Below are positions 1 to 64,000 of a DNA stretch of 64,000 nucleotides, piece after piece. The notes beneath the pieces were generated by a model that was not told the DNA's origin, made no database searches, and was given only the letters and a program-made list of their open reading frames with translations. Both the position numbers and the translations under genes were made by a program. Origin of the DNA: Pelagomonas calceolata (taxonomy: Eukaryota > Sar > Pelagophyceae > Pelagomonadales > Pelagomonadaceae); assembly GCA_918797485.1 (NCBI GenBank), contig CAKKNE010000001.1, positions 4,464,001-4,528,000 of the forward strand, read 5' to 3'. Position 1 is the first letter of the stretch. The number at the start of each line of letters is the position of its first letter.

Positions 1-1542
1 AGCGATTTCATCCGGAAGCACGTCTTTCCTGGTTCTTCATTGGTATGTCTGGAAGCCGTAAAAAAAGCCCTGCCGAAGCTAGGCTCTTTAGCTTTAAGGT
101 TGGACGACGCGGCTACTTTAAGCATGGGCGTATCTTATGCTCGTACCTTACGGGCGTGGCGCGTCCGTTTCGACGCTGTCGAAGACCAGGTATCTAAGCT
201 CGGTTTTGATGACGTCTTCGTCAGGAAGTGGAGGTATTATCTGGACTACTGCGAGGCGGGCTTCGCGTGTGGTCATATCGACGTGAAGCAGATACGACTC
301 GAGAAGACGGACGAAAGCCTTGCGAGAGAAGCGACGGAGGGCGCCCATGGTTCGAAACCCATCTCGGTGAAGGATATGACTATCAAGGCCGTGAAGGGCG
401 TGGCCACTACGGCCTTTGAGCGAGGCTTACTGCCGGATTTCGTGACGCGGTATGGGATAAGACAGCTCTCGGCGCAGCAACTGAGGCACTGCGACGACGC
501 CGGTCGCGCAGCCAACAACGGCGAGGCGGGCTTGGCTGGTAGTCAAGAGAAGCTCCGGGAGACCATCCAGGCTTTGTTGGAAGCGCCGGTAGCAGTATGT
601 ACGTCCGAGGCGAACGAGCAGCACTACGAAGTCGACGCGCGCTTCTACGGGCTGTGTCTGGGGCCCCATAGGAAGTACTCTGCTTGTTTATATGAAGGGG
701 CGGAGCCGAAGTGGCCCGGGAACAAACTGCAAAAAGACGCGGCTCGGTTACTGCCAAAGGCGGAAAAGGATTCATTAGATCAAGTCGCGGCTCGCGGCGA
801 CATCACGCAGGCCACGAAAGCTATCTTAGATTGCGGCTGCGGCTGGGGGTCGGCCTCGCTGTACTTGGCGGATAGATTCCGGAACGCCCAGGTGGTAGGT
901 GTCTCGAATTCTCATTCCCAGAGAAGGTACATCATGGGCCAGGCTCAAGAACGAGGATTGACGAACCTGCAGATTGTGACACTGGATTTGTCGAAGGAGC
1001 CTCTCACAAAAGCCTTGGACGCGTTGCAGAGTCGACTGCCGGGCCAGTATTTCGAGCGCGGCGTCTCGATAGAGATGTTCGAGCACATGAAGAATTATAA
1101 GGCATTATTTGAGAAGATCACGGCGGTACTACAGGACCAGGGCCGCTTCTTCGTGCACGTGTTCTGCCACCGGCAGTACGCGTACCACTTCGTGGCCAAG
1201 TCCGACGCGGACTGGATGGCCAAGTACTTCTTCGCGGGCGGTACCATGCCTTCGGCCGATTTATTTGTTCATTTTGCGGCGCGGAAAGATGCGCCCGTCG
1301 CGCTCGTGGACCACTGGCGGAACAGCGGCGTGCATTACGCGTTGACGGCGGAAGGCTGGCTCCAGAACATGGACGCCAACGCGGCGGAAGTCAGAGAGAT
1401 ATTAAAGGAGGCCTACCCTGAAAATGAGACGGAGCTCTGGTTCCACCGCTGGCGCGCCTTTTACCTCGCGTGCGTCGAACTCTTCGGCTACGACGGCGGC
1501 CAGGAGTGGTGCATCGGGCACTACCTCTTCGAGAAGCGGTGA
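1..1542 (+). CDS. CFA-synthase C-terminus fused to coclaurine N-methyltransferase-like SAM methyltransferase (5' partial)
   Basis: The frame is open to the left edge, so the gene starts outside the window. The visible N-terminal part (FIRKHVFPG, SYARTLRAWRVRF, LGFDDVFVRKW, YYLDYCEAGF) matches the C-terminal end of cyclopropane-fatty-acyl-phospholipid synthases, which methylate lipid double bonds with S-adenosylmethionine. After a short linker a second methyltransferase begins with an ERGLLPDFVTRYGIR element typical of coclaurine N-methyltransferase/tocopherol-methyltransferase-like enzymes. It has SAM motif I (LDCGCGWGS), an EMFEHMKNY segment and a C-terminal FHRWRAFYLACVELFGY block. I infer two methyltransferase units in one polypeptide; the substrate of the second is unknown. 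Stop at 1540-1542. Function class is confident, exact reaction is not. Confidence 0.85.
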   Translation, partial: SDFIRKHVFPGSSLVCLEAVKKALPKLGSLALRLDDAATLSMGVSYARTLRAWRVRFDAVEDQVSKLGFDDVFVRKWRYYLDYCEAGFACGHIDVKQIRLEKTDESLAREATEGAHGSKPISVKDMTIKAVKGVATTAFERGLLPDFVTRYGIRQLSAQQLRHCDDAGRAANNGEAGLAGSQEKLRETIQALLEAPVAVCTSEANEQHYEVDARFYGLCLGPHRKYSACLYEGAEPKWPGNKLQKDAARLLPKAEKDSLDQVAARGDITQATKAILDCGCGWGSASLYLADRFRNAQVVGVSNSHSQRRYIMGQAQERGLTNLQIVTLDLSKEPLTKALDALQSRLPGQYFERGVSIEMFEHMKNYKALFEKITAVLQDQGRFFVHVFCHRQYAYHFVAKSDADWMAKYFFAGGTMPSADLFVHFAARKDAPVALVDHWRNSGVHYALTAEGWLQNMDANAAEVREILKEAYPENETELWFHRWRAFYLACVELFGYDGGQEWCIGHYLFEKR

Positions 1543-1961
1543 CGCTTTTTTCTCGTGGGGTCTAAGTTTACATATTGTACTTCTTGTCGCGGCGCGCGTG
1601 ACCAACGAAAAACGGAGAACTGCGTTCCGCCGACCTCACGAAGCTTCCGTAGACGGCCTGGGACGTCCGGAGACCTCGCGATAGCCTCGTGATAGTGTGC
1701 GGGATTTAATTGTTTGATTTGACCCGAGGGCCGAGACTGCCGTGACCGCGCTGTGTGCCGTGACCGCGGCGCGCATTTGGAATTGATTCTAATCAGGGCC
1801 ACCGCGCACCTGTCCGCACCTCACGCAGCCCGCGTGCGGCATCGCTGTCGCACCTTCTGGGCGCTGTGATCCTCGGAGCCCCAGAGCCCAGTTTGACCTA
1901 CAAACTGCTGCGTATTTGCAACGAGCAGGCATCGCGCAACACGAGCGCAGCCACATTCACA
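1543..1961. other. Intergenic spacer upstream of the CD36-like gene
   Basis: No gene seen. The frame of the downstream gene stays open back to a GTG at 1866, but no ATG occurs before 1962, so this is treated as 3' flank plus promoter and leader. Confidence 0.4.
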
Positions 1962-4280
1962 ATGCGGCGCGTCGCCCCCAATTACGCCTTCCTGGCAGCC
2001 GCCGGCTTCGCGCTCGTAGCGTTCGCTGCGTCACTCACGACCATCATAGAGCAAGGCATCAAAGCGGACGTCCGCGCGGCGGTCGTCGTGGACACGTATA
2101 GGGCGTGGCACGCCAAGCACGTCAATGTTCGCCGTCCCTGTACGGTTCACGCGTGGAACGTGACCAACCTCAAGGCCGTCCTCGACGGCGCCAAGCCCCA
2201 GCTCGATAAGGTCGACGTTGCGCTCACGCGCGCCGAGGAGGGCTCCGACCTCAAGTGGCTCGACGGCGGCGACGCCTACGAATTCACGCGCCGGTCGGCG
2301 TACGTCGCGCGCGACGCCGCCGAGGAGGCGCGCCTCGACACAGAGGTAGTAGGCCTGAATCCGGCCTACCTCGCTACGATAGCTAAGTACGGCTCGGAGG
2401 GCGCCATGCTCCGGAACCTATCTCATGTAGCAGTGAACAAGGTCGCCGAAGTCCTGGACGCCTTCATCACGACGCAACGCCTCGCGAGCGTGTCGACGTA
2501 CCTCAACGGCGTCGCCGTGGACCTCCTGGCGACGGGGCTCGCCCTCGACGGCACCGCGGTCTGGTCCTCGGTCGAGTCCGTCGCGCGCCAGTGGGCCGGG
2601 GGCGCCGTCTTGGGCGGGCCGCTGTCTAGTCTGGATGAGAAGTACACGACGTTCGAAGCTTCTGGCGTGTCCGAAGAAACGGCGTTGATGCTCTGGGACG
2701 AGTCTCATCAGTATTCGTTGCTGACCGAGGCCGGGGTTTCTGCATGGACCGCGGCGCTCTCCGGCGACGGCGCCGCGGAAATCGCCGCGGCCGTCCCGGA
2801 GTCCAGCGCCGTGCTCAGCTGGCTCTCGGCGCTCGTCGACGAAACGAACCCGTACTACTTCGCCTACGTCGCGCCAATGCTCTCGGACGAGGCCGCGACG
2901 TCCTGGCGCGACCTCCGCGGCCAGCAGTTCGCCACCGGCGCCGTGACGCAGAAGCTCTACGGCGTCGCGAGCGTTTTGTCGCTACAGCTCGACGGTGTTG
3001 TGGTTGCGCCCGAGCTCCCCGTGTACGCGGCGGCAAGCGGCGTCACGATCTCCATGACGGCCGCCGAGGCGAACGCGTTCCTCGACACGGGTAGCCTCCC
3101 GTCGTCGGCGACGGCCGACGCGTACCTGAACCAGTACCTGCCCTACGACTTTCTCCTGAAGGGCTTCGTCGTGGGCTACCTCCGGGACGGCATGACGGCG
3201 ACGACGGATCCCACGGGCCTCGACGCGGCCTCGCTCACTCTCTCAGGCGACGGCACTGGCACCAAGAACGGGGGCATCTTCACACGTCGCACGCTGCGCG
3301 AGGTTGTCTACGGTTACGAGGACCCGCTGCTGGAGCTCCTGGGCAAGGCTTCGTACGCCGGGGCGCTCAACGCTACTATGATGACGGGGCGCTATGGCTT
3401 CAGGACCGGCAAGCGCCACATCAGCGACGTCGGCAAGTACGCGCTGTGGCGGGACACGACGAATATCGAGGCCATCGGCCTCCGCAAGGCGCAGGCGAAG
3501 CCGTTTTCTGAGAAGGGTAGCATCACGGTCTGGTTCGACGAGTTGCTCCGGCCGATTACCTTCCGGTCGGGCGCCAAGACGACGGTCAAGGACGTCGAGG
3601 CGCGGAACTACCACCTGCAGTCGTTTGGTATGCTCACGATGCCCGCGGGTCCGTCGATGACGCGCCCGGCGCTCGGCGGCCTGGACGAGGCCTACCGCTC
3701 GGAGTTCGAGGGCCTCCCTACCTACGATGCGGCGGAGCACGGCACGTGGGCCGCCGTCGAACCGCTCACCGGTAGATTCGTCAAGAGCCACACGCGTCTC
3801 GAGCACGCGTGGTCGCTGGACTCCACGCAACTCGATTGCGAGTTGTGGCAGCACGTCTTCGCGCGGATGGCGGCGTTTCCATGGCCGCAGCTCTACACCG
3901 ACGAGTCCGACGAGATCTCCGGCAAGGACGCGAAGGAATTCGTGGCCATGGTCTACGGCGCCCGCGACCAGGCCGTCATCTGGGCCGTGATTATTGGCTT
4001 CCTCGGGCTCGGTCTGGTCTTCGTCGGACTGCACGGTATCTCTCAGGACGACGACAAGGCGAAGACGCAGGTCTGGCCCTCGCCGCAGCGCGAGCAGCGC
4101 CGCCCGCAGCACGGCAAGGTCGAGGAGGACCTCTTCGTCGAAGAAGTGAAGGAAGACCCCGGCGAGGAGTACGACGACTTCCCCGTGCCCGAGGAGGAGG
4201 AGCCTGAGCCAGCGCGCAAGACGATGACGATGATGGTCGTGCACTGGCTGCCGACGCCCTACAACTACAAGCGCTACTAG
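1962..4280 (+). CDS. CD36/LIMP-2 scavenger-receptor family membrane protein
   Basis: About 772 residues from the first in-frame ATG. A hydrophobic segment follows the start (FLAAAGFALVAFAASL), then a large extracytoplasmic part beginning with the CD36 hallmark VHAWNVTNLKAVLDGAKP. A second membrane helix lies near the C-terminus (VIWAVIIGFLGLGLVFVGL), followed by a short acidic, glutamate-rich tail. Two terminal anchors around a luminal or extracellular domain is the CD36 topology; animal members bind lipids and lipoproteins or sort lysosomal enzymes. The protein is longer than the usual 470-500 residues. The tail carries no sorting motif I can name. The family is supported by topology and the N-terminal motif; the ligand is unknown. 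Confidence 0.75.
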   Translation: MRRVAPNYAFLAAAGFALVAFAASLTTIIEQGIKADVRAAVVVDTYRAWHAKHVNVRRPCTVHAWNVTNLKAVLDGAKPQLDKVDVALTRAEEGSDLKWLDGGDAYEFTRRSAYVARDAAEEARLDTEVVGLNPAYLATIAKYGSEGAMLRNLSHVAVNKVAEVLDAFITTQRLASVSTYLNGVAVDLLATGLALDGTAVWSSVESVARQWAGGAVLGGPLSSLDEKYTTFEASGVSEETALMLWDESHQYSLLTEAGVSAWTAALSGDGAAEIAAAVPESSAVLSWLSALVDETNPYYFAYVAPMLSDEAATSWRDLRGQQFATGAVTQKLYGVASVLSLQLDGVVVAPELPVYAAASGVTISMTAAEANAFLDTGSLPSSATADAYLNQYLPYDFLLKGFVVGYLRDGMTATTDPTGLDAASLTLSGDGTGTKNGGIFTRRTLREVVYGYEDPLLELLGKASYAGALNATMMTGRYGFRTGKRHISDVGKYALWRDTTNIEAIGLRKAQAKPFSEKGSITVWFDELLRPITFRSGAKTTVKDVEARNYHLQSFGMLTMPAGPSMTRPALGGLDEAYRSEFEGLPTYDAAEHGTWAAVEPLTGRFVKSHTRLEHAWSLDSTQLDCELWQHVFARMAAFPWPQLYTDESDEISGKDAKEFVAMVYGARDQAVIWAVIIGFLGLGLVFVGLHGISQDDDKAKTQVWPSPQREQRRPQHGKVEEDLFVEEVKEDPGEEYDDFPVPEEEEPEPARKTMTMMVVHWLPTPYNYKRY

Positions 4281-4448
4281 CATGTGGTCGCCGAACCCTG
4301 TCCCCCTGTGTAAGAAGCCCTGTTACCCTTAGTAGCACCCACAGTTGAAACCGAACGAGACGATGTGCGAGACGATCTCGGCCGGGAGGGACTGGAACTT
4401 CGACTTCGAGAATAATTAGTAGGCTAGGGCCTATATTAAGAGCAGGGT

Positions 4449-5333
4449 TCAGGGCTCGTCGATCTCGCCCGGCGCGCCGTGCGGGTGTTGCGCGTCGGGG
4501 TCCCGCCTGAACGAACGCCAGTTCATTCCGTGCAGGGCCGGACGACCCCGGCGTGGCATCGGGTGACCACCGCCGTGCGCGCGGCTCGGGCTCGACGTGT
4601 CCGTTTCTCCACTGCGCCTTTTTTCGTACCTGGCGCGTACGTGAATCCGTCGCCGCGCGTGGGTGCCCGGCTCGAAGATAGGCGCGGCGCGCTGGAAAAT
4701 TGGGTCGTCTTCAGCCGCCATCTCGACCTCAACCGCGTACTTTACGGCCTCAACAAGGTCTCCAAATAACGGTGAAGTCTCAACAATTTGTGTTCCATCA
4801 GGCGTATATTCCCACTCGAAGGTCTTAGGGAACAGAACATCGAGATGAGGCGCAATAAGGTCAAACGCGCCGGCCGCCATGCTCGTTTTTGACAGCTCGA
4901 GCCCGTCGCTACTTCGCAACGCTAATAAATGGTCTCGGTACATGTGGGCGAGGAGGCCCAGAATTGGCAGCACGAGTTCTTCCTTGTCGCAGGGTTGCGC
5001 GCGGGGGTGGCCAAGGCGACAGCAGGTCAGCTCGCCCTGGAACACACCCAGAGTCGAGACCAGCGTCGCCTCATCACTCAAGTCGAGGGGTCCGAAGCTG
5101 CCGTCGGCTCCGAGCACGTGCATGTTGCTCGACCCGTGTCGCGCCCAGAAGCTCATGATCTCCGCGACGGCCTTAATGGCGGAACACATCGCAGCGTAGT
5201 GTGCACCGTCGGGATCGGGCTCGGACCAGCCCAACCACTGGTGCGACAGGAAGAGGAAGATCAGACCGGACGCCTGCGCCTTGCGTACCTGATCGACAGT
5301 GTGGAAGACGACGATCTGCGCACGCTCGACCAT
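4449..5333 (-). CDS. SHQW-motif protein of unknown function, probably a shortened copy
   Basis: 294 residues from the first in-frame ATG. It contains LIFLFLSHQWLGWSEPDPDG near the N-terminus and, further on, FQGELTCCRLGHPRAQPCDKE and ELVLPILGLLAHMYRD. From memory, large algal families of unknown function pair an F(L/V)SH(Q/R)W..PDP segment with a GELTCCRLGH..CDKE segment, usually separated by a longer middle with a W.DY..SIPQ-type motif. I do not see that middle here, so this copy may be internally shortened. The last 70 residues are arginine- and proline-rich and look like read-out of unselected sequence. The gene faces the CD36-like gene across 168 bp. Confidence 0.55.
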   Translation of the reverse strand: MVERAQIVVFHTVDQVRKAQASGLIFLFLSHQWLGWSEPDPDGAHYAAMCSAIKAVAEIMSFWARHGSSNMHVLGADGSFGPLDLSDEATLVSTLGVFQGELTCCRLGHPRAQPCDKEELVLPILGLLAHMYRDHLLALRSSDGLELSKTSMAAGAFDLIAPHLDVLFPKTFEWEYTPDGTQIVETSPLFGDLVEAVKYAVEVEMAAEDDPIFQRAAPIFEPGTHARRRIHVRARYEKRRSGETDTSSPSRAHGGGHPMPRRGRPALHGMNWRSFRRDPDAQHPHGAPGEIDEP

Positions 5334-5522
5334 CGTCTCGTGCGCCGTGCGAGCGCGACGCGAGCCGCAGAGCAAAGTCTCATCTTTGCGATCTCCACAA
5401 GTATATATAAGTTTCAGTGAGCACTTCTTTGTGAGCTTTTAACGCTTTATTCTGGGGTCGGGTAGAGGCGTTGATTTGTAAATAGATCCGCGCAAGGGCT
5501 CCTCCTTCGCGGATTTGCGTGG

Positions 5523-5549
5523 GCTAGCGGCCAGTAAGACACTAGCAAG
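5523..5549 (+). promoter_or_regulatory. GCTAG near-palindrome, copy a
   Basis: GCTAGCGG, CCA, GTAAGACACTAGC, followed by AAG. It lies in the head-to-head gap between the SHQW gene (start 5333) and the glycosyltransferase (start 5780). Confidence 0.5.
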
Positions 5550-5589
5550 CCAACAAAAAAAAGACACACCAAGACGCAAGCGGCTCGTC

Positions 5590-5770
5590 TGGTGGCTAGC
5601 GGTGCGAAGCAGCAACGAGAGAGCTGCGGCCAGCGCGGCATCTGTCGCAAGCAGCGAAAGCGAGCTGTGCGGCAGCGGTCGCAAGCATAAAAAGAGCTGT
5701 GGCCAGCGCGACAGCGGTCGCAAGCAGCGAAAAGAGAGCGCTGCGGCGGTAGCGGCAGCGTGCGGCTGAC
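5590..5770. repeat. Degenerate GCAGCG/GTCGCAAGCA tandem repeat
   Basis: Imperfect repeats of roughly 35-50 bp built on AGCTGYGGCCAGCGCG and GTCGCAAGCAGCGAAA end just before the glycosyltransferase start codon, so they would form most of its 5' leader. No gene is seen in 5334-5779 apart from this and the near-palindrome at 5523. Confidence 0.5.
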
Positions 5771-5779
5771 AGCAAAAAC

Positions 5780-7805
5780 ATGCCGTCCCGCCGCACAATA
5801 ATCGCGGCAGTATTGGCCGTCATACCTCTGGGCCTCGTCGTCCTGAATCTCCAGGCCGTTCATCAAGCGCCACAAACGCAGCAGCGCATCCAACCACACG
5901 AGGAGAATTTCATCCAGAAAACGCTCGAAGCCATACGAGGCGAGGAGCGCCGGAGCGGCGAGGAGATCGCGCAGGCTGCGCAGGATCTGACGAACGCCGA
6001 GGCCATCGTTGAGCGGCTGGAACGGGCGGGCAACGAGCTCGCCAATTTGTTCGCGGAGCGCGAGGCGTCGGAGACGAGCCGCGACGCCGCTGAGGCCGTC
6101 GCGGAGACAGAACGACAAAGGATCAATCCGGACGCGCCCTGGGAGCGCGAGGTCAAGGAGCTGACGGTCTGCGCCCACGTCGACACGTTCGCCCGCGTCC
6201 CGGGCCACAGGAAGGGCGACCACCACCCCTTGGAACATGGAAACGCGTCCTTATGCATCGCGCCGCACATCCAGCTCCGGGAGAAGTTAAAAGTACGACT
6301 TATACCCAAGGGCGAGAAGGGCGGCAAGCGCCAGTGCATAAATCAAATTGTCGCGACGCGTCTCCACCACGGCTCGATGCTCACTGATCGATTTTTGCAC
6401 AGGCAAGCGGGCCTTCTTCCTCATGAGTCAAGGATTAAGACAGCACCCGATGGTCGAGCTCGTCGGAAGCCCTTACCGCCTCTGCAAGGACCGCGGGTAT
6501 ACGTTGGACAACAAGCACTCGAACTGCGAAAAAGATATAAGAAAGCTCGGCGAGAAGACGCCGGACGCCGACGTCGCGATCGTCGTGATGCCCGCCAACG
6601 ATCCAAAATTCTATAGTAGTGGAAGGGCCGCGGCCTTTTTACCGTACCGCTGGGGCACCAATAAAAAACTCGCGGCCGACCCCGTCGAGGACATTGGGAC
6701 TACGTCAGGATATGAGAAGATCACGCACGCCGACGAGAACCCGACCCTATACAGGTATGCGCCTCCGGTACCCGCGAACCGCATGATCTTCGTGGACGAG
6801 GCGGACTGGGCGTCTAGTCATGCGCACGTGCGCGATGACGCGGCCCAGTATCTGGCCTATTTCAAGCGGTCCTGGGTTGATAAAAGAGACGCCGTGCCGA
6901 TGAAGGCGTCGGGCTCTCGGCACTCTAGGTCGAAGTCCTACTTCCCCATGCCGTACGCCTTGGCCGACGAGTATGTTGATAGTGACAAATTGGGCGACGT
7001 CGTCGGCGCGAGGCCCATCGACGTCGTCTGCACGTTGCGCGACAAAAGAGGTGGAAGGGGCCGCGTCCTGCCGTGGCTCAAGGAGTACGCTGCCGAGAGG
7101 AAGTTGCACGACGTGCGGTTAGGACAATTGTCAAGCGCGGGCCGCACGGTCATTGATGCTGGCTATCTCTCGACGATGCGCCGCGCCAAGGTTGTGGTGA
7201 CCTGCAACCCGACGGGCTGGGAGGGCGACTTTCGTTTATTTGAGGCGTTGTCTTCAGGTGCTCTGGTCATGGTCGATAGGATGGGCACGCCGTACCACCA
7301 CCCCCTGATCGACGGGGAGCACGTCGTCTACTACGACCACACGAACAAGACGGATTTATTGGATAAGCTGACGCACGCCCTGAACCGGCCCCACTGGGCG
7401 CGCAAGGTCGGCGTCAAGGGCTACGCGCACGTGCTGCGGCACCACCGCGCCGTGTCGTGCAGTGCATGAATCATGGCCTCCACGCCATCGACGCGACGCC
7501 AGCTCGATGGCGTGGCGGTGTGGGTCTTACACCACTCGGTGCACCCGACGCACTGTTCGATTTGCGCACAGGTGTCGTGGGCCGACTACTTCCTGCGGAC
7601 GGCGCACGCGCGCATGCTCGCCGAGAAAGGGGAGGAGCAAAAGTACGCGGAGACGGGGCAGGCCGTCCTCGCGCGCGCGAACCGGCCGGTTAGCGGCGCG
7701 CCGCCCGTGAAGGCGGACTTCGCCACGCGGCGCGAGCACGGGGCGCTGGCCTTCGCGGCGAACGAGCACGCTGATGATGATACGCTGCGGATCGAGGACG
7801 TGTAG
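5780..7805 (+). CDS. Type II membrane glycosyltransferase (GT1-type C-terminal domain), three exons
   Basis: Proposed exons are 5780-6323, 6403-7451 and 7572-7805, joining in frame to about 608 residues. An N-terminal signal anchor (AAVLAVIPLGLVVLNLQ) is followed by an alanine/glutamate-rich stem. The catalytic region includes MIFVDEADW and a segment near residue 440 (RRAKVVVTCNPTGWEGDFRL, then FEALSSGALVMVD and HPLIDGEHVVYYD), the pattern of the glyco_trans_1_2 group that binds a nucleotide-sugar. This suggests a Golgi enzyme; donor and acceptor are unknown. Both introns are introner elements whose removal leaves EKGG|KRAFF and HHRA|VSWADYF. The first intron would need a GC donor to rejoin exactly. 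Downstream, the exchanger-tail gene starts about 100 bp after the stop. Confidence 0.75.
6324..6402 (+). mobile_element. Introner element with its 5' target copy (glycosyltransferase intron 1)
   Basis: Element 6332-6402 (71 bp) begins CAGTGCATAAATC and ends TTTTTGCACAG. It is flanked by GCAAGCGC (6324-6331) and GCAAGCGG (6403-6410), a 7/8 target duplication. Removing 6324-6402 restores a continuous frame, but the intron would then begin with GC. A GT donor at 6293 with an acceptor at 6407 is also frame-compatible and would delete 13 codons. Confidence 0.65.
7452..7571 (+). mobile_element. Introner element with its 5' target copy (glycosyltransferase intron 2)
   Basis: Element 7460-7571 lies between perfect 8-bp copies of GTGTCGTG (7452-7459 and 7572-7579). 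It begins CAGTGCATGAATC and ends GATTTGCGCACAG. Inside is the inverted pair CCACGCCATCGA / TCGATGGCGTGG. The GT of the left target copy is a donor in the right phase, so splicing of 7452-7571 exactly restores the uninterrupted gene. Confidence 0.9.
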
Positions 7806-7905
7806 CTAGTAGCTGTATTGTGTAATTAAAACTTATGTGATATCATATATATATGTACAGGTATGAGCCTTCAGAGGCGCGGAGGTTGACGAGGAAGAGG
7901 TCGCC

Positions 7906-8820
7906 ATGATCCGAGAGGTATTCTATAGAGTACTCAAACTAGAATACAGACATATGGTTGAAACGGGAGAGCTACCACGACACTCCATGGCGCCGCTCCA
8001 CTTATCGCGGGCGGCCGACGTTGGTCTCGACAACACGCACAAACCAATTCACGATTACGAAGCTCTGAGGAATCGGCCCCTGGGTAGCGGAACGAAGTTC
8101 GACAAGAATATCGACGAGGGCTTTAAGCGCCTTGACGCGTGCCTTTGCAACGATTGCACGCTCGACAAACGGCTGCATTACGCCTTGGCATACCGACGCC
8201 ACGAGGTGGCCTACCACGCGTCGCGAGGCTTAATTGCGGCGCACCGGCGCGCACAACACCAACTTGCCGAGTTCTACGGTCACGCTCGACAGGCCGGCGA
8301 CGAGCCCGAAACTGCGGCCGAGGCTCAAGTTGTGTACGAGTCAGCTTTGCAGTGCGCGACAGTGGAAAGAAACGTCGAGCGTATCGCATCTGGACTGGCT
8401 CGGATTATTGATACGGATGTTGTGGCGCACCACGTGTTAGATGTCCAAGTACAGAGTGGAAATCAACCCTCGATGGCGTCCCCATCGCGTTTGTCCCCAT
8501 CGCGTTTGACCACGATAACTGACACGCAGGTCCAGCACGAGCTCGTCGCCGAGCTCGTGAACCGCGGCGTCCTCACCTCGATGGGCGCCGAGGAGGTATG
8601 CCACGATCTCATCGCGGACAAGCGCGCTTTGGCTTCTGAGCGCCGACGGAAACAGGCCGCCGTCGCATTGCTCCACGTTGACCACGCCCGCGGTCGGGCA
8701 GTAGACCTCACCGCGAGCCAGCAACAGATACTTTCTCTACGCATGACGAACGCTTTCCGGTCCGCGTCGACCACCGTTCCCGAAGACGTCACAGTGGCGA
8801 CGTCGTCGGCGGCGCCGTAG
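7906..8820 (+). pseudogene. Detached cytoplasmic tail of an NhaP/SOS1-type Na+/H+ exchanger
   Basis: 304 residues with ATG at 7906. The N-terminal part (YRHMVETGELP, VGLDNTHKPIHDYEAL) and the C-terminal helix (ELVNRGVLTSMGAEEVCHDL) resemble the cytosolic helical tails that follow the 12-13 membrane helices of NhaP/SOS1-like exchangers. No hydrophobic segment is present here or in the 100 bp between it and the glycosyltransferase, so the transport part is missing. It could be a gene fragment carried here, or a 3' piece whose 5' exons were lost. The family assignment rests on remembered motif resemblance and is tentative. Confidence 0.45.
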
Positions 8821-9196
8821 GGGTGTAAATACCAGGGTTCATAGTAGCATCCTGATGAATTCCCAGGTGGTATTAGTATTCTGATAAAATTTTCCCTAAT
8901 TGACCCCCCTACTCCCGGGGCCTATTCACCGCGGCGTCCTCACACCAGCGGGTGCCGCCGAGGTTTGCCAAGACCTAGATGCGGACCGCAGAGCTTTGAA
9001 GAAGGCTCGACGCAGGAAACGTGTCGCTAATGTAGACCGGCACGTTGACTTGGTGCGAGGCCGCGGCGGCGATCCGGACACGACCGAGAGCCAGCGGGAC
9101 ATGCTCGACCTGACGATGACGAATGCCTGGTCCGCGACCACGACGGCGTCTACCCGTACGCGCCACCGCGGGACCGAAGAGTTGTCGGAAATCTAG
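8821..9196 (+). pseudogene. Second partial copy of the exchanger tail
   Basis: From about 8920 to 9196 the frame reads HRGVLTPAGAAEVCQDLDAD, RRALKKARRRKR, then a TESQRDMLDLTMTNAWSAT segment. This parallels NRGVLTSMGAEEVCHDLIAD and QQQILSLRMTNAFRSAST at the end of the gene ending at 8820. It is a tandem duplication of about 80 codons with no start of its own; 8821-8915 is AT-richer spacer. Probably non-functional. Confidence 0.5.
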
Positions 9197-9265
9197 TGTG
9201 TGTATATAGCTTTTATTTTTCCAAACCCCCTCGGACGAACATACTTACTTCGCGATACAACATTG

Positions 9266-10075
9266 TCAACAAGCGGCCGCTGGCTCGAACCCATAGTGCG
9301 CCAGCACGCGCTCGGGCGTCGACGCGTCCTGGCCGTCGAAATAGTTCAGGAACACCTCGTCGCCGGCCGCGTAGGTAGCACCGGCCAGGAGAGCCAGTTC
9401 GCCGGCGGACGTCACGACGAGGCGCCCGCCCTGGCTAGAGTGGTTCATCTTCTCCACCAGCGGCAGGAGCTGCATAGTGCCGTTGACGCGGAACGCCCGC
9501 GTAGCGACCGCCGCGATGGCCCACGGTAGGTGCCTCGCGAGGTCCGGCCGCTTGCCGACGCAGAAGGCCGCGGTCGCCGCCGCCTGGCTCCGGCAGCCCG
9601 CGATCTCCTCCTCGTAGCTCTTCGGCGGCGGCTCGCCGCCCGCGTCGTCGGACGCCATCCAGGCCGTGTAGGCGTCGGCCGGCCTAGAGGCGCCGGGGTT
9701 CTCCGCGCGCCGCGTCGCAGCCGCCGCGGCCAGCACATCGGCGGACGTGCCGAAGGCGCTTCCATCCAGGCCCTCGGCGGGCAGCGTCGCGAGCCAGACC
9801 GCCCAGGGCGACGCGGCGCCCCTCGCTCTTTCGTGGCACAGAAACAGCGCCAGAGCGGCGCGCGGACTTCTCGCGAGCGACGCGTCCTGCAGCGCGACCT
9901 CGCACACGTACGGCGTCACGGCGAAGCCGCGCGGGAGCAGCAGCAGCGTGTCACCGGCATTGATGGCTTTCGTGGCGAACGCGCCAAGGCCGCCCAGCGG
10001 CGACGCGCGAAACTCGACGCCGTGCTTGTGTGCGTCGACGCCGTGGCTCTTGGCCCATGCGTTGCATGCCTCCAT
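9266..10075 (-). CDS. SET-domain protein methyltransferase, Rubisco-LSMT/SETD3-like
   Basis: 269 residues with ATG at 10073-10075. The N-terminal SET strand GVEFRASPLGGLGAFATKAI is followed by an AGDTLLLLPR element, a helical insert, then the substrate-side motifs VEKMNHSS and GDEVFLNYFDG and the closing LAHYGFEP. This is the split SET arrangement of plastid lysine methyltransferases and SETD3/SETD6. These enzymes transfer methyl groups from SAM to lysine or histidine side chains. No clear transit peptide is visible and the usual Rubisco-substrate-binding C-terminal domain is absent. The gene is head-to-head with the eEF1B-gamma gene. Confidence 0.8.
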   Translation of the reverse strand: MEACNAWAKSHGVDAHKHGVEFRASPLGGLGAFATKAINAGDTLLLLPRGFAVTPYVCEVALQDASLARSPRAALALFLCHERARGAASPWAVWLATLPAEGLDGSAFGTSADVLAAAAATRRAENPGASRPADAYTAWMASDDAGGEPPPKSYEEEIAGCRSQAAATAAFCVGKRPDLARHLPWAIAAVATRAFRVNGTMQLLPLVEKMNHSSQGGRLVVTSAGELALLAGATYAAGDEVFLNYFDGQDASTPERVLAHYGFEPAAAC

Positions 10076-10260
10076 TTATTGCCCTATACGCTGGCTGCAC
10101 GCTGCTGCTGCACACTGTGTACGGTCTTTACAGGGCTGCACACTGTGCACGCTGCACCACACTGATGTTCATGCACGAATGCTGCAAATGACCAATTGGG
10201 CAGCACTGGCACTGCGGCTGCGGGTGCAGAATGCTTCTGCAGTCGTTGCAGCCGCACAAA
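10076..10260. repeat. CTGCA-rich spacer with imperfect repeats
   Basis: GCTGCACACTGTG recurs in diverged form around 10095-10160, and CTGCA/TGCAG words are frequent up to about 10255. It forms half of the shared upstream region of the SET and eEF1B-gamma genes. No ORF here is supported. Confidence 0.4.
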
Positions 10261-10299
10261 GCCGCTACAGCGTGTCAGGGCGTCTTTGCTTGCTTAGGC

Positions 10300-10322
10300 C
10301 TAGTGTCTTACAGGCCGCTAGC
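10300..10322 (-). promoter_or_regulatory. GCTAG near-palindrome, copy b
   Basis: Reverse-strand GCTAGCGG, CCT, GTAAGACACTAG in the head-to-head gap between the SET gene (10075) and the eEF1B-gamma gene (10566). Confidence 0.5.
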
Positions 10323-10565
10323 ACCAGGTCGTCGCGTCGTCCTCCCATTGGGTCACAGCCATCTGCAGGATTGCCAAACCATCGCAAAGATCGTTGCGCG
10401 ATTAGTCCACGCCACCAGACTTCGAGCATCGCCGGTGGCTATCGCATCTATACGCGACGCCGTCTCCTTTGCTTACGCGTGCTGATTGCAACGCTAGCAA
10501 TACCCTTTTCGCGCAATAGAACTGCGTTGCAAGATCGCCGTTCGCGCAAGAGACCTGCAGCAAAA

Positions 10566-11807
10566 ATGGCATTGACGCTGGTCACCTACCCTGGCAACTT
10601 TAGGGCATTCAAGGCCTTGATCGCCGCCGAGTACGCTGGCGTGGAGATCGCCGTGAAGGATGTGGACGCCAAGGCCGCCGCAAAATTGAGCCCGACGGGC
10701 AAGGTGCCCGTGCTCGAGACGCCGCAGGGCACCATCTTCGAGTCGAACGCCATCGCGCGCTACGTCGCGCGGCTGCGCAGCGACGCGGATTTGTATGGAC
10801 GCACGTTCTACGAGTCGGCGGTCGTCGACAGCTGGATCGACTTCTGCGCGCACGAGCTCGAGCTGCCCTGCACGCTCTGGGTCTACCCCATCATCGGCTA
10901 CATGCCCTTCTCGGGGCCGGCCTACGGCAAGGCCAAGGCCCACGTATCGCAAGCTTTGAAGACGTTGGACGCGCACTTACTGGATAAGACCTACATGGTG
11001 GGCGAGGCCATGACGCTCGCGGACATCACGATCGCGTCGGCGCTCGTGTACCCGGCGAAGCTCGCCATGGACCCGAAATTCCGGGCCCAGTTCCCGAACG
11101 TCTTCCGCTGGTTCGACTTATGTGTCCACCAGCCGCAGTTCGTCGCGGTCATCGGCGACGTTGCGTTAGCGGAGTCGGAGATGAAGCCGGAAGGTGCTTC
11201 CAGTGCCCCTCAGGGTGGCAAGAAGGAGGCAAAGAAGGAAAAAGCGCCCAAGAAGGAGAAGGCGAAGAAGGAGAAGGCCGCCGCGCCGCCGCCGGCCCCG
11301 GCTCCCAAAAAAGTCGAGCACCCGCTCAAAATCCTGGACAAGAAGAGCCCGTCGCCGCTCAACGGCGACGAGTGGAAGCGGACCTACAAGAACAACCCGC
11401 CCGAGGTCTGGAAGCAGAAGTTCTGGGAGATGTTCGACCCGAAAGGATGGGCGCTCTGGGTCTGCCGCTTCAAGTACAACCACGAGAACGAGAAGCAGTT
11501 CATGTGCGCGAACGCCATCGGCGGCTTCGTGCAACGGTCCGACGCGATGCGCAAGTGGGCCTTCGGCACCATGTTCGTGACCGGCTCGGAAGCGTGCTTG
11601 CCGATCGAGATCTCGGGCTGCTGGTTGATGCGCGGCGACACGGTCGAGAACCTCACGGAGGCGAACGACGACGCGCTGTGCTACACGTGGACGAAGATCG
11701 ACCACACCTCTGCTGCTGGTAGGGCTTTGGTGGAGGAGTACTGGACGGCCGACGTCGACGGCTTCCTCGAGGGCAAGCTCGTGACGGACGGGAAGCTGTT
11801 CCTCTAG
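10566..11807 (+). CDS. EEF1G: Translation elongation factor eEF1B subunit gamma
   Basis: 413 residues, the normal length. An N-terminal glutathione-transferase fold has the thioredoxin-like half (KLSPTGKVPVLET, ESNAIARYVARL) and the helical half (GEAMTLADITIASALVYP). A lysine/alanine-rich hinge of about 40 residues follows, then the conserved C-terminal EF1G domain (EWKRTYKNNPPEVWKQKFWE, then CRFKYNHENEKQFMCANAIG, GCWLMRGDTVENL, VDGFLEGKLVTDGKLFL). The protein scaffolds the complex that reloads eEF1A with GTP. The frame is open far upstream, but ATG at 10566 begins the canonical MALTLVTYPGNFRAFKALI, so it is the start. The gene ends 69 bp before the convergent coiled-coil gene. Confidence 0.97.
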   Translation: MALTLVTYPGNFRAFKALIAAEYAGVEIAVKDVDAKAAAKLSPTGKVPVLETPQGTIFESNAIARYVARLRSDADLYGRTFYESAVVDSWIDFCAHELELPCTLWVYPIIGYMPFSGPAYGKAKAHVSQALKTLDAHLLDKTYMVGEAMTLADITIASALVYPAKLAMDPKFRAQFPNVFRWFDLCVHQPQFVAVIGDVALAESEMKPEGASSAPQGGKKEAKKEKAPKKEKAKKEKAAAPPPAPAPKKVEHPLKILDKKSPSPLNGDEWKRTYKNNPPEVWKQKFWEMFDPKGWALWVCRFKYNHENEKQFMCANAIGGFVQRSDAMRKWAFGTMFVTGSEACLPIEISGCWLMRGDTVENLTEANDDALCYTWTKIDHTSAAGRALVEEYWTADVDGFLEGKLVTDGKLFL

Positions 11808-11876
11808 GGAGGCGTTTTCTGGGGGCCTAATGATTTGACTCCACTTCTCCACGGCGAAAGCGTCTCTGTGGGCAAG

Positions 11877-12593
11877 TTACTCGCCCCCGCCGGGATACAG
11901 CCGCTCCAGCGTCGAGAGCTTCTCCTTCGCGCGCGTGTACTGGAGGAGCAGCTTCTCCATCTCGTCGCCCGGGATGGTCTGGCCCGCGGCGTACGTGTCC
12001 TGCAGCGAGGACGGCTCGGCCGTCTTCGCCGGCGTCGGCGGCTCGGCCGCCGTCGGCGGCCGCGGCGTCGCGCCGGTATCTCGTATCCGCTCCTCGACGG
12101 CGCGCTGGAACTGGCGCGCCCGCGACGCCCAGGCCTCGAGCTCCTCGGCCTCGGCGTCGGGCCGCCGCGCGACGGCGTCGACGAGCCTATCTAGTATCGT
12201 CGCCGGCGGCTCGTCGCGCGGCGCCGCGGCCGCCCGGAGCTTCTTCTCCTTGAGCGCCCAGGCGTCGCGCGCCGCGCGGTGGCGCGCCTCGGCGTCGGCG
12301 AGCTGCGCGCGCAGCGCCTCGGCGTCGGCCTCGGCCTTCTCGCGCCGCTGGTCCGCCGCCTTCGCGTCCGCGCGCGCGGCGGCGCCGCGCGCGGCCTCGG
12401 CCTCGTGCAGCGCCGTCGCGCGCGCCTGCTCCAGGCGCGCGCGGCGCACCTCGTCCAAGGCCTGGGCCCGCTCGCCCTTGATGGCCCGGTCGAGGTGCAC
12501 CAAGAGCAGGCTCGACTCGGGCGCCGCGAGCTCGAAGGCGGCCGGGGCCGGAGTGGCGTACGGCGGGGCGGCCGGTAGCGGTGGGGCGGCCAT
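11877..12593 (-). CDS. Alanine-rich coiled-coil protein of unknown function
   Basis: 238 residues from ATG at 12591-12593. A proline/alanine leader (AAPPLPAAPPYATPAP) precedes about 100 residues of strongly helical, charged coiled coil (ALHEAEAARGAAARADAKAA), then a linker with proline and threonine, and a C-terminal helix ending EMEKLLLQYTRAKEKLSTLE. No catalytic motif or membrane segment. The frame extends upstream without ATG to 12674, which is probably leader. Low complexity prevents family assignment. Confidence 0.6.
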   Translation of the reverse strand: MAAPPLPAAPPYATPAPAAFELAAPESSLLLVHLDRAIKGERAQALDEVRRARLEQARATALHEAEAARGAAARADAKAADQRREKAEADAEALRAQLADAEARHRAARDAWALKEKKLRAAAAPRDEPPATILDRLVDAVARRPDAEAEELEAWASRARQFQRAVEERIRDTGATPRPPTAAEPPTPAKTAEPSSLQDTYAAGQTIPGDEMEKLLLQYTRAKEKLSTLERLYPGGGE

Positions 12594-13050
12594 TTGTGTT
12601 TTGCAACTTATGGGGCAGCCTCTGCAGCGTACCCTTTTGAGCGTTTCTCCGTGTACGCAGCTTCGCCGGCGCACGAGTTAGTCTAGCGTTCGTGACCGCT
12701 TAAGTACTCTCTCTGCAGCGCGCGCAACGCGTGTGCGGTGCACAACAGATGCACAACCGGCGCTTGGTAAGTTATCGGTATGTACCTTATACCTCGCACG
12801 TAGCCAAAAACGAAATGACAATGCCCAGGCGTTTGAGCACTCCTCCTGGGAGGGTCCAGTCGTCCCGCGAGGGCGGCACAAGAGTACGAGAGATATGTTT
12901 TTCATCTCTTTTCGCAACCTTGCAGAGTGATAATATCCGCGTAGAGACGACGTTGGTCCTCTAGCGCGAGGCAAAAATAGCGAAGAATAACACGCAGTAA
13001 CGGCGGCCAACTGGGCGAGGCGACCCGGCCACGCGAGAACGTCTCTAAAA
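12594..13050. other. Spacer without a recognised gene
   Basis: No supported ORF or RNA gene. Around 12609 the sequence GGGGCAGCCT, a one-off match to the GGGCWGCCC motif, lies 16 bp upstream of the coiled-coil start. Confidence 0.3.
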
Positions 13051-13350
13051 AAGACTCAACCTAAGGCGGGCTTCGAGCTCGAGTGGTCGCTCGTCAACTA
13101 CGTGTGTCCCGGTGAGACGGGCGTCGACGGCGCCTGCATTTGTCCGCCCGGGCGCTACGGGCTGAACTGCGCCCTGAAGTCATGCGTCGGAGTTGCGCCG
13201 CGCGTGTCGCAAAGCACGGGTCGCATCAAATCCGGAATCGCCGACGACTATCTACCAGATAACACGTGTCTGTGGCAAGTCGATCTGGATCTGAGGCGCC
13301 AGCACCGCGGGGCGTTCTTCCGGGCGTCGGTCGCGAACCTGGATGCGTAA
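13051..13350 (+). pseudogene. CUB/EGF-like gene fragment
   Basis: An open frame without ATG encodes GFELEWSLVNYVC, a cysteine-rich CPGE..GACICPPGRYGLNC segment typical of an EGF-like loop, then STGRIKSGIADDYLPDNTCL, which looks like the first strand of another CUB domain. It stops at 13348-13350. Such domains come from large secreted or membrane proteins, but no other part of one is nearby. It is either an exon of a gene not otherwise recognisable here or a relic. Confidence in the domain type is moderate, in a functional gene low. Confidence 0.4.
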
Positions 13351-13379
13351 CTATGCGTTATATATGTGCAATTAGGCCC

Positions 13380-14104
13380 CTAGAGAAGCATATGGAGGAG
13401 CGGCGTGTGCCCCGCGGCGACGACCGCGGACCAGATCCCGGGGCAGAGGTGCAGCCCCGGCGCGTGCCACCGCTCATACGTCGCCGGCGCGAAGTTCGTG
13501 GCGAGGAAACAAGTGAGGCAGAGCGCCGCCAGCGGCGCTTCGACGGCGAAGTATTCGGGCGACGGCGCGTTGAGCGTCGTCTGCGTGAGGCCGTACACGA
13601 AAAGCGCCTTCGCGAGGGTGCCCTCGGCGAGCGCGACGCGGCCGGGCCGTTCGCCTGTGAGCAACTAAACCAGTGAGACCGCCACGCCATCGAGCAAGGC
13701 ACCGTGAAGTTTTGATCTGCACGCTGGTTCGTGCCGGCGCGGTGGTACGCGAGCGAGAAGACGAGCGTCGCCGACTGCAGCGCGGCGAGCTCCCAGAGGT
13801 CGTTCTGCGCCGCGAGCACGATGCCCGGCACGAATGCCACGTGCGACGCCACCATCGGGTCCGTCCAGTCCCGCTGCTTCACAGCACGCCGCCGCACCTT
13901 GCCGCGGCCGACGGGGTCGAACATGATGCGCATCGCTGCTTCCACGGACAATGCCGGCGCAGCCGGCGCATCGACGAGGGGCGCCGGAGCCGGTTTCGGT
14001 TGCCAATGGGGCGCCATTGTCGACGATGTTGCAAGCCTCATCTGCTGCAGTGCTCCGGCGAGCGGGAGCAACAGCGTTGCTATGCAAATTTTGCTGTTTA
14101 GCAT
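13380..14104 (-). CDS. Multi-pass membrane protein with N-terminal signal, two exons, function unknown
   Basis: Exons 14104-13723 and 13654-13380 join in frame to about 218 residues (a GC donor at 13734 is an in-frame alternative). The N-terminus (SKICIATLLLPLAGALQQM) resembles a signal or the ER part of a bipartite plastid signal. After a proline-rich stretch come DPMVASHVAFVPGIVL and ELAALQSATLVFSLAYH, then in exon 2 further hydrophobic helices (FAVEAPLAALCLTCFLATNF, IWSAVVAAGHTPLLHML). About four membrane spans in total. I do not recognise the family. The gene is head-to-head with a light-harvesting gene, which weakly fits a plastid role. Confidence 0.6.
13655..13722 (-). mobile_element. 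Diverged introner element forming the intron of the membrane-protein gene
   Basis: In gene orientation the segment starts near CAGCGTGCAGATC and ends TTGCTCACAG, like the other elements, and contains GCTCGATGGCGTGG. The target duplication is no longer clean (GCACGAAC against GCGAACGG). Removal keeps the reading frame. Confidence 0.6.
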
Positions 14105-14302
14105 TGATGCGACCTTCTTAGCAGTCGTTATAGGCAGCTGCTCGGCTGTGTTTAAGCTAATTACGCACCATTTTGCGCTCTGCACTCGACTGCTACGTAA
14201 TCTTGGTGCGGACCCTCGTACTCATCCCGATACTCGTCCCGAGGCCTCGGCCGTGTTCGCCACTCGTCCCTCAATCCTCAAACGCGCTGCGTGTCCTTCC
14301 GT

Positions 14303-14325
14303 GCTAGCGTAGAGACACACTAGAC
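14303..14325 (+). promoter_or_regulatory. GCTAG near-palindrome, copy j (diverged)
   Basis: GCTAGCGTAGAGACACACTAG in the 581-bp head-to-head gap between the membrane-protein gene (14104) and the light-harvesting gene (14686). The gap holds no other recognised feature. Confidence 0.4.
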
Positions 14326-14685
14326 AATCCTTCACGGCTTCGGAGTTCATCGAGGCGAGTACTGGCTACAGCGTCATCCTACACGGCAATTATCGCGTCG
14401 AGAAGTTCAATTGTCACGTTGACGGTCAGCCGCAGCAATTTCGAGCGCAGAGATCGCGGCTACGCGCCGGACAGCTGTTTTGGGCAGGGGAGGTCTGGAG
14501 CGCGAAACGCTGGACGTACGCCAGCCGCCGCGCGCCGCGAGGCCAGCATCCAGCCTCCGGACGCTGCCAGCTCGCGCTGCATCCAGCCGGAACGCCAAAA
14601 ATGAGGAGAGAGAGAAGAAACGCTGCCCGCCGCCGAGACACTCGACACAGAAGACTCACGGCACCGCGCCCGCAGGCAGACAAGC

Positions 14686-15623
14686 ATGGCTCGGCTCGCG
14701 ACCGCGCTCGCGCTCTGCGCCGGCGCGCGCGCCTACGTCGCGCCCGTCGCGCCCAAGGCGGCGGTCGCGCGGAGCGCGTTCTACGGCGGCGGCGAGAGCG
14801 GCGCGCTCGACAACCTCGAGGGCGCGCCGCCGGGCCCCGTGCCGAACATCGCGAACCCCGGCGGCGCCTGGGACCCGCTGAACCTCGCGGACACGACGCC
14901 CTTCGGCCCGACGCTCGAGTGGTACCGCGCGGCGGAGCTCAAGCACTGCCGCGTGGCCATGGCGGCCTTCGTCGGCTTCATCGTCGGCGGCACGGGCATC
15001 ACGTGGCCGGGCAACATCGCGCCGGGCGTGACCTGGAAGAGCTGCCTCGGCGCGACGCCCATGGACACGTGGGACAACCTGCCCATGTACGGCAAGTACC
15101 AGATCATCGCCTGGGTCGGTTTGATGGAGATCTGTGGCGCGCCGCGTGGGAATCGACGGCTGGTACACTCACTCTTGATGTTGTTGGTTGAAGAGACTAG
15201 TCTGAGAACACACACTACCGCGTCGATGGAGTCTTCGTGAGACGACGGACGGGGTTGCTGCGGCGGCGATCGAGATTCAGACTTGATGTCCGCACAGGTG
15301 GCGAGATGGAGCGGCCGCACTACATGACGGGCGGCAAGGGCGGCACCGTCTTCTTCGACCCCCCCGCCAAGAAGTATTCCTTGTGGGATCCCATTAACAG
15401 CATGAAGAACTGGGACGACGCCAAGCGCAAGCGCGGCCGCCTCGTCGAGCTGCAGAACGGCCGCGCGGCCATGTTCGGCGTCATCGGCTTCGTCATGGCC
15501 TACAAGTACCCGGGCACGATCCCGGCCCTGAAATTCTTCCCGCACTACGAGGGCGAGCTCCCGGGCGCGCCGTTTGCGGGCGACTGGCACATCTCGGAGA
15601 CGGCGAGCCAGTGGGCGTGGTAG
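14686..15623 (+). CDS. Fucoxanthin chlorophyll a/c-binding light-harvesting protein, two exons
   Basis: Exons 14686-15133 and 15298-15623 give about 257 residues. The N-terminus (ALALCAGARAYVAP) is a signal peptide ending at an A-x-A-[FY]-like junction, the bipartite plastid targeting used by secondary plastids. Helix 1 carries the chlorophyll-binding EWYRAAELKHCRVAMAAFVG pattern and helix 3 the matching RGRLVELQNGRAAMFGVIGF. These are LHC motifs with conserved Glu and Arg. The protein sits in thylakoid membranes and passes excitation energy to the photosystems. The intron falls in the loop before helix 2 or 3 and is an introner; splicing gives MEICGEMERPH. A second family member lies at 62498-63106. 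Confidence 0.93.
15134..15297 (+). mobile_element. Introner element with its 5' target copy (light-harvesting gene intron)
   Basis: Element 15142-15297 (156 bp) is flanked by GTGGCGCG (15134-15141) and GTGGCGAG (15298-15305), 7/8 identical. It ends CTTGATGTCCGCACAG; its start CCGCGTGGGAATC is a weak inverted match to that end. It contains CGCGTCGATGG. The left target GT serves as donor and splicing restores the original codons. Confidence 0.85.
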
Positions 15624-15666
15624 AGACGGATGTCGCGGGTAAATTGATGCGGTAGGGACTACTTAG

Positions 15667-15930
15667 TCACTCGTCTGGCGGGGGAAGAGAGATCCGCTGG
15701 ACGACGGCTACATGCGTTTGGGAAGTCTGGAGGTACGACTTGTGCTCGGGCAGCGACCACGAGATGTGTGGGCGCGCCGGCGGCGGCGCGTCGGCCACGG
15801 CGCGTGACGGTCGCGCCGGCGACGTCCGATTCGAGGAACCCAGCGAGAGCGACCGCGCGAGGGACCGCTTCGACGCCACCGAGGAGTGACCGTGGTGATG
15901 ATGCGCGAAGCCCCGTCGCTGCGCGTTCGT
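15667..15930 (-). other. Possible small terminal exon
   Basis: A reverse-strand frame without ATG encodes about 85 residues with a histidine run (FAHHHHGHSS), serine-rich middle and a plausible end (ISWSLPEHKSYLQTSQTHVA). It stops at 15667. It may be a last exon of a small gene, because the near-palindrome at 16087 lies upstream in a promoter-like position. No homology recognised. The remaining part of 15624-16275 shows nothing else. Confidence 0.2.
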
Positions 15931-16086
15931 CCCCAGAAGCTCTCAATCGACTCGCGGCGTCAGTTTCGGTCTCTCTCGGTTCCCTGAGCAGAACCGGCCT
16001 GTGGATGACCCTGTGAGAAGGACAGAGGGATGCTGGGCGTCCGGACAAGCGATGATATCTCGTTTTTGACGTTCGATTGCTGCTCT

Positions 16087-16111
16087 TAGCGGCCGGTAAG
16101 ACACTAGCAAG
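16087..16111 (+). promoter_or_regulatory. GCTAG near-palindrome, copy c
   Basis: TAGCGG, CCG, GTAAGACACTAGC, then AAG, in the gap between the light-harvesting gene and the 3' end of the NEK kinase gene. No confident gene start is next to it. Confidence 0.45.
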
Positions 16112-16275
16112 CATGCCATACGGCAAGCGAGGGATAGCTGTCATCACACCGGTATGACCTCTCTAGAGGTATGGTATGACACACCCAAAAATTCAATCGA
16201 CGCGGGTGTTAAGGTCGAGAGGGGGAGGATACGGCGCGACTACGGAGGGGAGGATGGGGGAGGGATCTTGGGTCT

Positions 16276-17664
16276 TCAGGCGCGGTAGGCGCCGTACTGG
16301 CCGTAGCCCGACGACACGGGGTACCGCCGCACGCCCGCCGCGCGGTTGCGCGCGTTCGCGTGCGACCCGAGCGGCTTGCGCAGCGGCGGCCGCGGCTGGC
16401 CGTAGACGGACTTGACGGGCTGCGCCGCCGGGCGTCTATATCCATAGCCGCCGCGGTTGTACTGGCCGTAGTTGCCGCCGTAGCGCCGCGGCTGGTAGTG
16501 CGGGTGGACGTTCGCGTGGGCCGCGCGCGGCTGCGCCGGCGCCGCGTAGCGGCGCTGGGGCACGGCCGGCGCCGCGCGCGGCGACACGCGCGGCCGCGGC
16601 GAGACGCGCGGCTTCGGGGCAGCGGCGGGCGCCGCCGCCGGCTTCGGGGCCTCGGCCGGCTTCGGCGCGACGGGCGCCGCCTTGGCGGGAGCGGCCTCGG
16701 CGCCGAGGGGCCAGGCCTCGGGCGAGTCGGGCCGCTGGTCCGGGAAGCAGGGCTTCGGGAGCTGTTTCTTCAGGTTCGCAATCCGCTGGGGGACCATGAT
16801 CGTCGCGGCCAGCTGCTGCGCGGGCTTCGGTTGTACACTGCTACCTTTGTACCAGTCCGCCGCTTTTCTAGATTTGACGTCTTCACTCGCTAAAATCTGG
16901 GCGATGGACGGTCTGGAGCGCGCGTCGACCCTTACTAACTTCGCGATCATTTGGGTCATGTCCCGCGAGAAATTTCTAGGTAACGACGGGTAGCGTCCCA
17001 CTAAGACCGCTTGTTTCAACTGCGCAAAGGTAGAACCGACGAACGGCGGCCGCAGAGCACACAGTTCATACGCTAAACAGCCGACGGCCCAGACGTCCGC
17101 ACCGAACGAGTAGGGCTTATTGAGCCAGACTTCCGGCGACATGTAGTAGGGCGTGCCGATCTGGGTCCTTAGCAGCGCACCCTTCATGCGCTTCGAGACA
17201 TTTAAGTCCCCGATCTTGACACTTCCATCGGCCGCCAGAAAGATGTTAGCGGCTTTGATGTCGCGATGCACGATCTTCTGCTCGTGTAGACATTGTAACC
17301 CTTCGCACATCTGGATGAAGTGGGACCAGACGACGCGCTCGTCCATGTACTTGCGCTTCTTGCGGTAGCGCTCGACTTTGGACGCCAAGTCGCCGCAGCC
17401 GCACATCTCCATGACGATCCAGAGCTCCCGGTCTCTTCTCGCCAAAAACGCGTCGTAGAACCCGACGATGTACGGGTGCTTGATCGACGATAAAATGCGG
17501 ATCTCGTTGACCGCGTCCGCGAGCTCGGCCTTTTGCATCTTGCTGATGTCGATCCTTTTGCAGGCGTAGTGGACGCCCCTATCACCTCTTCGTTCCACCT
17601 TGTAGACCTGGGAGAAGGCGCCCTTGCCGAGCTTCTCTACTGTGCGGTAGTCGGCCTCAGGCAT
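16276..17664 (-). CDS. NIMA-related (NEK) serine/threonine protein kinase
   Basis: 462 residues from ATG at 17662-17664. The kinase domain covers about residues 1-265. It has glycine loop EKLGKGAFSQVYKVE, the VAIK-type lysine in YACKRIDI, catalytic loop KIVHRDIKAANIFL, a metal-binding motif written DLN (KIGDLNVSKRM) instead of DFG, and activation segment end GTPYYMSPEVW. NEK kinases act in mitosis, centrosomes and cilia. The rest is a disordered proline/alanine tail ending in glycine/tyrosine/arginine repeats (YGGNYGQYNRGGYGYRR), resembling RNA-binding low-complexity tails. The frame stays open upstream for 163 codons, but that part has no kinase similarity and is treated as leader. Confidence 0.9.
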   Translation of the reverse strand: MPEADYRTVEKLGKGAFSQVYKVERRGDRGVHYACKRIDISKMQKAELADAVNEIRILSSIKHPYIVGFYDAFLARRDRELWIVMEMCGCGDLASKVERYRKKRKYMDERVVWSHFIQMCEGLQCLHEQKIVHRDIKAANIFLAADGSVKIGDLNVSKRMKGALLRTQIGTPYYMSPEVWLNKPYSFGADVWAVGCLAYELCALRPPFVGSTFAQLKQAVLVGRYPSLPRNFSRDMTQMIAKLVRVDARSRPSIAQILASEDVKSRKAADWYKGSSVQPKPAQQLAATIMVPQRIANLKKQLPKPCFPDQRPDSPEAWPLGAEAAPAKAAPVAPKPAEAPKPAAAPAAAPKPRVSPRPRVSPRAAPAVPQRRYAAPAQPRAAHANVHPHYQPRRYGGNYGQYNRGGYGYRRPAAQPVKSVYGQPRPPLRKPLGSHANARNRAAGVRRYPVSSGYGQYGAYRA

Positions 17665-18162
17665 GGTTGCGGCGGTGTCTGTTTCGTTGCGTCTGTTTCG
17701 TAGCTGGCGGCGGCGGCGGCGCTGTGAGTAGGCGCGGCGACGGCGGACGTCGGGTGCGGCGGGCGCTGTTGGAACGTCGACGGCAGCTGTCGCGGCGTTG
17801 CAGCGCTGGATGCGGCGACGTGCAGCGGTGGGTGCTGCTGCGTGCGGCGGCGGCTCGGGTGGCGCGCGGGGCTTCGGGGGCAGCCTGTGGGCAGCGACCT
17901 GTGATGATGGGGCGGCGGCGGCGGCTTTGCGTCGACGATGCTGATGGGCAGCCCGTTTCCAACGTGATTCCCTACTAGCCTCTAGCAGCGCGCGCCCCCG
18001 CCCGGTCCTTGACGGTTCCAAGGGCCGTACGGGAGCCCTCGGACTGATCTCTGCTGGGCGCGACAAAAAATAACGTGATTTTGTCACAGGCGCGGGCATT
18101 TCCGGAGGCATCCAGACGACTCCCCGCGACGCCATCGTCGCGACTACAGACAAAGAATCTTA
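17665..18162. other. Upstream region of the NEK kinase
   Basis: It holds an ATG-poor open frame in phase with the kinase (low-complexity alanine, proline and arginine), a GGGCAGCCC palindrome at 17946-17954, and the 3' flank of the golgin gene. No separate gene seen. Confidence 0.35.
17946..17954. promoter_or_regulatory. GGGCWGCCC motif
   Basis: GGGCAGCCC about 280 bp upstream of the NEK kinase start codon. Confidence 0.3.
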
Positions 18163-19644
18163 CTAACCGAGCGCGTCCACGGCCGCCCGCCCGCCTCCTC
18201 TCAACCGCGGCGGCGCACTTCCACCAATGTGCGGCAGGTGGTGGTAGAAGAACACCATGAACACGTAGGCGTGGTGCAGTACGACCCAGGCGAAGAAGAC
18301 AAGCCGGAACAAGGGCGACGAGTTCAGCAGGCGCAGCGCCGACGCCATCCACTGGTCCACCGTGTCGACCGCGCCCCCTAATCCGGTATTCGGCGCTCGA
18401 TGGAGCTTCAGCCTCCTTCTCAAACCGCGCGGGTCGTCCGCGCGGCTCCGCCGCGCCTCGTCGAGCTCGACGCGCAGACTCTCGTTCGCGCGCCGCTGCG
18501 CACTCAGCGAGCTCCGCAAACCGTCCCGGTCCGCGGTCGCCGCATCCAGCAGCGCCTGCTTCCGCACGAGCTGCGCGGCCAGCGCGCCGTCGCGCGCGTT
18601 TTGTGGGGGAGGCAGCTGCGGCTGCTGCGACCGCTGCTGTTGTGCTGCGATCGTCGCATCGGCCTCGCGCAGCTTCGCCTGTAAGGAGTCGCGCTCGCGC
18701 TGCATGGCCTCGAGGCTCTCTTCCAGATCCCGTTTCTCGCTCTCGGCATTTGCTGTTTCCCGCTGGCGCTGCTCGCGGGCAGCCGCGTTATTCCTTCTGA
18801 TTTCATCGGCCTGCTCGCGTTGGAGGGCGGCCGCCGCCGCCGCTTCGGACTCCAGCTCGGCGACGCGCCGCGTCATCTCGGTGTAGCGGTCGTCCTGGCG
18901 CCGGCGCTTGGCTTCGTCGTCGTGGTTGACGGGCGCCGCCGGCTCCGCCTTCGCGGCCGCCAAAGCGGCGGCGAGCGACGCGACCTCGTCCCGCAGTTCC
19001 GCCTCGCGCCGCGCCGCGCCGGCGTCGGCGTCGGCGCGCGCCGCGCGGCTCTGTGCGTCGAGCAGTGAGTCGCGCGCGTCGCCGAGTTGCTCCGTCAGCT
19101 GCGCGGCCTTTCGTCTTTCTTCATCTAAAGCTGTTTGCAGCTTCAATTCCGCGTCGCGTGCTGCTTTTGCGATCTCTGATGCTTTGGCCGCGCCGGCCTG
19201 CGCGTCGGCGAGGTCTCTTCGTAGAGACGCCTCCGCTTTTTTGGTGCTGTCGTCCTCGTCGTCCTGCGCGCGCTTCAGCGCCGCGAGCTTCTTCCGGGCG
19301 TCGCGCGCGTCGTTCCTATAGTTGTTGCCGTCGCGCTCGGCCGCCTCCAAATCCGTCGTCAAGGAACGGACCTCGCGCTTCAGCCGCGCGTTTTCCGCCT
19401 TCAGCGCGTCGGTCTCGAGGTCGTCGTCGTCGTCGTCGTCGTCCTGCACGGCGCCGAGCAGCTCGTCCTTGACGGCGTCGGCGCTCGCGGCGGCGGCGCG
19501 GCGCCGTTTCGCCGCTATCGCCGCGTCCTCCTCCTTGCGCTGCTCGTCATCGTTGAGATCCGCCAAGGGCGTGTCGGCTATTTTGTCGTCCAGGAACGAC
19601 TGTACGCGGTCCAAGCGGGAGGTGATGCCCGTGAGGGCCTGCAT
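18163..19644 (-). CDS. Golgin-84/CASP-type coiled-coil Golgi tether with C-terminal anchor
   Basis: 493 residues, ATG at 19642-19644. The N-terminal segment (LTGITSRLDRVQSFLDDKIAD) resembles golgin N-termini. Then come about 350 residues of coiled coil rich in Ala, Arg, Glu and Asp, with an eight-aspartate run near residue 70. The C-terminal anchor (VDTVDQWMASALRLLNSSPL, then FRLVFFAWVVLHHAYVFMVF) matches the golgin-84/CASP pattern of a single membrane helix with an LH..VF core. Golgins tether transport vesicles to Golgi cisternae. Start is well set by the helix onset. The gene is head-to-head with the secreted-protein gene. Confidence 0.75.
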   Translation of the reverse strand: MQALTGITSRLDRVQSFLDDKIADTPLADLNDDEQRKEEDAAIAAKRRRAAAASADAVKDELLGAVQDDDDDDDDLETDALKAENARLKREVRSLTTDLEAAERDGNNYRNDARDARKKLAALKRAQDDEDDSTKKAEASLRRDLADAQAGAAKASEIAKAARDAELKLQTALDEERRKAAQLTEQLGDARDSLLDAQSRAARADADAGAARREAELRDEVASLAAALAAAKAEPAAPVNHDDEAKRRRQDDRYTEMTRRVAELESEAAAAAALQREQADEIRRNNAAAREQRQRETANAESEKRDLEESLEAMQRERDSLQAKLREADATIAAQQQRSQQPQLPPPQNARDGALAAQLVRKQALLDAATADRDGLRSSLSAQRRANESLRVELDEARRSRADDPRGLRRRLKLHRAPNTGLGGAVDTVDQWMASALRLLNSSPLFRLVFFAWVVLHHAYVFMVFFYHHLPHIGGSAPPRLRGGGRAAVDALG

Positions 19645-19779
19645 CGTCGTGGGCGGGCCTGAAAGCGCTCGCGCCGTGTGCTACAGCGATCAGGGATGCC
19701 AGAGGGCGCAGCCCTGCGTCTGACGCCACCGATAAGGCCGCCAACGAGCTCAAAACTGAACAGCCTAAATCCCCAGTGG

Positions 19780-19806
19780 GCTAGCGGCATGTAAGACACT
19801 AGCAAG
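19780..19806 (+). promoter_or_regulatory. GCTAG near-palindrome, copy d
   Basis: GCTAGCGG, CAT, GTAAGACACTAGC, then AAG, between the golgin (start 19644) and the secreted-protein gene (start 19974). Confidence 0.5.
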
Positions 19807-19914
19807 AGCAAGCAGCCTTCGAGGCTTCAGATAGGTCGAACGTCGACCTGTAGACTTCGGGCTCCTGCAAAAATCCCGCCGGCTCGAGCTTTGAGAGCCG
19901 CAGCAGGAGAGGCT

Positions 19915-19923
19915 GGGCTGCCC
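19915..19923. promoter_or_regulatory. GGGCWGCCC motif
   Basis: GGGCTGCCC 51 bp upstream of the start codon at 19974, in the same gap as the near-palindrome at 19780. Confidence 0.35.
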
Positions 19924-19940
19924 AGAGGCGCTACCGTGGT

Positions 19941-19956
19941 ACGCCATCGACGCGAC
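19941..19956 (+). repeat. Introner core fragment in a 5' leader
   Basis: ACGCCATCGACGCGAC is identical to the core arm of the introner elements but has no second arm, target duplication or splice context. It ends 18 bp before the ATG at 19974. Confidence 0.4.
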
Positions 19957-19973
19957 ACCTCCCCAAGAGCACT

Positions 19974-20678
19974 ATGGCCCGGACGCTCGCCCTCCTCGCA
20001 GCGCCTCTGGCAGCCAGGGCCGCAAGCTGCCCCGCGGGCCCCGACGAGGCGCCGCGGACGGCGCTCACTGTCTCATTCCCGCGGCACAGCTGCGAAACGG
20101 TGCGGAACGAATTCAAGGCGCGCATGGCGATGGACCCCTCCTACCGCGTGACGGCCGAGGCGAGCGATTCGCTCGCGGCGGCGCGGACCACGGACGCGAC
20201 GCACGATTTGTTCGCGTTCTCCTACGACGCCACGGTCCAGGACCAGCGCCAGGGGAGTCCCAAGGCGCGCGTCGCGGGCTGCGTGGTGAGCGCCTGCGGC
20301 GTCAAACTGAACTCGGGCGACGAGGAAGGCGAGCTCTACTGCGGCATGCGCGACCTCTACTGCGGCGCGCGCGAGGACTGCGTCGCGCTTTTGGACTTCG
20401 GCGACTATTTCGAGAGAATAACGGAGCGATCGCGATCGCGCACCGACGCCGGGCGCTGCGTCGGCGGCGCGCAGCCGGCCTTCGACGGCTCGGTCCACCG
20501 GTACAACGACCAGCGCGGGGTCTCGGGCAACTACGGCCGGACAATGCGAGATCCGCATTATGGTACGCCTCAATGGCAGAAGGAGTTCTGGGCGCCGAAC
20601 ACCGCGACGATTCCAAACGGGGCGGACCCGATCCGGAACCCGTACCCGTATGCCAACGCTCCGCCGAACCCCGAGTAA
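19974..20678 (+). CDS. Secreted cysteine-containing protein of unknown function
   Basis: 234 residues. The N-terminus (ARTLALLAAPLAARAASCPAG) is a signal peptide with a likely cut after ARA. The mature part has about eight cysteines, including SCETV, a GCVVSACG pair, LYCGMRDLYCGAREDC, and a GRCVGG, suggesting disulphides. The region FAFSYDATVQDQ precedes them. The C-terminal 50 residues are rich in Asn, Pro, Gly and Tyr (RDPHYGTPQWQKEFWAPNT) and hydrophilic. I recognise no family. Confidence 0.65.
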   Translation: MARTLALLAAPLAARAASCPAGPDEAPRTALTVSFPRHSCETVRNEFKARMAMDPSYRVTAEASDSLAAARTTDATHDLFAFSYDATVQDQRQGSPKARVAGCVVSACGVKLNSGDEEGELYCGMRDLYCGAREDCVALLDFGDYFERITERSRSRTDAGRCVGGAQPAFDGSVHRYNDQRGVSGNYGRTMRDPHYGTPQWQKEFWAPNTATIPNGADPIRNPYPYANAPPNPE

Positions 20679-20784
20679 GTCGTGTTGTTTTGTCTTTTTG
20701 TGTTTTTGTGCGGCTGTATTGTGTGCGCGGAGGGCCCAGGCGTTCCCGGCGGCCGCGTGGGCCCATCGATATCAATCGATCGAA

Positions 20785-20808
20785 TGCTAGAGTGTGTCGA
20801 CACGCTAG
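20785..20808 (-). promoter_or_regulatory. GCTAG near-palindrome, copy m (diverged)
   Basis: GCTAGAGTGTGTCGACACGCTAGG, read on the reverse strand as CCTAGCGTG...CACTCTAGC, 214 bp upstream of the PD-(D/E)XK gene in a head-to-tail gap. The rest of 20679-21021 has CAGCAGCACACAGCAGCC repeats near the start codon and no gene. Confidence 0.35.
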
Positions 20809-21021
20809 GTTCATGCGACCGCGGCGCGAAGCTCCCGTGCGCGTTGAGGCACAAGGAATCACCAGGAATTCGCAAGGTGCTTCATTTGCAAGCATCTGCC
20901 TGTGGGCATCTCCAATTTTGCAAGCGAAGCGTCTGCATTGACACATACCTGTAGAAGGCAGCAGCACACAGCAGCCACGACATCGCCGCGGCGGCAGCAC
21001 ACAGCAGCCAACCGACGCAAC

Positions 21022-22167
21022 ATGATGGTCGTCCTCCTCCTACAAACCCTGCTGCGCCCGGCGCGCCCGCTCCTCGCGCCGCTGCGGCGACGCGCGGCCA
21101 CAGTTGTGCGAGACGCAGCACCACAGCAGCTCGACGCGGCGACGCAAGCGAGGATACGCAAGGCCGGCGCGGACAAGGCGAAAGCACCCCTACGCATGCC
21201 CTCTCGATTATCACCGACGGCCGCGACGACGTTTCTGGAATGCGAGCAGTTGTTCCTGTTTCGGAACCTGTGGCGATTGCCCGAACCGCCATCACCAGCG
21301 CTCGTCCGAGGCTCGCTCGTCCATTCGGTACTGGAGCACATGTTCGACGGCCAGAAGCGGTCCAAGGAAGAGCTGCAAGACGCGTTCCGGGACGAGTGGC
21401 GGTCCGTGCGAGACAAGTACCTCTCCGTACAACCTCCCCTCTTCTCTACGATAGAGGAGGAGAAGACCTGGGGCACGGAGAGTCTTGGGTTGTTGGAGAA
21501 CTATTTGAGATTTGAGACGCCCGACGACGAGACCCTTGTGGAGAGAGAAGCATGGCTCGAAGCAACCGCGAAGGTCCCATCATCCCTACCGCCCCTGAAA
21601 GTCGTGGGCAAGGTCGATCGAGTGGACCGAGAAGACGACGGTTCTCTAAGAGTCGTCGACTACAAGACGGGCCAGGCCGCGTGCGAGCGGCCCTACTACA
21701 AGGAGGAGCTGCGGAATGAATTGCGGGAGCGGGCGCTGTTCCAATTGAGAGTTTATGCCTGGATGCTGTCGAGGCGGGACGGCGGCGCGGACGTGTCGGC
21801 CTTGAGATTGCTCTATTTAGGAGGAGAAAAGGCCGTGGCCGTCGACGAGGCGCTGCCGGCCGACCCGAAGGACCGAAGGAAAGCGCTCGAGGATACGGAA
21901 CGGGAGCTCGTCGACATTTGGAAACGCATCCGCGCGAAGGTGGACCAGGGGGCTTTGTCCTTTGAGAGTTGTGATAGGAAGTGGTGTTTCTGCCACGCGG
22001 CGCGGCCGCTCTGCTTTCCTTCTGCCGACGACGCGTCGGAGGATGATCTCGCCGCGAAGTCCGTGAAGGAACTGCGGGAGCTTTGTAGGGCAAGGGGCCT
22101 CGACAGCGTGGTGAAGCGGGGCCAGGACGCCCGCGCGACGCTGACGGCGCGGTTATCAGGTGGGTAA
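21022..22167 (+). CDS. Organelle-type PD-(D/E)XK (RecB/Cas4-like) nuclease with a C-terminal SAP-like segment
   Basis: 381 residues from ATG at 21022 (the frame is open upstream without ATG). The N-terminus (VVLLLQTLLRPARPLL, many Arg) looks like a mitochondrial or plastid presequence. The nuclease core has SPTAATTFLECEQLFLFRNL, RGSLVHSVLEHMF (His of motif I), GKVDRVDRE (Asp), VVDYKTG (Asp...Lys) and the QLRVYAW motif, as in RecB-family, Cas4 and EXO5 nucleases. One early cysteine plus a CDRKWCFCHAARPLCF cluster could hold an iron-sulphur cluster, as in Cas4/AddB/EXO5. The last 40 residues (SVKELRELCRARGLD) resemble a SAP DNA-binding helix pair. A role in organelle DNA processing is inferred. 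Confidence 0.8.
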   Translation: MMVVLLLQTLLRPARPLLAPLRRRAATVVRDAAPQQLDAATQARIRKAGADKAKAPLRMPSRLSPTAATTFLECEQLFLFRNLWRLPEPPSPALVRGSLVHSVLEHMFDGQKRSKEELQDAFRDEWRSVRDKYLSVQPPLFSTIEEEKTWGTESLGLLENYLRFETPDDETLVEREAWLEATAKVPSSLPPLKVVGKVDRVDREDDGSLRVVDYKTGQAACERPYYKEELRNELRERALFQLRVYAWMLSRRDGGADVSALRLLYLGGEKAVAVDEALPADPKDRRKALEDTERELVDIWKRIRAKVDQGALSFESCDRKWCFCHAARPLCFPSADDASEDDLAAKSVKELRELCRARGLDSVVKRGQDARATLTARLSGG

Positions 22168-22485
22168 TGTCGCTTTTGTAGACTCTATTGTAGACTTCGC
22201 GTCGACGGCGTGCCCTTCTCGCGCGCGCGTCTCGCCTCAAAAAAATTGCGCTTTTCCGGCTCCGTATGCCAAGTACTACTATGAAGGTCCCACGACCGGT
22301 GGACCGGCTCCCCTTCAATCCGCGGAAACCCGACGGCTGGCTGCCAGCCATTTTTTCGCCGCTGTCTGGTGGCCTATTTGGAACTCGTTGGGGCTGCGCA
22401 GACGCAACTAGGCGTCGCAGAAATAGTAACAACAAGCTACACCAGCCGTCCCGCGAGGCTTAGGCTGCGTGGGGCAGCGTCAACC
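22168..22485. other. Spacer before the W-rich protein gene
   Basis: No gene is seen. The frame of the next gene is open from about 22369 but has no ATG until 22486; GGGGCAGCG, a near match to GGGCWGCCC, lies about 10 bp before it. Confidence 0.3.
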
Positions 22486-22983
22486 ATGGCTGCCGCAACA
22501 GAGACGACGAGGCATGTGTCCTTCGCGCCGGCGACGCCCGTCAAGGACGAGCCGGGCTTCCCCATTCTCGAGAGGAGGTTCTCCGAGATCGGCCAGTACA
22601 TCTCGGACGCGTCGAACGTGTTGATTGCGGCGCCGCGGCCACAGACCGAGCGGCCCGAGCTCGGCAAGGCGCAGGACTCCATCATTCTCGCGAAGAAGAA
22701 GCTGGGGGGCAAGTCCAAGACGCCGCCGCGGGACCGGGGACTGCATTTGGTGGATGTGCACATGTCGCCGGGCCGAGACCTGACGGCCGAGGACTTCGAC
22801 GAGATCGGAGACAGCGAGGACGAGTTCCTCGCCTGCACGGGCTGCGCCGGCTGGCCCGACGCGCCGTCCTTCGAGTGGCCCGACGCGCCGTCGGTCGGGC
22901 TGCCGAGCGCGCCGTCGTGGGCGCGCGACTCGAGCTGGTGGAAGCTCGACGTGGCCGCGGACGAGGTCGCGGACGCCCAGTAG
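22486..22983 (+). CDS. Small acidic protein with WPDAPS repeats, function unknown
   Basis: 165 residues. The N-terminal half contains RHVSFAPATPVKDEPGFPIL and ERRFSEIGQYISDASNVLI. A basic patch (AKKKLGGKSKTPPRDR) is followed by an acidic stretch (EDFDEIGDSEDEF). The C-terminus repeats a short tryptophan unit: GWPDAPSFEWPDAPSVGLPS, then APSW and SSWW. The HVSFAP and ILERRF elements resemble short docking motifs, but I cannot name a partner. No membrane segment. The gene ends 63 bp before the convergent exonuclease gene. Confidence 0.55.
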   Translation: MAAATETTRHVSFAPATPVKDEPGFPILERRFSEIGQYISDASNVLIAAPRPQTERPELGKAQDSIILAKKKLGGKSKTPPRDRGLHLVDVHMSPGRDLTAEDFDEIGDSEDEFLACTGCAGWPDAPSFEWPDAPSVGLPSAPSWARDSSWWKLDVAADEVADAQ

Positions 22984-23046
22984 TAGGTACATAAAATTCA
23001 AGTTTTGCATTCTTTCTACGAGGCTTATCTGCGTAGTACATAAAAT

Positions 23047-23928
23047 TCAAGTCTTCACATTAGGCTGCTCGTCCACGAAGGCGGCGAGGTCTAGCTCTAG
23101 TCGCGGATCCGGTCGCGGGAACTTCTTCAGCTCCCGGCGGATCTCCCGGGCCCGGGCGTCGTAGTCCTCCGCGTCTTCGTCGAGCGCCTTCAGTTTTCTT
23201 TTAATCACTCGTCGGTCCGCGGCGACGGCGGAGAGCTCTGCTATGTTCATCTCTCCGTGAATCTGCGCCGCGGCGGCGTCGACGAAGGAGGGGTCCGCGG
23301 CCAGGGCGCCATAGACGGCGGCGCCCAGCCACGCGTCGCGCGCGGCGTAGGCCAGCTGTGTTGTCTGCAGCCGTCTCATCGCCCAGTTCGAGCAGGCGAT
23401 CTTCTTGGCCTTGGGCGCGATGGGCCCGCCGATCGCGCGGTAGGCGACCTCTCTCAAGGCGATGCGCCGCCCCTTGCGCGGGCCGCCGATGTCCAGCCGG
23501 CCGCTTAGCTTCATCCGAGAATCTATATTGTACAGCTCTACCGCGTCGTCGTCAAGCCCGACGCCCACCTTCACAACGCTCGGATCGCTCAGCACGTCCG
23601 CGAGGGCCCCCGACGCGCACACGTCGCCCGAGATCAGATGTGCGACCAGGCAGGCGTCCCCCGCGGCGAGCTGGAGCACGTGCGGGCCCGGCGCGGGCGG
23701 TTTGCGGCCGGGGAACGCACACGCGGTCTCCGTATCAAATCCCAAGGCGGCGGCGCCGGCAGCATTGTCGCGAAGCCAGCGGTTTACCCTACGAGCATCG
23801 TCCGTATAACAGACTGTCATGCATCGCTCGTCGGTCGTGGGCTCGCCCCGCGGCGCCGGCAGCGCCTCGAAGTGGTGCGTGTAGGAGAACGCGTCCGCAC
23901 AAGCGACGACGAGTACAAACGCCCGCAT
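23047..23928 (-). CDS. DEDDy 3'-5' exonuclease (WRN-exonuclease-like), probably organelle-targeted
   Basis: 293 residues. The N-terminus (AFVLVVACADAFSYTHHFEA) is a signal-like leader with ADAF at the likely junction, as in plastid preproteins of stramenopiles. The exonuclease core shows motif I GFDTET (Asp and Glu), a VLQLAAGDACLVAHL strand, motif II VKVGVGLDDDAVEL and motif III YAARDAWLGAAVY (Tyr-x3-Asp). The family removes nucleotides from 3' ends of DNA or RNA with two metal ions. The C-terminal 70 residues are charged helix (KRKLKALDEDAEDYDARARE). The start codon lies one base after the stop of an upstream 63-codon ORF. Confidence 0.8.
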   Translation of the reverse strand: MRAFVLVVACADAFSYTHHFEALPAPRGEPTTDERCMTVCYTDDARRVNRWLRDNAAGAAALGFDTETACAFPGRKPPAPGPHVLQLAAGDACLVAHLISGDVCASGALADVLSDPSVVKVGVGLDDDAVELYNIDSRMKLSGRLDIGGPRKGRRIALREVAYRAIGGPIAPKAKKIACSNWAMRRLQTTQLAYAARDAWLGAAVYGALAADPSFVDAAAAQIHGEMNIAELSAVAADRRVIKRKLKALDEDAEDYDARAREIRRELKKFPRPDPRLELDLAAFVDEQPNVKT

Positions 23929-23929
23929 T

Positions 23930-24121
23930 CTATAGATCGCCGTGCATAATTTTGCGCCGCCTCCCGCTCTCGTCGACTTCGTAGTTATCTTCGTCGGACG
24001 AACCGCCGCCTCTACGCCGGCAGAAGACCACAGGGACAACTACTAGTAGTATCGCGATCGCTACGTATTGCGGGTTCCAGGGGGCGCCTGCTGGAGCTTC
24101 TGGCGTCTCTGGGGTGTCCAT
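23930..24121 (-). CDS. Small single-pass membrane protein immediately upstream of the exonuclease
   Basis: 63 residues from ATG at 24119-24121. A short acidic/proline lead (DTPETPEAPAGAPWNPQ) precedes one membrane helix (YVAIAILLVVVPVVFCRRR), then an acidic and basic tail (SSDEDNYEVDESGRRRK). The helix with flanking arginines looks selected, not random. Its stop codon TAG is followed by one A and then the ATG of the exonuclease. Either both are translated from one mRNA or the ORF is an upstream regulatory ORF. No family recognised. Confidence 0.5.
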   Translation of the reverse strand: MDTPETPEAPAGAPWNPQYVAIAILLVVVPVVFCRRRGGGSSDEDNYEVDESGRRRKIMHGDL

Positions 24122-24291
24122 GTAAGGCTGCAGTCAGGCGTGTCGTAGGGCGCCTTGGCGCCCGCCGCGTAGGCCGCCGGTAAAGTATAAGGCGTAATAG
24201 ATCGAAACCCGGTCCCAGCAAGAACGCTGCGCCTAGACTCCCGCCTGGAGGTACGTTAAAGGTACTTTTATGCGAGGGGTGCTCCCGAATT

Positions 24292-24315
24292 GCTAGTGTG
24301 TTACATGCCGCTAGC
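24292..24315 (-). promoter_or_regulatory. GCTAG near-palindrome, copy e
   Basis: Reverse-strand GCTAGCGG, CAT, GTAACACACTAGC in the 394-bp head-to-head gap between the small membrane protein (24121) and the SmpB gene (24516). No other feature is seen in the gap. Confidence 0.5.
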
Positions 24316-24515
24316 TGAGCGCACTTGCCAAAAACGCCACACCACGAGCCCTTACGCACGCTGTCACCTGCCCCAGTGGTTGTTATTATATAGCCTGCAT
24401 TGCACTGGTAACCAGCGGTGCCAGCGCTAACGGGTGCAGCCAAGCGCAACACGCTCTGCTCTCTCACACTGCAACACCCTGCTCGTCGCAGCGCTCGCGT
24501 GAGGACCTTGAAACG

Positions 24516-25106
24516 ATGCCGCGCCCGGCCGCCCACGCCAGACGTGTTGTAGCACTGCTGTCACTGGCCGCAGCATTCCTCGCGCCACAAACGCGCACGC
24601 GGCATCATCGACTGCACGCCAAAAAGCCTCCACCAAAAAAGCGCGACGGCCGGAGATTAAAAATTGCCACGAACCGCAAGGCGCGCTTCACCTATGAAAT
24701 TATAAAAACAATGGAGGCCGGCATCGCGCTCCAGGGCACGGAGGTCAAGAGCTGTCGAGACGGCAACGCGAACATTGCCGATGGGTTCGCGAGAATAGAA
24801 AACGGCGAGTGCATGCTGATCAACGTCGACATTGCGAAACACAAAACGACGGGCGACTACTTCCAGCACGACGCGCGGCGGCCGCGGCGACTGCTCTTAC
24901 ACAAGAGCGAGATCCGCAAGCTCGCGGGGGACATGGTCGACCCGGGGTTCACGCTCATACCGCTTTCTTTATATTTCAACGACAAGAACCTGTTGAAAGT
25001 GGACCTTGCCTTGTGTAGAGGCAAGTCTCAAAGAGACAAGCGGAAGGATATTAAAGAACGGGAGGACAAGCGCATGCTCGCGCGCGCGTCGAAGGGGGTG
25101 TACTAA
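24516..25106 (+). CDS. smpB: SsrA-binding protein SmpB, plastid-targeted
   Basis: 196 residues, about 40 more than bacterial SmpB. The leader (VVALLSLAAAFLAPQTRTRH) is a signal peptide followed by a basic transit-like stretch. The mature part is a full SmpB: IATNRKARFTYEIIKTMEAG, IALQGTEVKSCRDGNANIAD, RRPRRLLLHKSEIRKL, GFTLIPLSLYF and a lysine/arginine C-terminal tail (KSQRDKRKDIKEREDKR). SmpB carries tmRNA to stalled bacterial-type ribosomes to release them (trans-translation). Here it should act in the plastid together with a tmRNA that is not in this window. Confidence 0.93.
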   Translation: MPRPAAHARRVVALLSLAAAFLAPQTRTRHHRLHAKKPPPKKRDGRRLKIATNRKARFTYEIIKTMEAGIALQGTEVKSCRDGNANIADGFARIENGECMLINVDIAKHKTTGDYFQHDARRPRRLLLHKSEIRKLAGDMVDPGFTLIPLSLYFNDKNLLKVDLALCRGKSQRDKRKDIKEREDKRMLARASKGVY

Positions 25107-25158
25107 TACTGTGTCTTACAACAGGAAATAAAGGAAGGCGGATCGAACAGGGGATAAA

Positions 25159-26820
25159 TCACGGCGCCGGGGGCGCCTCGGCCTCGAGGACGGGCTCGTC
25201 GTCGTCGTCGGAGTCCTCCTGAGGCTGGACGGAACCTCTGCGCCCGAGCGCCGCGGCAACTGCATTCAGCACGGAGGAACGGCGCCGGGGAGCGGAGTCG
25301 CGCGAGCCCCGCGAGAAGCGGAACAGCGAGCGCCGAGGGGCAGGGGCTTCCGGGTAGGGCGCGGGCGCCGGCGCCTCAGACGTCGCCGCAGTCTTGCGCT
25401 CTTCGCTTTCGACGGCATCGACGAGGTCGCCCTTGCCCGTCGCTACTAAAAATTCGCGCGCGCTGCGATAGGCATCGAAGGCTGCCGTCGCGCGCCAGTC
25501 GTCCGTGACGAGCTGGCCTAGGCACAATTGTAATTCGCACACAAAGGCCGTGGCCCCATCGTCGTCCACGAAGCGGAAGTGGAAGAAGACGGTGCCCGGG
25601 GTTGTGGACTCCCCAAATAAGCAGTCGACGCAGTCCACTAATTCCACCCGGTTCTTCGCCGCGTCCGACCCTTCCACGACGGACGCAACATCACACTCTT
25701 CCAGCGCCAAGATGGCGCGCGACAGCTGGGACGGCGTCGCCACGGTCACCCGAGCCCGCGCGACGTCCGGCAGGGAACATAAACGAAAGCCCGGGTCCCG
25801 GGCCAAGTCCGCGAGCGTCGCCTGACCGTCTTGGGACCCCGCCGCCCGTCGCCGCACGCGCAGCGAGTGCGGCGGGACCTCATCAGTCTCGCCGCCGTCC
25901 TCGCCCGTCGGCGCCTCGTAGGGCGCATCATCACTGTCGAGCGACGCTTCCGCGCATCCCGCGAGCGTCGCCATCCTCCATAAACTTTTGCTGGGCGGGA
26001 TGGACACGACGCCGTTACTCCGTTTGGCGATGGCGTCGGCCAGCGGCTTCAGCCGCTTCCTTGCCAACGCGGCCCGCTTCGACGTGGCCGCGAGGTCATC
26101 CCTCAAAGTCTGCTGGGCCTTGAGTTGCCTCTGGCAGCGGATCATCCGCAATCTAGCTGCCACAGCACCTAGTCGCGCCGCGACGTCGTCCCAGCGGTCC
26201 CGAGCGTCGTCGTTGGACGTAATAGACCCGTCGGCGATCGACGCCATCGTCCGCGCGTGCTGGACGCTTCGTTCGAGGTGCGCGAGGGGCCCCTCGCGGA
26301 ACCGTCGCCGCAACTCCGCCAGCGCCGGGCCCGGCTCGCGCTGGACCCGCCTGGCTTCCGCGCGCGCCGCGACCGCCACCGCCCGCGCCGCGTACTCGAC
26401 GGCCTGCGCCTCCTGCTCCGTCCACTCGTCCGGGCTCAAGCGGTCGTATCGCTCGAGGAACCGCTTCAGGCCCCTATTAGTTGGTGTGAGGCGGGCGAAG
26501 GGCGCGTAGCCGTCCTGGTCCGAGTAGTGGCCCAGCGCCGCGAAGGCGTCGTCGAGCGTCGCGCAGAGCTTCTGGACGACGTCGTGCTGGGGCAGGCTGT
26601 CCAAATCGCCGTCGTCGACGGGCTGGTTCGCGCTCAGGCGCAGGGCCACGCCCGCGACCGTCGCTTCCACGAGCTCCGGTCGTATCTGCGCGAGCTGGGA
26701 CGACCGGCGCCGGCCCGTGAGGAGGCCGAGCACGACCGACGCGCTGCTGCGGCGGCGCGAGCTCCGCCGCGACGCGCTCGTCACGGCGCTGCCCCTTCGG
26801 CTGCCCGCGTCGTCCGCCAT
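25159..26820 (-). CDS. Large unknown protein, possibly with a degenerate nucleotidyl-synthetase-like domain
   Basis: 553 residues from ATG at 26818-26820. The N-terminus is a Ser/Arg-rich basic stretch (RRSSRRRSSASVVLGLL). The middle is helical with many Arg/Ala pairs and long heptads (QLKAQQTLRDDLAATSKRAA). The C-terminal half has a mixed alpha/beta part (DVARARVTVATPSQLSRAIL, KNRVELVDCVDCLFGES, TVFFHFRFVDDDGATAFVCE, LQLCLGQLV). Its order of an R-x-R strand, a K-x-R strand and an ELQL strand distantly recalls RelA/SpoT-like synthetase domains. That is only a weak impression. The last 80 residues are disordered and acidic. Confidence 0.55.
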   Translation of the reverse strand: MADDAGSRRGSAVTSASRRSSRRRSSASVVLGLLTGRRRSSQLAQIRPELVEATVAGVALRLSANQPVDDGDLDSLPQHDVVQKLCATLDDAFAALGHYSDQDGYAPFARLTPTNRGLKRFLERYDRLSPDEWTEQEAQAVEYAARAVAVAARAEARRVQREPGPALAELRRRFREGPLAHLERSVQHARTMASIADGSITSNDDARDRWDDVAARLGAVAARLRMIRCQRQLKAQQTLRDDLAATSKRAALARKRLKPLADAIAKRSNGVVSIPPSKSLWRMATLAGCAEASLDSDDAPYEAPTGEDGGETDEVPPHSLRVRRRAAGSQDGQATLADLARDPGFRLCSLPDVARARVTVATPSQLSRAILALEECDVASVVEGSDAAKNRVELVDCVDCLFGESTTPGTVFFHFRFVDDDGATAFVCELQLCLGQLVTDDWRATAAFDAYRSAREFLVATGKGDLVDAVESEERKTAATSEAPAPAPYPEAPAPRRSLFRFSRGSRDSAPRRRSSVLNAVAAALGRRGSVQPQEDSDDDDEPVLEAEAPPAP

Positions 26821-27139
26821 CGCTGCCACCGCCGTAGCCAGCGCTGCCCGGGCGTGCGCTCGCGCCGCAGCGGTCCGCGGAGCACCCGTATCAGGCCGGA
26901 TTGGCAGCGCAGCTAGGCACGTCCGTCAACCTCTCCCCCAGCAAAAAGATGTGCGGCGGACCGATGGAACCGAGAGGAGGCATCTCTCGGAGCGGTCCAC
27001 GAGAGGTCAAGGAACCGTCTTAGAGAAGCAAAATGATCACGCCATTCAAATACGTTCAAATCGGGTTCAGTGTGAGCCGAGCTAGTTTGGAGTCGTTGCG
27101 GCTGTAAAAGGGGTCCAAGGCAGCCCTCCGGACCGCAAA
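26821..27139. other. Head-to-head gap of the unknown gene and KATNIP
   Basis: No gene and no copy of the GCTAG near-palindrome. Nothing else recognised. Confidence 0.3.
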
Positions 27140-30124
27140 ATGGAGCCTCCGAACCCAAACACGACGCCGGGCCAGCGGCCGTCCTCCGTACCGAGCTGGA
27201 TGTCCGAACTAAAGGGCCAGCCCGGCGTACCGGCGCTGCCGCCGCGGCAGCGGGCAGCCCATTTGATCGACGGCGCCGCGCCGACGAGTCGACCGCGGGC
27301 GCCCATCGTCGCGCCGACAGCGCAGGCTCCAAAGCCTGCGAGGCGGCCGCGCCGCCGCAGCGCGCCTACGAAAAAGGAGCGCGCGCCGCCGCGGTCGCTG
27401 ACCGAGTCCTGGGAGAGTTTGCGGCTGTTCGGGCGGAAGAACCTGGGACGGCGACTCGAAGAGGAGCCCTCGGACCACGTGCATTTTGTGAATTGCGACA
27501 CTACGCAAGAAGAGGCGTCGTCGCTCTTTTCGGTAAAAGAGGTCGTCGAACACAGCGACGGACACCTGGAGGCGCAGCCGAGCTCTATGTTCGTAATTCC
27601 GGAGCTGCCGCGGGGCCGCGAGTTATTATTGAACGTGCTGTCGACCTGGGGGGACCCTCACTACGTCGGGTTAGCTGCAGAGCATAAATCATGACCTCCA
27701 CGCCATCGACGCGACGCCAGCTCGATTAGCACCCGACTCGCTGGTTGATTTGCACACAGGTTAGCCGGCTTCGAGGTCTTCGACGAGCGCGGCGAATTAG
27801 TACCAGTAGAGGACGTCTGGGCCGACCCGCCCGACATTAATGTGCTGCCCGGTAACGAAGACGACCCGCGCGTCGTAGAGAACCTGTTAGATGGCGTAAA
27901 CCACACCGGCGATGATTTACATGCGTGGCTCGCACCGTTCACGCGGGGCCAGCACCACCACGTCGGATTACGGTTCACTCGCACGACGACCATAGCTATG
28001 GTCCGGCTCTGGAACTACAATAAATCAAGGATCCATTCATATAGAGGCGTTCGCTACGCGGAGATGATGCTTGACAACCGAGCCATCTTCAAGGGCGAAA
28101 TCCGGCGGGCGTCGGGCCCGCTGACGGATGATTGTAGCGAGTGCATCCTGTTCACGACGGACGAGGAGACGCTGCGGCGCATCGAACAGAACGACCGGTG
28201 CGCGACGCCGACGACGCCGCCGCCTCGAGTGTCGTCCGCGGAGTATCGCCCCGGCGCGTCCGCCGCCGTGACACGAGCCGCAAAACCTGCAGTGCGCGAG
28301 TCGACGCCCGACGCCTGGACCGACGAGCGCCCGAAGACGTCGTGCGGCAACCGGGGCGCCTCCCGCAACCGCAAGAAGCGGCCCACAAATGTCAAGGCGC
28401 CGCGCGAGGCGTATAAAGCCTCGAGCTTGTCACTCGATATAAGCTCGAAGCCTCTACAAAGGCGCGAGGTTGTGAAGGCATCAACGCCGGTCGCGATGCG
28501 GTCGCGGCCCTCGACGGCGCAGCCCCATCGGACGACGGACCTGCCGCGCGGCCGGCGCCTGGAGCTGAGGATCCTCTCGAACTGGGGCGACCCCTGTTTC
28601 GTCGGCTTGGCTGGTCTCGAAGTGCTCGACGAGAACTTTGAGGTGTTGAAGAGTCCCTCGCACACGTCGCTGCGGGGCCTCCGGTCGTCGCCGCCCGGCT
28701 CGCCGGCACGGCTCGAGGGTGGCACGGAGGAGATTCAAGAGGACACGATCGGCGATTTGGACCAACTAGCCGCGCCGCCTCAAGTCTCTACCGATCCGAG
28801 CACGATGTGGGCCGTCTCTACGCAACGGGTCGCCGCGACGCTACGCATCCTCGTCGACCTGGGCCAGAGCACTACCGTAGGAGCGCTGAAGGTCTGGAAC
28901 TATAACGCTGGCCTCGAGGGTACCTACGTCGGCGTGCGGCGGCTGGCCGTGACGCTCGACGCAGTGTAGAATCAAAATTCTCGGCGCCACCCGCCATCAA
29001 CGCGACGTTGACTCACGCAGGCTGGACGGCCGCCGGCTCTCGCCTCCAGAGGGCTTTCTCATCCGTAAAGCTCCTGGAAACGACAGTTTCGACTTTGGGC
29101 AATTCGTCGACTTCTCGCCGGGCAGCACTTCTGTGAACACGCCCGTGCACAAACAGCAGGGAAGGCGCTTCGACGACGTCAGTTTCAACAAGGAGAACGA
29201 CCACCAGTCCGTGCTCTCCGAGGCCGACTGGGACGACGAATCCATGCTCATGGAGTCGCTGTCGGGCGTGTCCGTCGCTCGCGTCGCTCCTAACAACGTG
29301 TGCCTCGTGCCGCAGCAGTACGAGACGCCGCTCTTCCCCTGCGGCTGCATCTTCAAGCTATGTTTGCTCTCGACGCACGGCGACGGCCACTATGTGGGGC
29401 TGTCAGGCCTCGAGCTCGCCGACGCCGAGGGCCGCGTCATACCAATCGACGCCGAATGCGTCCATGCCGAACCGCGCGATTTGAATGTGCTGCCGGAAAA
29501 CGAGAGTCGCAAGGATGCGCGCACCTGTGTGGAAATCAACCAGCGTGTCGGGTGCACCCGACAATTCTTCACTTAGTCATTTCTCGGCGATGACGTGGCC
29601 GCGCTGGCTCCGTCGAGCGGTGAGGAACCGACATCGCCACGCCATCGAGCAGGTGTCGCGTCGATGGCGTGGAGGTCGACGCGGCGATTCAGGACGAACG
29701 CGTCGTAGATTTGATTTCCACACAGGCGCGCACGCTTGACAAGCTGATCGATGGCAAGAACCAAGGAGAAGAAAAGCACTCGTGGCTCGCGCCGTTCACG
29801 GAGACGAATGCCATCTTCGTGTGTTTTGATGCCGCCGTGGCCATCTCGCGCCTGACGCTCTGGAACTACGCCAAGACGCCGGCGCGCGGCGTGCGGGAGC
29901 TCGACGTTTTCGTCGACGACGTCCTCGTCTATCGCGGGGTTCTGAAGCGGGCGCCGGAGGCCTCGCAAGGCCAAACCGTGCTCTTCACGAACGCGCAGCC
30001 CGTCGTCGACAGCGAGAGGCACCGCATCTACAACGACGTCGAAGAGTCGTGCCTGTTCATCGACGAGGGGTCGGTGGTCGTCGAGAGTTCGGACCAGCGG
30101 CCGCGGACGGCGGTGTATGCTTAA
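27140..30124 (+). CDS. KATNIP: Katanin-interacting protein (KATNIP/KIAA0556) homologue, four exons
   Basis: Exons 27140-27669, 27760-28953, 29021-29516 and 29726-30124 give about 872 residues in one frame. Three DUF4457-type repeats are visible: ELPRGRELLLNVLSTWGDPH with YVGLAGFEVFDE, NVLPGNEDDPRVVENLLDGV and IAMVRLWNYNKSRIHSYRGV; then RRLELRILSNWGDPCFVGLA; then IFKLCLLSTHGDGHYVGLSG with EKHSWLAPF. Animal KATNIP binds microtubule-severing katanin at the base of cilia. The three introns are all introner elements inserted into conserved repeat segments, and removing each restores the family consensus (VGLAGFEVF, VTLDGRRL, KDARTLDKL). The first 120 residues are basic and low in complexity. Confidence 0.88.
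27670..27759 (+). mobile_element. Introner element with its 5' target copy (KATNIP intron 1)
   Basis: Element 27678-27759 (82 bp) lies between GTTAGCTG (27670-27677) and GTTAGCCG (27760-27767). It begins CAGAGCATAAATCATGACC and ends TTGATTTGCACACAG, and keeps one core arm (CCACGCCATCGACGCGAC); the second arm is truncated to CTCGAT. The left target GT is the donor; splicing restores VGLAGFEVF. Confidence 0.9.
28954..29020 (+). mobile_element. Diverged introner element with its 5' target copy (KATNIP intron 2)
   Basis: Element 28962-29020 (59 bp) starts CAGTGTAGAATCAAAATT, ends TGACTCACGCAG and contains CCGCCATCAACGCGACG, a decayed core arm. Target copies are GCTCGACG (28954-28961) and GCTGGACG (29021-29028). 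Exact restoration needs a GC donor at 28954; a GT donor at 28966 is also in frame and would add four codons. Confidence 0.75.
29517..29725 (+). mobile_element. Long introner element with its 5' target copy (KATNIP intron 3)
   Basis: Element 29525-29725 (201 bp) has perfect 15-bp terminal inverted repeats, CTGTGTGGAAATCAA and its complement TTGATTTCCACACAG, and a perfect 8-bp target duplication GCGCGCAC (29517-29524, 29726-29733). The internal pair CCACGCCATCGA/TCGATGGCGTGG is present. Exact restoration (DARTLDKL) uses a GC donor at 29517; a GT donor at 29529 inside the repeat is in frame too. A near-identical copy lies at 47097-47293 on the other strand. Confidence 0.95.
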
Positions 30125-30586
30125 GATGTTCTGTTTTTATCTTTGCGCGGTCCGCTCGCGGCTCGCGTTTCGGGCTTTGCAGCAGCATTGCGGTTCGCCG
30201 TGCTCGAGAGTGTCCCGACTGTGTCGAGAGAGGTGCACGGAGTCCGTTTCTTGGGTGGAGAATGTCTAAGATCTGACTAAGGCCGGGCCTGTGCCGAGTT
30301 CGTGTCCAGCTCGATGAGATTGGGCAAGTGACACACGCCGCGTGTAGCTGCTGCAATTGCATAATAAGCAACCACGAGGCGTTCACGTGCAACAAGATCC
30401 CTGCGGGGCATCCGGAGTTGCGATTTTGCAAAAGACGCGCCGCAAAAAGAGCAACAGCAGACCGGAAGGCCAGCTAAGCTGGTGAACCTGCGCTCTGTGC
30501 TAGGTAATAAGACCCAAGTCGCCGAGCAGCTCTGCGAGTCTATCCAGGACGCGCGACCGAAGCCAAGCAAGTCGTTTTTCAAGAGG
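30125..30586. other. KATNIP 3' flank and leader of the next gene
   Basis: No separate gene recognised. From about 30482 the frame of the downstream gene is open but begins with GTG, so an upstream exon or leader is possible. Confidence 0.3.
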
Positions 30587-31066
30587 ATGAGACGGTCTAT
30601 ACGCGTCGCGCTGCGGGGACGGTCACCGCGCAAGCAGCGGAGAGACGCGAATTCGAAGTGGCGGTCTCTCGTACGGAAGGGAAAGAAGGCTGACAAGCCA
30701 ATTGACGACGAGCGCATGATGGCGATGCTCGCCCAAAAAATGGAGCGGGCGCGTCTCGACAACGATTCAGCCGAGCTGTTCCAGTTAGACATGCCCGAGG
30801 ACAGCGACGAGTCGACCAGGGCGGTCATTACGCCGACGGCGTCGCTCGAGGATGCGGACGGCGCGACGGTCATCCAAAGGGGCTACGATGTCCGCCGCGT
30901 GTCCCGCGACAGCCAGGACGACGACGCCGATGACGCGTGGGGCCAATTCCTAGATTTAGAGGACGACGAGGAGCCGCGAACTCCTCGCTCGCCCGCCATC
31001 CTGATCGTGCCGCAGCTGTCGGCGTCAATCGACGTGCCGCGGCCGCGGGCGCCCCTCTGCTTCTAG
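30587..31066 (+). CDS. Tandem paralogue 1 of an unknown basic/acidic protein family
   Basis: 159 residues from the first in-frame ATG, although the open frame continues 35 codons upstream, so the start is uncertain. A basic N-terminus (RRSIRVALRGRSPRKQRR) is followed by a charged linker with a possible short helix (DDERMMAMLAQKMERARLDN), an acidic middle, and a conserved end with GATVIQRGYD, AWGQFLDLEDDEE and PAILIVPQLSASIDVPRP. The same blocks occur in the same order in the next gene, so the two arose by tandem duplication. I recognise no family outside the pair. Confidence 0.55.
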   Translation: MRRSIRVALRGRSPRKQRRDANSKWRSLVRKGKKADKPIDDERMMAMLAQKMERARLDNDSAELFQLDMPEDSDESTRAVITPTASLEDADGATVIQRGYDVRRVSRDSQDDDADDAWGQFLDLEDDEEPRTPRSPAILIVPQLSASIDVPRPRAPLCF

Positions 31067-31502
31067 AAGAGAAGCAGTTGTGTCTTGATAAGCTTCCCTG
31101 TTTGTATCATTACTGTCATCTTTCAGAATACAACAGCCAATCAGCTTCTGCCCCATGCGATGATGCATGAGGCCTCACCGATGCTCTATTGTTCGACGGC
31201 GTCCGCGCGCCGCCACACACGCTTGAGCGAGCAGCAAGCTTGCGGCAGGGAATCTCCATATACGCAGTTCCCCAACTCGACAACAAAATTCGAAAAAAAC
31301 CGCGCCGCGGCGTCCAAACTAGCTGCCAAAAACACATCTAGACACGTCAGAGAGCTGCGCTGTCGCGGCGTACTTAAAACGTACGCGAAGCGCCGGATGA
31401 CAAGCCACAATTCCGCGCAAATTGAAGAGGTCCGGGGCGCGGACCGCGCTCCAAAATAGTCCTGGCTCTATTGTGACGAGCGTCGTCTCCGGGCTCAAAG
31501 AG
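31067..31502. other. Spacer between the tandem paralogues
   Basis: No gene seen. ACTAGCTGCC...CATCTAGAC around 31315-31340 is a marginal relative of the GCTAG near-palindrome. Confidence 0.25.
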
Positions 31503-32120
31503 ATGCGCAACTCGCTGCGTATCGCGCTCCGCAGCAGTCCGCGCAAGAAGCGCCAGGGTCGGCGACGCGGCGGGTCGTGGCGGGCCAATTCGACCGGGCG
31601 AGCCAACCGCTCGCCGCGCTCGCGCTCGCCGCCACGGCGGCGTCAAGATGACGACGTGGATGCTGACGGCCGACGACGCGATGATGCCTTTGACGGCCTC
31701 GAAGCCCTTGGCGAAGCGGCCGTCATCAGCCAGCTCACGGACTCGCTCTCGAGCGAGCAGTTCGTCCTCGACCCGCCCGACGCGAGCAGCGTCGAGCCCG
31801 AGCCCGTCCTCGCCGTCACGCCGCCGACGCTCGAGCCCGCGCCCATCAAGGTGGCGTACTCGCCGGACGGCTACGGCGAACCGGGCGCGACGACGATCAT
31901 CCAGCGCAGCTACGACGACGTCGTGCATACGCCGCGGCGGCTCTCGATCGACGGCGACGACCCGCTCGAGGGCGACGACGGCGTCTGGGGCCAGTACCTC
32001 GAACTGGACGAGACGGAGTCTGCACAGCGGGTGCCTGCGTTGATCGTCGTGCCCTACCTGTCTCCCCCGATCGACATTGCGCCGACCTCGCCGACCACGC
32101 GCCGGTCGTCGAACTTCTGA
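31503..32120 (+). CDS. Tandem paralogue 2 of an unknown basic/acidic protein family
   Basis: 205 residues from the first in-frame ATG. It shares with the upstream gene the N-terminal block (RNSLRIALRSSPRKKRQG) and the C-terminal blocks GATTIIQRSYD, VWGQYLELDETE and PALIVVPYLSPPIDIAP. The middle differs: an SR-like patch (SPRSRSPPRRRQDDD) and an acidic, proline-rich linker. Because both ends are kept while the middle has drifted, the ends are probably the functional parts. The open frame extends 27 codons upstream without ATG. No known family recognised. Confidence 0.6.
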   Translation: MRNSLRIALRSSPRKKRQGRRRGGSWRANSTGRANRSPRSRSPPRRRQDDDVDADGRRRDDAFDGLEALGEAAVISQLTDSLSSEQFVLDPPDASSVEPEPVLAVTPPTLEPAPIKVAYSPDGYGEPGATTIIQRSYDDVVHTPRRLSIDGDDPLEGDDGVWGQYLELDETESAQRVPALIVVPYLSPPIDIAPTSPTTRRSSNF

Positions 32121-32525
<405 letters not shown>

Positions 32526-34316
32526 TTATCCAGAGTCGAACTCCCGCACGCCGGGACTCCGCGCAAACGCCCGCAACGCCTTCCGGACGCGCTCGTCGAA
32601 CTCCGGCGACCCCTCGTCGACGCCGTCGAAGAAGCCGCGCTTCCGGAGCTTCCCGAGCCAGCGCTCCCAGAGGCCCGGGTGCCGCACGAGCAATTGGACG
32701 TCCTGGCTTGACCCCCTCAAAACGCGCGCCATCATCTTGTTCTCGACGACCTGGGCCTGCGACAGCGCGTCGCGCGTCGCCTTCCGTCGCTCCGACGCCT
32801 CGGCCAAAGCCTTCTCGCGCGCCTCGACGCGCGCGACGCCGGCCTCGCCGAGCTTCGCCATGTCACTCAGAAGCCCCGGGTCCTTTTTATCGGGATCCGC
32901 GAAGGGGTCGTCCCGCAAAGTGCGGCACACGAGCTCCCTCACTTCATCAATGCCCGGGGCCTTGCCGCCGCTCTGCATCTTCGCGAAGGCCTCGAGGGCA
33001 GCTTTATCGACGGGCGGCGGCTTCTTTTTTTCATTAGGTGACTCCTCGATCGTCTCCAGACCGCCCGAAGTCTTCTTCTTCGGTACGGACGCGGCCGCAG
33101 CATTACTACCGGCCGTACGGTCCCGCGTCGCGCGCTCGGCGGCGATGCGCGTCGCGACGGCGGCGACCTCGGCCGGCGACTTGTCGGGGTGGCGCCGCGC
33201 GAGCTCTTTTATTAAATCGGCGTCGACGCCCGGCTCCGCGCCTGGGGGCCGCGCGACGGCGTCGAGCCGCGCGGCCGCCTCCGCGGCGAGTTCTTCCAAG
33301 GGCCGGTCCGGGAACTCCTCCAGCAAGTCCAGCAAGATCTTCTGCTGGCGCTTCGCGGGCGGCAGGGCCCGCAGCGCCTCCAGCGCCGCCTCGGTCTTCC
33401 GGTCCGCCGCCCGCGGCGACTGCAATTTGCTCAACGCCGCGCGGCCGACGGCCTCGGGATCCCCTAAACCCGGTCGCTCGCGCTTGACGTCCGCCACGGC
33501 CCTCCGATAGTTCTCCGCGGGCGTCATGGTCCGCTGCGCGGGCGGCCGCTTGGCGCTCCGCGCTTGGGGCACGTGGTCCAAGGCGAGCACGTCGAGCTCG
33601 GCCTCGGTCGCGTCCGGGTTCGCCCGCCGCGCGCGCGCGCGCGCTCGTTTCTGCGCCTGCTCCGGCGTCTCGGCCGGCGCCTTTTTCGTGGGTTGCGGCT
33701 GGGCGTCGTCCCAGGGCGCGCCCGGCGTCGCGGCTCCGGGGAACGGCATGCCGGGGAGACCCATCCCCATGAACGGCATTCCTGGCATTCCCATCGGCGC
33801 GCCCATTCCTGGAGTCCCCGGCGTCCCGGGCATCATCGCGGGCATTCCAGGCATTGCGGGTGTCGCCGGGGCCTTGCCCTCGAGGCGCTCCGTCGCCATC
33901 ATCGCCAGTTCCTCGAGGGGCTTGTCGGGGTACTGCTGGAGCAGCTCCTCGAGGACGCGCTGCTGGCGCTGCGGGTCGACGGGCACCATCGACGGCGGCG
34001 GCGCCACGCCGCCGGTCCGCATCATCTCCGCGAAGCGCGCGCTCAGCTCCTCCGGCGTTTCATTTGGGAATTCCTCCATGAGCTTCATCAGCACCTCCTG
34101 GTGCTGCTGGCTCAGGCCGCCGTCGTCGGATGCGGCGGCGGCGGCGCGCGCGCGCGCTGCCTGGGCGGCGCGCTCGGCGGCGGCCTTCCGGCGGCGCTCC
34201 TGGAACGCCCTGCGCTTCTCGTCGAGCGTCTTCGAGCGCAGCCCGCCGCCGATGGGCAGCTTGGGGATGCTGATGCGCGGTGAGAGGCGCGGGGAGGGAC
34301 GTGGTGAGGGCTGCAT
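32526..34316 (-). CDS. Protein with repeated LLxxFPDxPxEELA helical units, function unknown
   Basis: 596 residues from ATG at 34314-34316. After a serine/proline/arginine start (PSPRPSPRLSPRISIPKLP) and a coiled stretch come units of the same plan: EVLMKLMEEFPNETPEELSA, RVLEELLQQYPDKPLEELAM, KILLDLLEEFPDRPLEELAA and DLIKELARRHPDKSPAEVAA. Between units 2 and 3 lies a methionine/glycine/proline-rich linker (MPGMPAMMPGTPGTPGMG). The C-terminal 150 residues are helical and charged (VLRGSSQDVQLLVRHPGLWE). The units may bind a common partner. I do not recognise the family. Confidence 0.6.
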   Translation of the reverse strand: MQPSPRPSPRLSPRISIPKLPIGGGLRSKTLDEKRRAFQERRRKAAAERAAQAARARAAAAASDDGGLSQQHQEVLMKLMEEFPNETPEELSARFAEMMRTGGVAPPPSMVPVDPQRQQRVLEELLQQYPDKPLEELAMMATERLEGKAPATPAMPGMPAMMPGTPGTPGMGAPMGMPGMPFMGMGLPGMPFPGAATPGAPWDDAQPQPTKKAPAETPEQAQKRARARARRANPDATEAELDVLALDHVPQARSAKRPPAQRTMTPAENYRRAVADVKRERPGLGDPEAVGRAALSKLQSPRAADRKTEAALEALRALPPAKRQQKILLDLLEEFPDRPLEELAAEAAARLDAVARPPGAEPGVDADLIKELARRHPDKSPAEVAAVATRIAAERATRDRTAGSNAAAASVPKKKTSGGLETIEESPNEKKKPPPVDKAALEAFAKMQSGGKAPGIDEVRELVCRTLRDDPFADPDKKDPGLLSDMAKLGEAGVARVEAREKALAEASERRKATRDALSQAQVVENKMMARVLRGSSQDVQLLVRHPGLWERWLGKLRKRGFFDGVDEGSPEFDERVRKALRAFARSPGVREFDSG

Positions 34317-34335
34317 TTTGTTTTGACGATGTTAT

Positions 34336-34344
34336 GGGCTGCCC
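34336..34344. promoter_or_regulatory. GGGCWGCCC motif
   Basis: GGGCTGCCC 20 bp upstream of the helical-repeat start codon (34316, reverse strand). Confidence 0.35.
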
Positions 34345-34604
34345 ACCAGTTTTTTTGACGATGTCGAGCTAGGAGTATCCCCACCAGTTTGTTTTTGGGT
34401 GCTAATGCACAGCAGCGGTGAAGGCTGCCCGCTGCCGGTTGTTGCCCAGCTGATGGTACTTGCGAGCTACTTTTTGGTTTCGTCCTGGGCCGTCCGGCTC
34501 AGTCCGTCTGGGGTCCGCCAGGTTCGAACCAGGGTCCGGCCGCCGTCTGCCAAAGTCCGTCTCGGGGTCCGCCGCCGTCCGCCGCCGTCCGGCTCGGATC
34601 CGTC

Positions 34605-34751
34605 GGAGTCCTGCTCAAGTCCTTCGGAGTCCTGCTCAAGTCCTCCGGAGTCCTGCTCAAGTCCGCCAGAGTCCTGCTCTAGTCCTTCACAGTCGTGCTC
34701 GCGTCCTCCGGAGTCCTGTTCAAGTCCTCCAGAGTCCTGCTCAAGTCCGCA
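34605..34751. repeat. 21-bp minisatellite, about seven units
   Basis: Units of the type GGAGTCCTGCTCAAGTCCTCC repeat about seven times with a few substitutions. The array ends about 20 bp before the stop of the plastid-type protein gene (reverse strand, ends 34770), so it would lie in that gene's 3' region. The rest of 34317-34769 shows no gene. Confidence 0.85.
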
Positions 34752-34769
34752 TCGAGTCCTGAGCGCCTG

Positions 34770-35759
34770 CTACTTACCCCCCTCCTCCAGCAGCACGAGC
34801 GGCCCGCCGACGAGCGCTCGGAGGGCCGCGAACGCCGGGCGCTCGGACCCACGAAAAACCACGACGCCCGCCGCGGCGACGTTCGCCGCGAGCACCGCCG
34901 CGCCGACCGGCGCCAGGTCCCCGAGGTCGCCCGACAATCCGACCTGCTGCAGGAGCTGCGCCGTGGCCGGCGCGCCCGGCGCCCCTACTAACAACAACGC
35001 CAAGACCGCGTAGGCGCGCGGCGCGAAGCCAAGCGACAGCGGCGCCGCCGCCGCGGGCCACTCGCGCTTCTCGACCTTCGGCGCTTCGGTGACCTTCTTG
35101 GGGCGCCGCGTCGTCCGCACGACCAGCTCTTCGCGTGGCGGTTTGGGCGCCGCGGCCCGCGCCGCCCGCGCCGCCTTCGCGGCTGCCTTCGCCTCCTTGT
35201 CGAGTTTTATTTGAGTCGCGTTCAGCTTGCCGATCTCCGCCATCTTCTCCTCGATGGAGCCTCCCAATGAAACGCCGCGCTGCGGGCCCTCGCGCACGAC
35301 GTCGTCGGACGGCACGGGCGGCGCGCGCGGCGCGCTGACGGCGACGCCCAGCGCTTTCGACACGGCCGCGTAGCCGCCCGCGTCCATGATCGGCTGCACG
35401 AGCTTGCCGAAGCCGTACTTCTCGAGCTCGGTGTAGGACAGCGCGTCGACTTCCTTCACTCTTCCATATTCATCCAGGTTGCCGTCCTTGGGCAGGAACG
35501 TGTCGAGACTCAACAGGTAGTTCGCGCCCTGCCAGACCGGGTTGTTCTCCGTGCCTTCCCTGATTTCCTGGCCGCGGTCGACCGTCGTGTTCGTGCGCAG
35601 CGCCTGGTCGCGCACGGCGAGGTAGCTTTTGATGTCGGCCTCGAGCGCCGGAGGGATGGCGCGCATGAGTTGTCTCCCACAGCGCAGCGATGGTCTTGTC
35701 GTAAAGGCATCGTAGCAGGCTGCGGTGAGCACCAAGACGCAGTTATATCGCGTCGGCAT
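34770..35759 (-). CDS. Probable plastid membrane protein of unknown function
   Basis: 329 residues from ATG at 35757-35759. The N-terminus (VLVLTAACYDAFTTRPSLR) resembles a signal peptide ending in an A-C-Y-DAF-like junction, as in bipartite plastid signals. A conserved-looking middle (NPVWQGANYLLSLDTFLPKD, ALSYTELEKYGFGKLVQPIM) precedes a lysine/alanine linker. Two or three C-terminal hydrophobic stretches follow (YAVLALLLVGAPGAPATAQL, VGAAVLAANVAAAGVVVF). The middle segment recalls small plastid proteins of algae, but I cannot name one. The frame continues upstream without a better start. Confidence 0.55.
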   Translation of the reverse strand: MPTRYNCVLVLTAACYDAFTTRPSLRCGRQLMRAIPPALEADIKSYLAVRDQALRTNTTVDRGQEIREGTENNPVWQGANYLLSLDTFLPKDGNLDEYGRVKEVDALSYTELEKYGFGKLVQPIMDAGGYAAVSKALGVAVSAPRAPPVPSDDVVREGPQRGVSLGGSIEEKMAEIGKLNATQIKLDKEAKAAAKAARAARAAAPKPPREELVVRTTRRPKKVTEAPKVEKREWPAAAAPLSLGFAPRAYAVLALLLVGAPGAPATAQLLQQVGLSGDLGDLAPVGAAVLAANVAAAGVVVFRGSERPAFAALRALVGGPLVLLEEGGK

Positions 35760-36264
35760 CGTGCAATGCAGCAGCACTTTTGCAGGAGAGCAGGCTGCAA
35801 CAACCAGATGGGGCGAGGCAAGGACGCTGTGCTCTTGCAATTCGATAATGCGTAATCAGGAGATGAGTTCGCCGAGAGTGCGCTTCCAGCGGTACGACTC
35901 GCGCGAGCAATGCAAGCACTCAATAGAGGCTTTGCACTGCCTCAAAAGGCTTGCCAAAGTCTGGACTCCCGCCGAACGAATCCTACAACGCGCCTCGGAG
36001 GCGTATGAAGGAGGGGTTCGTAGCGTCCTTTGCATGTTTGGTTTCGTGCGGGTCCTGGCCGCCCCCCCGCAAAATTCACATTTTTGGGCAAGCAAAGCCC
36101 AGCGTAATCGAGGTGCGCAGGCCACAGGACTCGTCCGGTAGTACGTCTGGATCACGCGGGACCGGCCACCGCGCGCGCGCGGCCTCACACGCCGTACTGG
36201 CTGCAAAGTGGTCCAGTGACCTCCAGCCATAGAATCCGCCGCGAGCGCGTAGACGGGAGCAGCC
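35760..36264. other. Head-to-head gap of the plastid-type protein and the VHS adaptor
   Basis: No gene, no near-palindrome copy and no RNA gene recognised. Confidence 0.3.
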
Positions 36265-39200
36265 ATGCTCTCCAAGACGAAGAGCGCCGCACCAACACTG
36301 CGCGGCAACGAAAAGGCCGCCGCGAAGGCGTTGGAGCGCTCCGTCGACCTCGCGACGCACCCGCCGCCGAGCGACGAGCTCATCCAGGCCTGCGCCGACG
36401 CCTTCAGCAGAAGCCCGCCGTCCGTCGCCGAGGCGGGCGTCCGCCACCTGCGCAAGAAACTGCAGGCCGCCGACCGGAATTATGATGTGGCGCTGTTGTC
36501 GTGCGGCGTCGCCGGCCGCGTCGTCGCGGCGTCGCCGGCGGCGCAGAAGGCCGTGGGCGCGGGCGACGGCGGCAAGAAGTTCATGGCCGTCATGCTCAAG
36601 CAGGCCTGCGATAGACGCCCGTCGCAGCTCCAGAAGGGCGCGCGGCAGCTCATCGAGACGTGGCAGCAGACGTACGCGTCGAATCCCGGCTTACCGTACT
36701 TCGCCACGGTAGCCGTCGAACTCGCGGCCTTCAAGCACCAGAACGGCGAGGCGCCTTCAGCTGCACCGACGGACGCGCTGCAGTTCGCCGGCGGGCCCCA
36801 GCTCCAACGGAGAGGGGCGGCCAGCGGCATGGACGACTCGGCCTCGCTGAGCGCCGCCTCGCTGCAGCGCCACCGCGAGGCCGCGGAGGCGGCGCAGATC
36901 CGGCAGGCCATCGCGGACCAGCACACGACGCTGGACGAGGCGCCGACGTCGACGTCGCAGGAGGAGGCGATGCTCGCGCGCGCGATGGAGGAGTCGCGCC
37001 AGTCGGCTTCCGCGTCAGCTCCCGACGCCTTCGCGCCAGTACCACAGACGGACCCGTTTGCTGCGCCGCCGTCGCCCACCCTGCCGCCGCGGCCGCCGGC
37101 CGCCGACCCCTTCGCGGCGCCGCCCGCGCCGCCGGCCCGACCGGCGGCCGCAGACCCGTTCGCAGCGCCGGCAGCGCCGCAGCCCGCCGCTGCGCCGGCC
37201 GCCGATCCCTTCGCTGCGCCTCAGGCGCCGCAGCCGGCCGCGCCGCCGGCCGCCGATCCGTTCGCGGCTCCACCTGCACCGCCGCCGCGGCCAAGCGCGG
37301 CCGACCCGTTCGCTGCTCCACCCGCAACGCCGGCAAGCGCGGCGGCTTCGGCGGATCCCTTCGCGGCGCCCACACCGCCGGCCGTCGGCGGCACCTGGGG
37401 CGCCGCGCAGCCCGCGGCGGACGCGTTCGGCGATGCCAGCTCGTTTAGCCCCAACACAGCAGCGTCGGCCTTTGCCCCAGCGCCGCCGCAGCCCGCGGCC
37501 GCGGCCGCGCAACCTGCCGACCCGTTCGCCGGCATGGCCGCGGCGACGCCGGCCGCGTCGTCCGCTGGGACGTCGCCCATGCCACCTGCTGCGCCGCCGC
37601 CGACGCCCGACGACTCGGCGACGCCGCCCCCCGCGATGATGATGCCGCCACCGTCGGCGATGATGCCGCCCGACACCGCCTTCGCGGCGCCGGGCCCGCC
37701 GCAACACGCCGGCTCGGCGGCGATGATGGCGCCGCCGCCAGGCGCGATGATGCCACCCGACGGCTCGGCTGCGATGATGATGCCGCCGCCGCCGGGCGCG
37801 CCACAGGCGGCCGATCCGGCTGATCCGTTCGCCGGGATGGCGGGCATGGCGCCGCCGCTGCAGCAGGGCATGATGGCGCCGCAGTCGCAAGGATTTCCGC
37901 CGCCGCAGCAGCAAGGGTTCCCGCCGCAACAACAGCAGGGCTTCCCGCAACAGCAGCAAGGCTTCCCGCCACCGCAACATCCGGGCCTACCGCAACAGCT
38001 GACGCCGCCGCAACAGCCAGGCTTGCCGCAGCAACTAACGCCGCCGCCGCAGCAAGGCATGCCTCCGCCGCCGCCGCCGCGCGAGCCGGAGCCCGAGCCG
38101 GCGCCGGTGGTGAAGGACCCCTTCGCCTCGCTCGCGTCGGGCCCGCCGGCCGCGGCGCTCGCCGCGGCGCCGCCACTCGCCCCGATGGTGCCGCCGCCGC
38201 CGCCACGCGAGCCCGAGGTGACGCCGCGGCAAGTACATGAGGTGCTGGCGGCGCCCCTGGTTCCCACACCGCCGGTACCCCTTGTGAGGTCGTCGAGCCG
38301 CGTCGTGTCGGCGGCCGAAGAAGAGCAGCCCGTCGAGGCCTTCTCTCCGAAGCGGGATCGTTCGGACTCGGGCCCGCTCGGCTACATCTCCGAGGCCGCG
38401 TCGGGCGTGATGGCCGCCGTCGCCGGCGCATCAGCGCCGCCGCCCGTGCAGCAGCGCACTCCGCCGCCGCCGCCGCCCTCGAGTGCGTCGTTCGACTCGA
38501 CGCCGCCGCCGCCGATCACGTCTCCGGACGTTCCGGACGCGGCCGCGGCGCTGCCGACGCCGCCGCCTCCGGCGATGATGGCGCCCAGCGACCCGTTCGC
38601 GGGCATGGGTGACATGGACGCGGCGCCAAGGTCCGTGTCCTTGCCTCCGGCCATGGCCGCTCCTCCCGCGTCCGCGCCGGCGGCCTCGGCGCCGCGCACG
38701 GCGTCCCTGCCGCCGAGCGGCTCGGTGACGTCGTTCACGACGCAAGAGACGAGCTCCGTCGCCGTCGAGCCGCCGACCGCGCAGCCGACGCCGACGGACC
38801 CCTTCGCGGGAATGACCGGGTCGCAGGCGACGTCGCCCCGCGCCGCGCTCGAGGCGGCCGCACTCGGGAGCTTGGCGCCGCCGGTCGCGGCCGCGCCGCC
38901 GGTCGCGGCCGCGCCGCCGACTGCGGCACCGCCCGCCGTCGAAGCGCCAGCCGAGCCGGAGCCCGCTGCACCGGCTGTCGTCATGGCGCCGGCCGCACCG
39001 GAGCCCGCGGCGCCGGCCGCACCGGCCGCGCCCATGCAAACGCCCAGGGCTAGCGCTGACGACCCGTTCGCTGGCATGATGGGAAGCCCGCAGCCCGGAG
39101 CCGCGGCGGCGCCGGAGTCCTTTGCGCCCGATCCAGTCGCCGCACTCGCGCCGCAAGCGCCGCAAGCCGTTGCGACACAACCCGTCGCGGCACAGCCTGT

Positions 39201-40506
39201 CGCGCCGCCACCTGCCGCGCCGCCCGCCCCGCCACCGCCCTCGCCTCCCGCGGACCCGGAGGCGGCCCGGTTCGAGAACGCGCAGTACCACTGGCAGGAC
39301 GCCGCGGGCCAGCAGAAAGGACCTTCGGGCTGGGCCGAGTACAAGGCCGCGCACGCCAAGGGCGACACGCACGCGGGCTGCCTCGTCTTCGCGGCCGGTG
39401 TTGCCGCGAGCTGGGCCGTCGTCCGCGACGTGCCAGGCCTCGCCCAGCGCGTCGCTCCGCCGCCGCCGCCGGCAATGCCGGCCGCGCCACCGATGCCGAC
39501 GAACGTTCCGCCGATGCCTCCCGCGGCGCCGGCTGCTCCGCCAGCAGCGCCACCAGCTCCGGCCGCGCCGGCCTCGACGACGCCTGCCAAGGCGCCCACG
39601 CCGCGCGAGGTGCCGCCGACGCACCTGACGCCCGACGCCTCCGCCGAGCGCCGCGCGTCGGGCGTGTTTGACAAGGATCCTTTCGCTGGCATGGGCGCGA
39701 TGGCGGGCGCGTTTTCGCCAAAGCCGCCGTCGGTGCCGCCTTCGCCAATGACGCCGGCGGCCGCGCCCGCTACGTTCGCTGCCGATCCGGTCGCAGCTCT
39801 GCCGGCTGCGCCGCCCGTCGCGGCGCCGCCCGCTCCGGTCGCGGCGCCGCCTCCTCAAGCCGCGCCTCCCGCGGCTATGACGCCGCCGCCGGCGCAAATG
39901 CCGCCGCCATCACAGCCTCCAGCGGCCATGGCACCGCCGCCGACGATGATGATGAAGCCGCCCGCCGGCCCGCCGCCCGAGCTGCCCGCGCCACCGCCGC
40001 CCATGGCCGCTTCTGATGCCGACGCCGCGGCGGCCTCGTTCCTCGCGACAGCAGCTGCGCCTTCCAAACCGGCGCCGGCCGCGACGGCGCCGATGATGGC
40101 ACCGCCGGCCGCGATGGCGCCACCGCCAGCCGCGATGATGGCACCACCGCCGAGCAAAATCCAACACATCGTCAACTCGAGCGACGACGAGGACACTGTG
40201 ACTCCGGCCTACACGGCACCCAGGACGCCTGCATCACCGTCCTACGGCTTCTCATCGGGCATGGGCGGCGCTACGGCAGCGGCTCTGGCCTTCGAGAAGC
40301 CTCCGGAGAAGGAGGTGCCGCCGCGGACGGGCTCGATCCCGCCTAAACCCGACCCGTTCGCCGCGGCGGCGCCGCCCGCGCCGAGCGGCTTCTCGAACTG
40401 GGGCTCGCCCGCACCTGGCGGCGCCGACCCCTTCGCGGCGGCGGGCGCTTCCGCGTTCAACGAGTCCAGTGCCTTTGGCGACGACGCGTCGACGGCGTTC
40501 CGCTGA
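36265..40506 (+). CDS. Giant VHS/UIM endocytic adaptor with 16 DPF motifs and a GYF-like domain
   Basis: 1413 residues with ATG at 36265 and no introns. Residues 1 to about 165 form a VHS/ENTH-like helical domain (KALERSVDLATHPPPSDELI, LLSCGVAGRVVA, GARQLIETWQQTYASNPGLP). A ubiquitin-interacting motif follows (QEEAMLARAMEESRQSA). The rest is a long Pro/Ala/Gln-rich disordered region in which I count 16 DPF tripeptides, the motif that binds the AP-2 appendage in clathrin adaptors. About residues 1002-1062 form a GYF_2-like domain (YHWQDAAGQQKGPSGWAEYK). Together this suggests a cargo/ubiquitin-binding clathrin or ESCRT-0-like adaptor. Its neighbour on the other strand also carries NPF/DPF motifs. 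Confidence 0.85.
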   Translation: MLSKTKSAAPTLRGNEKAAAKALERSVDLATHPPPSDELIQACADAFSRSPPSVAEAGVRHLRKKLQAADRNYDVALLSCGVAGRVVAASPAAQKAVGAGDGGKKFMAVMLKQACDRRPSQLQKGARQLIETWQQTYASNPGLPYFATVAVELAAFKHQNGEAPSAAPTDALQFAGGPQLQRRGAASGMDDSASLSAASLQRHREAAEAAQIRQAIADQHTTLDEAPTSTSQEEAMLARAMEESRQSASASAPDAFAPVPQTDPFAAPPSPTLPPRPPAADPFAAPPAPPARPAAADPFAAPAAPQPAAAPAADPFAAPQAPQPAAPPAADPFAAPPAPPPRPSAADPFAAPPATPASAAASADPFAAPTPPAVGGTWGAAQPAADAFGDASSFSPNTAASAFAPAPPQPAAAAAQPADPFAGMAAATPAASSAGTSPMPPAAPPPTPDDSATPPPAMMMPPPSAMMPPDTAFAAPGPPQHAGSAAMMAPPPGAMMPPDGSAAMMMPPPPGAPQAADPADPFAGMAGMAPPLQQGMMAPQSQGFPPPQQQGFPPQQQQGFPQQQQGFPPPQHPGLPQQLTPPQQPGLPQQLTPPPQQGMPPPPPPREPEPEPAPVVKDPFASLASGPPAAALAAAPPLAPMVPPPPPREPEVTPRQVHEVLAAPLVPTPPVPLVRSSSRVVSAAEEEQPVEAFSPKRDRSDSGPLGYISEAASGVMAAVAGASAPPPVQQRTPPPPPPSSASFDSTPPPPITSPDVPDAAAALPTPPPPAMMAPSDPFAGMGDMDAAPRSVSLPPAMAAPPASAPAASAPRTASLPPSGSVTSFTTQETSSVAVEPPTAQPTPTDPFAGMTGSQATSPRAALEAAALGSLAPPVAAAPPVAAAPPTAAPPAVEAPAEPEPAAPAVVMAPAAPEPAAPAAPAAPMQTPRASADDPFAGMMGSPQPGAAAAPESFAPDPVAALAPQAPQAVATQPVAAQPVAPPPAAPPAPPPPSPPADPEAARFENAQYHWQDAAGQQKGPSGWAEYKAAHAKGDTHAGCLVFAAGVAASWAVVRDVPGLAQRVAPPPPPAMPAAPPMPTNVPPMPPAAPAAPPAAPPAPAAPASTTPAKAPTPREVPPTHLTPDASAERRASGVFDKDPFAGMGAMAGAFSPKPPSVPPSPMTPAAAPATFAADPVAALPAAPPVAAPPAPVAAPPPQAAPPAAMTPPPAQMPPPSQPPAAMAPPPTMMMKPPAGPPPELPAPPPPMAASDADAAAASFLATAAAPSKPAPAATAPMMAPPAAMAPPPAAMMAPPPSKIQHIVNSSDDEDTVTPAYTAPRTPASPSYGFSSGMGGATAAALAFEKPPEKEVPPRTGSIPPKPDPFAAAAPPAPSGFSNWGSPAPGGADPFAAAGASAFNESSAFGDDASTAFR

Positions 40507-40598
40507 AGACGCGGCCCTGTGCAACTGTTCCCTCCCCTTCTCCCGCGACCGAGGCCTAATGTACCCCGGCTATCTACAACATCTTAAATTATGATCGG

Positions 40599-43286
40599 CT
40601 AGTGGACTCGGAACTGGAAATATTGCCCAGCGCGGACGTTCGGCGGCACGGTGACGCGGTGCGCGCCGCGGCCGGGAACGTTCACGGTCAGCGAGGCACC
40701 CGGGCCGGAATTGGGCGGCACCTGGACGCGCATGAGCTGCGCGCCGCCGGCGGGCGGCGGCCGCGGTGGCGTGTGGGGCCGTGGCGGTCGCGGAGGAGGC
40801 GCCGCGTTGCCGCCGTACTCAAACTCGAAGGTCGAACCCGCGTAGACGCCTTGGGGGACCGTCACGCGCACGGTCTCGCCCGTCGGCGTGCGCACCGTCA
40901 TTACGGAGCCAGGACCCGCAGACGCCGGCACGCGGACCGTCGTCCTCCGGCGCGCCGGCGCCGGCGCTGGCCGCGTGGCCTGCACGACGGGCGCCGGCGC
41001 CGGCGCCGAATAGGCGGGCGGCCGCGGCGCCGGCGCGGGCGCGGAGTAGGCCGGCGGCCGCGTCGCATGGCGCGTCGCCCCGGCCATCACAACCAACATC
41101 AACTGGTCGCCGGGCCGGACGCCCGCGTCCCGTAAAGATAACGAGTCGTCCCTTAATACATTCCCTCGATTGACCAACCGGATGCTCTCCGGCCGCGAGT
41201 CCGACAACTGGGCGATCATCGACCGCAAACTTTCAACGGTCGTGTCGGCCGACAGAATGCCCGCGGGGAAGTCCGTCGCCGCGAAGGTCCGGCCGCCGTT
41301 CGTGCGCACGGAGATGTCGTAGTTTGTCGGCTCGACGGGCCGCGGCGTCTCCGTCCGGAAGGACCTCAAGCCCAAATTCTCCGCAACCACAGTAGCCAGG
41401 CCGTCCTCGCGCACAAAGTCTTCTCTTGTAACTCGACTCTGAATGTCGCACGCGGCTAAACAAGCTCTAACTAATTCCGCCGTGCCCCGCACTTGCCCCC
41501 GATCACCTCTCACTTCTAAAGAGTGGACCAAAGCCCTAAGCACCTCGCCCTCCTCCAAATATCCAACCCCGTCTTCGTCCCAATAGTCGAACCAGGCGCC
41601 CGGCTCGCTCTCGAGTTTCGGGGGCGGCGGTCGCGGCGTCTTCGGAGTCGCCTTGTTCAACCCCGCTCTCTCTAAAAAGGCCACGAGACCTCTTTCTGGG
41701 GCGGCGATGTCGTCATAGGCAAGAGTACCCGAGCCGTTATGGTCGAAGTGCGCCCACAGTGAATCCCACCGCGCGTCGATCGCCTCCTCGTCCACCGGTA
41801 ATTGGGCTTTGAGGGTGGCTAGGACATCTTCGGCGGCCACTTGACCGCTCCTATCTAGATCGACGAGATCGAACCACCTCCTCGCATCGTCGAAGATGGA
41901 CGGTAAAGCTGTCACGCCCGCGCTCGCCCTCCTACAAAGGGGGCAGAGTGGTGCACCGTTATTATCTCTATAGGAAGGCAAATCCTTCAAACAATCAAGG
42001 TGCACGACGTGCCGACATAACCGCCGCCCCGCGTCGTCCAACAACACGCCCTGCGTCCTTTTGTATAGTTCATCAAAACATACGGCGCACTCGCAGTGGT
42101 CCTCGTGCGCGTCGTCGTCGACAACACATGCCGCGAACGCCTCGACGAGGTCCGCCGGCTCCGAGCTCACGTTCGAGTCGGCGCGCTGGACGCGCGCGGG
42201 CGCGAGGACGTGGTCGCCGAAGGGGTCGTTCGTTGGCGGCGGCGCCCTCGCATGTGCGGGGTCCAACGCGTCGGCGGCCGCGAGGAAGGGGTCGGGCGCC
42301 GGCGTCGACGATGTAAATGGGTTCGGCGGCGCCGAGAAGGGGTTTGATGGTAGTTGCGCGGCCGGTCTTTGTGGAGGGACGGGCGCGCGCGCCGGCGCGA
42401 GGACGTGGTCGCCGAAGGGATCCGGTGATGCTGTTGTTGAAGACGCGAAGGGGTTCGCCGGCGCGGCGAACGGGTTTGCCGGTGGCGGCGGCGCCCGCAC
42501 GGCCGGCAGTGGCGCGACGCCCGCCGCCGCGCCCAGCGGCAGCGTCGCGCCCGTCGTCGCGCGCACGACGCCGCCCTGAGGTCTCGCCGGCGTCGGCGGC
42601 GGTGCTGGTATTAAGTCGTCGCCGCGCGCCACTCGTACTAATTGATCCAACCACGCCTCCTTCTTCGCCGCGGAATGGGCGGCGAGATCATACTCGAAGC
42701 CGCCGGGCACCGCTATCGAAAAGGAGTGCTGCTTGGAGCCGTCGACGTCATCAGTACAGACCATCGCGTTCGCGAGAGGTATGGTACCTCTAGCGGCCGG
42801 CGCCGACGGGTCCGCGTTGCGGCATAATTGGACCTCTCTCGTGTGCAGGCCCCGGTGGAAGTAGAGGAGGCAGCTGCTCTTGGGCACCAAGACGAAAAAT
42901 CGCCGCTGCCACGCGCCGCGCCGCCACCCGGACGTCGCTCTTCGCAAAAGCCACCCATACAACGCCGGGTCGTCGGCGAAGGAACTGGCTCTTGTCATTG
43001 CTGCCGAGTTGGATCCTCTTGGGGACGCAATTCTTCTAACTATTCGCGTCGCGCCGCTCGCGACGTTCACCTGGATGATCTTCGTCGACGGCGGCCGCGG
43101 CATGCGCTCGCTCCGCGCGTTGTCGCCGAACCGCACTTCGAATTCGCGCAGCCCGGGCGGGTTCTGCGGCATCGTGAGGAGGATTTTATTCTTGTTCGCG
43201 CGGTAGGCGTCCTCGATGACTTGGTTGTCCGCGTCCGAGAAGGCGTGCCAGCGGTTGTCCGCGTCTCTGTGTTCATATTTTGCCAT
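40599..43286 (-). CDS. WWE-PH-RING-EF-hand-ubiquitin-like multidomain protein, probable E3 ligase
   Basis: 895 residues. In order: an N-terminal WWE domain (KYEHRDADNRWHAFSDADN), a PH domain (LYGWLLRRATSGWRRGAWQR, RFFVLVPKSSCLLYFH), a disordered stretch with four NPF and three DPF motifs, a RING-H2 (CAVC...CRHVVHLDC...CPLC) near residues 395-450, calcium-type EF-hands (DLDRSGQVAAEDV, DHNGSGTLAYDD and DEDGVGYLEEGE), a ubiquitin-like fold (IRLVNRGNVLRDDSLSLRDA), and two C-terminal repeats of the type RVQVPPNSGPG...VTVPPNVRAG. WWE domains bind poly-ADP-ribose or ligase partners and RING gives E3 activity, so calcium-tuned ubiquitylation at membranes is inferred. It is convergent with the adaptor gene, 92 bp apart. 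Confidence 0.85.
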   Translation of the reverse strand: MAKYEHRDADNRWHAFSDADNQVIEDAYRANKNKILLTMPQNPPGLREFEVRFGDNARSERMPRPPSTKIIQVNVASGATRIVRRIASPRGSNSAAMTRASSFADDPALYGWLLRRATSGWRRGAWQRRFFVLVPKSSCLLYFHRGLHTREVQLCRNADPSAPAARGTIPLANAMVCTDDVDGSKQHSFSIAVPGGFEYDLAAHSAAKKEAWLDQLVRVARGDDLIPAPPPTPARPQGGVVRATTGATLPLGAAAGVAPLPAVRAPPPPANPFAAPANPFASSTTASPDPFGDHVLAPARAPVPPQRPAAQLPSNPFSAPPNPFTSSTPAPDPFLAAADALDPAHARAPPPTNDPFGDHVLAPARVQRADSNVSSEPADLVEAFAACVVDDDAHEDHCECAVCFDELYKRTQGVLLDDAGRRLCRHVVHLDCLKDLPSYRDNNGAPLCPLCRRASAGVTALPSIFDDARRWFDLVDLDRSGQVAAEDVLATLKAQLPVDEEAIDARWDSLWAHFDHNGSGTLAYDDIAAPERGLVAFLERAGLNKATPKTPRPPPPKLESEPGAWFDYWDEDGVGYLEEGEVLRALVHSLEVRGDRGQVRGTAELVRACLAACDIQSRVTREDFVREDGLATVVAENLGLRSFRTETPRPVEPTNYDISVRTNGGRTFAATDFPAGILSADTTVESLRSMIAQLSDSRPESIRLVNRGNVLRDDSLSLRDAGVRPGDQLMLVVMAGATRHATRPPAYSAPAPAPRPPAYSAPAPAPVVQATRPAPAPARRRTTVRVPASAGPGSVMTVRTPTGETVRVTVPQGVYAGSTFEFEYGGNAAPPPRPPRPHTPPRPPPAGGAQLMRVQVPPNSGPGASLTVNVPGRGAHRVTVPPNVRAGQYFQFRVH

Positions 43287-43523
43287 CTTCTTTTTTAGGG
43301 GCGGCTTGCTTTTTTTTTTAGTGAGCGCTTACGGCTGCTTGCGCCCGTACGCTGCTCTCAGCAGTGAGTGTCTTCTAGGCTGCTGGGTACCGCGTCGGGC
43401 GGGCCGAGATGGCTTGACGGTCTGGTGCCGCTGTCGCAGACTCTGATATACAGCAATACAATATGAAACGGTGATCACTGCTTGCTTTGGCCCAGCCCAG
43501 CGTTTTTTTGCCCTCTCGATTTT

Positions 43524-43544
43524 GCTAGTATCGGTAACGCTAGC
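43524..43544 (-). promoter_or_regulatory. GCTAG near-palindrome, copy g (diverged)
   Basis: GCTAGTATCGGTAACGCTAGC, 238 bp upstream of the WWE-PH-RING gene start on the reverse strand. Confidence 0.35.
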
Positions 43545-43567
43545 TAACAACGAAATTGAAACACGCA

Positions 43568-44365
43568 TCAGCCGCGAAACTTACCAACGGCCCCGGGAGA
43601 AACGCCGTGCCGGCCTTCCAGCGGCGCGGGGGGAAAGAAGCCGCCAACCAGTCGGTGGTGGCCCCACGGCTTTGGTGCCGAGGCGGGGCGGATCCCGGGC
43701 GGCGGCGCGAGTCGCACGACGCGGCGCCGCGGCCTACGGCGCGGCCGTCGCGGCGGCGGTGCCGCCTCCGCGTCGTCGGCCTCCTGCCACGGCCGGCGAA
43801 CTTTGGAAGGGCAGCTGGACCCGAGGCGCCACGTGTTCGTCGACGAATTCCAGGGCACCTCGTCCATGGACCGCGCCGGCGGCGACGCGTAGCCGATCGA
43901 CAGGAACTCGCGCTCTCGCAGTTCGCCACGCGTGTGCGGCCGGCGCGCGTCCCACTCCTCGGGCGACGCCGGGGGCGGTATTTGAGAGGCCGTCGCGGGC
44001 CGGCTTTGGACGCCCGTGCTGTGCGCGGGCCTCCTCTTGATCGGCGTCGTGCGCAGCAAGCGCTGCTCGAGCGGCTGCAAAAGCGGCCTCTTCGGAGCAA
44101 AGGCCACGTTGCGCGAGGCCCAGCGCTGCGCGTCTTCATCATCATTGTTCACGCTCCAGCCGATCTTCTCCTCGTCGTCGCTGACTTGCTCCACCGCCGG
44201 GGGCGGCCGGCCTAAAAGTCGCGCCTTCATGGCCTGGAACTCGGCGTCGTCGATGATGCCCTGTCTTTTCAGGGCGGCCCACTCGCGCAGCACGCCGGCC
44301 GTCTTCATAGCTCTATCTAGTTCGTCGCGCTGGTTGAGACTGGGGGTCCACTTGGCTGGGTCCAT
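43568..44365 (-). CDS. Protein with an N-terminal SHOCT-like helix pair, otherwise unknown
   Basis: 265 residues from ATG at 44363-44365. The first 55 residues contain VLREWAALKRQGIIDDAEFQ and AMKARLLG, the pattern of short oligomerisation (SHOCT-like) helix pairs: a leucine helix, a G-I-I turn, an acidic E-F helix and a final K..LL. The remainder is basic and proline-rich and probably disordered (WRLGSSCPSKVRRPWQEADD, RRPRRRPRRRVVRLAPPPG). No catalytic residues are seen. The gene is head-to-head with the SR factor. Confidence 0.55.
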   Translation of the reverse strand: MDPAKWTPSLNQRDELDRAMKTAGVLREWAALKRQGIIDDAEFQAMKARLLGRPPPAVEQVSDDEEKIGWSVNNDDEDAQRWASRNVAFAPKRPLLQPLEQRLLRTTPIKRRPAHSTGVQSRPATASQIPPPASPEEWDARRPHTRGELREREFLSIGYASPPARSMDEVPWNSSTNTWRLGSSCPSKVRRPWQEADDAEAAPPPRRPRRRPRRRVVRLAPPPGIRPASAPKPWGHHRLVGGFFPPAPLEGRHGVSPGAVGKFRG

Positions 44366-44806
44366 GTTTTATGGTCCTGTGGCGCGGCGAAGGCGTACCG
44401 GCTGCCGTTTGCGCGTGCGTGTGGTGTCCACGACCGCACTAAGGTCCGCGGGGCAGCCTGGTAAGCGTCGTGGGAGCGACGGCGCCGCGCAGCACGATGC
44501 TCTCATGCGAGTGCGCTGTGCATCTCACAGCCGCGAGGCCCGGAGAGCCTAGTGTGCTCGCGCGCCAAAGCTCCTTTATGTCTGGTCCGAGGCACGACTC
44601 CGTGGCTCTGTTTCAGAAGCGTCAACGCGAGTTTGATTTTTTAGCATCTTTAGCTAAAAATTTTAATCGTCTTCGCTGCCATTTGTATTGGCAGTGCTAC
44701 GCCGCGAGGCAATCCGTGACGCGGAGACTGTGCCAGAGGGTCACAGTTGATCCGTTTGTCAAGGCGCAAACAACTCCGGCATCAGTGCCGCACCGACGCC
44801 AGCACA
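44366..44806. other. Head-to-head gap of the SHOCT-like and SR genes
   Basis: It contains TTTTAGCATCTTTAGCTAAAAATTTT around 44638-44665, an AT-rich imperfect palindrome unlike the rest of the window, and GGGGCAGCCTGG at 44452. No gene seen. Confidence 0.4.
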
Positions 44807-45625
44807 ATGGAGGAAATCCGCAGTGGCTCGCGAGGCCGCTCCCGCTCGCCGCGCGGCCGGAGCCCGCCGAGAGGCCGCTCCCGCTCGCCGCCAAGGAGGA
44901 GCCGCAGCCCGCCGCGCGGCCGGAGCCCGCCGCGGGACCGCTCGCGGAGCCGGAGCCGCGGCCGGTCGCCGCCGCGCGGCCGCAGCCGCAGCCCGCCGCG
45001 CGACGGCCGCGAGCCGCCGTCGCCGCGCGAGCCGCGCGGCGAGGGCGAGGACGCCGAGCGCAAGCCGCGCGTGCCGCCCGAGGAGGAGGTCGGCCGCCAG
45101 GTCTACGTCGGCAACCTGAATTTCAACACGGACAAGAAGATGATGGAGGACGCCGTGGGCGAGTACGGTAAAATAAGAGACATCTACATGCCGGCGGATA
45201 ATGATGGGAGGCCCCGCGGCTTCTGCTTTGTGACCTTCGAGGAGAAGACCCAGGCCGAGGCCTGCGCCCTGGGCATGAACGGCCGCGAGCTCGACGGGCG
45301 AGTGGTAAGGTGCAACATCGCGCGGCCGCGGCCGACGCCGGACGAGCGCCGCCGCCGCCGCGACGACTACGACCGCCCGCGCGGCCGCCGGCCGCCGGAC
45401 GGCCGCATCTTCGTGGAAGGGCTGCCCGACGACATCAAGGAGCGCGAGCTCGACGACCTCTTCTACCGGTACGGCCGCATCGACTACATCGAGATCCGCC
45501 GCGACCGGCGGCGCCTGGAAGCGTGCATCTGCTACTTCGACCGGCGCGACGCGGCCTACGCGGCGCGCGAGACGGACGGCATGCGCTTCGAAAGGGACAA
45601 GCTCCGCGTGGACCTCGAGCGCTAG
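44807..45625 (+). CDS. SR-type splicing factor with N-terminal RS region and two RRMs
   Basis: 272 residues from ATG at 44807. An N-terminal arginine/serine/proline region of about 80 residues (RGRSRSPRGRSPPRGRSRSP) is followed by RRM 1 with RNP2 VYVGNLNF and RNP1 RGFCFVTF, a short RRRRRDDYDR linker, and RRM 2 (IFVEGLPDDIKERELDDLFY, LEACICYFDRRDAAYAAR). SR proteins bind exonic enhancers and recruit spliceosome parts, using phosphorylated RS regions. An RS region before the RRMs is less usual than after them. It could affect splicing of the many introner introns, but that is speculation. Convergent with the C2-tyrosinase-matrixin gene, 68 bp apart. Confidence 0.88.
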   Translation: MEEIRSGSRGRSRSPRGRSPPRGRSRSPPRRSRSPPRGRSPPRDRSRSRSRGRSPPRGRSRSPPRDGREPPSPREPRGEGEDAERKPRVPPEEEVGRQVYVGNLNFNTDKKMMEDAVGEYGKIRDIYMPADNDGRPRGFCFVTFEEKTQAEACALGMNGRELDGRVVRCNIARPRPTPDERRRRRDDYDRPRGRRPPDGRIFVEGLPDDIKERELDDLFYRYGRIDYIEIRRDRRRLEACICYFDRRDAAYAARETDGMRFERDKLRVDLER

Positions 45626-45693
45626 ATGCGGCGCGCCGACGGCGAGGCTCGTCATTAAGTAGACATAATCTTTGAATGTCCTTACGAAGGATC

Positions 45694-48600
45694 TTAGGAA
45701 GGAGTCGTTGCCGCCCGCGCCGCCGCGACGTCGGCGGGCGTCAGCGCGACGCGGTTCGCGACGTAGTAGGGCGACATGACCTGGGACGGCGCACCGTGCG
45801 CGAGGCCCAGGCAGTGGCCGATCTCGTGTAAAGCCACGGGCAGGAGGTAGAAGGCGCCCGGCGTCTGCGCCATGCCTTGTAGGAGCCAGTCCTCGCGCGC
45901 GTCGAAGGTCAGACTTTTGGCGTCCGCCTTCGCGAGGGCGCCGCCCGGCCCGTCGAAGCGCACGTCGCGCGGCCCGCACCAGTCGACCGTGATGTCGGCG
46001 TCGGGGCCTTCTTCCGGTCCTCCAATCCTCTCAAATTTCACCCCAGATGCCGCGGACCACATGGCAAACGCATCATCTATTTCATCCAAAACGCCCTGCC
46101 TAGATAAATAACCAGGTGTCGCATCGGAGACGGTGTACGTCACTACGCTGTCGCTCATATAAACACTGATACCGGCGCCGATGTCCTTCGAGGCATCATG
46201 TCTTGGTTTTTTCAGGACCGAGATCGTCTTCGGCCCCACGATGCCATCTGACTTCAATCGATTGATCTCCTGGAAAGCTTTCAAAGCGTCCAAGGTCTTC
46301 TCGCCGAACTCGCCATCCAACGCCCCGTCGTAGAATCCAGACACGGTCAACTTTTCCTGGACGGCTTTCGTACAATCGCTGCTGTCCCCTTCTTGTAATT
46401 GTGAAGCGTCGCGCCACCAGGGCCCCACGAGTTCCGGGAGGGGAATGCCCGTGTCCTGCGACGACTCGGCATCTAACTCTATGAGCTCATCAGTGTTCGC
46501 ATCAATCACTAGTGTTTTGAGCACGACGTCCTTCCTCCCTAGATGGAGCGTGTGCCTTAACTGTCGCGTGACGTCGACCATGATGTCAATGCGCGTCTTC
46601 GAGCGGCAGTTCTCGCAGCCCCCATTATCTCCTCGCCCCCCGAAGATCGATGATGAGCCGCCATAGTACTGGTGCTCGTCGCGGGGGCAACGCACGAGAG
46701 GCACCTCAAAATTTTCAGCGTCTTTGGGCACGACAAACACGTGAATGAGGTAGGCCTGGTCCTTGAACACTTCCAATCCTAAATCCAGTCCTCTGAACAA
46801 CGCGTAGTCCGGCGCCTCGCGCAGTCGCGAACGCGGCTGCTTCGGCAATGAATCGTAGGCGTAGCCCAGATGCGCCGCGTCGAACAAATCCGCGTGTTTA
46901 TATATATCTCCTGTATTTTTGTTGACGAAGGGTCGCAGCTCCGTGTTGTATTCTCTAGAATTGTACCTCTGGAACTCCGACTGCGAGTCCGGGTGGGCTT
47001 GCAAGTAAGCCTCATATAACCGATCCACGTTGCAGTGGTGGAGGAAGAAGGCCGGGTAGAACGCCGCGTAGCTTGTGGTGGTCATGGGGTAGCCACCTGT
47101 GTGGAAATCAAACTTTACGGCGCGTTCGTGCTGAATCGTCGCGTCGTCCTCCACGCCATCGACGCGACGCCTGCTCGATGGCGTGGCGATGCCGATTCCT
47201 CACCGCTCGACCGAGCCAGCGCGGCCGCACCATCGCCGAGAAATGACTTAGTGAAGAATTGTGCACCCGTCGCACTTGTTTATTTCCACACAGATACCCA
47301 CAAGCGACGTGCACGTAGTTGTGCGGGCTCTCGACGTCGTCATTCGAACCCGTCGCCGTCGACGCCGCGGCGCCGTGCTGCGATGTGGTCAAAGCGTTGT
47401 CGGCGTTCGTTCGCACATTGTACCTCTGTAAAAGTGATAGGATCTCCTCGTCATCGTTGATCCTAGAGAAGCCCCGGTCCTCGAACTGCTCCGAGGAAGA
47501 GTTTGAAGGATCGATGAGATCGCGCGGCATCTCCGAGAAGTAGTCCCTTATGACTTTCGGCACGACCTCGCCATTCAAGGAAGGAGCATACATGCAGTCC
47601 CAGTAGGGAAAGCCGATCCGGCCATCGTTGCCTAACTGTTTATCGGCCTCCCTCAAAGCGTTTTCCATCTCCATCTGGTAGGCGCGGTGCCAGCCCGGGA
47701 ACGACTCCCTCCTATGAGCACAGAGGCCCGTCGCGCCCGTCTCCAGGTCGCCGGGCCAGCCGTGGTAGCCCGCTATCCTAGCGTATTCTGATGTCCCAGG
47801 TCCATTGGGAGCCTGCATCATGCGATACAAGGCTCGCGCGAAGCGTAATTGTTCGGGCCGCGACAGCGATCTAACTTCCCTTCTAACTACAGGCTCCGCA
47901 TCTAACCTAGCTTGCTCGGCCGCGGCCGCGGCTTCCTCCTTTCTTCGTCTCTCTTCTTCTTCCGCTTGTAAGCGCCTCTCCTCTGCCTCTTTGGCTCGCT
48001 GCTCGGCGGCCTCCTTCTCTTTACGCAAGGCTTCCTCGCGCTCCTTGGCCGCCTGCGCGGCCCGTTCGAGGGCGAGTTGTTCCTCCTTGCGTTTCGCTTC
48101 TTCGGCCTTGCGCTCGGCGTCCTCCCTTCGTTTCACCTCGAGGGCTTCGGCCTCGGCCTTGGCCTTCGCGACGGCCTCCAATCTCAATTTCTCGGCCGCC
48201 TCTTCCCTAGCTTGGCGCTCGGCCTCCTGGGCGCGTTTGGCCGCCTCCTCGGCCTTCTGTCGTTTCAGTAACTCCTCGGCCTCTCTCAATCTCGTCGCCT
48301 CGGCCGCCGCCGCCTCGCGCGCCGCCGTCGCCTCGGCCTCGGCTTTCCGCGCGGCGGCCCGTTCCGCGGCCTCGGCCTGGGCCTTGGCCTCGGCCTCGGC
48401 CGCTGCAAGTGCCGCTTCTTCTTCCCGTAGCCGTTGTTCCTCTTCCGCCGCCGCGAGGGCCGCCGCGCGCTCCTCCGCGGCGACGCGCTCGGCCTCGGCT
48501 TTTTCCGCATCGTCCTCAGCCAGGCGCTTGGCCTGCGCTTCGTCTCGAATCCTACGGGCGTCGTCCACGGCGTCTCCCGTAAAAACCCACGCCAGCGTCA

Positions 48601-49669
48601 CGGAGCCCTGCGGCTCGTCGAAGCCCTCGGCCGCCGTTGTTAATGAGAACGTCCGCCGTCCACCCGACCCTTCAAACAAAAACGCCCCCGGCCGCGGCGC
48701 GATCGACGCGTCCACGCTCCCCAGGGCCTCGTGGCTGCCTCGAGAATCATAATCCGTCATCTCGACTCGGAGTGAGGAAGTGGGCACCTTCGCCGCGTCG
48801 ATATCAAACGAAAAGGTCTCGTTCCACTCCGGCGAGAGGTCGTTCCAGACGTGGGACGTTTTGACACTTTCCACATCTTCGCCGTCGACCACAAGCGTGA
48901 CCTGGCAGTAGGGGTCGGACTGGCTCCGCTCCTTCCTGTCATTCGCTAAATTCGCGGCGCTCACGACCGTTACACTGAGCTCGACTGTACCTTCAGAGCT
49001 CGTCTCGCTCTGGACCGCCCTAGAAGCGTAGGCGTCGGCCACTTGCTGGACGACCTCGGCGCGCTTGTCCTCCGGGATAGCGTTCAGTGAGGAGGCGACC
49101 CACTCTACCACGGCAGAGGCGTCCGCATCTATAGCGGGCGGCGCGTCGATGGACGACTCCGCACTAACAGTGCGCGACCAGGCGAGCGTGACCGAGCCGG
49201 GCGGCAGCGCGCGCACGGTCGACAGATCTAGGGTCAGCGGCGTCGACCCGCCTAGGCCTATCAAGGGCACTGTCGTGTCGCCCAGCGGATCATCAGAATT
49301 CGTCCAGTCCTTGTCCATCACTCTCACTTGCAAGGACGACGCTCTTGTATTTGAGAAGGTGAAGCGCTGCTCCCCAAAGTTCGGGTCCAGGTCGTTTTTC
49401 ACGTAGTCCGTCTGCTGTTCGTCGTCATCAACTCTCAAAATGACGTAGGGGTCGCTGATGCCGCGGCTCCCGTCCGTCTTAGGCAAATCGTTCGCGCCGT
49501 AGAGCGTGACGGTCACGTCATAGGACACTTCCACGGCGGCGTCGAGGATGGATGCGGCCTCGGCGTGGGCCCGGGTGCGCTGCGCCAGCGGGACGCGCGG
49601 CCAGGCGTCCTCGATGGTCTTGCCTTGCTCTCCGAACGAGCTTTGCAAGGCACTCGCGCCGGCCCCCAT
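45694..49669 (-). CDS. C2-C2-coiled-coil-tyrosinase-PG-binding-matrixin fusion protein, two exons
   Basis: Exons 49669-47302 and 47096-45694 give about 1256 residues. Two C2 domains (DVTVTLYGANDLPKTDG, SDPYVILRVDDDE; LSVTVVSAANLAND, QSDPYCQVTLVVDG) are followed by a coiled coil at about 375-600. A tyrosinase-type copper domain shows CuA (AGYHGWPGD, CAHRRESFPGWHRAYQME) and CuB (SPHNYVHV, then FFLHHCNVDRLYEAY); the intron separates these halves of CuB. Then come a peptidoglycan-binding-like repeat (GFYDGALDGEFGEKTLDALK) and a matrix-metalloprotease domain with HEIGHCLGLAHGAPSQVM, the zinc-binding and Met-turn pattern. No signal peptide is seen. Substrates are unknown; membrane-linked oxidation and proteolysis is a guess. 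Confidence 0.9.
47097..47301 (-). mobile_element. Long introner element with its 5' target copy (C2-tyrosinase-matrixin intron)
   Basis: Element 47097-47293 (197 bp), reverse orientation, has CTGTGTGGAAAT...TTGATTTCCACACAG ends and the core inverted pair. It matches the 29525-29725 element along its whole length with scattered differences. Target copies in gene sense are GTGGGTAT (47294-47301 on the reverse strand) and GTGGCTAC (47089-47096), 6/8. With the left-copy GT as donor the exons join as VACGYPMTT. Confidence 0.93.
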
Positions 49670-49712
49670 GACTTTTGTTTTGTGGCAGCCCCGCGGTCCT
49701 TCTCACGTTACC

Positions 49713-49721
49713 GGGCAGCCC
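49713..49721. promoter_or_regulatory. GGGCWGCCC motif
   Basis: GGGCAGCCC 44 bp upstream of the start codon of the C2-tyrosinase-matrixin gene; a partial copy, TGGCAGCCCC, lies 13 bp upstream. Confidence 0.35.
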
Positions 49722-49886
49722 CCTTGACGCGTTCAAATGCAGCGCTTCGGAGGCGCTGTCGTCCAGCCAAATCTGCGGGGAGGGTAGGATACCCCTACTG
49801 GTACCGGTATCTTACTGCACCCAGGCTGGGTGGCGTAGAATAGCGACAATAGCGTTCTCTCGGGGCCCGGAAGACGCCAACAGTCA

Positions 49887-51212
49887 TCAGTCGTTACACA
49901 ATAAGTTCAGCAAGGCGTTCAAATCCGCCAACCCGACGGCGTTCCCGACCGCGTAGGTGGACCCGCGCCGCTCCCGCATGAGCCAGGGGCACGCGCGCCG
50001 CGGCCCGACGCCGCCGCCGCAGGCGTCGCCCGAAAACTGTGAATCGTACAGGGACGCGTTCCTGGCGACGAACCTGGCGAAGCCCAGGTAGTGGTGCTTG
50101 TTGTTCGCGTCGAAGAGGCGCGGCGCGGTGATCGCGAACGTGTCGTGGACCAGGACCTGAGGCAGTTCTGTCGCCAAGAATTCAAGCTGGCGCGCCGTCG
50201 CCTCTCGAATTTTAGAATTTGTCCGCCCGTCGAGCTCCTCCCTCCTGTAAGAATAGGCGGGCATCGTCCGCCAGACAAGTTTGGTGGAAGGGGGCAAACT
50301 GCCATGTAAAGCCCGGATCGTCTTTTGCCAATCCTTGACATACGTCTCGACGTCGCCGTCCCGCAGCCGCCAGTGGCCCCAGTTCGCCACCACAACTTTC
50401 CTGTTTCGAGCGTCCACGTTTAAGTCACTGGTGGGGTCCTCGGCCGCCATAAATACAACATCACCTGTACTTTCGAGGTCGGCCGGCTGGTCGGTCAACG
50501 TGTCGAACATGAGACGCGTGTGGCTGTCGCCCACGAACAGGGGCCGCTTTGATTGGAAGCATGTCTCCGCCTCTTTACGAGAGTAGATCTGCCAGGTGCA
50601 GCGCGGGCGCCACTCGCGCGCTCTCCAATTTCCATCATGGGCGCGCGGACCCTTTGTCCCTAAACCGGCGCAAGGGCGCGAGACGGTGCGCTCTTTGGGC
50701 ACCTTGACCTTCCCTAATCTTTCATCTCCACCAGCTCTTAGGACGCGACACAACGGCTTCGAAGTGGGTGAAAACGCCTCCTTGGCCGACGCGTGCATCC
50801 ACAGCACCCGCAGATCGTAGGTGCCCGCCTCGATCGGATTCGGTATGACGATGTCATAGTAGAACGGCGCGGTTCCATTATCGTAGGCGCCGCCGATCCT
50901 GGCCACAACCTCGCAGGGCGCTCGTAAAGGCCCTTCTCTCGACGTCCGATCGAGGCGGCACTCGAAGGCGGCGCCTGGACCAACACTACTCCGCATGTGC
51001 GCGGCGGCGCCCGCGAAGTCCAGGCCGAGGCGCCCGATTTCAAACGTATTCGCCGGTGGTGCTGCATTTGTGCAGTACTTGTCTGCATCATTGACGTCCC
51101 ACATTTCCGGTCGCATCGATGGCGCGGCGACGATCCAGTTCGGTTTCTTGTGCGCCGCGATGATGGTTGGTAGGATGGTGCAGAGCCACATGGCTGGGTA
51201 CCGGGCAGCCAT
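49887..51212 (-). CDS. PC-esterase/NXPE-like secreted or Golgi protein (SGNH family)
   Basis: 441 residues, ATG at 51210-51212. A hydrophobic N-terminus (MWLCTILPTIIAAHKKPN) suggests a signal or anchor. The middle has a beta-rich part (YYDIVIPNPIEAGTYDLRVL) as in filamin-like domains of NXPE proteins, then CTWQIYSRKEAETCFQSKRP, LFVGDSHTRLMFDTL with the GDSH serine block, WGHWRL, and a C-terminal DANNKHHYLGFARF. Plant and animal relatives acetylate or de-acetylate glycans in the Golgi. This fits glycan modification; the exact reaction is unknown. Head-to-head with the ISEFL-repeat gene. Confidence 0.75.
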   Translation of the reverse strand: MAARYPAMWLCTILPTIIAAHKKPNWIVAAPSMRPEMWDVNDADKYCTNAAPPANTFEIGRLGLDFAGAAAHMRSSVGPGAAFECRLDRTSREGPLRAPCEVVARIGGAYDNGTAPFYYDIVIPNPIEAGTYDLRVLWMHASAKEAFSPTSKPLCRVLRAGGDERLGKVKVPKERTVSRPCAGLGTKGPRAHDGNWRAREWRPRCTWQIYSRKEAETCFQSKRPLFVGDSHTRLMFDTLTDQPADLESTGDVVFMAAEDPTSDLNVDARNRKVVVANWGHWRLRDGDVETYVKDWQKTIRALHGSLPPSTKLVWRTMPAYSYRREELDGRTNSKIREATARQLEFLATELPQVLVHDTFAITAPRLFDANNKHHYLGFARFVARNASLYDSQFSGDACGGGVGPRRACPWLMRERRGSTYAVGNAVGLADLNALLNLLCND

Positions 51213-51319
51213 TTTTCACGCCACGGGCCACCTATCAACTGAAAGCGTCATGTACGCGGCTGGGAAGGCACCGCTACGTGCCTTAGTGGGCGCAAACTCG
51301 GACGAGAGCGAAAATTCGA

Positions 51320-51343
51320 GCTAGTATGCTACAGGACGCTAGC
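51320..51343 (-). promoter_or_regulatory. GCTAG near-palindrome, copy h (diverged)
   Basis: Reverse-strand GCTAGCGTCCTGTAGCATAC then TAGC, in the 339-bp head-to-head gap between the PC-esterase-like gene (51212) and the ISEFL gene (51552). The gap also has a short CTACCACAGCGCTCGCGAGC direct repeat near 51499-51540. Confidence 0.4.
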
Positions 51344-51551
51344 TAACTTGCGCAGCAAGGCGCTGCCCAAGTTATCTGCAATTCTGGCAGCGAAGCGAGG
51401 CATTGCGCTTCATTTTCATCGATCATTAGCGTCCGAGAATTGACTTGGCGACACACCTGGCTCGAAGCGCTCTTTTTGCTTCGGAGAGCATCCGGCTGCT
51501 ACCACAGCGCTCGCGAGCACTACCACAGCGCTCGCGAGCACGCGGCGAAGA

Positions 51552-52040
51552 ATGGCGGAAAACGTCGCAAAGCAAAAGCAGCCGACCCACACGGGCATCC
51601 CGATCAGCGAGTTCCTCGCCGGCCGCGGCGAGCCACCGCCGCCGCCGCCGCCGCCGCCGGCCCACACCGGCATCCCCATATCGGAATTCCTCGCCGGCCG
51701 CGGCGCCGCGCCCACCACGACGATGCCCGGGCCGTCACCCGGCACCGAGGCCGCGCTCGCACGGGGCATGGAGGCCGTGCGGGTCGGCGGCGCCACGGCC
51801 GCGCGGCCCCACGGCGGCATCCACATCTCCGAGTTCCTGCGGCGGCACGAGGGGCCCGCCGGCGTCGCGGCCGGCGCGCGCGTGCCGGCGGACGCCGTGC
51901 GGCGCATGCTCGAGAGTCTCCAGAAACCGGACGGCTCCGTGGACGCGGGCCAGCTCGTCGCGCGCATCGTCGAAATGTCCAAAGAGGGCGGCGACACGTG
52001 CGAGTACCGGATGGACGATGGAAATGATGGAGATTACTAA
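51552..52040 (+). CDS. Small protein with three HTGIPISEFL repeats
   Basis: 162 residues. HTGIPISEFLAGRG occurs twice almost perfectly, separated by a run of nine prolines, and a third diverged copy (HGGIHISEFLRRHE) lies near residue 94. A C-terminal helical part (PADAVRRMLESLQKPDGSVD, AGQLVARIVEMSKEGGD) may be a small EF-hand-like or helical domain. The repeat could be a linear docking motif. No family recognised. The stop codon lies 3 bp from the stop of the convergent RS-rich gene, so mRNA 3' ends must overlap. Confidence 0.65.
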   Translation: MAENVAKQKQPTHTGIPISEFLAGRGEPPPPPPPPPAHTGIPISEFLAGRGAAPTTTMPGPSPGTEAALARGMEAVRVGGATAARPHGGIHISEFLRRHEGPAGVAAGARVPADAVRRMLESLQKPDGSVDAGQLVARIVEMSKEGGDTCEYRMDDGNDGDY

Positions 52041-52043
52041 CTG

Positions 52044-53348
52044 TTATATGTCTACAATATCTACCGAGTAGTTGTTGAAGTGGAAGTTCCAGTAGTCCTG
52101 CCCGGCCGGCAACTGCTCGGCGAGGACCTCGTTCGTCGCGGCCATGGCGCGCGACTGTAAGAACCGGTCCTCGTCGACGGCCGCCCAGTCGGCCGCGTAG
52201 TCGTCGCGGTCCGGCGCGACCCACGCGTGCGTCAGCCTGTTTTTGAGGCAGCGCCACAATACGAGGGTTGTGGCGGGCGTGCCCTTGACGACGGCCGCCA
52301 GGCCCGGCGCGCTCCCGGCCGCGTAGACGTCCAAGACTAACGTCGGGTGCGCCGGGTCCGGGTCCGATTCGGCCTCGTCGCCGCTCTCCATGAAGACTCG
52401 GATCGATGGCGACGCCTCGGTCAAACGCTCGGACGCCGCCACGATCGACTCCACAGCTTTCGCGCCCTGCTGCGCCGTCGGGCGCTTGCCGGCTCGGAGC
52501 GGCGCGACGGACAACCCATCTTCAGCGAAGCACTGCTCGATGGCCGCCTTGCGATGTTGTGGAGGCGCGTCGGAATTGAACACTTCCAGCAACCGATCGA
52601 CGAGCTGCGAGCAGCTAAACGAAAAGTCGGGCGGCGCCTCGTCGTTCTCTGGTGATGGTGCTCTTTGAGGTGGCGGCGTGGGCGGCCGCCGCGGCGGCGG
52701 CGGCGGCATCGCTCTTTTCGGAGACGGCGGCCGCCGCTGGGGGTGCCGCGGCGGCGGGGGCCGCCGCGGCGCCGGCGGCCGGCGCTCGCGCCGCAGCTTG
52801 TCGAGCGCGGCGCGCTCGCGGTCCTCGCGCGTGGGCTCTCTACTACGAGGCGAGGGCGACCGCCGCCGCCGCCGGCCCCGCGAGCGGCTCCGGCTCCGGT
52901 CGCGCCGCCGGCGCCCGCGGCTCCGGCTCCGGCTCCGGTCGCGGCGGCGGCGCCCGCGCGAGCGGCTCCGCGACCGCGACCGCGACCGCGGCGGCGGCGG
53001 CGCCTCCTCGACGGCGCCCTCCTCCCGCGCCGCGCGGACCCACAGGCCCTTCTCGTTCTGCACCATTTTGAGGCTGCCCTCGGCGGGCCGCGCCTGCGCG
53101 TCCGCGTCCCTCGCTTCTGAACCGAAGGTGCCGACGACGCCCCAGCCCACGGCGCCCTGCTCGAAGCCGCGGTTGGCTCTACCTTCATCGGCGTTCGTCG
53201 CCGCGCGGCGACCGGCCGCGAGCTTGCGTTGCTCCGTCTGGTCGCGGGCGACGACGTGGCTGTCGAAGTTCCGGTGTTTTGCTAATTTCGCCTCGTCCTG
53301 CTCCCAGCGCGGGGCTTCCGGGTCTGCTACGGGGACGAACTTGGGCAT
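52044..53348 (-). CDS. RS-rich protein with C-terminal NTF2-like-looking region
   Basis: 434 residues, ATG at 53346-53348. The N-terminal 110 residues are conserved-looking (PRWEQDEAKLAKHRNFDSHV, MVQNEKGLWVRAAREE). Then come an arginine/serine region of about 60 residues (RSRSRSRSRGRRRRDRSRS) and a long arginine/proline stretch. The last 180 residues form an alpha/beta domain (LVDRLLEVFNSDAPPQHRKA, PTLVLDVYAAG, ATTLVLWRCLKNRLTHAWVA) whose helix-then-sheet order resembles NTF2/SnoaL-like folds. RS regions suggest a nuclear speckle or splicing role. No specific family recognised. Confidence 0.6.
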   Translation of the reverse strand: MPKFVPVADPEAPRWEQDEAKLAKHRNFDSHVVARDQTEQRKLAAGRRAATNADEGRANRGFEQGAVGWGVVGTFGSEARDADAQARPAEGSLKMVQNEKGLWVRAAREEGAVEEAPPPPRSRSRSRSRSRGRRRRDRSRSRSRGRRRRDRSRSRSRGRRRRRSPSPRSREPTREDRERAALDKLRRERRPPAPRRPPPPRHPQRRPPSPKRAMPPPPPRRPPTPPPQRAPSPENDEAPPDFSFSCSQLVDRLLEVFNSDAPPQHRKAAIEQCFAEDGLSVAPLRAGKRPTAQQGAKAVESIVAASERLTEASPSIRVFMESGDEAESDPDPAHPTLVLDVYAAGSAPGLAAVVKGTPATTLVLWRCLKNRLTHAWVAPDRDDYAADWAAVDEDRFLQSRAMAATNEVLAEQLPAGQDYWNFHFNNYSVDIVDI

Positions 53349-53779
53349 GGTTTTGCTGCTGTTGTCGCGTGCTACTTTGGCAGTGTGTTCAGGGTGCAGC
53401 TATTGAGCGCGGCGGAGCTGTTCCTTGCCGTGATTCGCTGCGAGGGCTTGCGAAATAGGTCCGTCGGCTCTGCCAGCTCGTGTGGGGAGCTGTGCGCCTC
53501 GTTTAGCGTGTTTTTTTGTGTGAATAATGTAGTAGCAAAAGTATGGTACCTTTTTTTTACCCCCCCCCCTCGGCCCAAGCCCAAAAAAAAAAGTGGCATC
53601 ACCTTTTGTGCTCAAAAGCGAGCGACGGGCGAAAGTATAGCACTCGAAGAGCTGTGTTCACTTTCGCATTGCCAACACCTTGACCTCGACCTCGTGCAGC
53701 GATTTTAGCAACGAGCAAGCAACCGCTGCAGACTAGGCATACTTGTCGGCCTCGCGCCGCCGCCGACGCGACAGCAGCG
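53349..53779. other. Spacer with homopolymer runs
   Basis: Runs of T (53551-53558), C (53560-53569) and A (53583-53593) stand close together between the RS-rich and SLC35 genes. No gene, near-palindrome or GGGCWGCCC copy seen. Confidence 0.5.
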
Positions 53780-55189
53780 ATGGCGACAACAAACATAACA
53801 CTCACAACCACGACGCGCATGGCCCTCGCGCGCACGCCCATCCTCGAGGAGTTACATCTGTGGGCTTTACTGGGCTACACGTGCGTCACCGGTACCTTAG
53901 CTCTCATCTGTCTCTTGTGCGCGCACCAACTCCAAAAGGCCCACGACCGGGAAGCAGCGCGAGAAGCAAGAGAGGCCAGAAGAGGAGACTACGCCCCATG
54001 GTCAGTAGTAACTGAAAACGGCGCCAAAAGTACGTCACCATGGAGGCCTAGAGCGGCAACATATGCGAGGATCGCGGCCTACGCCTTCGCGTGGTGGGCC
54101 TTATCTGTGTCCTTTACGCTGGTGAACAAGTACTTCCTGTACTACTGGAAACCACCTACGAAACCTGGGGTCTTTGTGCCTCCCGGCTTTCCTTTCGCTG
54201 TTACTACTACTACATTACATTTGACCATGAAAGTAGTGTTGTCGACATTAACGATACGGTGGCGGCAATATAGGTTAGCGAAGCGACTCGCGTCGGACGA
54301 GGCCTCCGCGGAAGAAGCGAATAGTATCGTCGTGCCCGAACAGCTCTCTTCCAGTGCAAGGTGGAAGTACGCCTACTCTACGGGAGCTACGACAGCATTA
54401 GATATCGCCACCTCAAATCTAGCTTTATTGTTTGTCACCGTGTCCTTTTATACGGTGGCCAAAACCACAACCCTAGCCTGGACGTTAATTTGGGCGACAC
54501 TGTTCAAACTGGAACCTTGTCGACTGAGGACGTTCTTTATCGTGTTGCTGATCGTCGGTGGCTTGATCCTGGCGACGGAGGGAGAACGCCACCAGACGTA
54601 CGGCTTTTCGGTCGTTGGCACTATTTTAGTGCTCGTGGCGGCGTGTTTAGGTGGCGCGCGGTGGTGTTTGACGCAGGCGCTGTTTGCCCACGACACGGCG
54701 TGTGCCGAAGATCCTGTGGTCGTCGTCTACCACGTCTCGCCGGCCGGCGTCTTGACGTTGCTCCCGATCGCTCTCTTGTGGGAGTTTCCCCGTTTGTGGT
54801 TCTGGGCGAAGTTAGTGTCGACGGAGGGCGTCGTCGCGGCCTTCTCCTTTGCTTGTGCTGCTGGTTGTATTGCGTACCTGATGCTCCTGGCCGAGGTGAA
54901 GTTGTTGCATGAGACGTCTTCTTTATCACTGAGCGTGGGCGGCGCCCTGAAGGACGTCAGTCAGATCGCGCTCGCGTCCGTGACGTTCGGCGACGAGATC
55001 ACGGTCGCGTCGGCGGCGGGCCTCGCTTTGGTCATCGCCGCGTCGCTGGCCTACGCGAAGTCGCGGTCGGGCCGGCGGCGGGCCGCGTCGATCGCCGAGG
55101 GCACGACGCGCTACGCGCGCGTGGAGATGAAGGCGGAGTTCGACGACGCGCTTGATGATGACGATCTGAACGACAACGACCTTCTATAA
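53780..55189 (+). CDS. SLC35-type (triose-phosphate/nucleotide-sugar translocator family) transporter
   Basis: 469 residues with about ten membrane helices and no introns. Motifs include WALSVSFTLVNKYFLYYWKP, FPFAVTTTTLHLTMKVVLST, the helix DIATSNLALLFVTVSFYTVA, and KTTTLAWTLIWATLFKLEPC, all in the TPT/SLC35C-E order, and a last pair with VGGALKDVSQIALASVTFGD. SLC35C2-like proteins sit in the Golgi and plastid relatives move sugar phosphates; no plastid leader is visible, so the Golgi is more likely. The C-terminus is basic then acidic. It ends 8 bp before the convergent secreted-protein gene. Confidence 0.85.
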   Translation: MATTNITLTTTTRMALARTPILEELHLWALLGYTCVTGTLALICLLCAHQLQKAHDREAAREAREARRGDYAPWSVVTENGAKSTSPWRPRAATYARIAAYAFAWWALSVSFTLVNKYFLYYWKPPTKPGVFVPPGFPFAVTTTTLHLTMKVVLSTLTIRWRQYRLAKRLASDEASAEEANSIVVPEQLSSSARWKYAYSTGATTALDIATSNLALLFVTVSFYTVAKTTTLAWTLIWATLFKLEPCRLRTFFIVLLIVGGLILATEGERHQTYGFSVVGTILVLVAACLGGARWCLTQALFAHDTACAEDPVVVVYHVSPAGVLTLLPIALLWEFPRLWFWAKLVSTEGVVAAFSFACAAGCIAYLMLLAEVKLLHETSSLSLSVGGALKDVSQIALASVTFGDEITVASAAGLALVIAASLAYAKSRSGRRRAASIAEGTTRYARVEMKAEFDDALDDDDLNDNDLL

Positions 55190-55197
55190 ATGTAAGT

Positions 55198-55692
55198 TTA
55201 TTGTGATACAATTAGGGCAAACAGCAGCGCTATCGCTAGCGCGGCGAGGGGTGTGCGCGCCGCCGCCGCGTCGATCGTGTCGCGCGGCGTACACGTGACC
55301 TTTCCGTCTGTGGCGTTGCGGCCCATCGCCGGGGCGCTCCAGAAGAAATCCTGGCAGGCCTTCATGGCCGCGACGGTCGGCCAGCACACCTCGGACCCGG
55401 CGCACAAGGAGCAGCTCGTCGCGTCAGAGGGTATGCTCATGTAAGTCGCGTCAGAAATAAGAGCCCTGCAGCCGGCCATGGTGGCGCAGGTGGCATCGAT
55501 GTGTGCGGTGTCGCCGGTTTGCCCGGAGCACGTACACGTAGTACTGGTGCCGTCGTCGACGACCACGGGGATGACCGTGCATGGGGGGCACTTGTTGTCG
55601 GCGCAGCAGCCGTTCAGCCCCTTATCCATGCCGTCGGCGCACGGCCCGGCTTGTATGGTGCGTACGGCGAGGAGGAGCGCGAAGCGTTTCAT
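55198..55692 (-). CDS. Secreted cysteine-rich protein with C-terminal hydrophobic tail
   Basis: 164 residues, ATG at 55690-55692. It has an N-terminal signal-like start (RFALLLAVRTIQAG) and about 14 cysteines in the central part (GCCADNKCPPCTVIP, CTCSGQTGD, TSCSLCAGSEVCW), then a hydrophobic C-terminus (AALAIALLFALIVSQ) typical of a GPI-anchor signal or membrane tail. A surface protein held by disulphides is likely. Length and layout resemble small surface proteins of algae, but I know no matching family. Confidence 0.65.
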   Translation of the reverse strand: MKRFALLLAVRTIQAGPCADGMDKGLNGCCADNKCPPCTVIPVVVDDGTSTTCTCSGQTGDTAHIDATCATMAGCRALISDATYMSIPSDATSCSLCAGSEVCWPTVAAMKACQDFFWSAPAMGRNATDGKVTCTPRDTIDAAAARTPLAALAIALLFALIVSQ

Positions 55693-55815
55693 CGAACGTG
55701 TGGAGCGCGGAGAGAAGCGAAGAGGAGCGCGCGACGAAGAAGCGTGATAGCGAGCGACGAGCTTGTAGTTTGTAGTGGCAGCCTAATACCACTCTTGTCT
55801 CAAACTGTGGGCGCG

Positions 55816-55824
55816 GGGCAGCCC
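55816..55824. promoter_or_regulatory. GGGCWGCCC motif
   Basis: GGGCAGCCC 124 bp upstream of the cysteine-rich protein start (55692, reverse strand). Confidence 0.35.
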
Positions 55825-55895
55825 TAAATCAGAGCTGGCGCGCCCTACACAAAAGAGGACGCCTCCTGCATGGGCCGAACTCTTGCATAAATAAG

Positions 55896-55904
55896 GGCAG
55901 CCCC
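55896..55904. promoter_or_regulatory. GGGCWGCCC motif
   Basis: GGGCAGCCC 72 bp from the preceding copy, in the same head-to-head gap. Confidence 0.35.
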
Positions 55905-56277
55905 CGCGACACTCTTGTGGGGCAGCCGCGCTGTGCTTGACACTTCGAGCTTGGGCCCCGAAACGGCCGCGCCCCACGCGGTCAACGCAGGCCCCGAGGC
56001 GTGCCCGGAATCGTGTTTGACAACAGAGACGGTCAAAGGGCGACCACGCTCATCAAACCCGACACGGGCCCAATCGAACTGCTGCCACCCGTCGGCTCCG
56101 CCCCTCCTAGGACGGGATAGCGGGCCGGACGCGCCCCGGGCAGCCTCAGCCGCGGGGGGAGCGAACGAGCAGAAGCGCTGCGGAGCTCCGACCGGGCGGG
56201 CGCGCGCCGCACAGACTGCCTGGAAGACGCTTCGTCGGCAGTGCGCGCGGGCGGCACGCCGACGGAGAAGCGGCACC

Positions 56278-58314
56278 ATGCCGGCTCTCGAGGTCGACCC
56301 CGAGGAGCCGGGCCAGGGCATGGCGCCTTCTCGCAGTATCCTGGCGGGGACCTATAACCAGACGTACCTCATTCGCACGCCGGACGCGGGCGAAGATGCC
56401 AGGGAGGCCAAAGGTCTGAGCGACGATTCGGACGACGGCGACAGCGATTCCTATGTGGAACGAAGGGTCATGTTTCGCTGCGGGAACTGGTGCTATACGG
56501 GGAATATCACGCTCGAGAAATCTAGAGTACTACTCTCTGATTTACCTAGAGTCATCCCGACGCTACAACGACAACAGAACCGACTCCACTTCTACTGCAA
56601 CGCTTCCAGTGTCCCCTCCGAGTCGTCTTTTAAAGAACCGATGGCCTTTGTGAACGAGGCCGCGGAGTTCGCCGCCCGAGAACTCGCCTCGGATACGGTC
56701 CATGATGAATTGAGAAAGTGGACGGACGTGTATGGATGGATGGAGAACGACCAGGCCAACACCTACTTTGAAATTCAGTGCTGCCCGCCGCCCTGCATGG
56801 ACGGCATCGCGCTGGCGGCGTCCAAGACGTATGCCCGCGGGTTGGTCTTCATCGCCGTGTATTTCGACCGGGCGTTGTACGTCGTGGTCCAGGATGGGGA
56901 AGGAGACCAACCACTCCTAGATGTCAAGTTTCCCGACGTGAGTTGTCCGGGGCAAGGTATTCATGTCGCGACGTACGGCGGCGAGCAGCGCACGTGGCTC
57001 AAACTCGCGCTGTGGCACTCTTTAGCGCAAGATCCTTCTCGGCAAGTAGACGGGCCCCGTAGATCTTCTCCACAAAAACAACCCAAGACCACGAACCTCA
57101 CGACTGACTCCTACGTGCAGATGTACACGGTGCTCAAAGCGTCGAAGGATGAAAAGGTCCAAAGTGTCGGGTCTACCGCGCATCATGACGTGTTGTTTAG
57201 ATTCGGGTCCTGGTGCTACGCCGGTTCCGTGCAGTTGACGCCTCTGTTAGACTTAGCTGACTTACCGCACTTAATCCCAGCTTTGAGGATGCAGCAATCA
57301 AGATTGGACTTTATTTGTGACGTGTCGCAGATGCCTTTGTCGTCCCCATTTGCCAAGCCCATGGGCTACTTCGCGTCCATCGCGCCGGCCATGGAGAAAG
57401 AGCTCGTGCAAGCCGAGGGCGTCCTCGCGAAGCTCCTAGCCCAACTCGATCGCTTCGAGGTCGGTGGCTCCGTATCATCGTGGCTGGAAGGCGACTCGAC
57501 CCAGTCCTTTTTTGAATTTCAGATGTCCCAAGATAAAGAGGTGGAAAAGGCGTTCCGGAACGTCGAGTTGTTGGCGGCAAAAACTTATACGGCTACCGGA
57601 GTAGTTCTGATAGCCATCTACTTCCAGGGCACTTTTTACGTCGTATTAGGTGAAACTACCGGAGAACAACCTTTACTAGATAGTAGGTTCCCCGACGTCT
57701 CAGCCAAGGGCCGAGGCTACTTGGTAAGTTCCTACGGCGACGGGACCATGACCTGGCCCCAGCTCCGCAAGGTCAGCATCTGGCAGACGGCCGCGGCCAT
57801 GCAGTCGGAACTGGAAGCGCGAGGCGTGAAAGCCAGCGATGGTGACGACGAGGCCGAAGTCCACGTCGTCACGGGCAAACCGATCACAAGGGACCCCTTG
57901 GAGGCGGCGCGCATGGGCGGCGAGGACGCCAAGAGTGTGAGGAAGACGGCCATCGTCACGCCCAGTTACGCGGAGCCCGCCTCGCAAGCAAAAGACGACG
58001 ACGCACCGGCGAGGTCACCCGCGAAAGAAGAGGACGACGACGACGAGGACAAGGAAAATCAAAATGATGAAGAAAGCAAGGCCGCGCGCGACCGTAGGAT
58101 TGACGAGTTATTGCGAGCGCAGCCGAAGAAGAAGTCGCTGGGCGGGCTGTCGCCGTTGGGCTCCAAGGTCAACGCGCCGCACCGCATCAAGGCGAACGAC
58201 CAGATCACGGAGAAGCTCGCGAAGATGCGCAAGGACCTCTCCGCGCAGGGGTTGGGGGGAGACGCGCCGTGGGATGAATTTGGGAGACCGCGCGTCCAGG
58301 CCTTCAAGAAGTAG
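56278..58314 (+). CDS. Protein with a tandemly duplicated domain of about 190 residues, function unknown
   Basis: 678 residues from ATG at 56278. Residues about 61-248 and 301-501 are two copies of one domain. Each begins with a FR.G.WCY.G strand (VMFRCGNWCYTGNITL, VLFRFGSWCYAGSVQL), continues with D.LP..IPALR.QQ.RL.F.C, has an E-F-Q strand and VFIAVYFDRALYVVVQ or VLIAIYFQGTFYVVLG, and ends with a QPLLD.(K/R)FPDVS block and a TW..L....W turn. No catalytic pattern is obvious. The C-terminal 170 residues are disordered with an acidic patch and a helix (KANDQITEKLAKMRKDLSAQ). I do not recognise the domain. Confidence 0.7.
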   Translation: MPALEVDPEEPGQGMAPSRSILAGTYNQTYLIRTPDAGEDAREAKGLSDDSDDGDSDSYVERRVMFRCGNWCYTGNITLEKSRVLLSDLPRVIPTLQRQQNRLHFYCNASSVPSESSFKEPMAFVNEAAEFAARELASDTVHDELRKWTDVYGWMENDQANTYFEIQCCPPPCMDGIALAASKTYARGLVFIAVYFDRALYVVVQDGEGDQPLLDVKFPDVSCPGQGIHVATYGGEQRTWLKLALWHSLAQDPSRQVDGPRRSSPQKQPKTTNLTTDSYVQMYTVLKASKDEKVQSVGSTAHHDVLFRFGSWCYAGSVQLTPLLDLADLPHLIPALRMQQSRLDFICDVSQMPLSSPFAKPMGYFASIAPAMEKELVQAEGVLAKLLAQLDRFEVGGSVSSWLEGDSTQSFFEFQMSQDKEVEKAFRNVELLAAKTYTATGVVLIAIYFQGTFYVVLGETTGEQPLLDSRFPDVSAKGRGYLVSSYGDGTMTWPQLRKVSIWQTAAAMQSELEARGVKASDGDDEAEVHVVTGKPITRDPLEAARMGGEDAKSVRKTAIVTPSYAEPASQAKDDDAPARSPAKEEDDDDEDKENQNDEESKAARDRRIDELLRAQPKKKSLGGLSPLGSKVNAPHRIKANDQITEKLAKMRKDLSAQGLGGDAPWDEFGRPRVQAFKK

Positions 58315-58440
58315 CTTTGGTTCTGGGCCTAATTGCTCCTTACTAGTACTTTCCTATCCTGAGACCTACGCAACCGCAGGGGCGTATCCGTCTACTGACA
58401 CGAAAGTATTAATTACGCCGTCGACGCGTCTGCGACGCCG

Positions 58441-59217
58441 TCAAGCGCCCGCCCGGCTCGCAAGTAATGCACTCAAAGCTTTGTCGACGTCGTTCCCGGC
58501 GTCGCGCAAGGCCCGCTCCGCCTCGTCGGCGCCGAAACCCATGTCCGTGAACGTCAGAATGCGGCTGTCGACGATCGTCGCTGCCGACGCATTCCGCGGC
58601 ACGTCATCGCGCCAGCCGCCCTTGTTCGGGTCGTTTGGCGGGGCCTCGGGCCGCTTGCGCGGATGTTCCGCGCTGGGGTAGGGGTGCGCCGCCTCGGCCA
58701 AGACGTCGTGCGGAGAATCGTTGTAGTAGCCCTGGCCGTACGTCGGCGCGCGCCGCCGGTCCTGGGTAGCATCTGGGTGAGGCGCCTGTGCCCGTCTTCG
58801 TGCCAATAACGCGGTCAGCGCGGCGTCGACGTCATTGGCATGCTCTTTCAGGGCCGCCTCGGTCTCGTCGACAGAAAACCCCATCTCGCGGAAGCGCCGC
58901 AACCTCGAGTCGACTATCAGGGAAGCGTTCTCCTCCCTTATTGGCACTCCATCAAGAAAGCCGCCCTTGTCCGGGTCCGGCCGCGCCGGCTGGAACGGCT
59001 TCCGTCGGCCGTCGTCGTACGCCGCGGGGTGCGTCGCGAGGATGTCAAAAGCGTCCTCGTCGGGCATCGTCGCCGCCGTCAAGAGGTCCAAGGCCCGGTT
59101 CACGTCGTCTTTCGTGCGTCGCAAGGCTTCCCGGACGTCCGCCTCGGGGAAGCCCATGCTCCGCAGCATGGAGGCGTCGACCTTCTCCTCCTGCTCGGCC
59201 GTGCCGAAGTGGGCCAT
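58441..59217 (-). CDS. Triple UBA-domain protein
   Basis: 258 residues from ATG at 59215-59217. Three ubiquitin-associated helical bundles are visible: LRSMGFPEADVREALRRTKD with RALDLLTAA, FREMGFSVDETEAALKEHAN with DAALTALLA, and FTDMGFGADEAERALRDAGN with KALSALLA. Each has the M-G-F turn and the final alanine/leucine helix of UBA domains. The two linkers repeat a DP.KGG..DGVP / DPNKGGWRDDVP segment, so a unit of linker plus UBA was duplicated. UBA domains bind ubiquitin or polyubiquitin; a shuttle or adaptor role is inferred. No catalytic domain. Confidence 0.85.
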   Translation of the reverse strand: MAHFGTAEQEEKVDASMLRSMGFPEADVREALRRTKDDVNRALDLLTAATMPDEDAFDILATHPAAYDDGRRKPFQPARPDPDKGGFLDGVPIREENASLIVDSRLRRFREMGFSVDETEAALKEHANDVDAALTALLARRRAQAPHPDATQDRRRAPTYGQGYYNDSPHDVLAEAAHPYPSAEHPRKRPEAPPNDPNKGGWRDDVPRNASAATIVDSRILTFTDMGFGADEAERALRDAGNDVDKALSALLASRAGA

Positions 59218-59775
59218 ACTCCCCGCTTTGGGGCTCGCGTCGAGTAGATCTCTGTTGCGTGCGCAGGGCCGCTGTGCCGCTGTGGCAGTGTTTTCTTTCG
59301 GCCGCGGCGGCGAAGGGCTGCCCGTCCCCCGTTGCTGGGCGTTGAGTGGGCCCGTTGCGACCTGCTGATTGCGTTGCCTCGAGCGGTCGCGCGCGTTTCG
59401 GGCGCCGCAGAGCAGCAACTTTGCAACAACCAAGCTCTGCCTTCGCAGATCATCGAGGTGCCGGCTTGGTGTCGTTCGTACGGCTGCCCGAGACGTTCCC
59501 GAAGCCTCCATGAGTTCAAAGCGACGTCGCGATAAAACCCGCACTCAGGATCGTCCGCGCCGCGCCTCGCGCGCGGGCGCTGCTGGGCGTGTAGCGCTGC
59601 TTTCTGCGGTACCAACAATCACATTGCTGCAATTGCTGCGCCTGCAGCCAGTATCATAGCGTAGTTTGACCGCTAAGCCGCTGCTCTCCGTGCCCTGAAG
59701 AGCGCCGCGCGCACACGCGCCGACAGCGGTGCACGCACACGCAGCACGCCGTCGAGGCGCGCAGCAAGATTAAAA
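59218..59775. other. Head-to-head gap of the UBA and XRCC2-like genes
   Basis: No gene is seen. It holds a GGGCTGCCC at 59315 and a marginal relative of the GCTAG near-palindrome near 59655 (ATAGCGTAGTTTGACCGCTAAG). Confidence 0.35.
59315..59323. promoter_or_regulatory. GGGCWGCCC motif
   Basis: GGGCTGCCC 98 bp upstream of the UBA-protein start codon (59217, reverse strand). Confidence 0.35.
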
Positions 59776-60567
59776 ATGAACGGCGGCCGCCTCACGCTGG
59801 CGCCGGACGAGACCGCGCGCGAGTATTTAAGAAGAGCGTGCGCCGCGCCGCGGTCGCTGGGCATCCCGGCGCTCGGCGAGGCCGATCGACGGGGCGAAGT
59901 CGTGGAATTGTACGGCCCGGCGGCCGCGGGCAAGACGTCTTTATTGTTACAAATCTGCGCGAGCTGGTGCCTGCCGGACTCGCACGGCGGCGGATGTAGG
60001 AAAGTAGTGTGGTTGGATTGTGATGGAAGACTGAGGCCGTCGCGTTTGAGAGCTTCGATCTACGCCTATGCTGCTAGAGCATGTGAACGAGGAGCCCAGG
60101 AGGCGGCCGCCGACGCCTTACAAAGGGTACAAGTAGCGTACTGCGCGTCATCTCTGGAATTCCTCTGCGCGTTGGAAGGGATCTCCCATTTGGAGGGCGA
60201 GGCGCCATTAATACTGGTGGACTCCATCGGCGGCTTTTTTTGGAGGGAGGTCAAGCCGGCCGAGGACCAATGCGCCGCGCCCTCGCTCTTCCAGGCCTGC
60301 GTCCGCGCCGTCGGTAGGCTATCTTCGAGACGAAAAGCTATCATCGTGTGCGCCAAGCCCAAGTTCTTCCGGGCGAATGCGATCGGAGATCACCGCGAGT
60401 ACCTCCCGCGCGAGTGGACGTTGCTGGTCAAAAGACGTCTGGTGCTGGCGCGCGTGTCCGCGGAGCGGCTCGTCGCGCGGTTCGGCGACCCGCAGACGGA
60501 CTACTCGGGGTCCTTCTCGTTTGGGGTCGGCGCGGACGGGTGCTGCGCGTTCGGCGACGTGCGCTAG
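59776..60567 (+). CDS. XRCC2-like RAD51 paralogue
   Basis: 263 residues, ATG at 59776. Walker A is GPAAAGKTS within VVELYGPAAAGKTSLLLQIC, Walker B is LILVDSIGGFFW, and WLDCDGRLRPSRL fills the position of the XRCC2-type strand after the first helix. Length fits XRCC2 (about 280) better than RAD51 (about 340), and the N-terminal helix-hairpin domain of RAD51 is absent. XRCC2 works with other RAD51 paralogues to load RAD51 on single-stranded DNA in homologous recombination. The C-terminal strands (DYSGSFSFGVGADGCCAFG) are normal for the family. Confidence 0.8.
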   Translation: MNGGRLTLAPDETAREYLRRACAAPRSLGIPALGEADRRGEVVELYGPAAAGKTSLLLQICASWCLPDSHGGGCRKVVWLDCDGRLRPSRLRASIYAYAARACERGAQEAAADALQRVQVAYCASSLEFLCALEGISHLEGEAPLILVDSIGGFFWREVKPAEDQCAAPSLFQACVRAVGRLSSRRKAIIVCAKPKFFRANAIGDHREYLPREWTLLVKRRLVLARVSAERLVARFGDPQTDYSGSFSFGVGADGCCAFGDVR

Positions 60568-60570
60568 TCT

Positions 60571-60588
60571 GTCGCGTCGATGGCGTGG
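60571..60588 (-). repeat. Introner core fragment in a 3' flank
   Basis: GTCGCGTCGATGGCGTGG, one arm of the introner inverted pair, begins 3 bp after the XRCC2-like stop codon. There is no partner arm, target duplication or splice context. The rest of 60568-60889 shows no gene. Confidence 0.4.
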
Positions 60589-60889
60589 TGGGGCGGCCGT
60601 TGCTAAGATGTGTGTGTTGATCTATCTGCGTGTTTTCGCGTGGCTTATCTCTGCGGAACATATATATATCTGTGTGTACCGTATACCATACATAAACCTG
60701 TTTTGCCTCGAGGCGCGCGAGCTGTCCGCGCAAGGCAAACGCCGACGCGGCAGACATTTATCGTCCCTTCTCTATAGCGCGATCACCGAGAACCGGTGCC
60801 GCCGAGGCATAGAATAGCCTGCAGGGCATAAACCTCTTTTTCCAGCTCCTCAGGGAGCGCCGCGTCGACGCGCGCGTCAATAACGTATC

Positions 60890-61590
60890 ATGGGCTCCGG
60901 CCCCAACGGCTGCTTCACGCCGCGGACGTACCAGCACGTCAACCTCGGCGTCGCGGGCATCGTCCTCTACCCGATCGCCCTGCTCTGGTCGTTCGTGGGC
61001 ACGCAGTACATCGCTGACGAGTATTTTAGCGTCGCGCTCGACGGTATTGTCGAGCTGTACCACATAGATCCGGACGGTTTCGCGCAGCGTCGAAATGGGG
61101 CCTTCAGTCGCGGACTCATCACTGCGTCTGCATCGCGTACCTGATGGTCGCTTGGTTGGAAACGAGCGCGTGCGTCCTCGGCGTGCCGACGATCTCCCTC
61201 TCGCTGTTGCTGGCGGCAAGCGGTACCTCGTTGCCGAATTGCCTCGTGGCGATGTACGTCGCCAAGAAGGGCCGGGGCACGACGGCCGTCTCCACCGTCT
61301 TCGGCTCGAACATCTTCGACATCCTCATCGCGCTCGCTTTACCGTGGGCCATCTACTCGTCGATCTTCGGCCCGATCACGGTCTTCGAGTCATTAGGCTT
61401 CGGCACGGCCTACGCCCTCACGACGATCATGATCGCGACGTTCGCTTTGTTCGTGATCCTCTCGGCCACGAACGCCTGGGTCGTGACGCACCCGCACGCG
61501 TGGATCTACCTCGCGATCTATGCCGCCTTCGTCGTATACGTCATTCTCGACGCGATCCCGGGCATCGTCCCGGGGCCGGCGTCGCGCTGA
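60890..61590 (+). pseudogene. Truncated Na+/Ca2+ (K+-dependent) exchanger lacking the first alpha repeat
   Basis: Two pieces of one cation exchanger. The first (60890 to about 61075, ATG at 60890) has the segment leading into alpha-1: FVGTQYIADEYFSVALDGIV. The second (about 61120-61590, other frame) has CIAYLMVAWLETSACVLGVP, alpha-2 (LLLAASGTSLPNCLVAMYVA), STVFGSNIFDILIALALPWA and the last helices. The alpha-1 repeat with its acidic transport residue and the loop between the halves are missing; only about 50-100 bp separate the pieces. Either an exon was lost or the gene is a relic. An intron in this gap would not supply the missing domain. Confidence 0.6.
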
Positions 61591-61916
61591 GCGGCATCCG
61601 TCCTCCCCCCACACGTCCCCGCCGCCGCGCTAGTAACTATCCCCCGTCTATTATTCCGGCTAGTACTGCTAGCCTAAGACTCCGCACGGTTCCCGGGGAC
61701 GGATGGCCACGGCGGCGTTGAGGCCACAACGCAGATCTCACACTGTTCCTCGCAGAGCGCCTGTTACACGCGCCACCACGCCACGCCCCAGTCGCTGCAC
61801 CCACCGCAGTATTGCCTGCGCACGCGCCTGTTACCCGCGCGCCAACCTCGTCCATCGCGGGCTGCCTCGTTCCCCAGCGGCAGCAAAGCAACAGTCTCGA
61901 CGCCAAGCGCTGAACA
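61591..61916. other. Spacer between exchanger fragment and membrane-protein gene
   Basis: It contains GCTAGTACTGCTAGCCTAAGAC (61663 onward), a distant relative of the GCTAG near-palindrome. No gene seen. Confidence 0.3.
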
Positions 61917-62413
61917 ATGGCCGTCACGCGCGGCAAAACGCGGGCAGCTAAGGCGAAGGGCGGCCTCGTGAAGCAGGCTATGACGCTCATCGCGCTCGCG
62001 TCGTCGGCGTTCATCCTGCTGCCCGCCGGCCGCGACATCGTCTCCTACAAGACGTCGATCCTACCGGGTGAAGCGGAGACGCGGCCGCTCATGACGATGG
62101 CGCACTCGTCGAGCCGGACGGGCATGTGGGGCATCTGGGGCCTCAACCACTGCTTCGTCGCGCTGCTCAAGGTCGCCGCGTTTGTCTCCGGCGTCCGTAC
62201 TTCTTCCCCGCGACGCCGTCGACACATTTCACGCGCAGGATCCTCGCCAAGGACAAGGAGCAGCTCAAGAAGCTCTGGGTCCTCACGGCCGCGACCACGG
62301 CGTACGTCGCCAAGTGGAATAGTGATGTGGCCGACTACGGCGGCGACCTCGGCGGCTTCGTCGTCGTCTGCGGCCTGCAGACGCTGTCGATCGGCTACCT
62401 CGCCTTCGCCTAG
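61917..62413 (+). CDS. Small four-helix membrane protein, two exons, function unknown
   Basis: Exons 61917-62179 and 62239-62413 join in frame to 145 residues. A basic start (VTRGKTRAAKAKGG) precedes a hydrophobic helix (AMTLIALASSAFILLPAGRD). Then comes a GMWGIWGLNHCFVALLKVAA helix, a charged loop across the exon junction (ILAKDKEQLKKLW), a helix VLTAATTAYVAKWNSDV, and a final VVVCGLQTLSIGYLAF. The glycine/tryptophan helix with His is distinctive. The 59-bp intron uses GT and AG and has no clear target duplication. I do not recognise the family. Confidence 0.65.
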
Positions 62414-62497
62414 AGCGCTCCGCCACGCTAGGAGCACTAAGAACGAAGTAAAAGGACATTCCGTTACGCCCGCCAGCGCTCCAAGCTACGGCCCTCT

Positions 62498-63106
62498 CTA
62501 CACGATCGAGAAGGAGAGGTTCTCGAACTGCTGCGCGAGCGTCTCGCCGGTCTGGCCCTCGGCGAACATGGCGCCGGCGATGCCGAGCATCGCGAGCCGG
62601 CCGTTGGCGAGCTCGGCGTTGAGCTTCGTGGCCTTGGTCTCCGGGTCGTCGTTGTACGACGTGCCGAAGAAGCCGCAGCCGTAGTCGCCCGAGTAGTTGT
62701 TCGCGGGCCACCACGCGAGCTCGACGAGCGCGCAGAAGGCGAGGATCTGGGCGATGCCCGCCGCGGGGATGGAGAAGAAGCCGCCGAGGCCGTCCGGCAC
62801 GTCCGAGAACTTGAGGTCGGCCGACTTGGAGAGGTAGCCGGGGAACTCGATCTGCGCGTTGTGCACGAGCACGCCCGTGATCGCGACCATGGCGATGCGG
62901 CCGTGCTTGCGCTCGACGGCGCGGCGGCGGACGAACGCCTCCGGGCCGTCCTTGGCGACGAAGCCGAGCGGGTCGAGGAAGCCCGCCGGCGCCTGCACGC
63001 CGAGCGTCGACTCGTCGACGGCGCGGAGCGCCGTCGAGGCCGGCGCCGCCGCGGGCGCCTGGAAGGCCGCCGCCGACGAGAGGCAGAGGGCGATCGCGAG
63101 CTTCAT
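62498..63106 (-). CDS. Fucoxanthin chlorophyll a/c-binding light-harvesting protein
   Basis: 202 residues without introns, ATG at 63104-63106. The leader KLAIALCLSSAAAFQAPAAA has the AAAF junction of plastid preproteins in secondary algae. Helix 1 carries the chlorophyll motif RRAVERKHGRIAMVAITGVL and helix 3 carries KLNAELANGRLAMLGIAGAM, both with the Glu and Arg ligand pairs. Length and spacing are normal for Lhcf/Lhcr-type antenna proteins. Compared with the 14686-15623 gene it lacks the intron and the long N-terminal insert. The C-terminus TLAQQFENLSF is typical. Confidence 0.94.
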   Translation of the reverse strand: MKLAIALCLSSAAAFQAPAAAPASTALRAVDESTLGVQAPAGFLDPLGFVAKDGPEAFVRRRAVERKHGRIAMVAITGVLVHNAQIEFPGYLSKSADLKFSDVPDGLGGFFSIPAAGIAQILAFCALVELAWWPANNYSGDYGCGFFGTSYNDDPETKATKLNAELANGRLAMLGIAGAMFAEGQTGETLAQQFENLSFSIV

Positions 63107-63819
63107 CTTTGAAATATTCTGCGAGGGGGGTTGGGTGGGCGCGCGCGCTCGTTGTGCAGCGGCGGCGGCGGTGTGTGTCGAGGTCTACCCGACGAGGTGG
63201 CCACCGGGCGCCTCGTCGGCACCGCCTTCCGCGGTAGCGGCTGAGCGACAGCAATGCGTGCTCGTGCCTTCGCTTTGTCCACGCCCAACAGCTGCCGCGT
63301 GCGAATGCTCGTGGGCACCCAGAACGGGTCAGCCGGACGCCGCGCCGCCGTATAAGGCCTTGCTACGCCAGCGATCCAACCTTGGCTTTACGAGCCGCAC
63401 GAGCGCCGCGGCGGCAAATCTTCTCGCGGTAGCTTCAGTAACCTCGCTCGTGAGTACAACGACCAGCGTGACGCTGCTTTTCACGTGAGTGTGGACGCGG
63501 TAGCTCGCAAATAGCACTATGAAGCCGAGGTATCAAGGCTTCGAGAGGCGAAGCAAAAAACCAATTTCACCTTCTCGAGCCCTCCAGGACGAGTCCGGTG
63601 GTCTGCAATATCGAGGAGGGCTCGAAAAGGGTTTTTGAAACCCGCACGTTGCTAGCGTCGTAAGATACTAGCGCCAAGCAAGCAAACTCGGTCCAGCGCG
63701 GTGCTGAGGGCGAGAGCGTGAGGAGAAGCGGCCATTTGTCTCTGCCTGACGCGCACACTCGGCTGCAGCGGACAAGAGCTGAAAGGATCGTTGCGAGACG
63801 CCAGCCGACGCACCGCACC
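63107..63819. other. Head-to-head gap of the light-harvesting and BRCC36-like genes
   Basis: No gene is supported. The reverse-strand open frame through 63567-63947 overlaps the BRCC36-like coding start and has no protein-like features. A near-palindrome copy lies at 63651. Confidence 0.35.
63651..63672 (+). promoter_or_regulatory. GCTAG near-palindrome, copy f (diverged)
   Basis: GCTAGCG, TC, GTAAGATACTAGC, in the head-to-head gap between the light-harvesting gene (63106) and the BRCC36-like gene (63820). Confidence 0.45.
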
Positions 63820-64000
63820 ATGTCCCTAGCCCACTGCACCCTAGCCAAGGAGTGCGCCTTTTGTGTGGTGGCCCACGCCCTCTCGACGGAGAAGCAGGAG
63901 GTCATGGGCCTGCTGTTTGGGCGGTGGGACGGCCCGCAGGCGTTCATCGAGGAGGCGCATCCTCTCGCCAGGACGGACAGGCGTGCTGACCGCGTCGAGG
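63820..64000 (+). CDS. BRCC36-like JAMM/MPN deubiquitinase (3' partial)
   Basis: The first 60 codons, cut by the window edge, begin with ATG at 63820. They read LAHCTLAKECAFCVVAHALS, TEKQEVMGLLFGRW and, near the edge, ARTDRRADRVE. BRCC36 and its relatives start with a similar strand-helix unit containing HALST..EEVMGL and continue with RSDKRKDRVE before the JAMM zinc site, which lies outside the window. BRCC36 cuts lysine-63-linked ubiquitin chains in DNA-damage and BRISC complexes. Family is well supported, exact member less so. Confidence 0.8.
   Translation, partial: MSLAHCTLAKECAFCVVAHALSTEKQEVMGLLFGRWDGPQAFIEEAHPLARTDRRADRVE

Follow-up and report, generated by a model that had tools for sequence, protein, structure and literature searches.

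What are the short inverted repeats that recur between the genes of this locus, and what might they do there? The window analyzed here, by which we mean the whole 64-kb stretch of DNA (coordinates count from its first letter), has a G+C content of 64.6% and is nuclear DNA of a photosynthetic eukaryote; it carries chlorophyll-binding proteins (coded at 15306-15623 and 62498-63106; Pfam), EF1-gamma, and SmpB. A stramenopile origin, probably a pelagophyte, is plausible, fitting both the chlorophyll-binding proteins and the G+C content near 63% of Pelagomonas calceolata, for which the available portion of the genome report gives 63% G+C and a mean of 0.45 intron per gene (PMC9481584).

Searching the window on both strands with the pattern GCTAGCGGNNNGTAAGACACTAGC at up to 3 mismatches recovered five matches, at 5523 (plus strand, 0 mismatches), 10299 (minus, 1), 16085 (plus, 2), 19780 (plus, 0), and 24292 (minus, 1), while the same search recovered none in 100 dinucleotide-preserving shuffles of the window. 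This bears out the recurrent near-palindrome described in the first-pass annotation, most of whose listed starts are also correct, two being shifted by 1 to 2 bp (true starts 10299 and 16085). The five diverged forms proposed there belong to the same family; they have in common a left arm CTAGCGT and a right arm with CTAG, the spacer varies, and their total lengths are 21, 22, 22, 24, and 24 bp. Seven CTAG pairs in the window are spaced at 18 bp, six of which are elements (the pair at 62410/62428 is not), and the other spacings up to 60 bp account for three pairs at 16 bp, two at 15 bp, and at most two elsewhere. A two-arm weight matrix built on the ten window sites scores all ten at 25 bits or more with the next best at 15.6 bits, a comparison that is circular given that the matrix was both trained and scored on the window; on 20 Markov shuffles of the window it finds, per 64 kb, 0.65 sites with a 16-bit threshold and 0.2 with an 18-bit one. 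The reverse test, with a matrix from 16 outside sites, is not circular, and the ten window sites take its first ten places, the weakest of them (20786) scoring 15.6 bits versus 11.3 for the next candidate. The five close and five diverged copies form one real element family. Separately, GCTAGTACTGCTAGC at 61659-61673 is an inverted pair shortened to 15 bp that precedes a plus-strand ORF; it was not scored as a copy and may be a degenerate or minimal form of the element.

A variable-length spacer separates the two arms of the element, GCTAGCGK and GTAAGAYACTAGC, which are inverted relative to each other but unequal. The 25 copies that were framed correctly measure 24 bp in 15 cases, 23 bp in 3, 22 bp in 5, and 21 and 20 bp in 1 each; one outside copy (L061), whose frame was off by a few bases, was kept in the 16-site model but excluded from these 25-copy counts. 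Both CTAG cores are near-invariant and lie 14 to 18 bp apart. Reading inward along each arm, one finds a fixed base behind the core, C in the left arm and T in the right, and the element is therefore directional and no true palindrome. Inverted arms with a direction had been proposed from the window alone, and the aligned copies agree with that architecture. Outside the element edges of the 26 aligned sites the information falls to near background, with the exception of a weakly A-rich right flank and an A immediately before the left arm. Seven of 25 copies have the word AGCAAG no more than 25 bp away on their right side, and none has it on the left (P = 3e-9, a nominal value, since the word was chosen after inspecting the word list), and CTGAG and ATCGG are also enriched downstream of copies but at scattered positions. 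TATA-like words (TATA[AT]A) are absent within 300 bp on the pointed side of all 26 copies and present on the other side of 3, numbers too small to interpret. The GTAAG seen in the right arm was considered as a splice donor and rejected, several copies having no GTAAG.

Copies beyond the window came from a scan of 84,980 prokaryote genomes with a 19-base core of the element, which returned three contigs, each from a MAG whose name is of marine type. The DNA around the outside copies is eukaryotic contamination of three bacterial MAGs, in the form of contigs or of stretches. These contaminated genomes (G001 to G003) are species representatives: MED672 and ERR599032_bin.133, titled Spirochaeta, and ERR599052_bin.23, titled a proteobacterium. 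The gapped pattern CTAGCGN{6,12}AYACTAG gives 10 matches versus 0 for the reversed control in G001 (4.0 Mb), 1 versus 3 in G002, and 3 versus 2 in G003; the counts in the last two are close to or below those of the control, and the numbers alone are therefore no evidence there. Three of the four G002 and G003 copies match the full 24-mer at 0 to 2 mismatches, where the reversed control has no match, and the fourth, L061, matches the gapped pattern alone and may be a chance match. The stretches that bear the element in G002 and G003 are short, look eukaryotic, and are joined to bacterial contigs; one of them has a sirtuin gene.

All ten G001 matches fall in five contigs with a window-like 4-mer profile. 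We examined 111 G001 contigs (numbering runs to 183; the first 20 kb only of long contigs), of which 8 are eukaryotic by composition (C18, C141, C146, C169, C170, C182, C143, and C157), with 4-mer correlations to the window of 0.78 to 0.89, versus at most 0.63 in all fetched contigs outside this set. The genes on the scanned eukaryotic contigs include importin, PTPA, photolyase, CNNM, fibrillin, a multidomain acetyl-coenzyme A carboxylase, and EDR2. The window-trained matrix finds 12 sites at 24 bits or more in the 73,002 bp of eukaryotic contigs, with the next best at 14.0 bits, and across the 1,828,087 bp of the remaining fetched contigs nothing reaches 16 bits. Element density is biased upward in C18, C141, C146, C169, and C182, which were fetched for their matches; the 27 kb of C143, C157, and C170, found without the motif, hold one site, below the prediction from the window density. 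The outside contigs and the window have repeats in common, and the outside copies may come from the same species as the window; they are independent loci, which does not imply independence of lineage. Within IMG/VR neither the exact nor the relaxed pattern had a match, and a gapped-pattern match on a 4,087-bp contig (50% G+C, 4-mer r of 0.14), located inside a phage-like ORF, was judged to be chance. Of the EF1-gamma and SmpB baits in IMG/VR, one had no match and the other a single short match at 50%. EF1-gamma has only three partial matches in the three MAGs, at 27 to 33% identity. Window ORFs compared to the eukaryotic contigs by tblastn with the low-complexity filter had no match at 1e-4 and recovered no orthologous promoter for comparison; the best match without the filter (31.5%, 1.5e-5) was in a mostly bacterial contig.

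Within the window, most copies stand between the starts of divergent genes. The 24-bp copy at 5523-5546 (plus strand) points to the plus-strand gene at 5780; the 24-bp copy at 10299-10322 (minus) points to the minus-strand gene at 9266-10075 and has its back to the EF1-gamma gene; the diverged 22-bp copy at 14303-14324 (plus) points to a plus-strand gene at 14601/14686; and the 24-bp copy at 19780-19803 (plus) points to the plus-strand gene at 19974. Farther on, the 24-bp copy at 24292-24315 (minus) lies in the divergent gap between a 3'-5' exonuclease gene (minus) and SmpB (plus) and points to the exonuclease, and a diverged 24-bp copy at 51320-51343 (minus) points to the minus-strand gene at 49887-51212. 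The last, a diverged 22-bp copy at 63651-63672 (plus), sits between the chlorophyll-binding gene at 62498-63106 (minus) and a plus-strand ORF at 63820 that runs off the window end and whose 60 available amino acids have no Pfam match. Three window copies lie outside head-to-head gaps. The diverged 21-bp copy at 43524-43544 (minus) is in a tandem gap, upstream of and pointing to the minus-strand gene at 40599-43286, which has PH, EF-hand, and WWE domains. The 24-bp copy at 20786-20809 (minus), in a tandem gap upstream of the plus-strand nuclease gene at 21022, is the weakest and most symmetric and is oriented opposite to its gene. The 24-bp copy at 16085-16108 (plus) is the exception to promoter placement among the window copies, being in a gap between the 3' ends of the chlorophyll-binding-like ORF at 15306-15623 (plus) and a kinase at 16276-18135 (minus). 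Next to this convergent copy, at 16120-16185, CTCTAGAG forms the center of an inverted repeat that is imperfect and has GGTATGA words on its flanks.

None of the 26 copies lies in a predicted coding segment, in agreement with the absence from coding regions claimed earlier; the joint chance that all ten window copies are noncoding is about 9e-5, corrected for CTAG-derived stops in some frames. The closest case is 43524, where the last few bases overlap one alternative ORF and the neighboring SHOCT-domain ORF stops at 43568, outside the element. By gap class the 26 copies comprise 11 divergent, 7 tandem co-directional, 1 tandem opposite, 3 one-sided, and 1 convergent, with 3 excluded; the gene maps rest on codon usage, ATG, and Pfam, without transcripts, and some of the tandem gaps may be introns. 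The three one-sided copies, at contig or chimera ends, point at the sole known eukaryotic gene. The excluded copies have no usable neighbor: L057:7906 comes directly after the importin gene with no gene known beyond, for L069:495 the closest predicted gene is 1.1 kb away and turns its 3' end toward the copy, and L061 is 26 bp from a contig end in G003. The 12 copies on the eight eukaryotic contigs divide into six upstream of a tandem gene, four in divergent gaps, and two without a usable neighbor. In 21 copies, 91 to 364 bp (median, 171 bp) separate the element from the first ATG listed in the direction it points. Direction can be judged in 11 copies (the 11 in divergent gaps are uninformative on it, and the pointed genes at L055:4290 and L056:2003 are weak predictions), and 10 of them point toward the downstream gene (P = 0.006). 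With the three chimera-end copies removed and 20786 retained, 7 of 8 are co-directional, and with L044, one of these three, counted as tandem the figure is 8 of 9 (P = 0.02).

The reading that we favor, with a probability of about 0.5, is that the element is a directional, promoter-proximal site in double-stranded DNA for a putative, broadly used sequence-specific factor resembling the general regulatory factors of yeast. Two DNA-binding units of one protein, or of a dimer, would contact the two CTAG cores 14 to 18 bp apart, and a flexible link between the DNA-reading units is suggested because the core spacing varies over that range. The bound protein would keep the region nucleosome free and favor initiation on the GTAAGAYACTAGC side, and one site in a divergent gap may serve both genes. 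Broad use is suggested by the unrelated functions of the neighboring genes; the 10 sites for 41 gene segments in the window speak less clearly for it. Two window copies speak against a broad promoter site, 16085 by lying between two 3' ends and 20786 by pointing away from its gene. A bolder form of the same idea is possible but, in our judgment, doubtful: a marine algal lineage, probably the pelagophytes, would set up many promoters through a lineage-specific, two-armed, spacing-tolerant directional master site of 20 to 24 bp, recognized by a factor for which no counterpart has been described, and this site would replace the familiar core signals and fix the direction of transcription in a very compact genome.

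The yeast factors offer the closest parallel in kind. Reb1 and Abf1, as general regulatory factors, can influence where nucleosomes are depleted and which way promoters fire, and the sites of the yeast general regulatory factors are not known to be related in sequence to the element. A role in shaping nucleosome-depleted regions and promoter direction is likewise described for Rap1 in the accessible part of one report (PMC6602560). Like the Rap1, Reb1, and Abf1 sites, the element is a specific site upstream of many genes, and Pfam annotation of its neighbors indicates that these are functionally unrelated: EF1-gamma, SmpB, an exonuclease, glycosyltransferase-like and ornithine-decarboxylase-like proteins, and a thioesterase, and further a pseudouridine synthase, PTPA, CNNM, fibrillin, thioredoxin/EDR2, and sirtuin. 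It differs from the yeast sites in its two unequal CTAG arms and variable spacing and in being known here from sequence.

The same neighbors bear on whether the factor could instead be a specific regulator that controls one condition-dependent gene set rather than promoters generally. We regard such a regulon as unlikely: a minority of genes at most carry the element, as the ratio of sites to gene segments in the window indicates, and strict conservation in both arms would suit a dedicated factor, but genes as disparate as those for EF1-gamma, SmpB, PTPA, CNNM, fibrillin, and sirtuin have no common theme. An improbable alternative is that the element is a chromatin boundary, nucleosome-phasing, or replication-origin site in intergenic DNA and no promoter element as such. 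Its intergenic position, a frequency of about one per 6 kb in the window, and the one copy between two 3' ends (16085) would suit a site of this sort; against it, orientation tracks the gene in nearly all of the judged copies, and only 1 of the 23 copies with gene context is convergent despite 12 convergent gaps in the window.

The first-pass annotation had taken the element to mark head-to-head promoters, with copies in 7 of 13 such gaps, and had suggested a bidirectional core promoter element between divergent genes. Seven head-to-head gaps do bear a copy, out of a total of 12 in the new map, namely 6 of the 11 complete divergent gaps plus the gap at 63651; copies also occur in 2 of 17 tandem and 1 of 12 convergent gaps, and element density is 1.29 per kb in the complete divergent gaps versus 0.35 in tandem and 0.31 in convergent ones. 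This enrichment is marginal in the window (7 of 10 elements versus 37.5% of intergenic length; nominal P = 0.04), and each divergent gap contains two promoters. The association with promoters stands, but confinement to head-to-head gaps does not, as 7 of the 26 copies are upstream of tandem genes and point at them and two more are tandem opposite and convergent. The arms are moreover unequal, the copies prefer one orientation relative to the gene, and a distance of 91 to 364 bp from the ATG exceeds what is expected of a core element and makes a core promoter element seem unlikely, all of which weakens the bidirectional idea to the point that we think it very improbable.

A structured RNA, with the inverted GCTAG/CTAGC arms and their variable spacer forming a hairpin in 5' leaders or at transcript 3' ends, appears highly improbable: base counts over 25 copies show C facing A at arm position 6 in 24 and G facing A at position 8 in 12, breaking the stem at fixed places without compensation, and no Rfam match was found in the window at gathering scores. 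Equally hard to credit is the earlier suggestion of a mobile fossil, or of a very short mobile element with active copies, which is unsupported by the flanks; some pairs have a few flanking bases in common (24290-24320 and L058:580-610 agree at 97% over 31 bp), but exact abutting direct repeats (2 to 10 bp tested) are absent in 22 of 26 copies and reach 2 to 3 bp in the other 4, similarity stops near the element edges except for the weak A-rich right flank, and no copy lies in a predicted coding segment even though introner-like elements split genes in the same window.

Set beside the promoter signals described for related organisms, a directional site for a broadly used factor would be new in sequence rather than in kind. 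The oomycete core promoter elements INR (YCAYTYY), FPR (MWTTTNC), and DPEP (SAASMMS) are, like the element, promoter words from stramenopiles that show an orientation bias and occur in a minority of promoters, but in the portion of that study available their sequences are unlike it and their position is at the start site or immediately downstream, mostly within 50 to 100 nucleotides of the start codon, versus 91 to 364 bp for the element (PMC3599244). The Aureococcus giant virus AaV has an early promoter motif, AAAAATGA, which is a promoter word in a system with a pelagophyte host but, as given in the accessible text, is viral, A-rich, without CTAG, and unrelated in sequence (PMC5917014). No description of this element or of pelagophyte nuclear promoter signals appeared among the matches listed in a literature search that covered few subscription papers. 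As judged from sequence, the element would be a cis-element of a kind already known, with a clear direction and a putative reader, and not previously described in the literature searched. At 20 to 24 bp it is recognizable from sequence alone, so any assembly can be searched for it, its positions compared with transcription starts, and its binding protein captured with it as bait; with its built-in direction, in a genome rich in shared intergenic gaps, how compact genomes separate neighboring promoters becomes testable.

The heat shock element, with consensus nGAAnnTTCn, was a further candidate and was rejected, base counts of the 26 aligned sites showing that GAA/TTC arms are absent. The heat-shock factor of Phytophthora infestans is reported to bind TTCTAGAA, which like the element has a CTAG core in an inverted repeat, but in the part of that report available this site requires TTC/GAA arms, whereas the element has arms GCTAGCG and YACTAGC with cores 14 to 18 bp apart (PMC11267843).

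Pelagophyte introner elements resemble the element in being repeated, in having inverted ends, and in occurring in the same kind of genome, as far as the accessible parts of two reports describe them (PMC9860276, PMC9481584). The introner-like copies in the window are about 170 to 200 bp long, lie within genes, and have ends CTGTGTGGAAAT, whereas the element is 20 to 24 bp long, intergenic, and without target duplication. The two introner-like introns, at 29524-29726 and 47096-47262, are 91.6% identical over 167 bp and have inverted ends CTGTGTGGAAAT/ATTTCCACACAG. By eye, an 8-bp direct repeat can be read on the two sides of the copy at 29524; the copy at 47.1 kb splits a tyrosinase gene, the Pfam match being divided over the ORFs at 47108-49669 and 45694-47085. 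Related pieces are present in L056 and L058. A repeated word, CCACGCCATCGACGCGAC, with its variants, occurs at 7477, 13681, 19941, 27695, 29635-29675, 47148-47188, and 60570; it is part of the inner inverted repeat of the introner-like copies and is also found alone, for example, a short way before the 19974 start codon and following L055:2198. A 1,413-amino-acid ORF without a Pfam match spans 36265-40506, a stretch of about 76% G+C whose 4-mer profile is unlike that of the rest of the window (r of 0.58 for a 4-kb piece).
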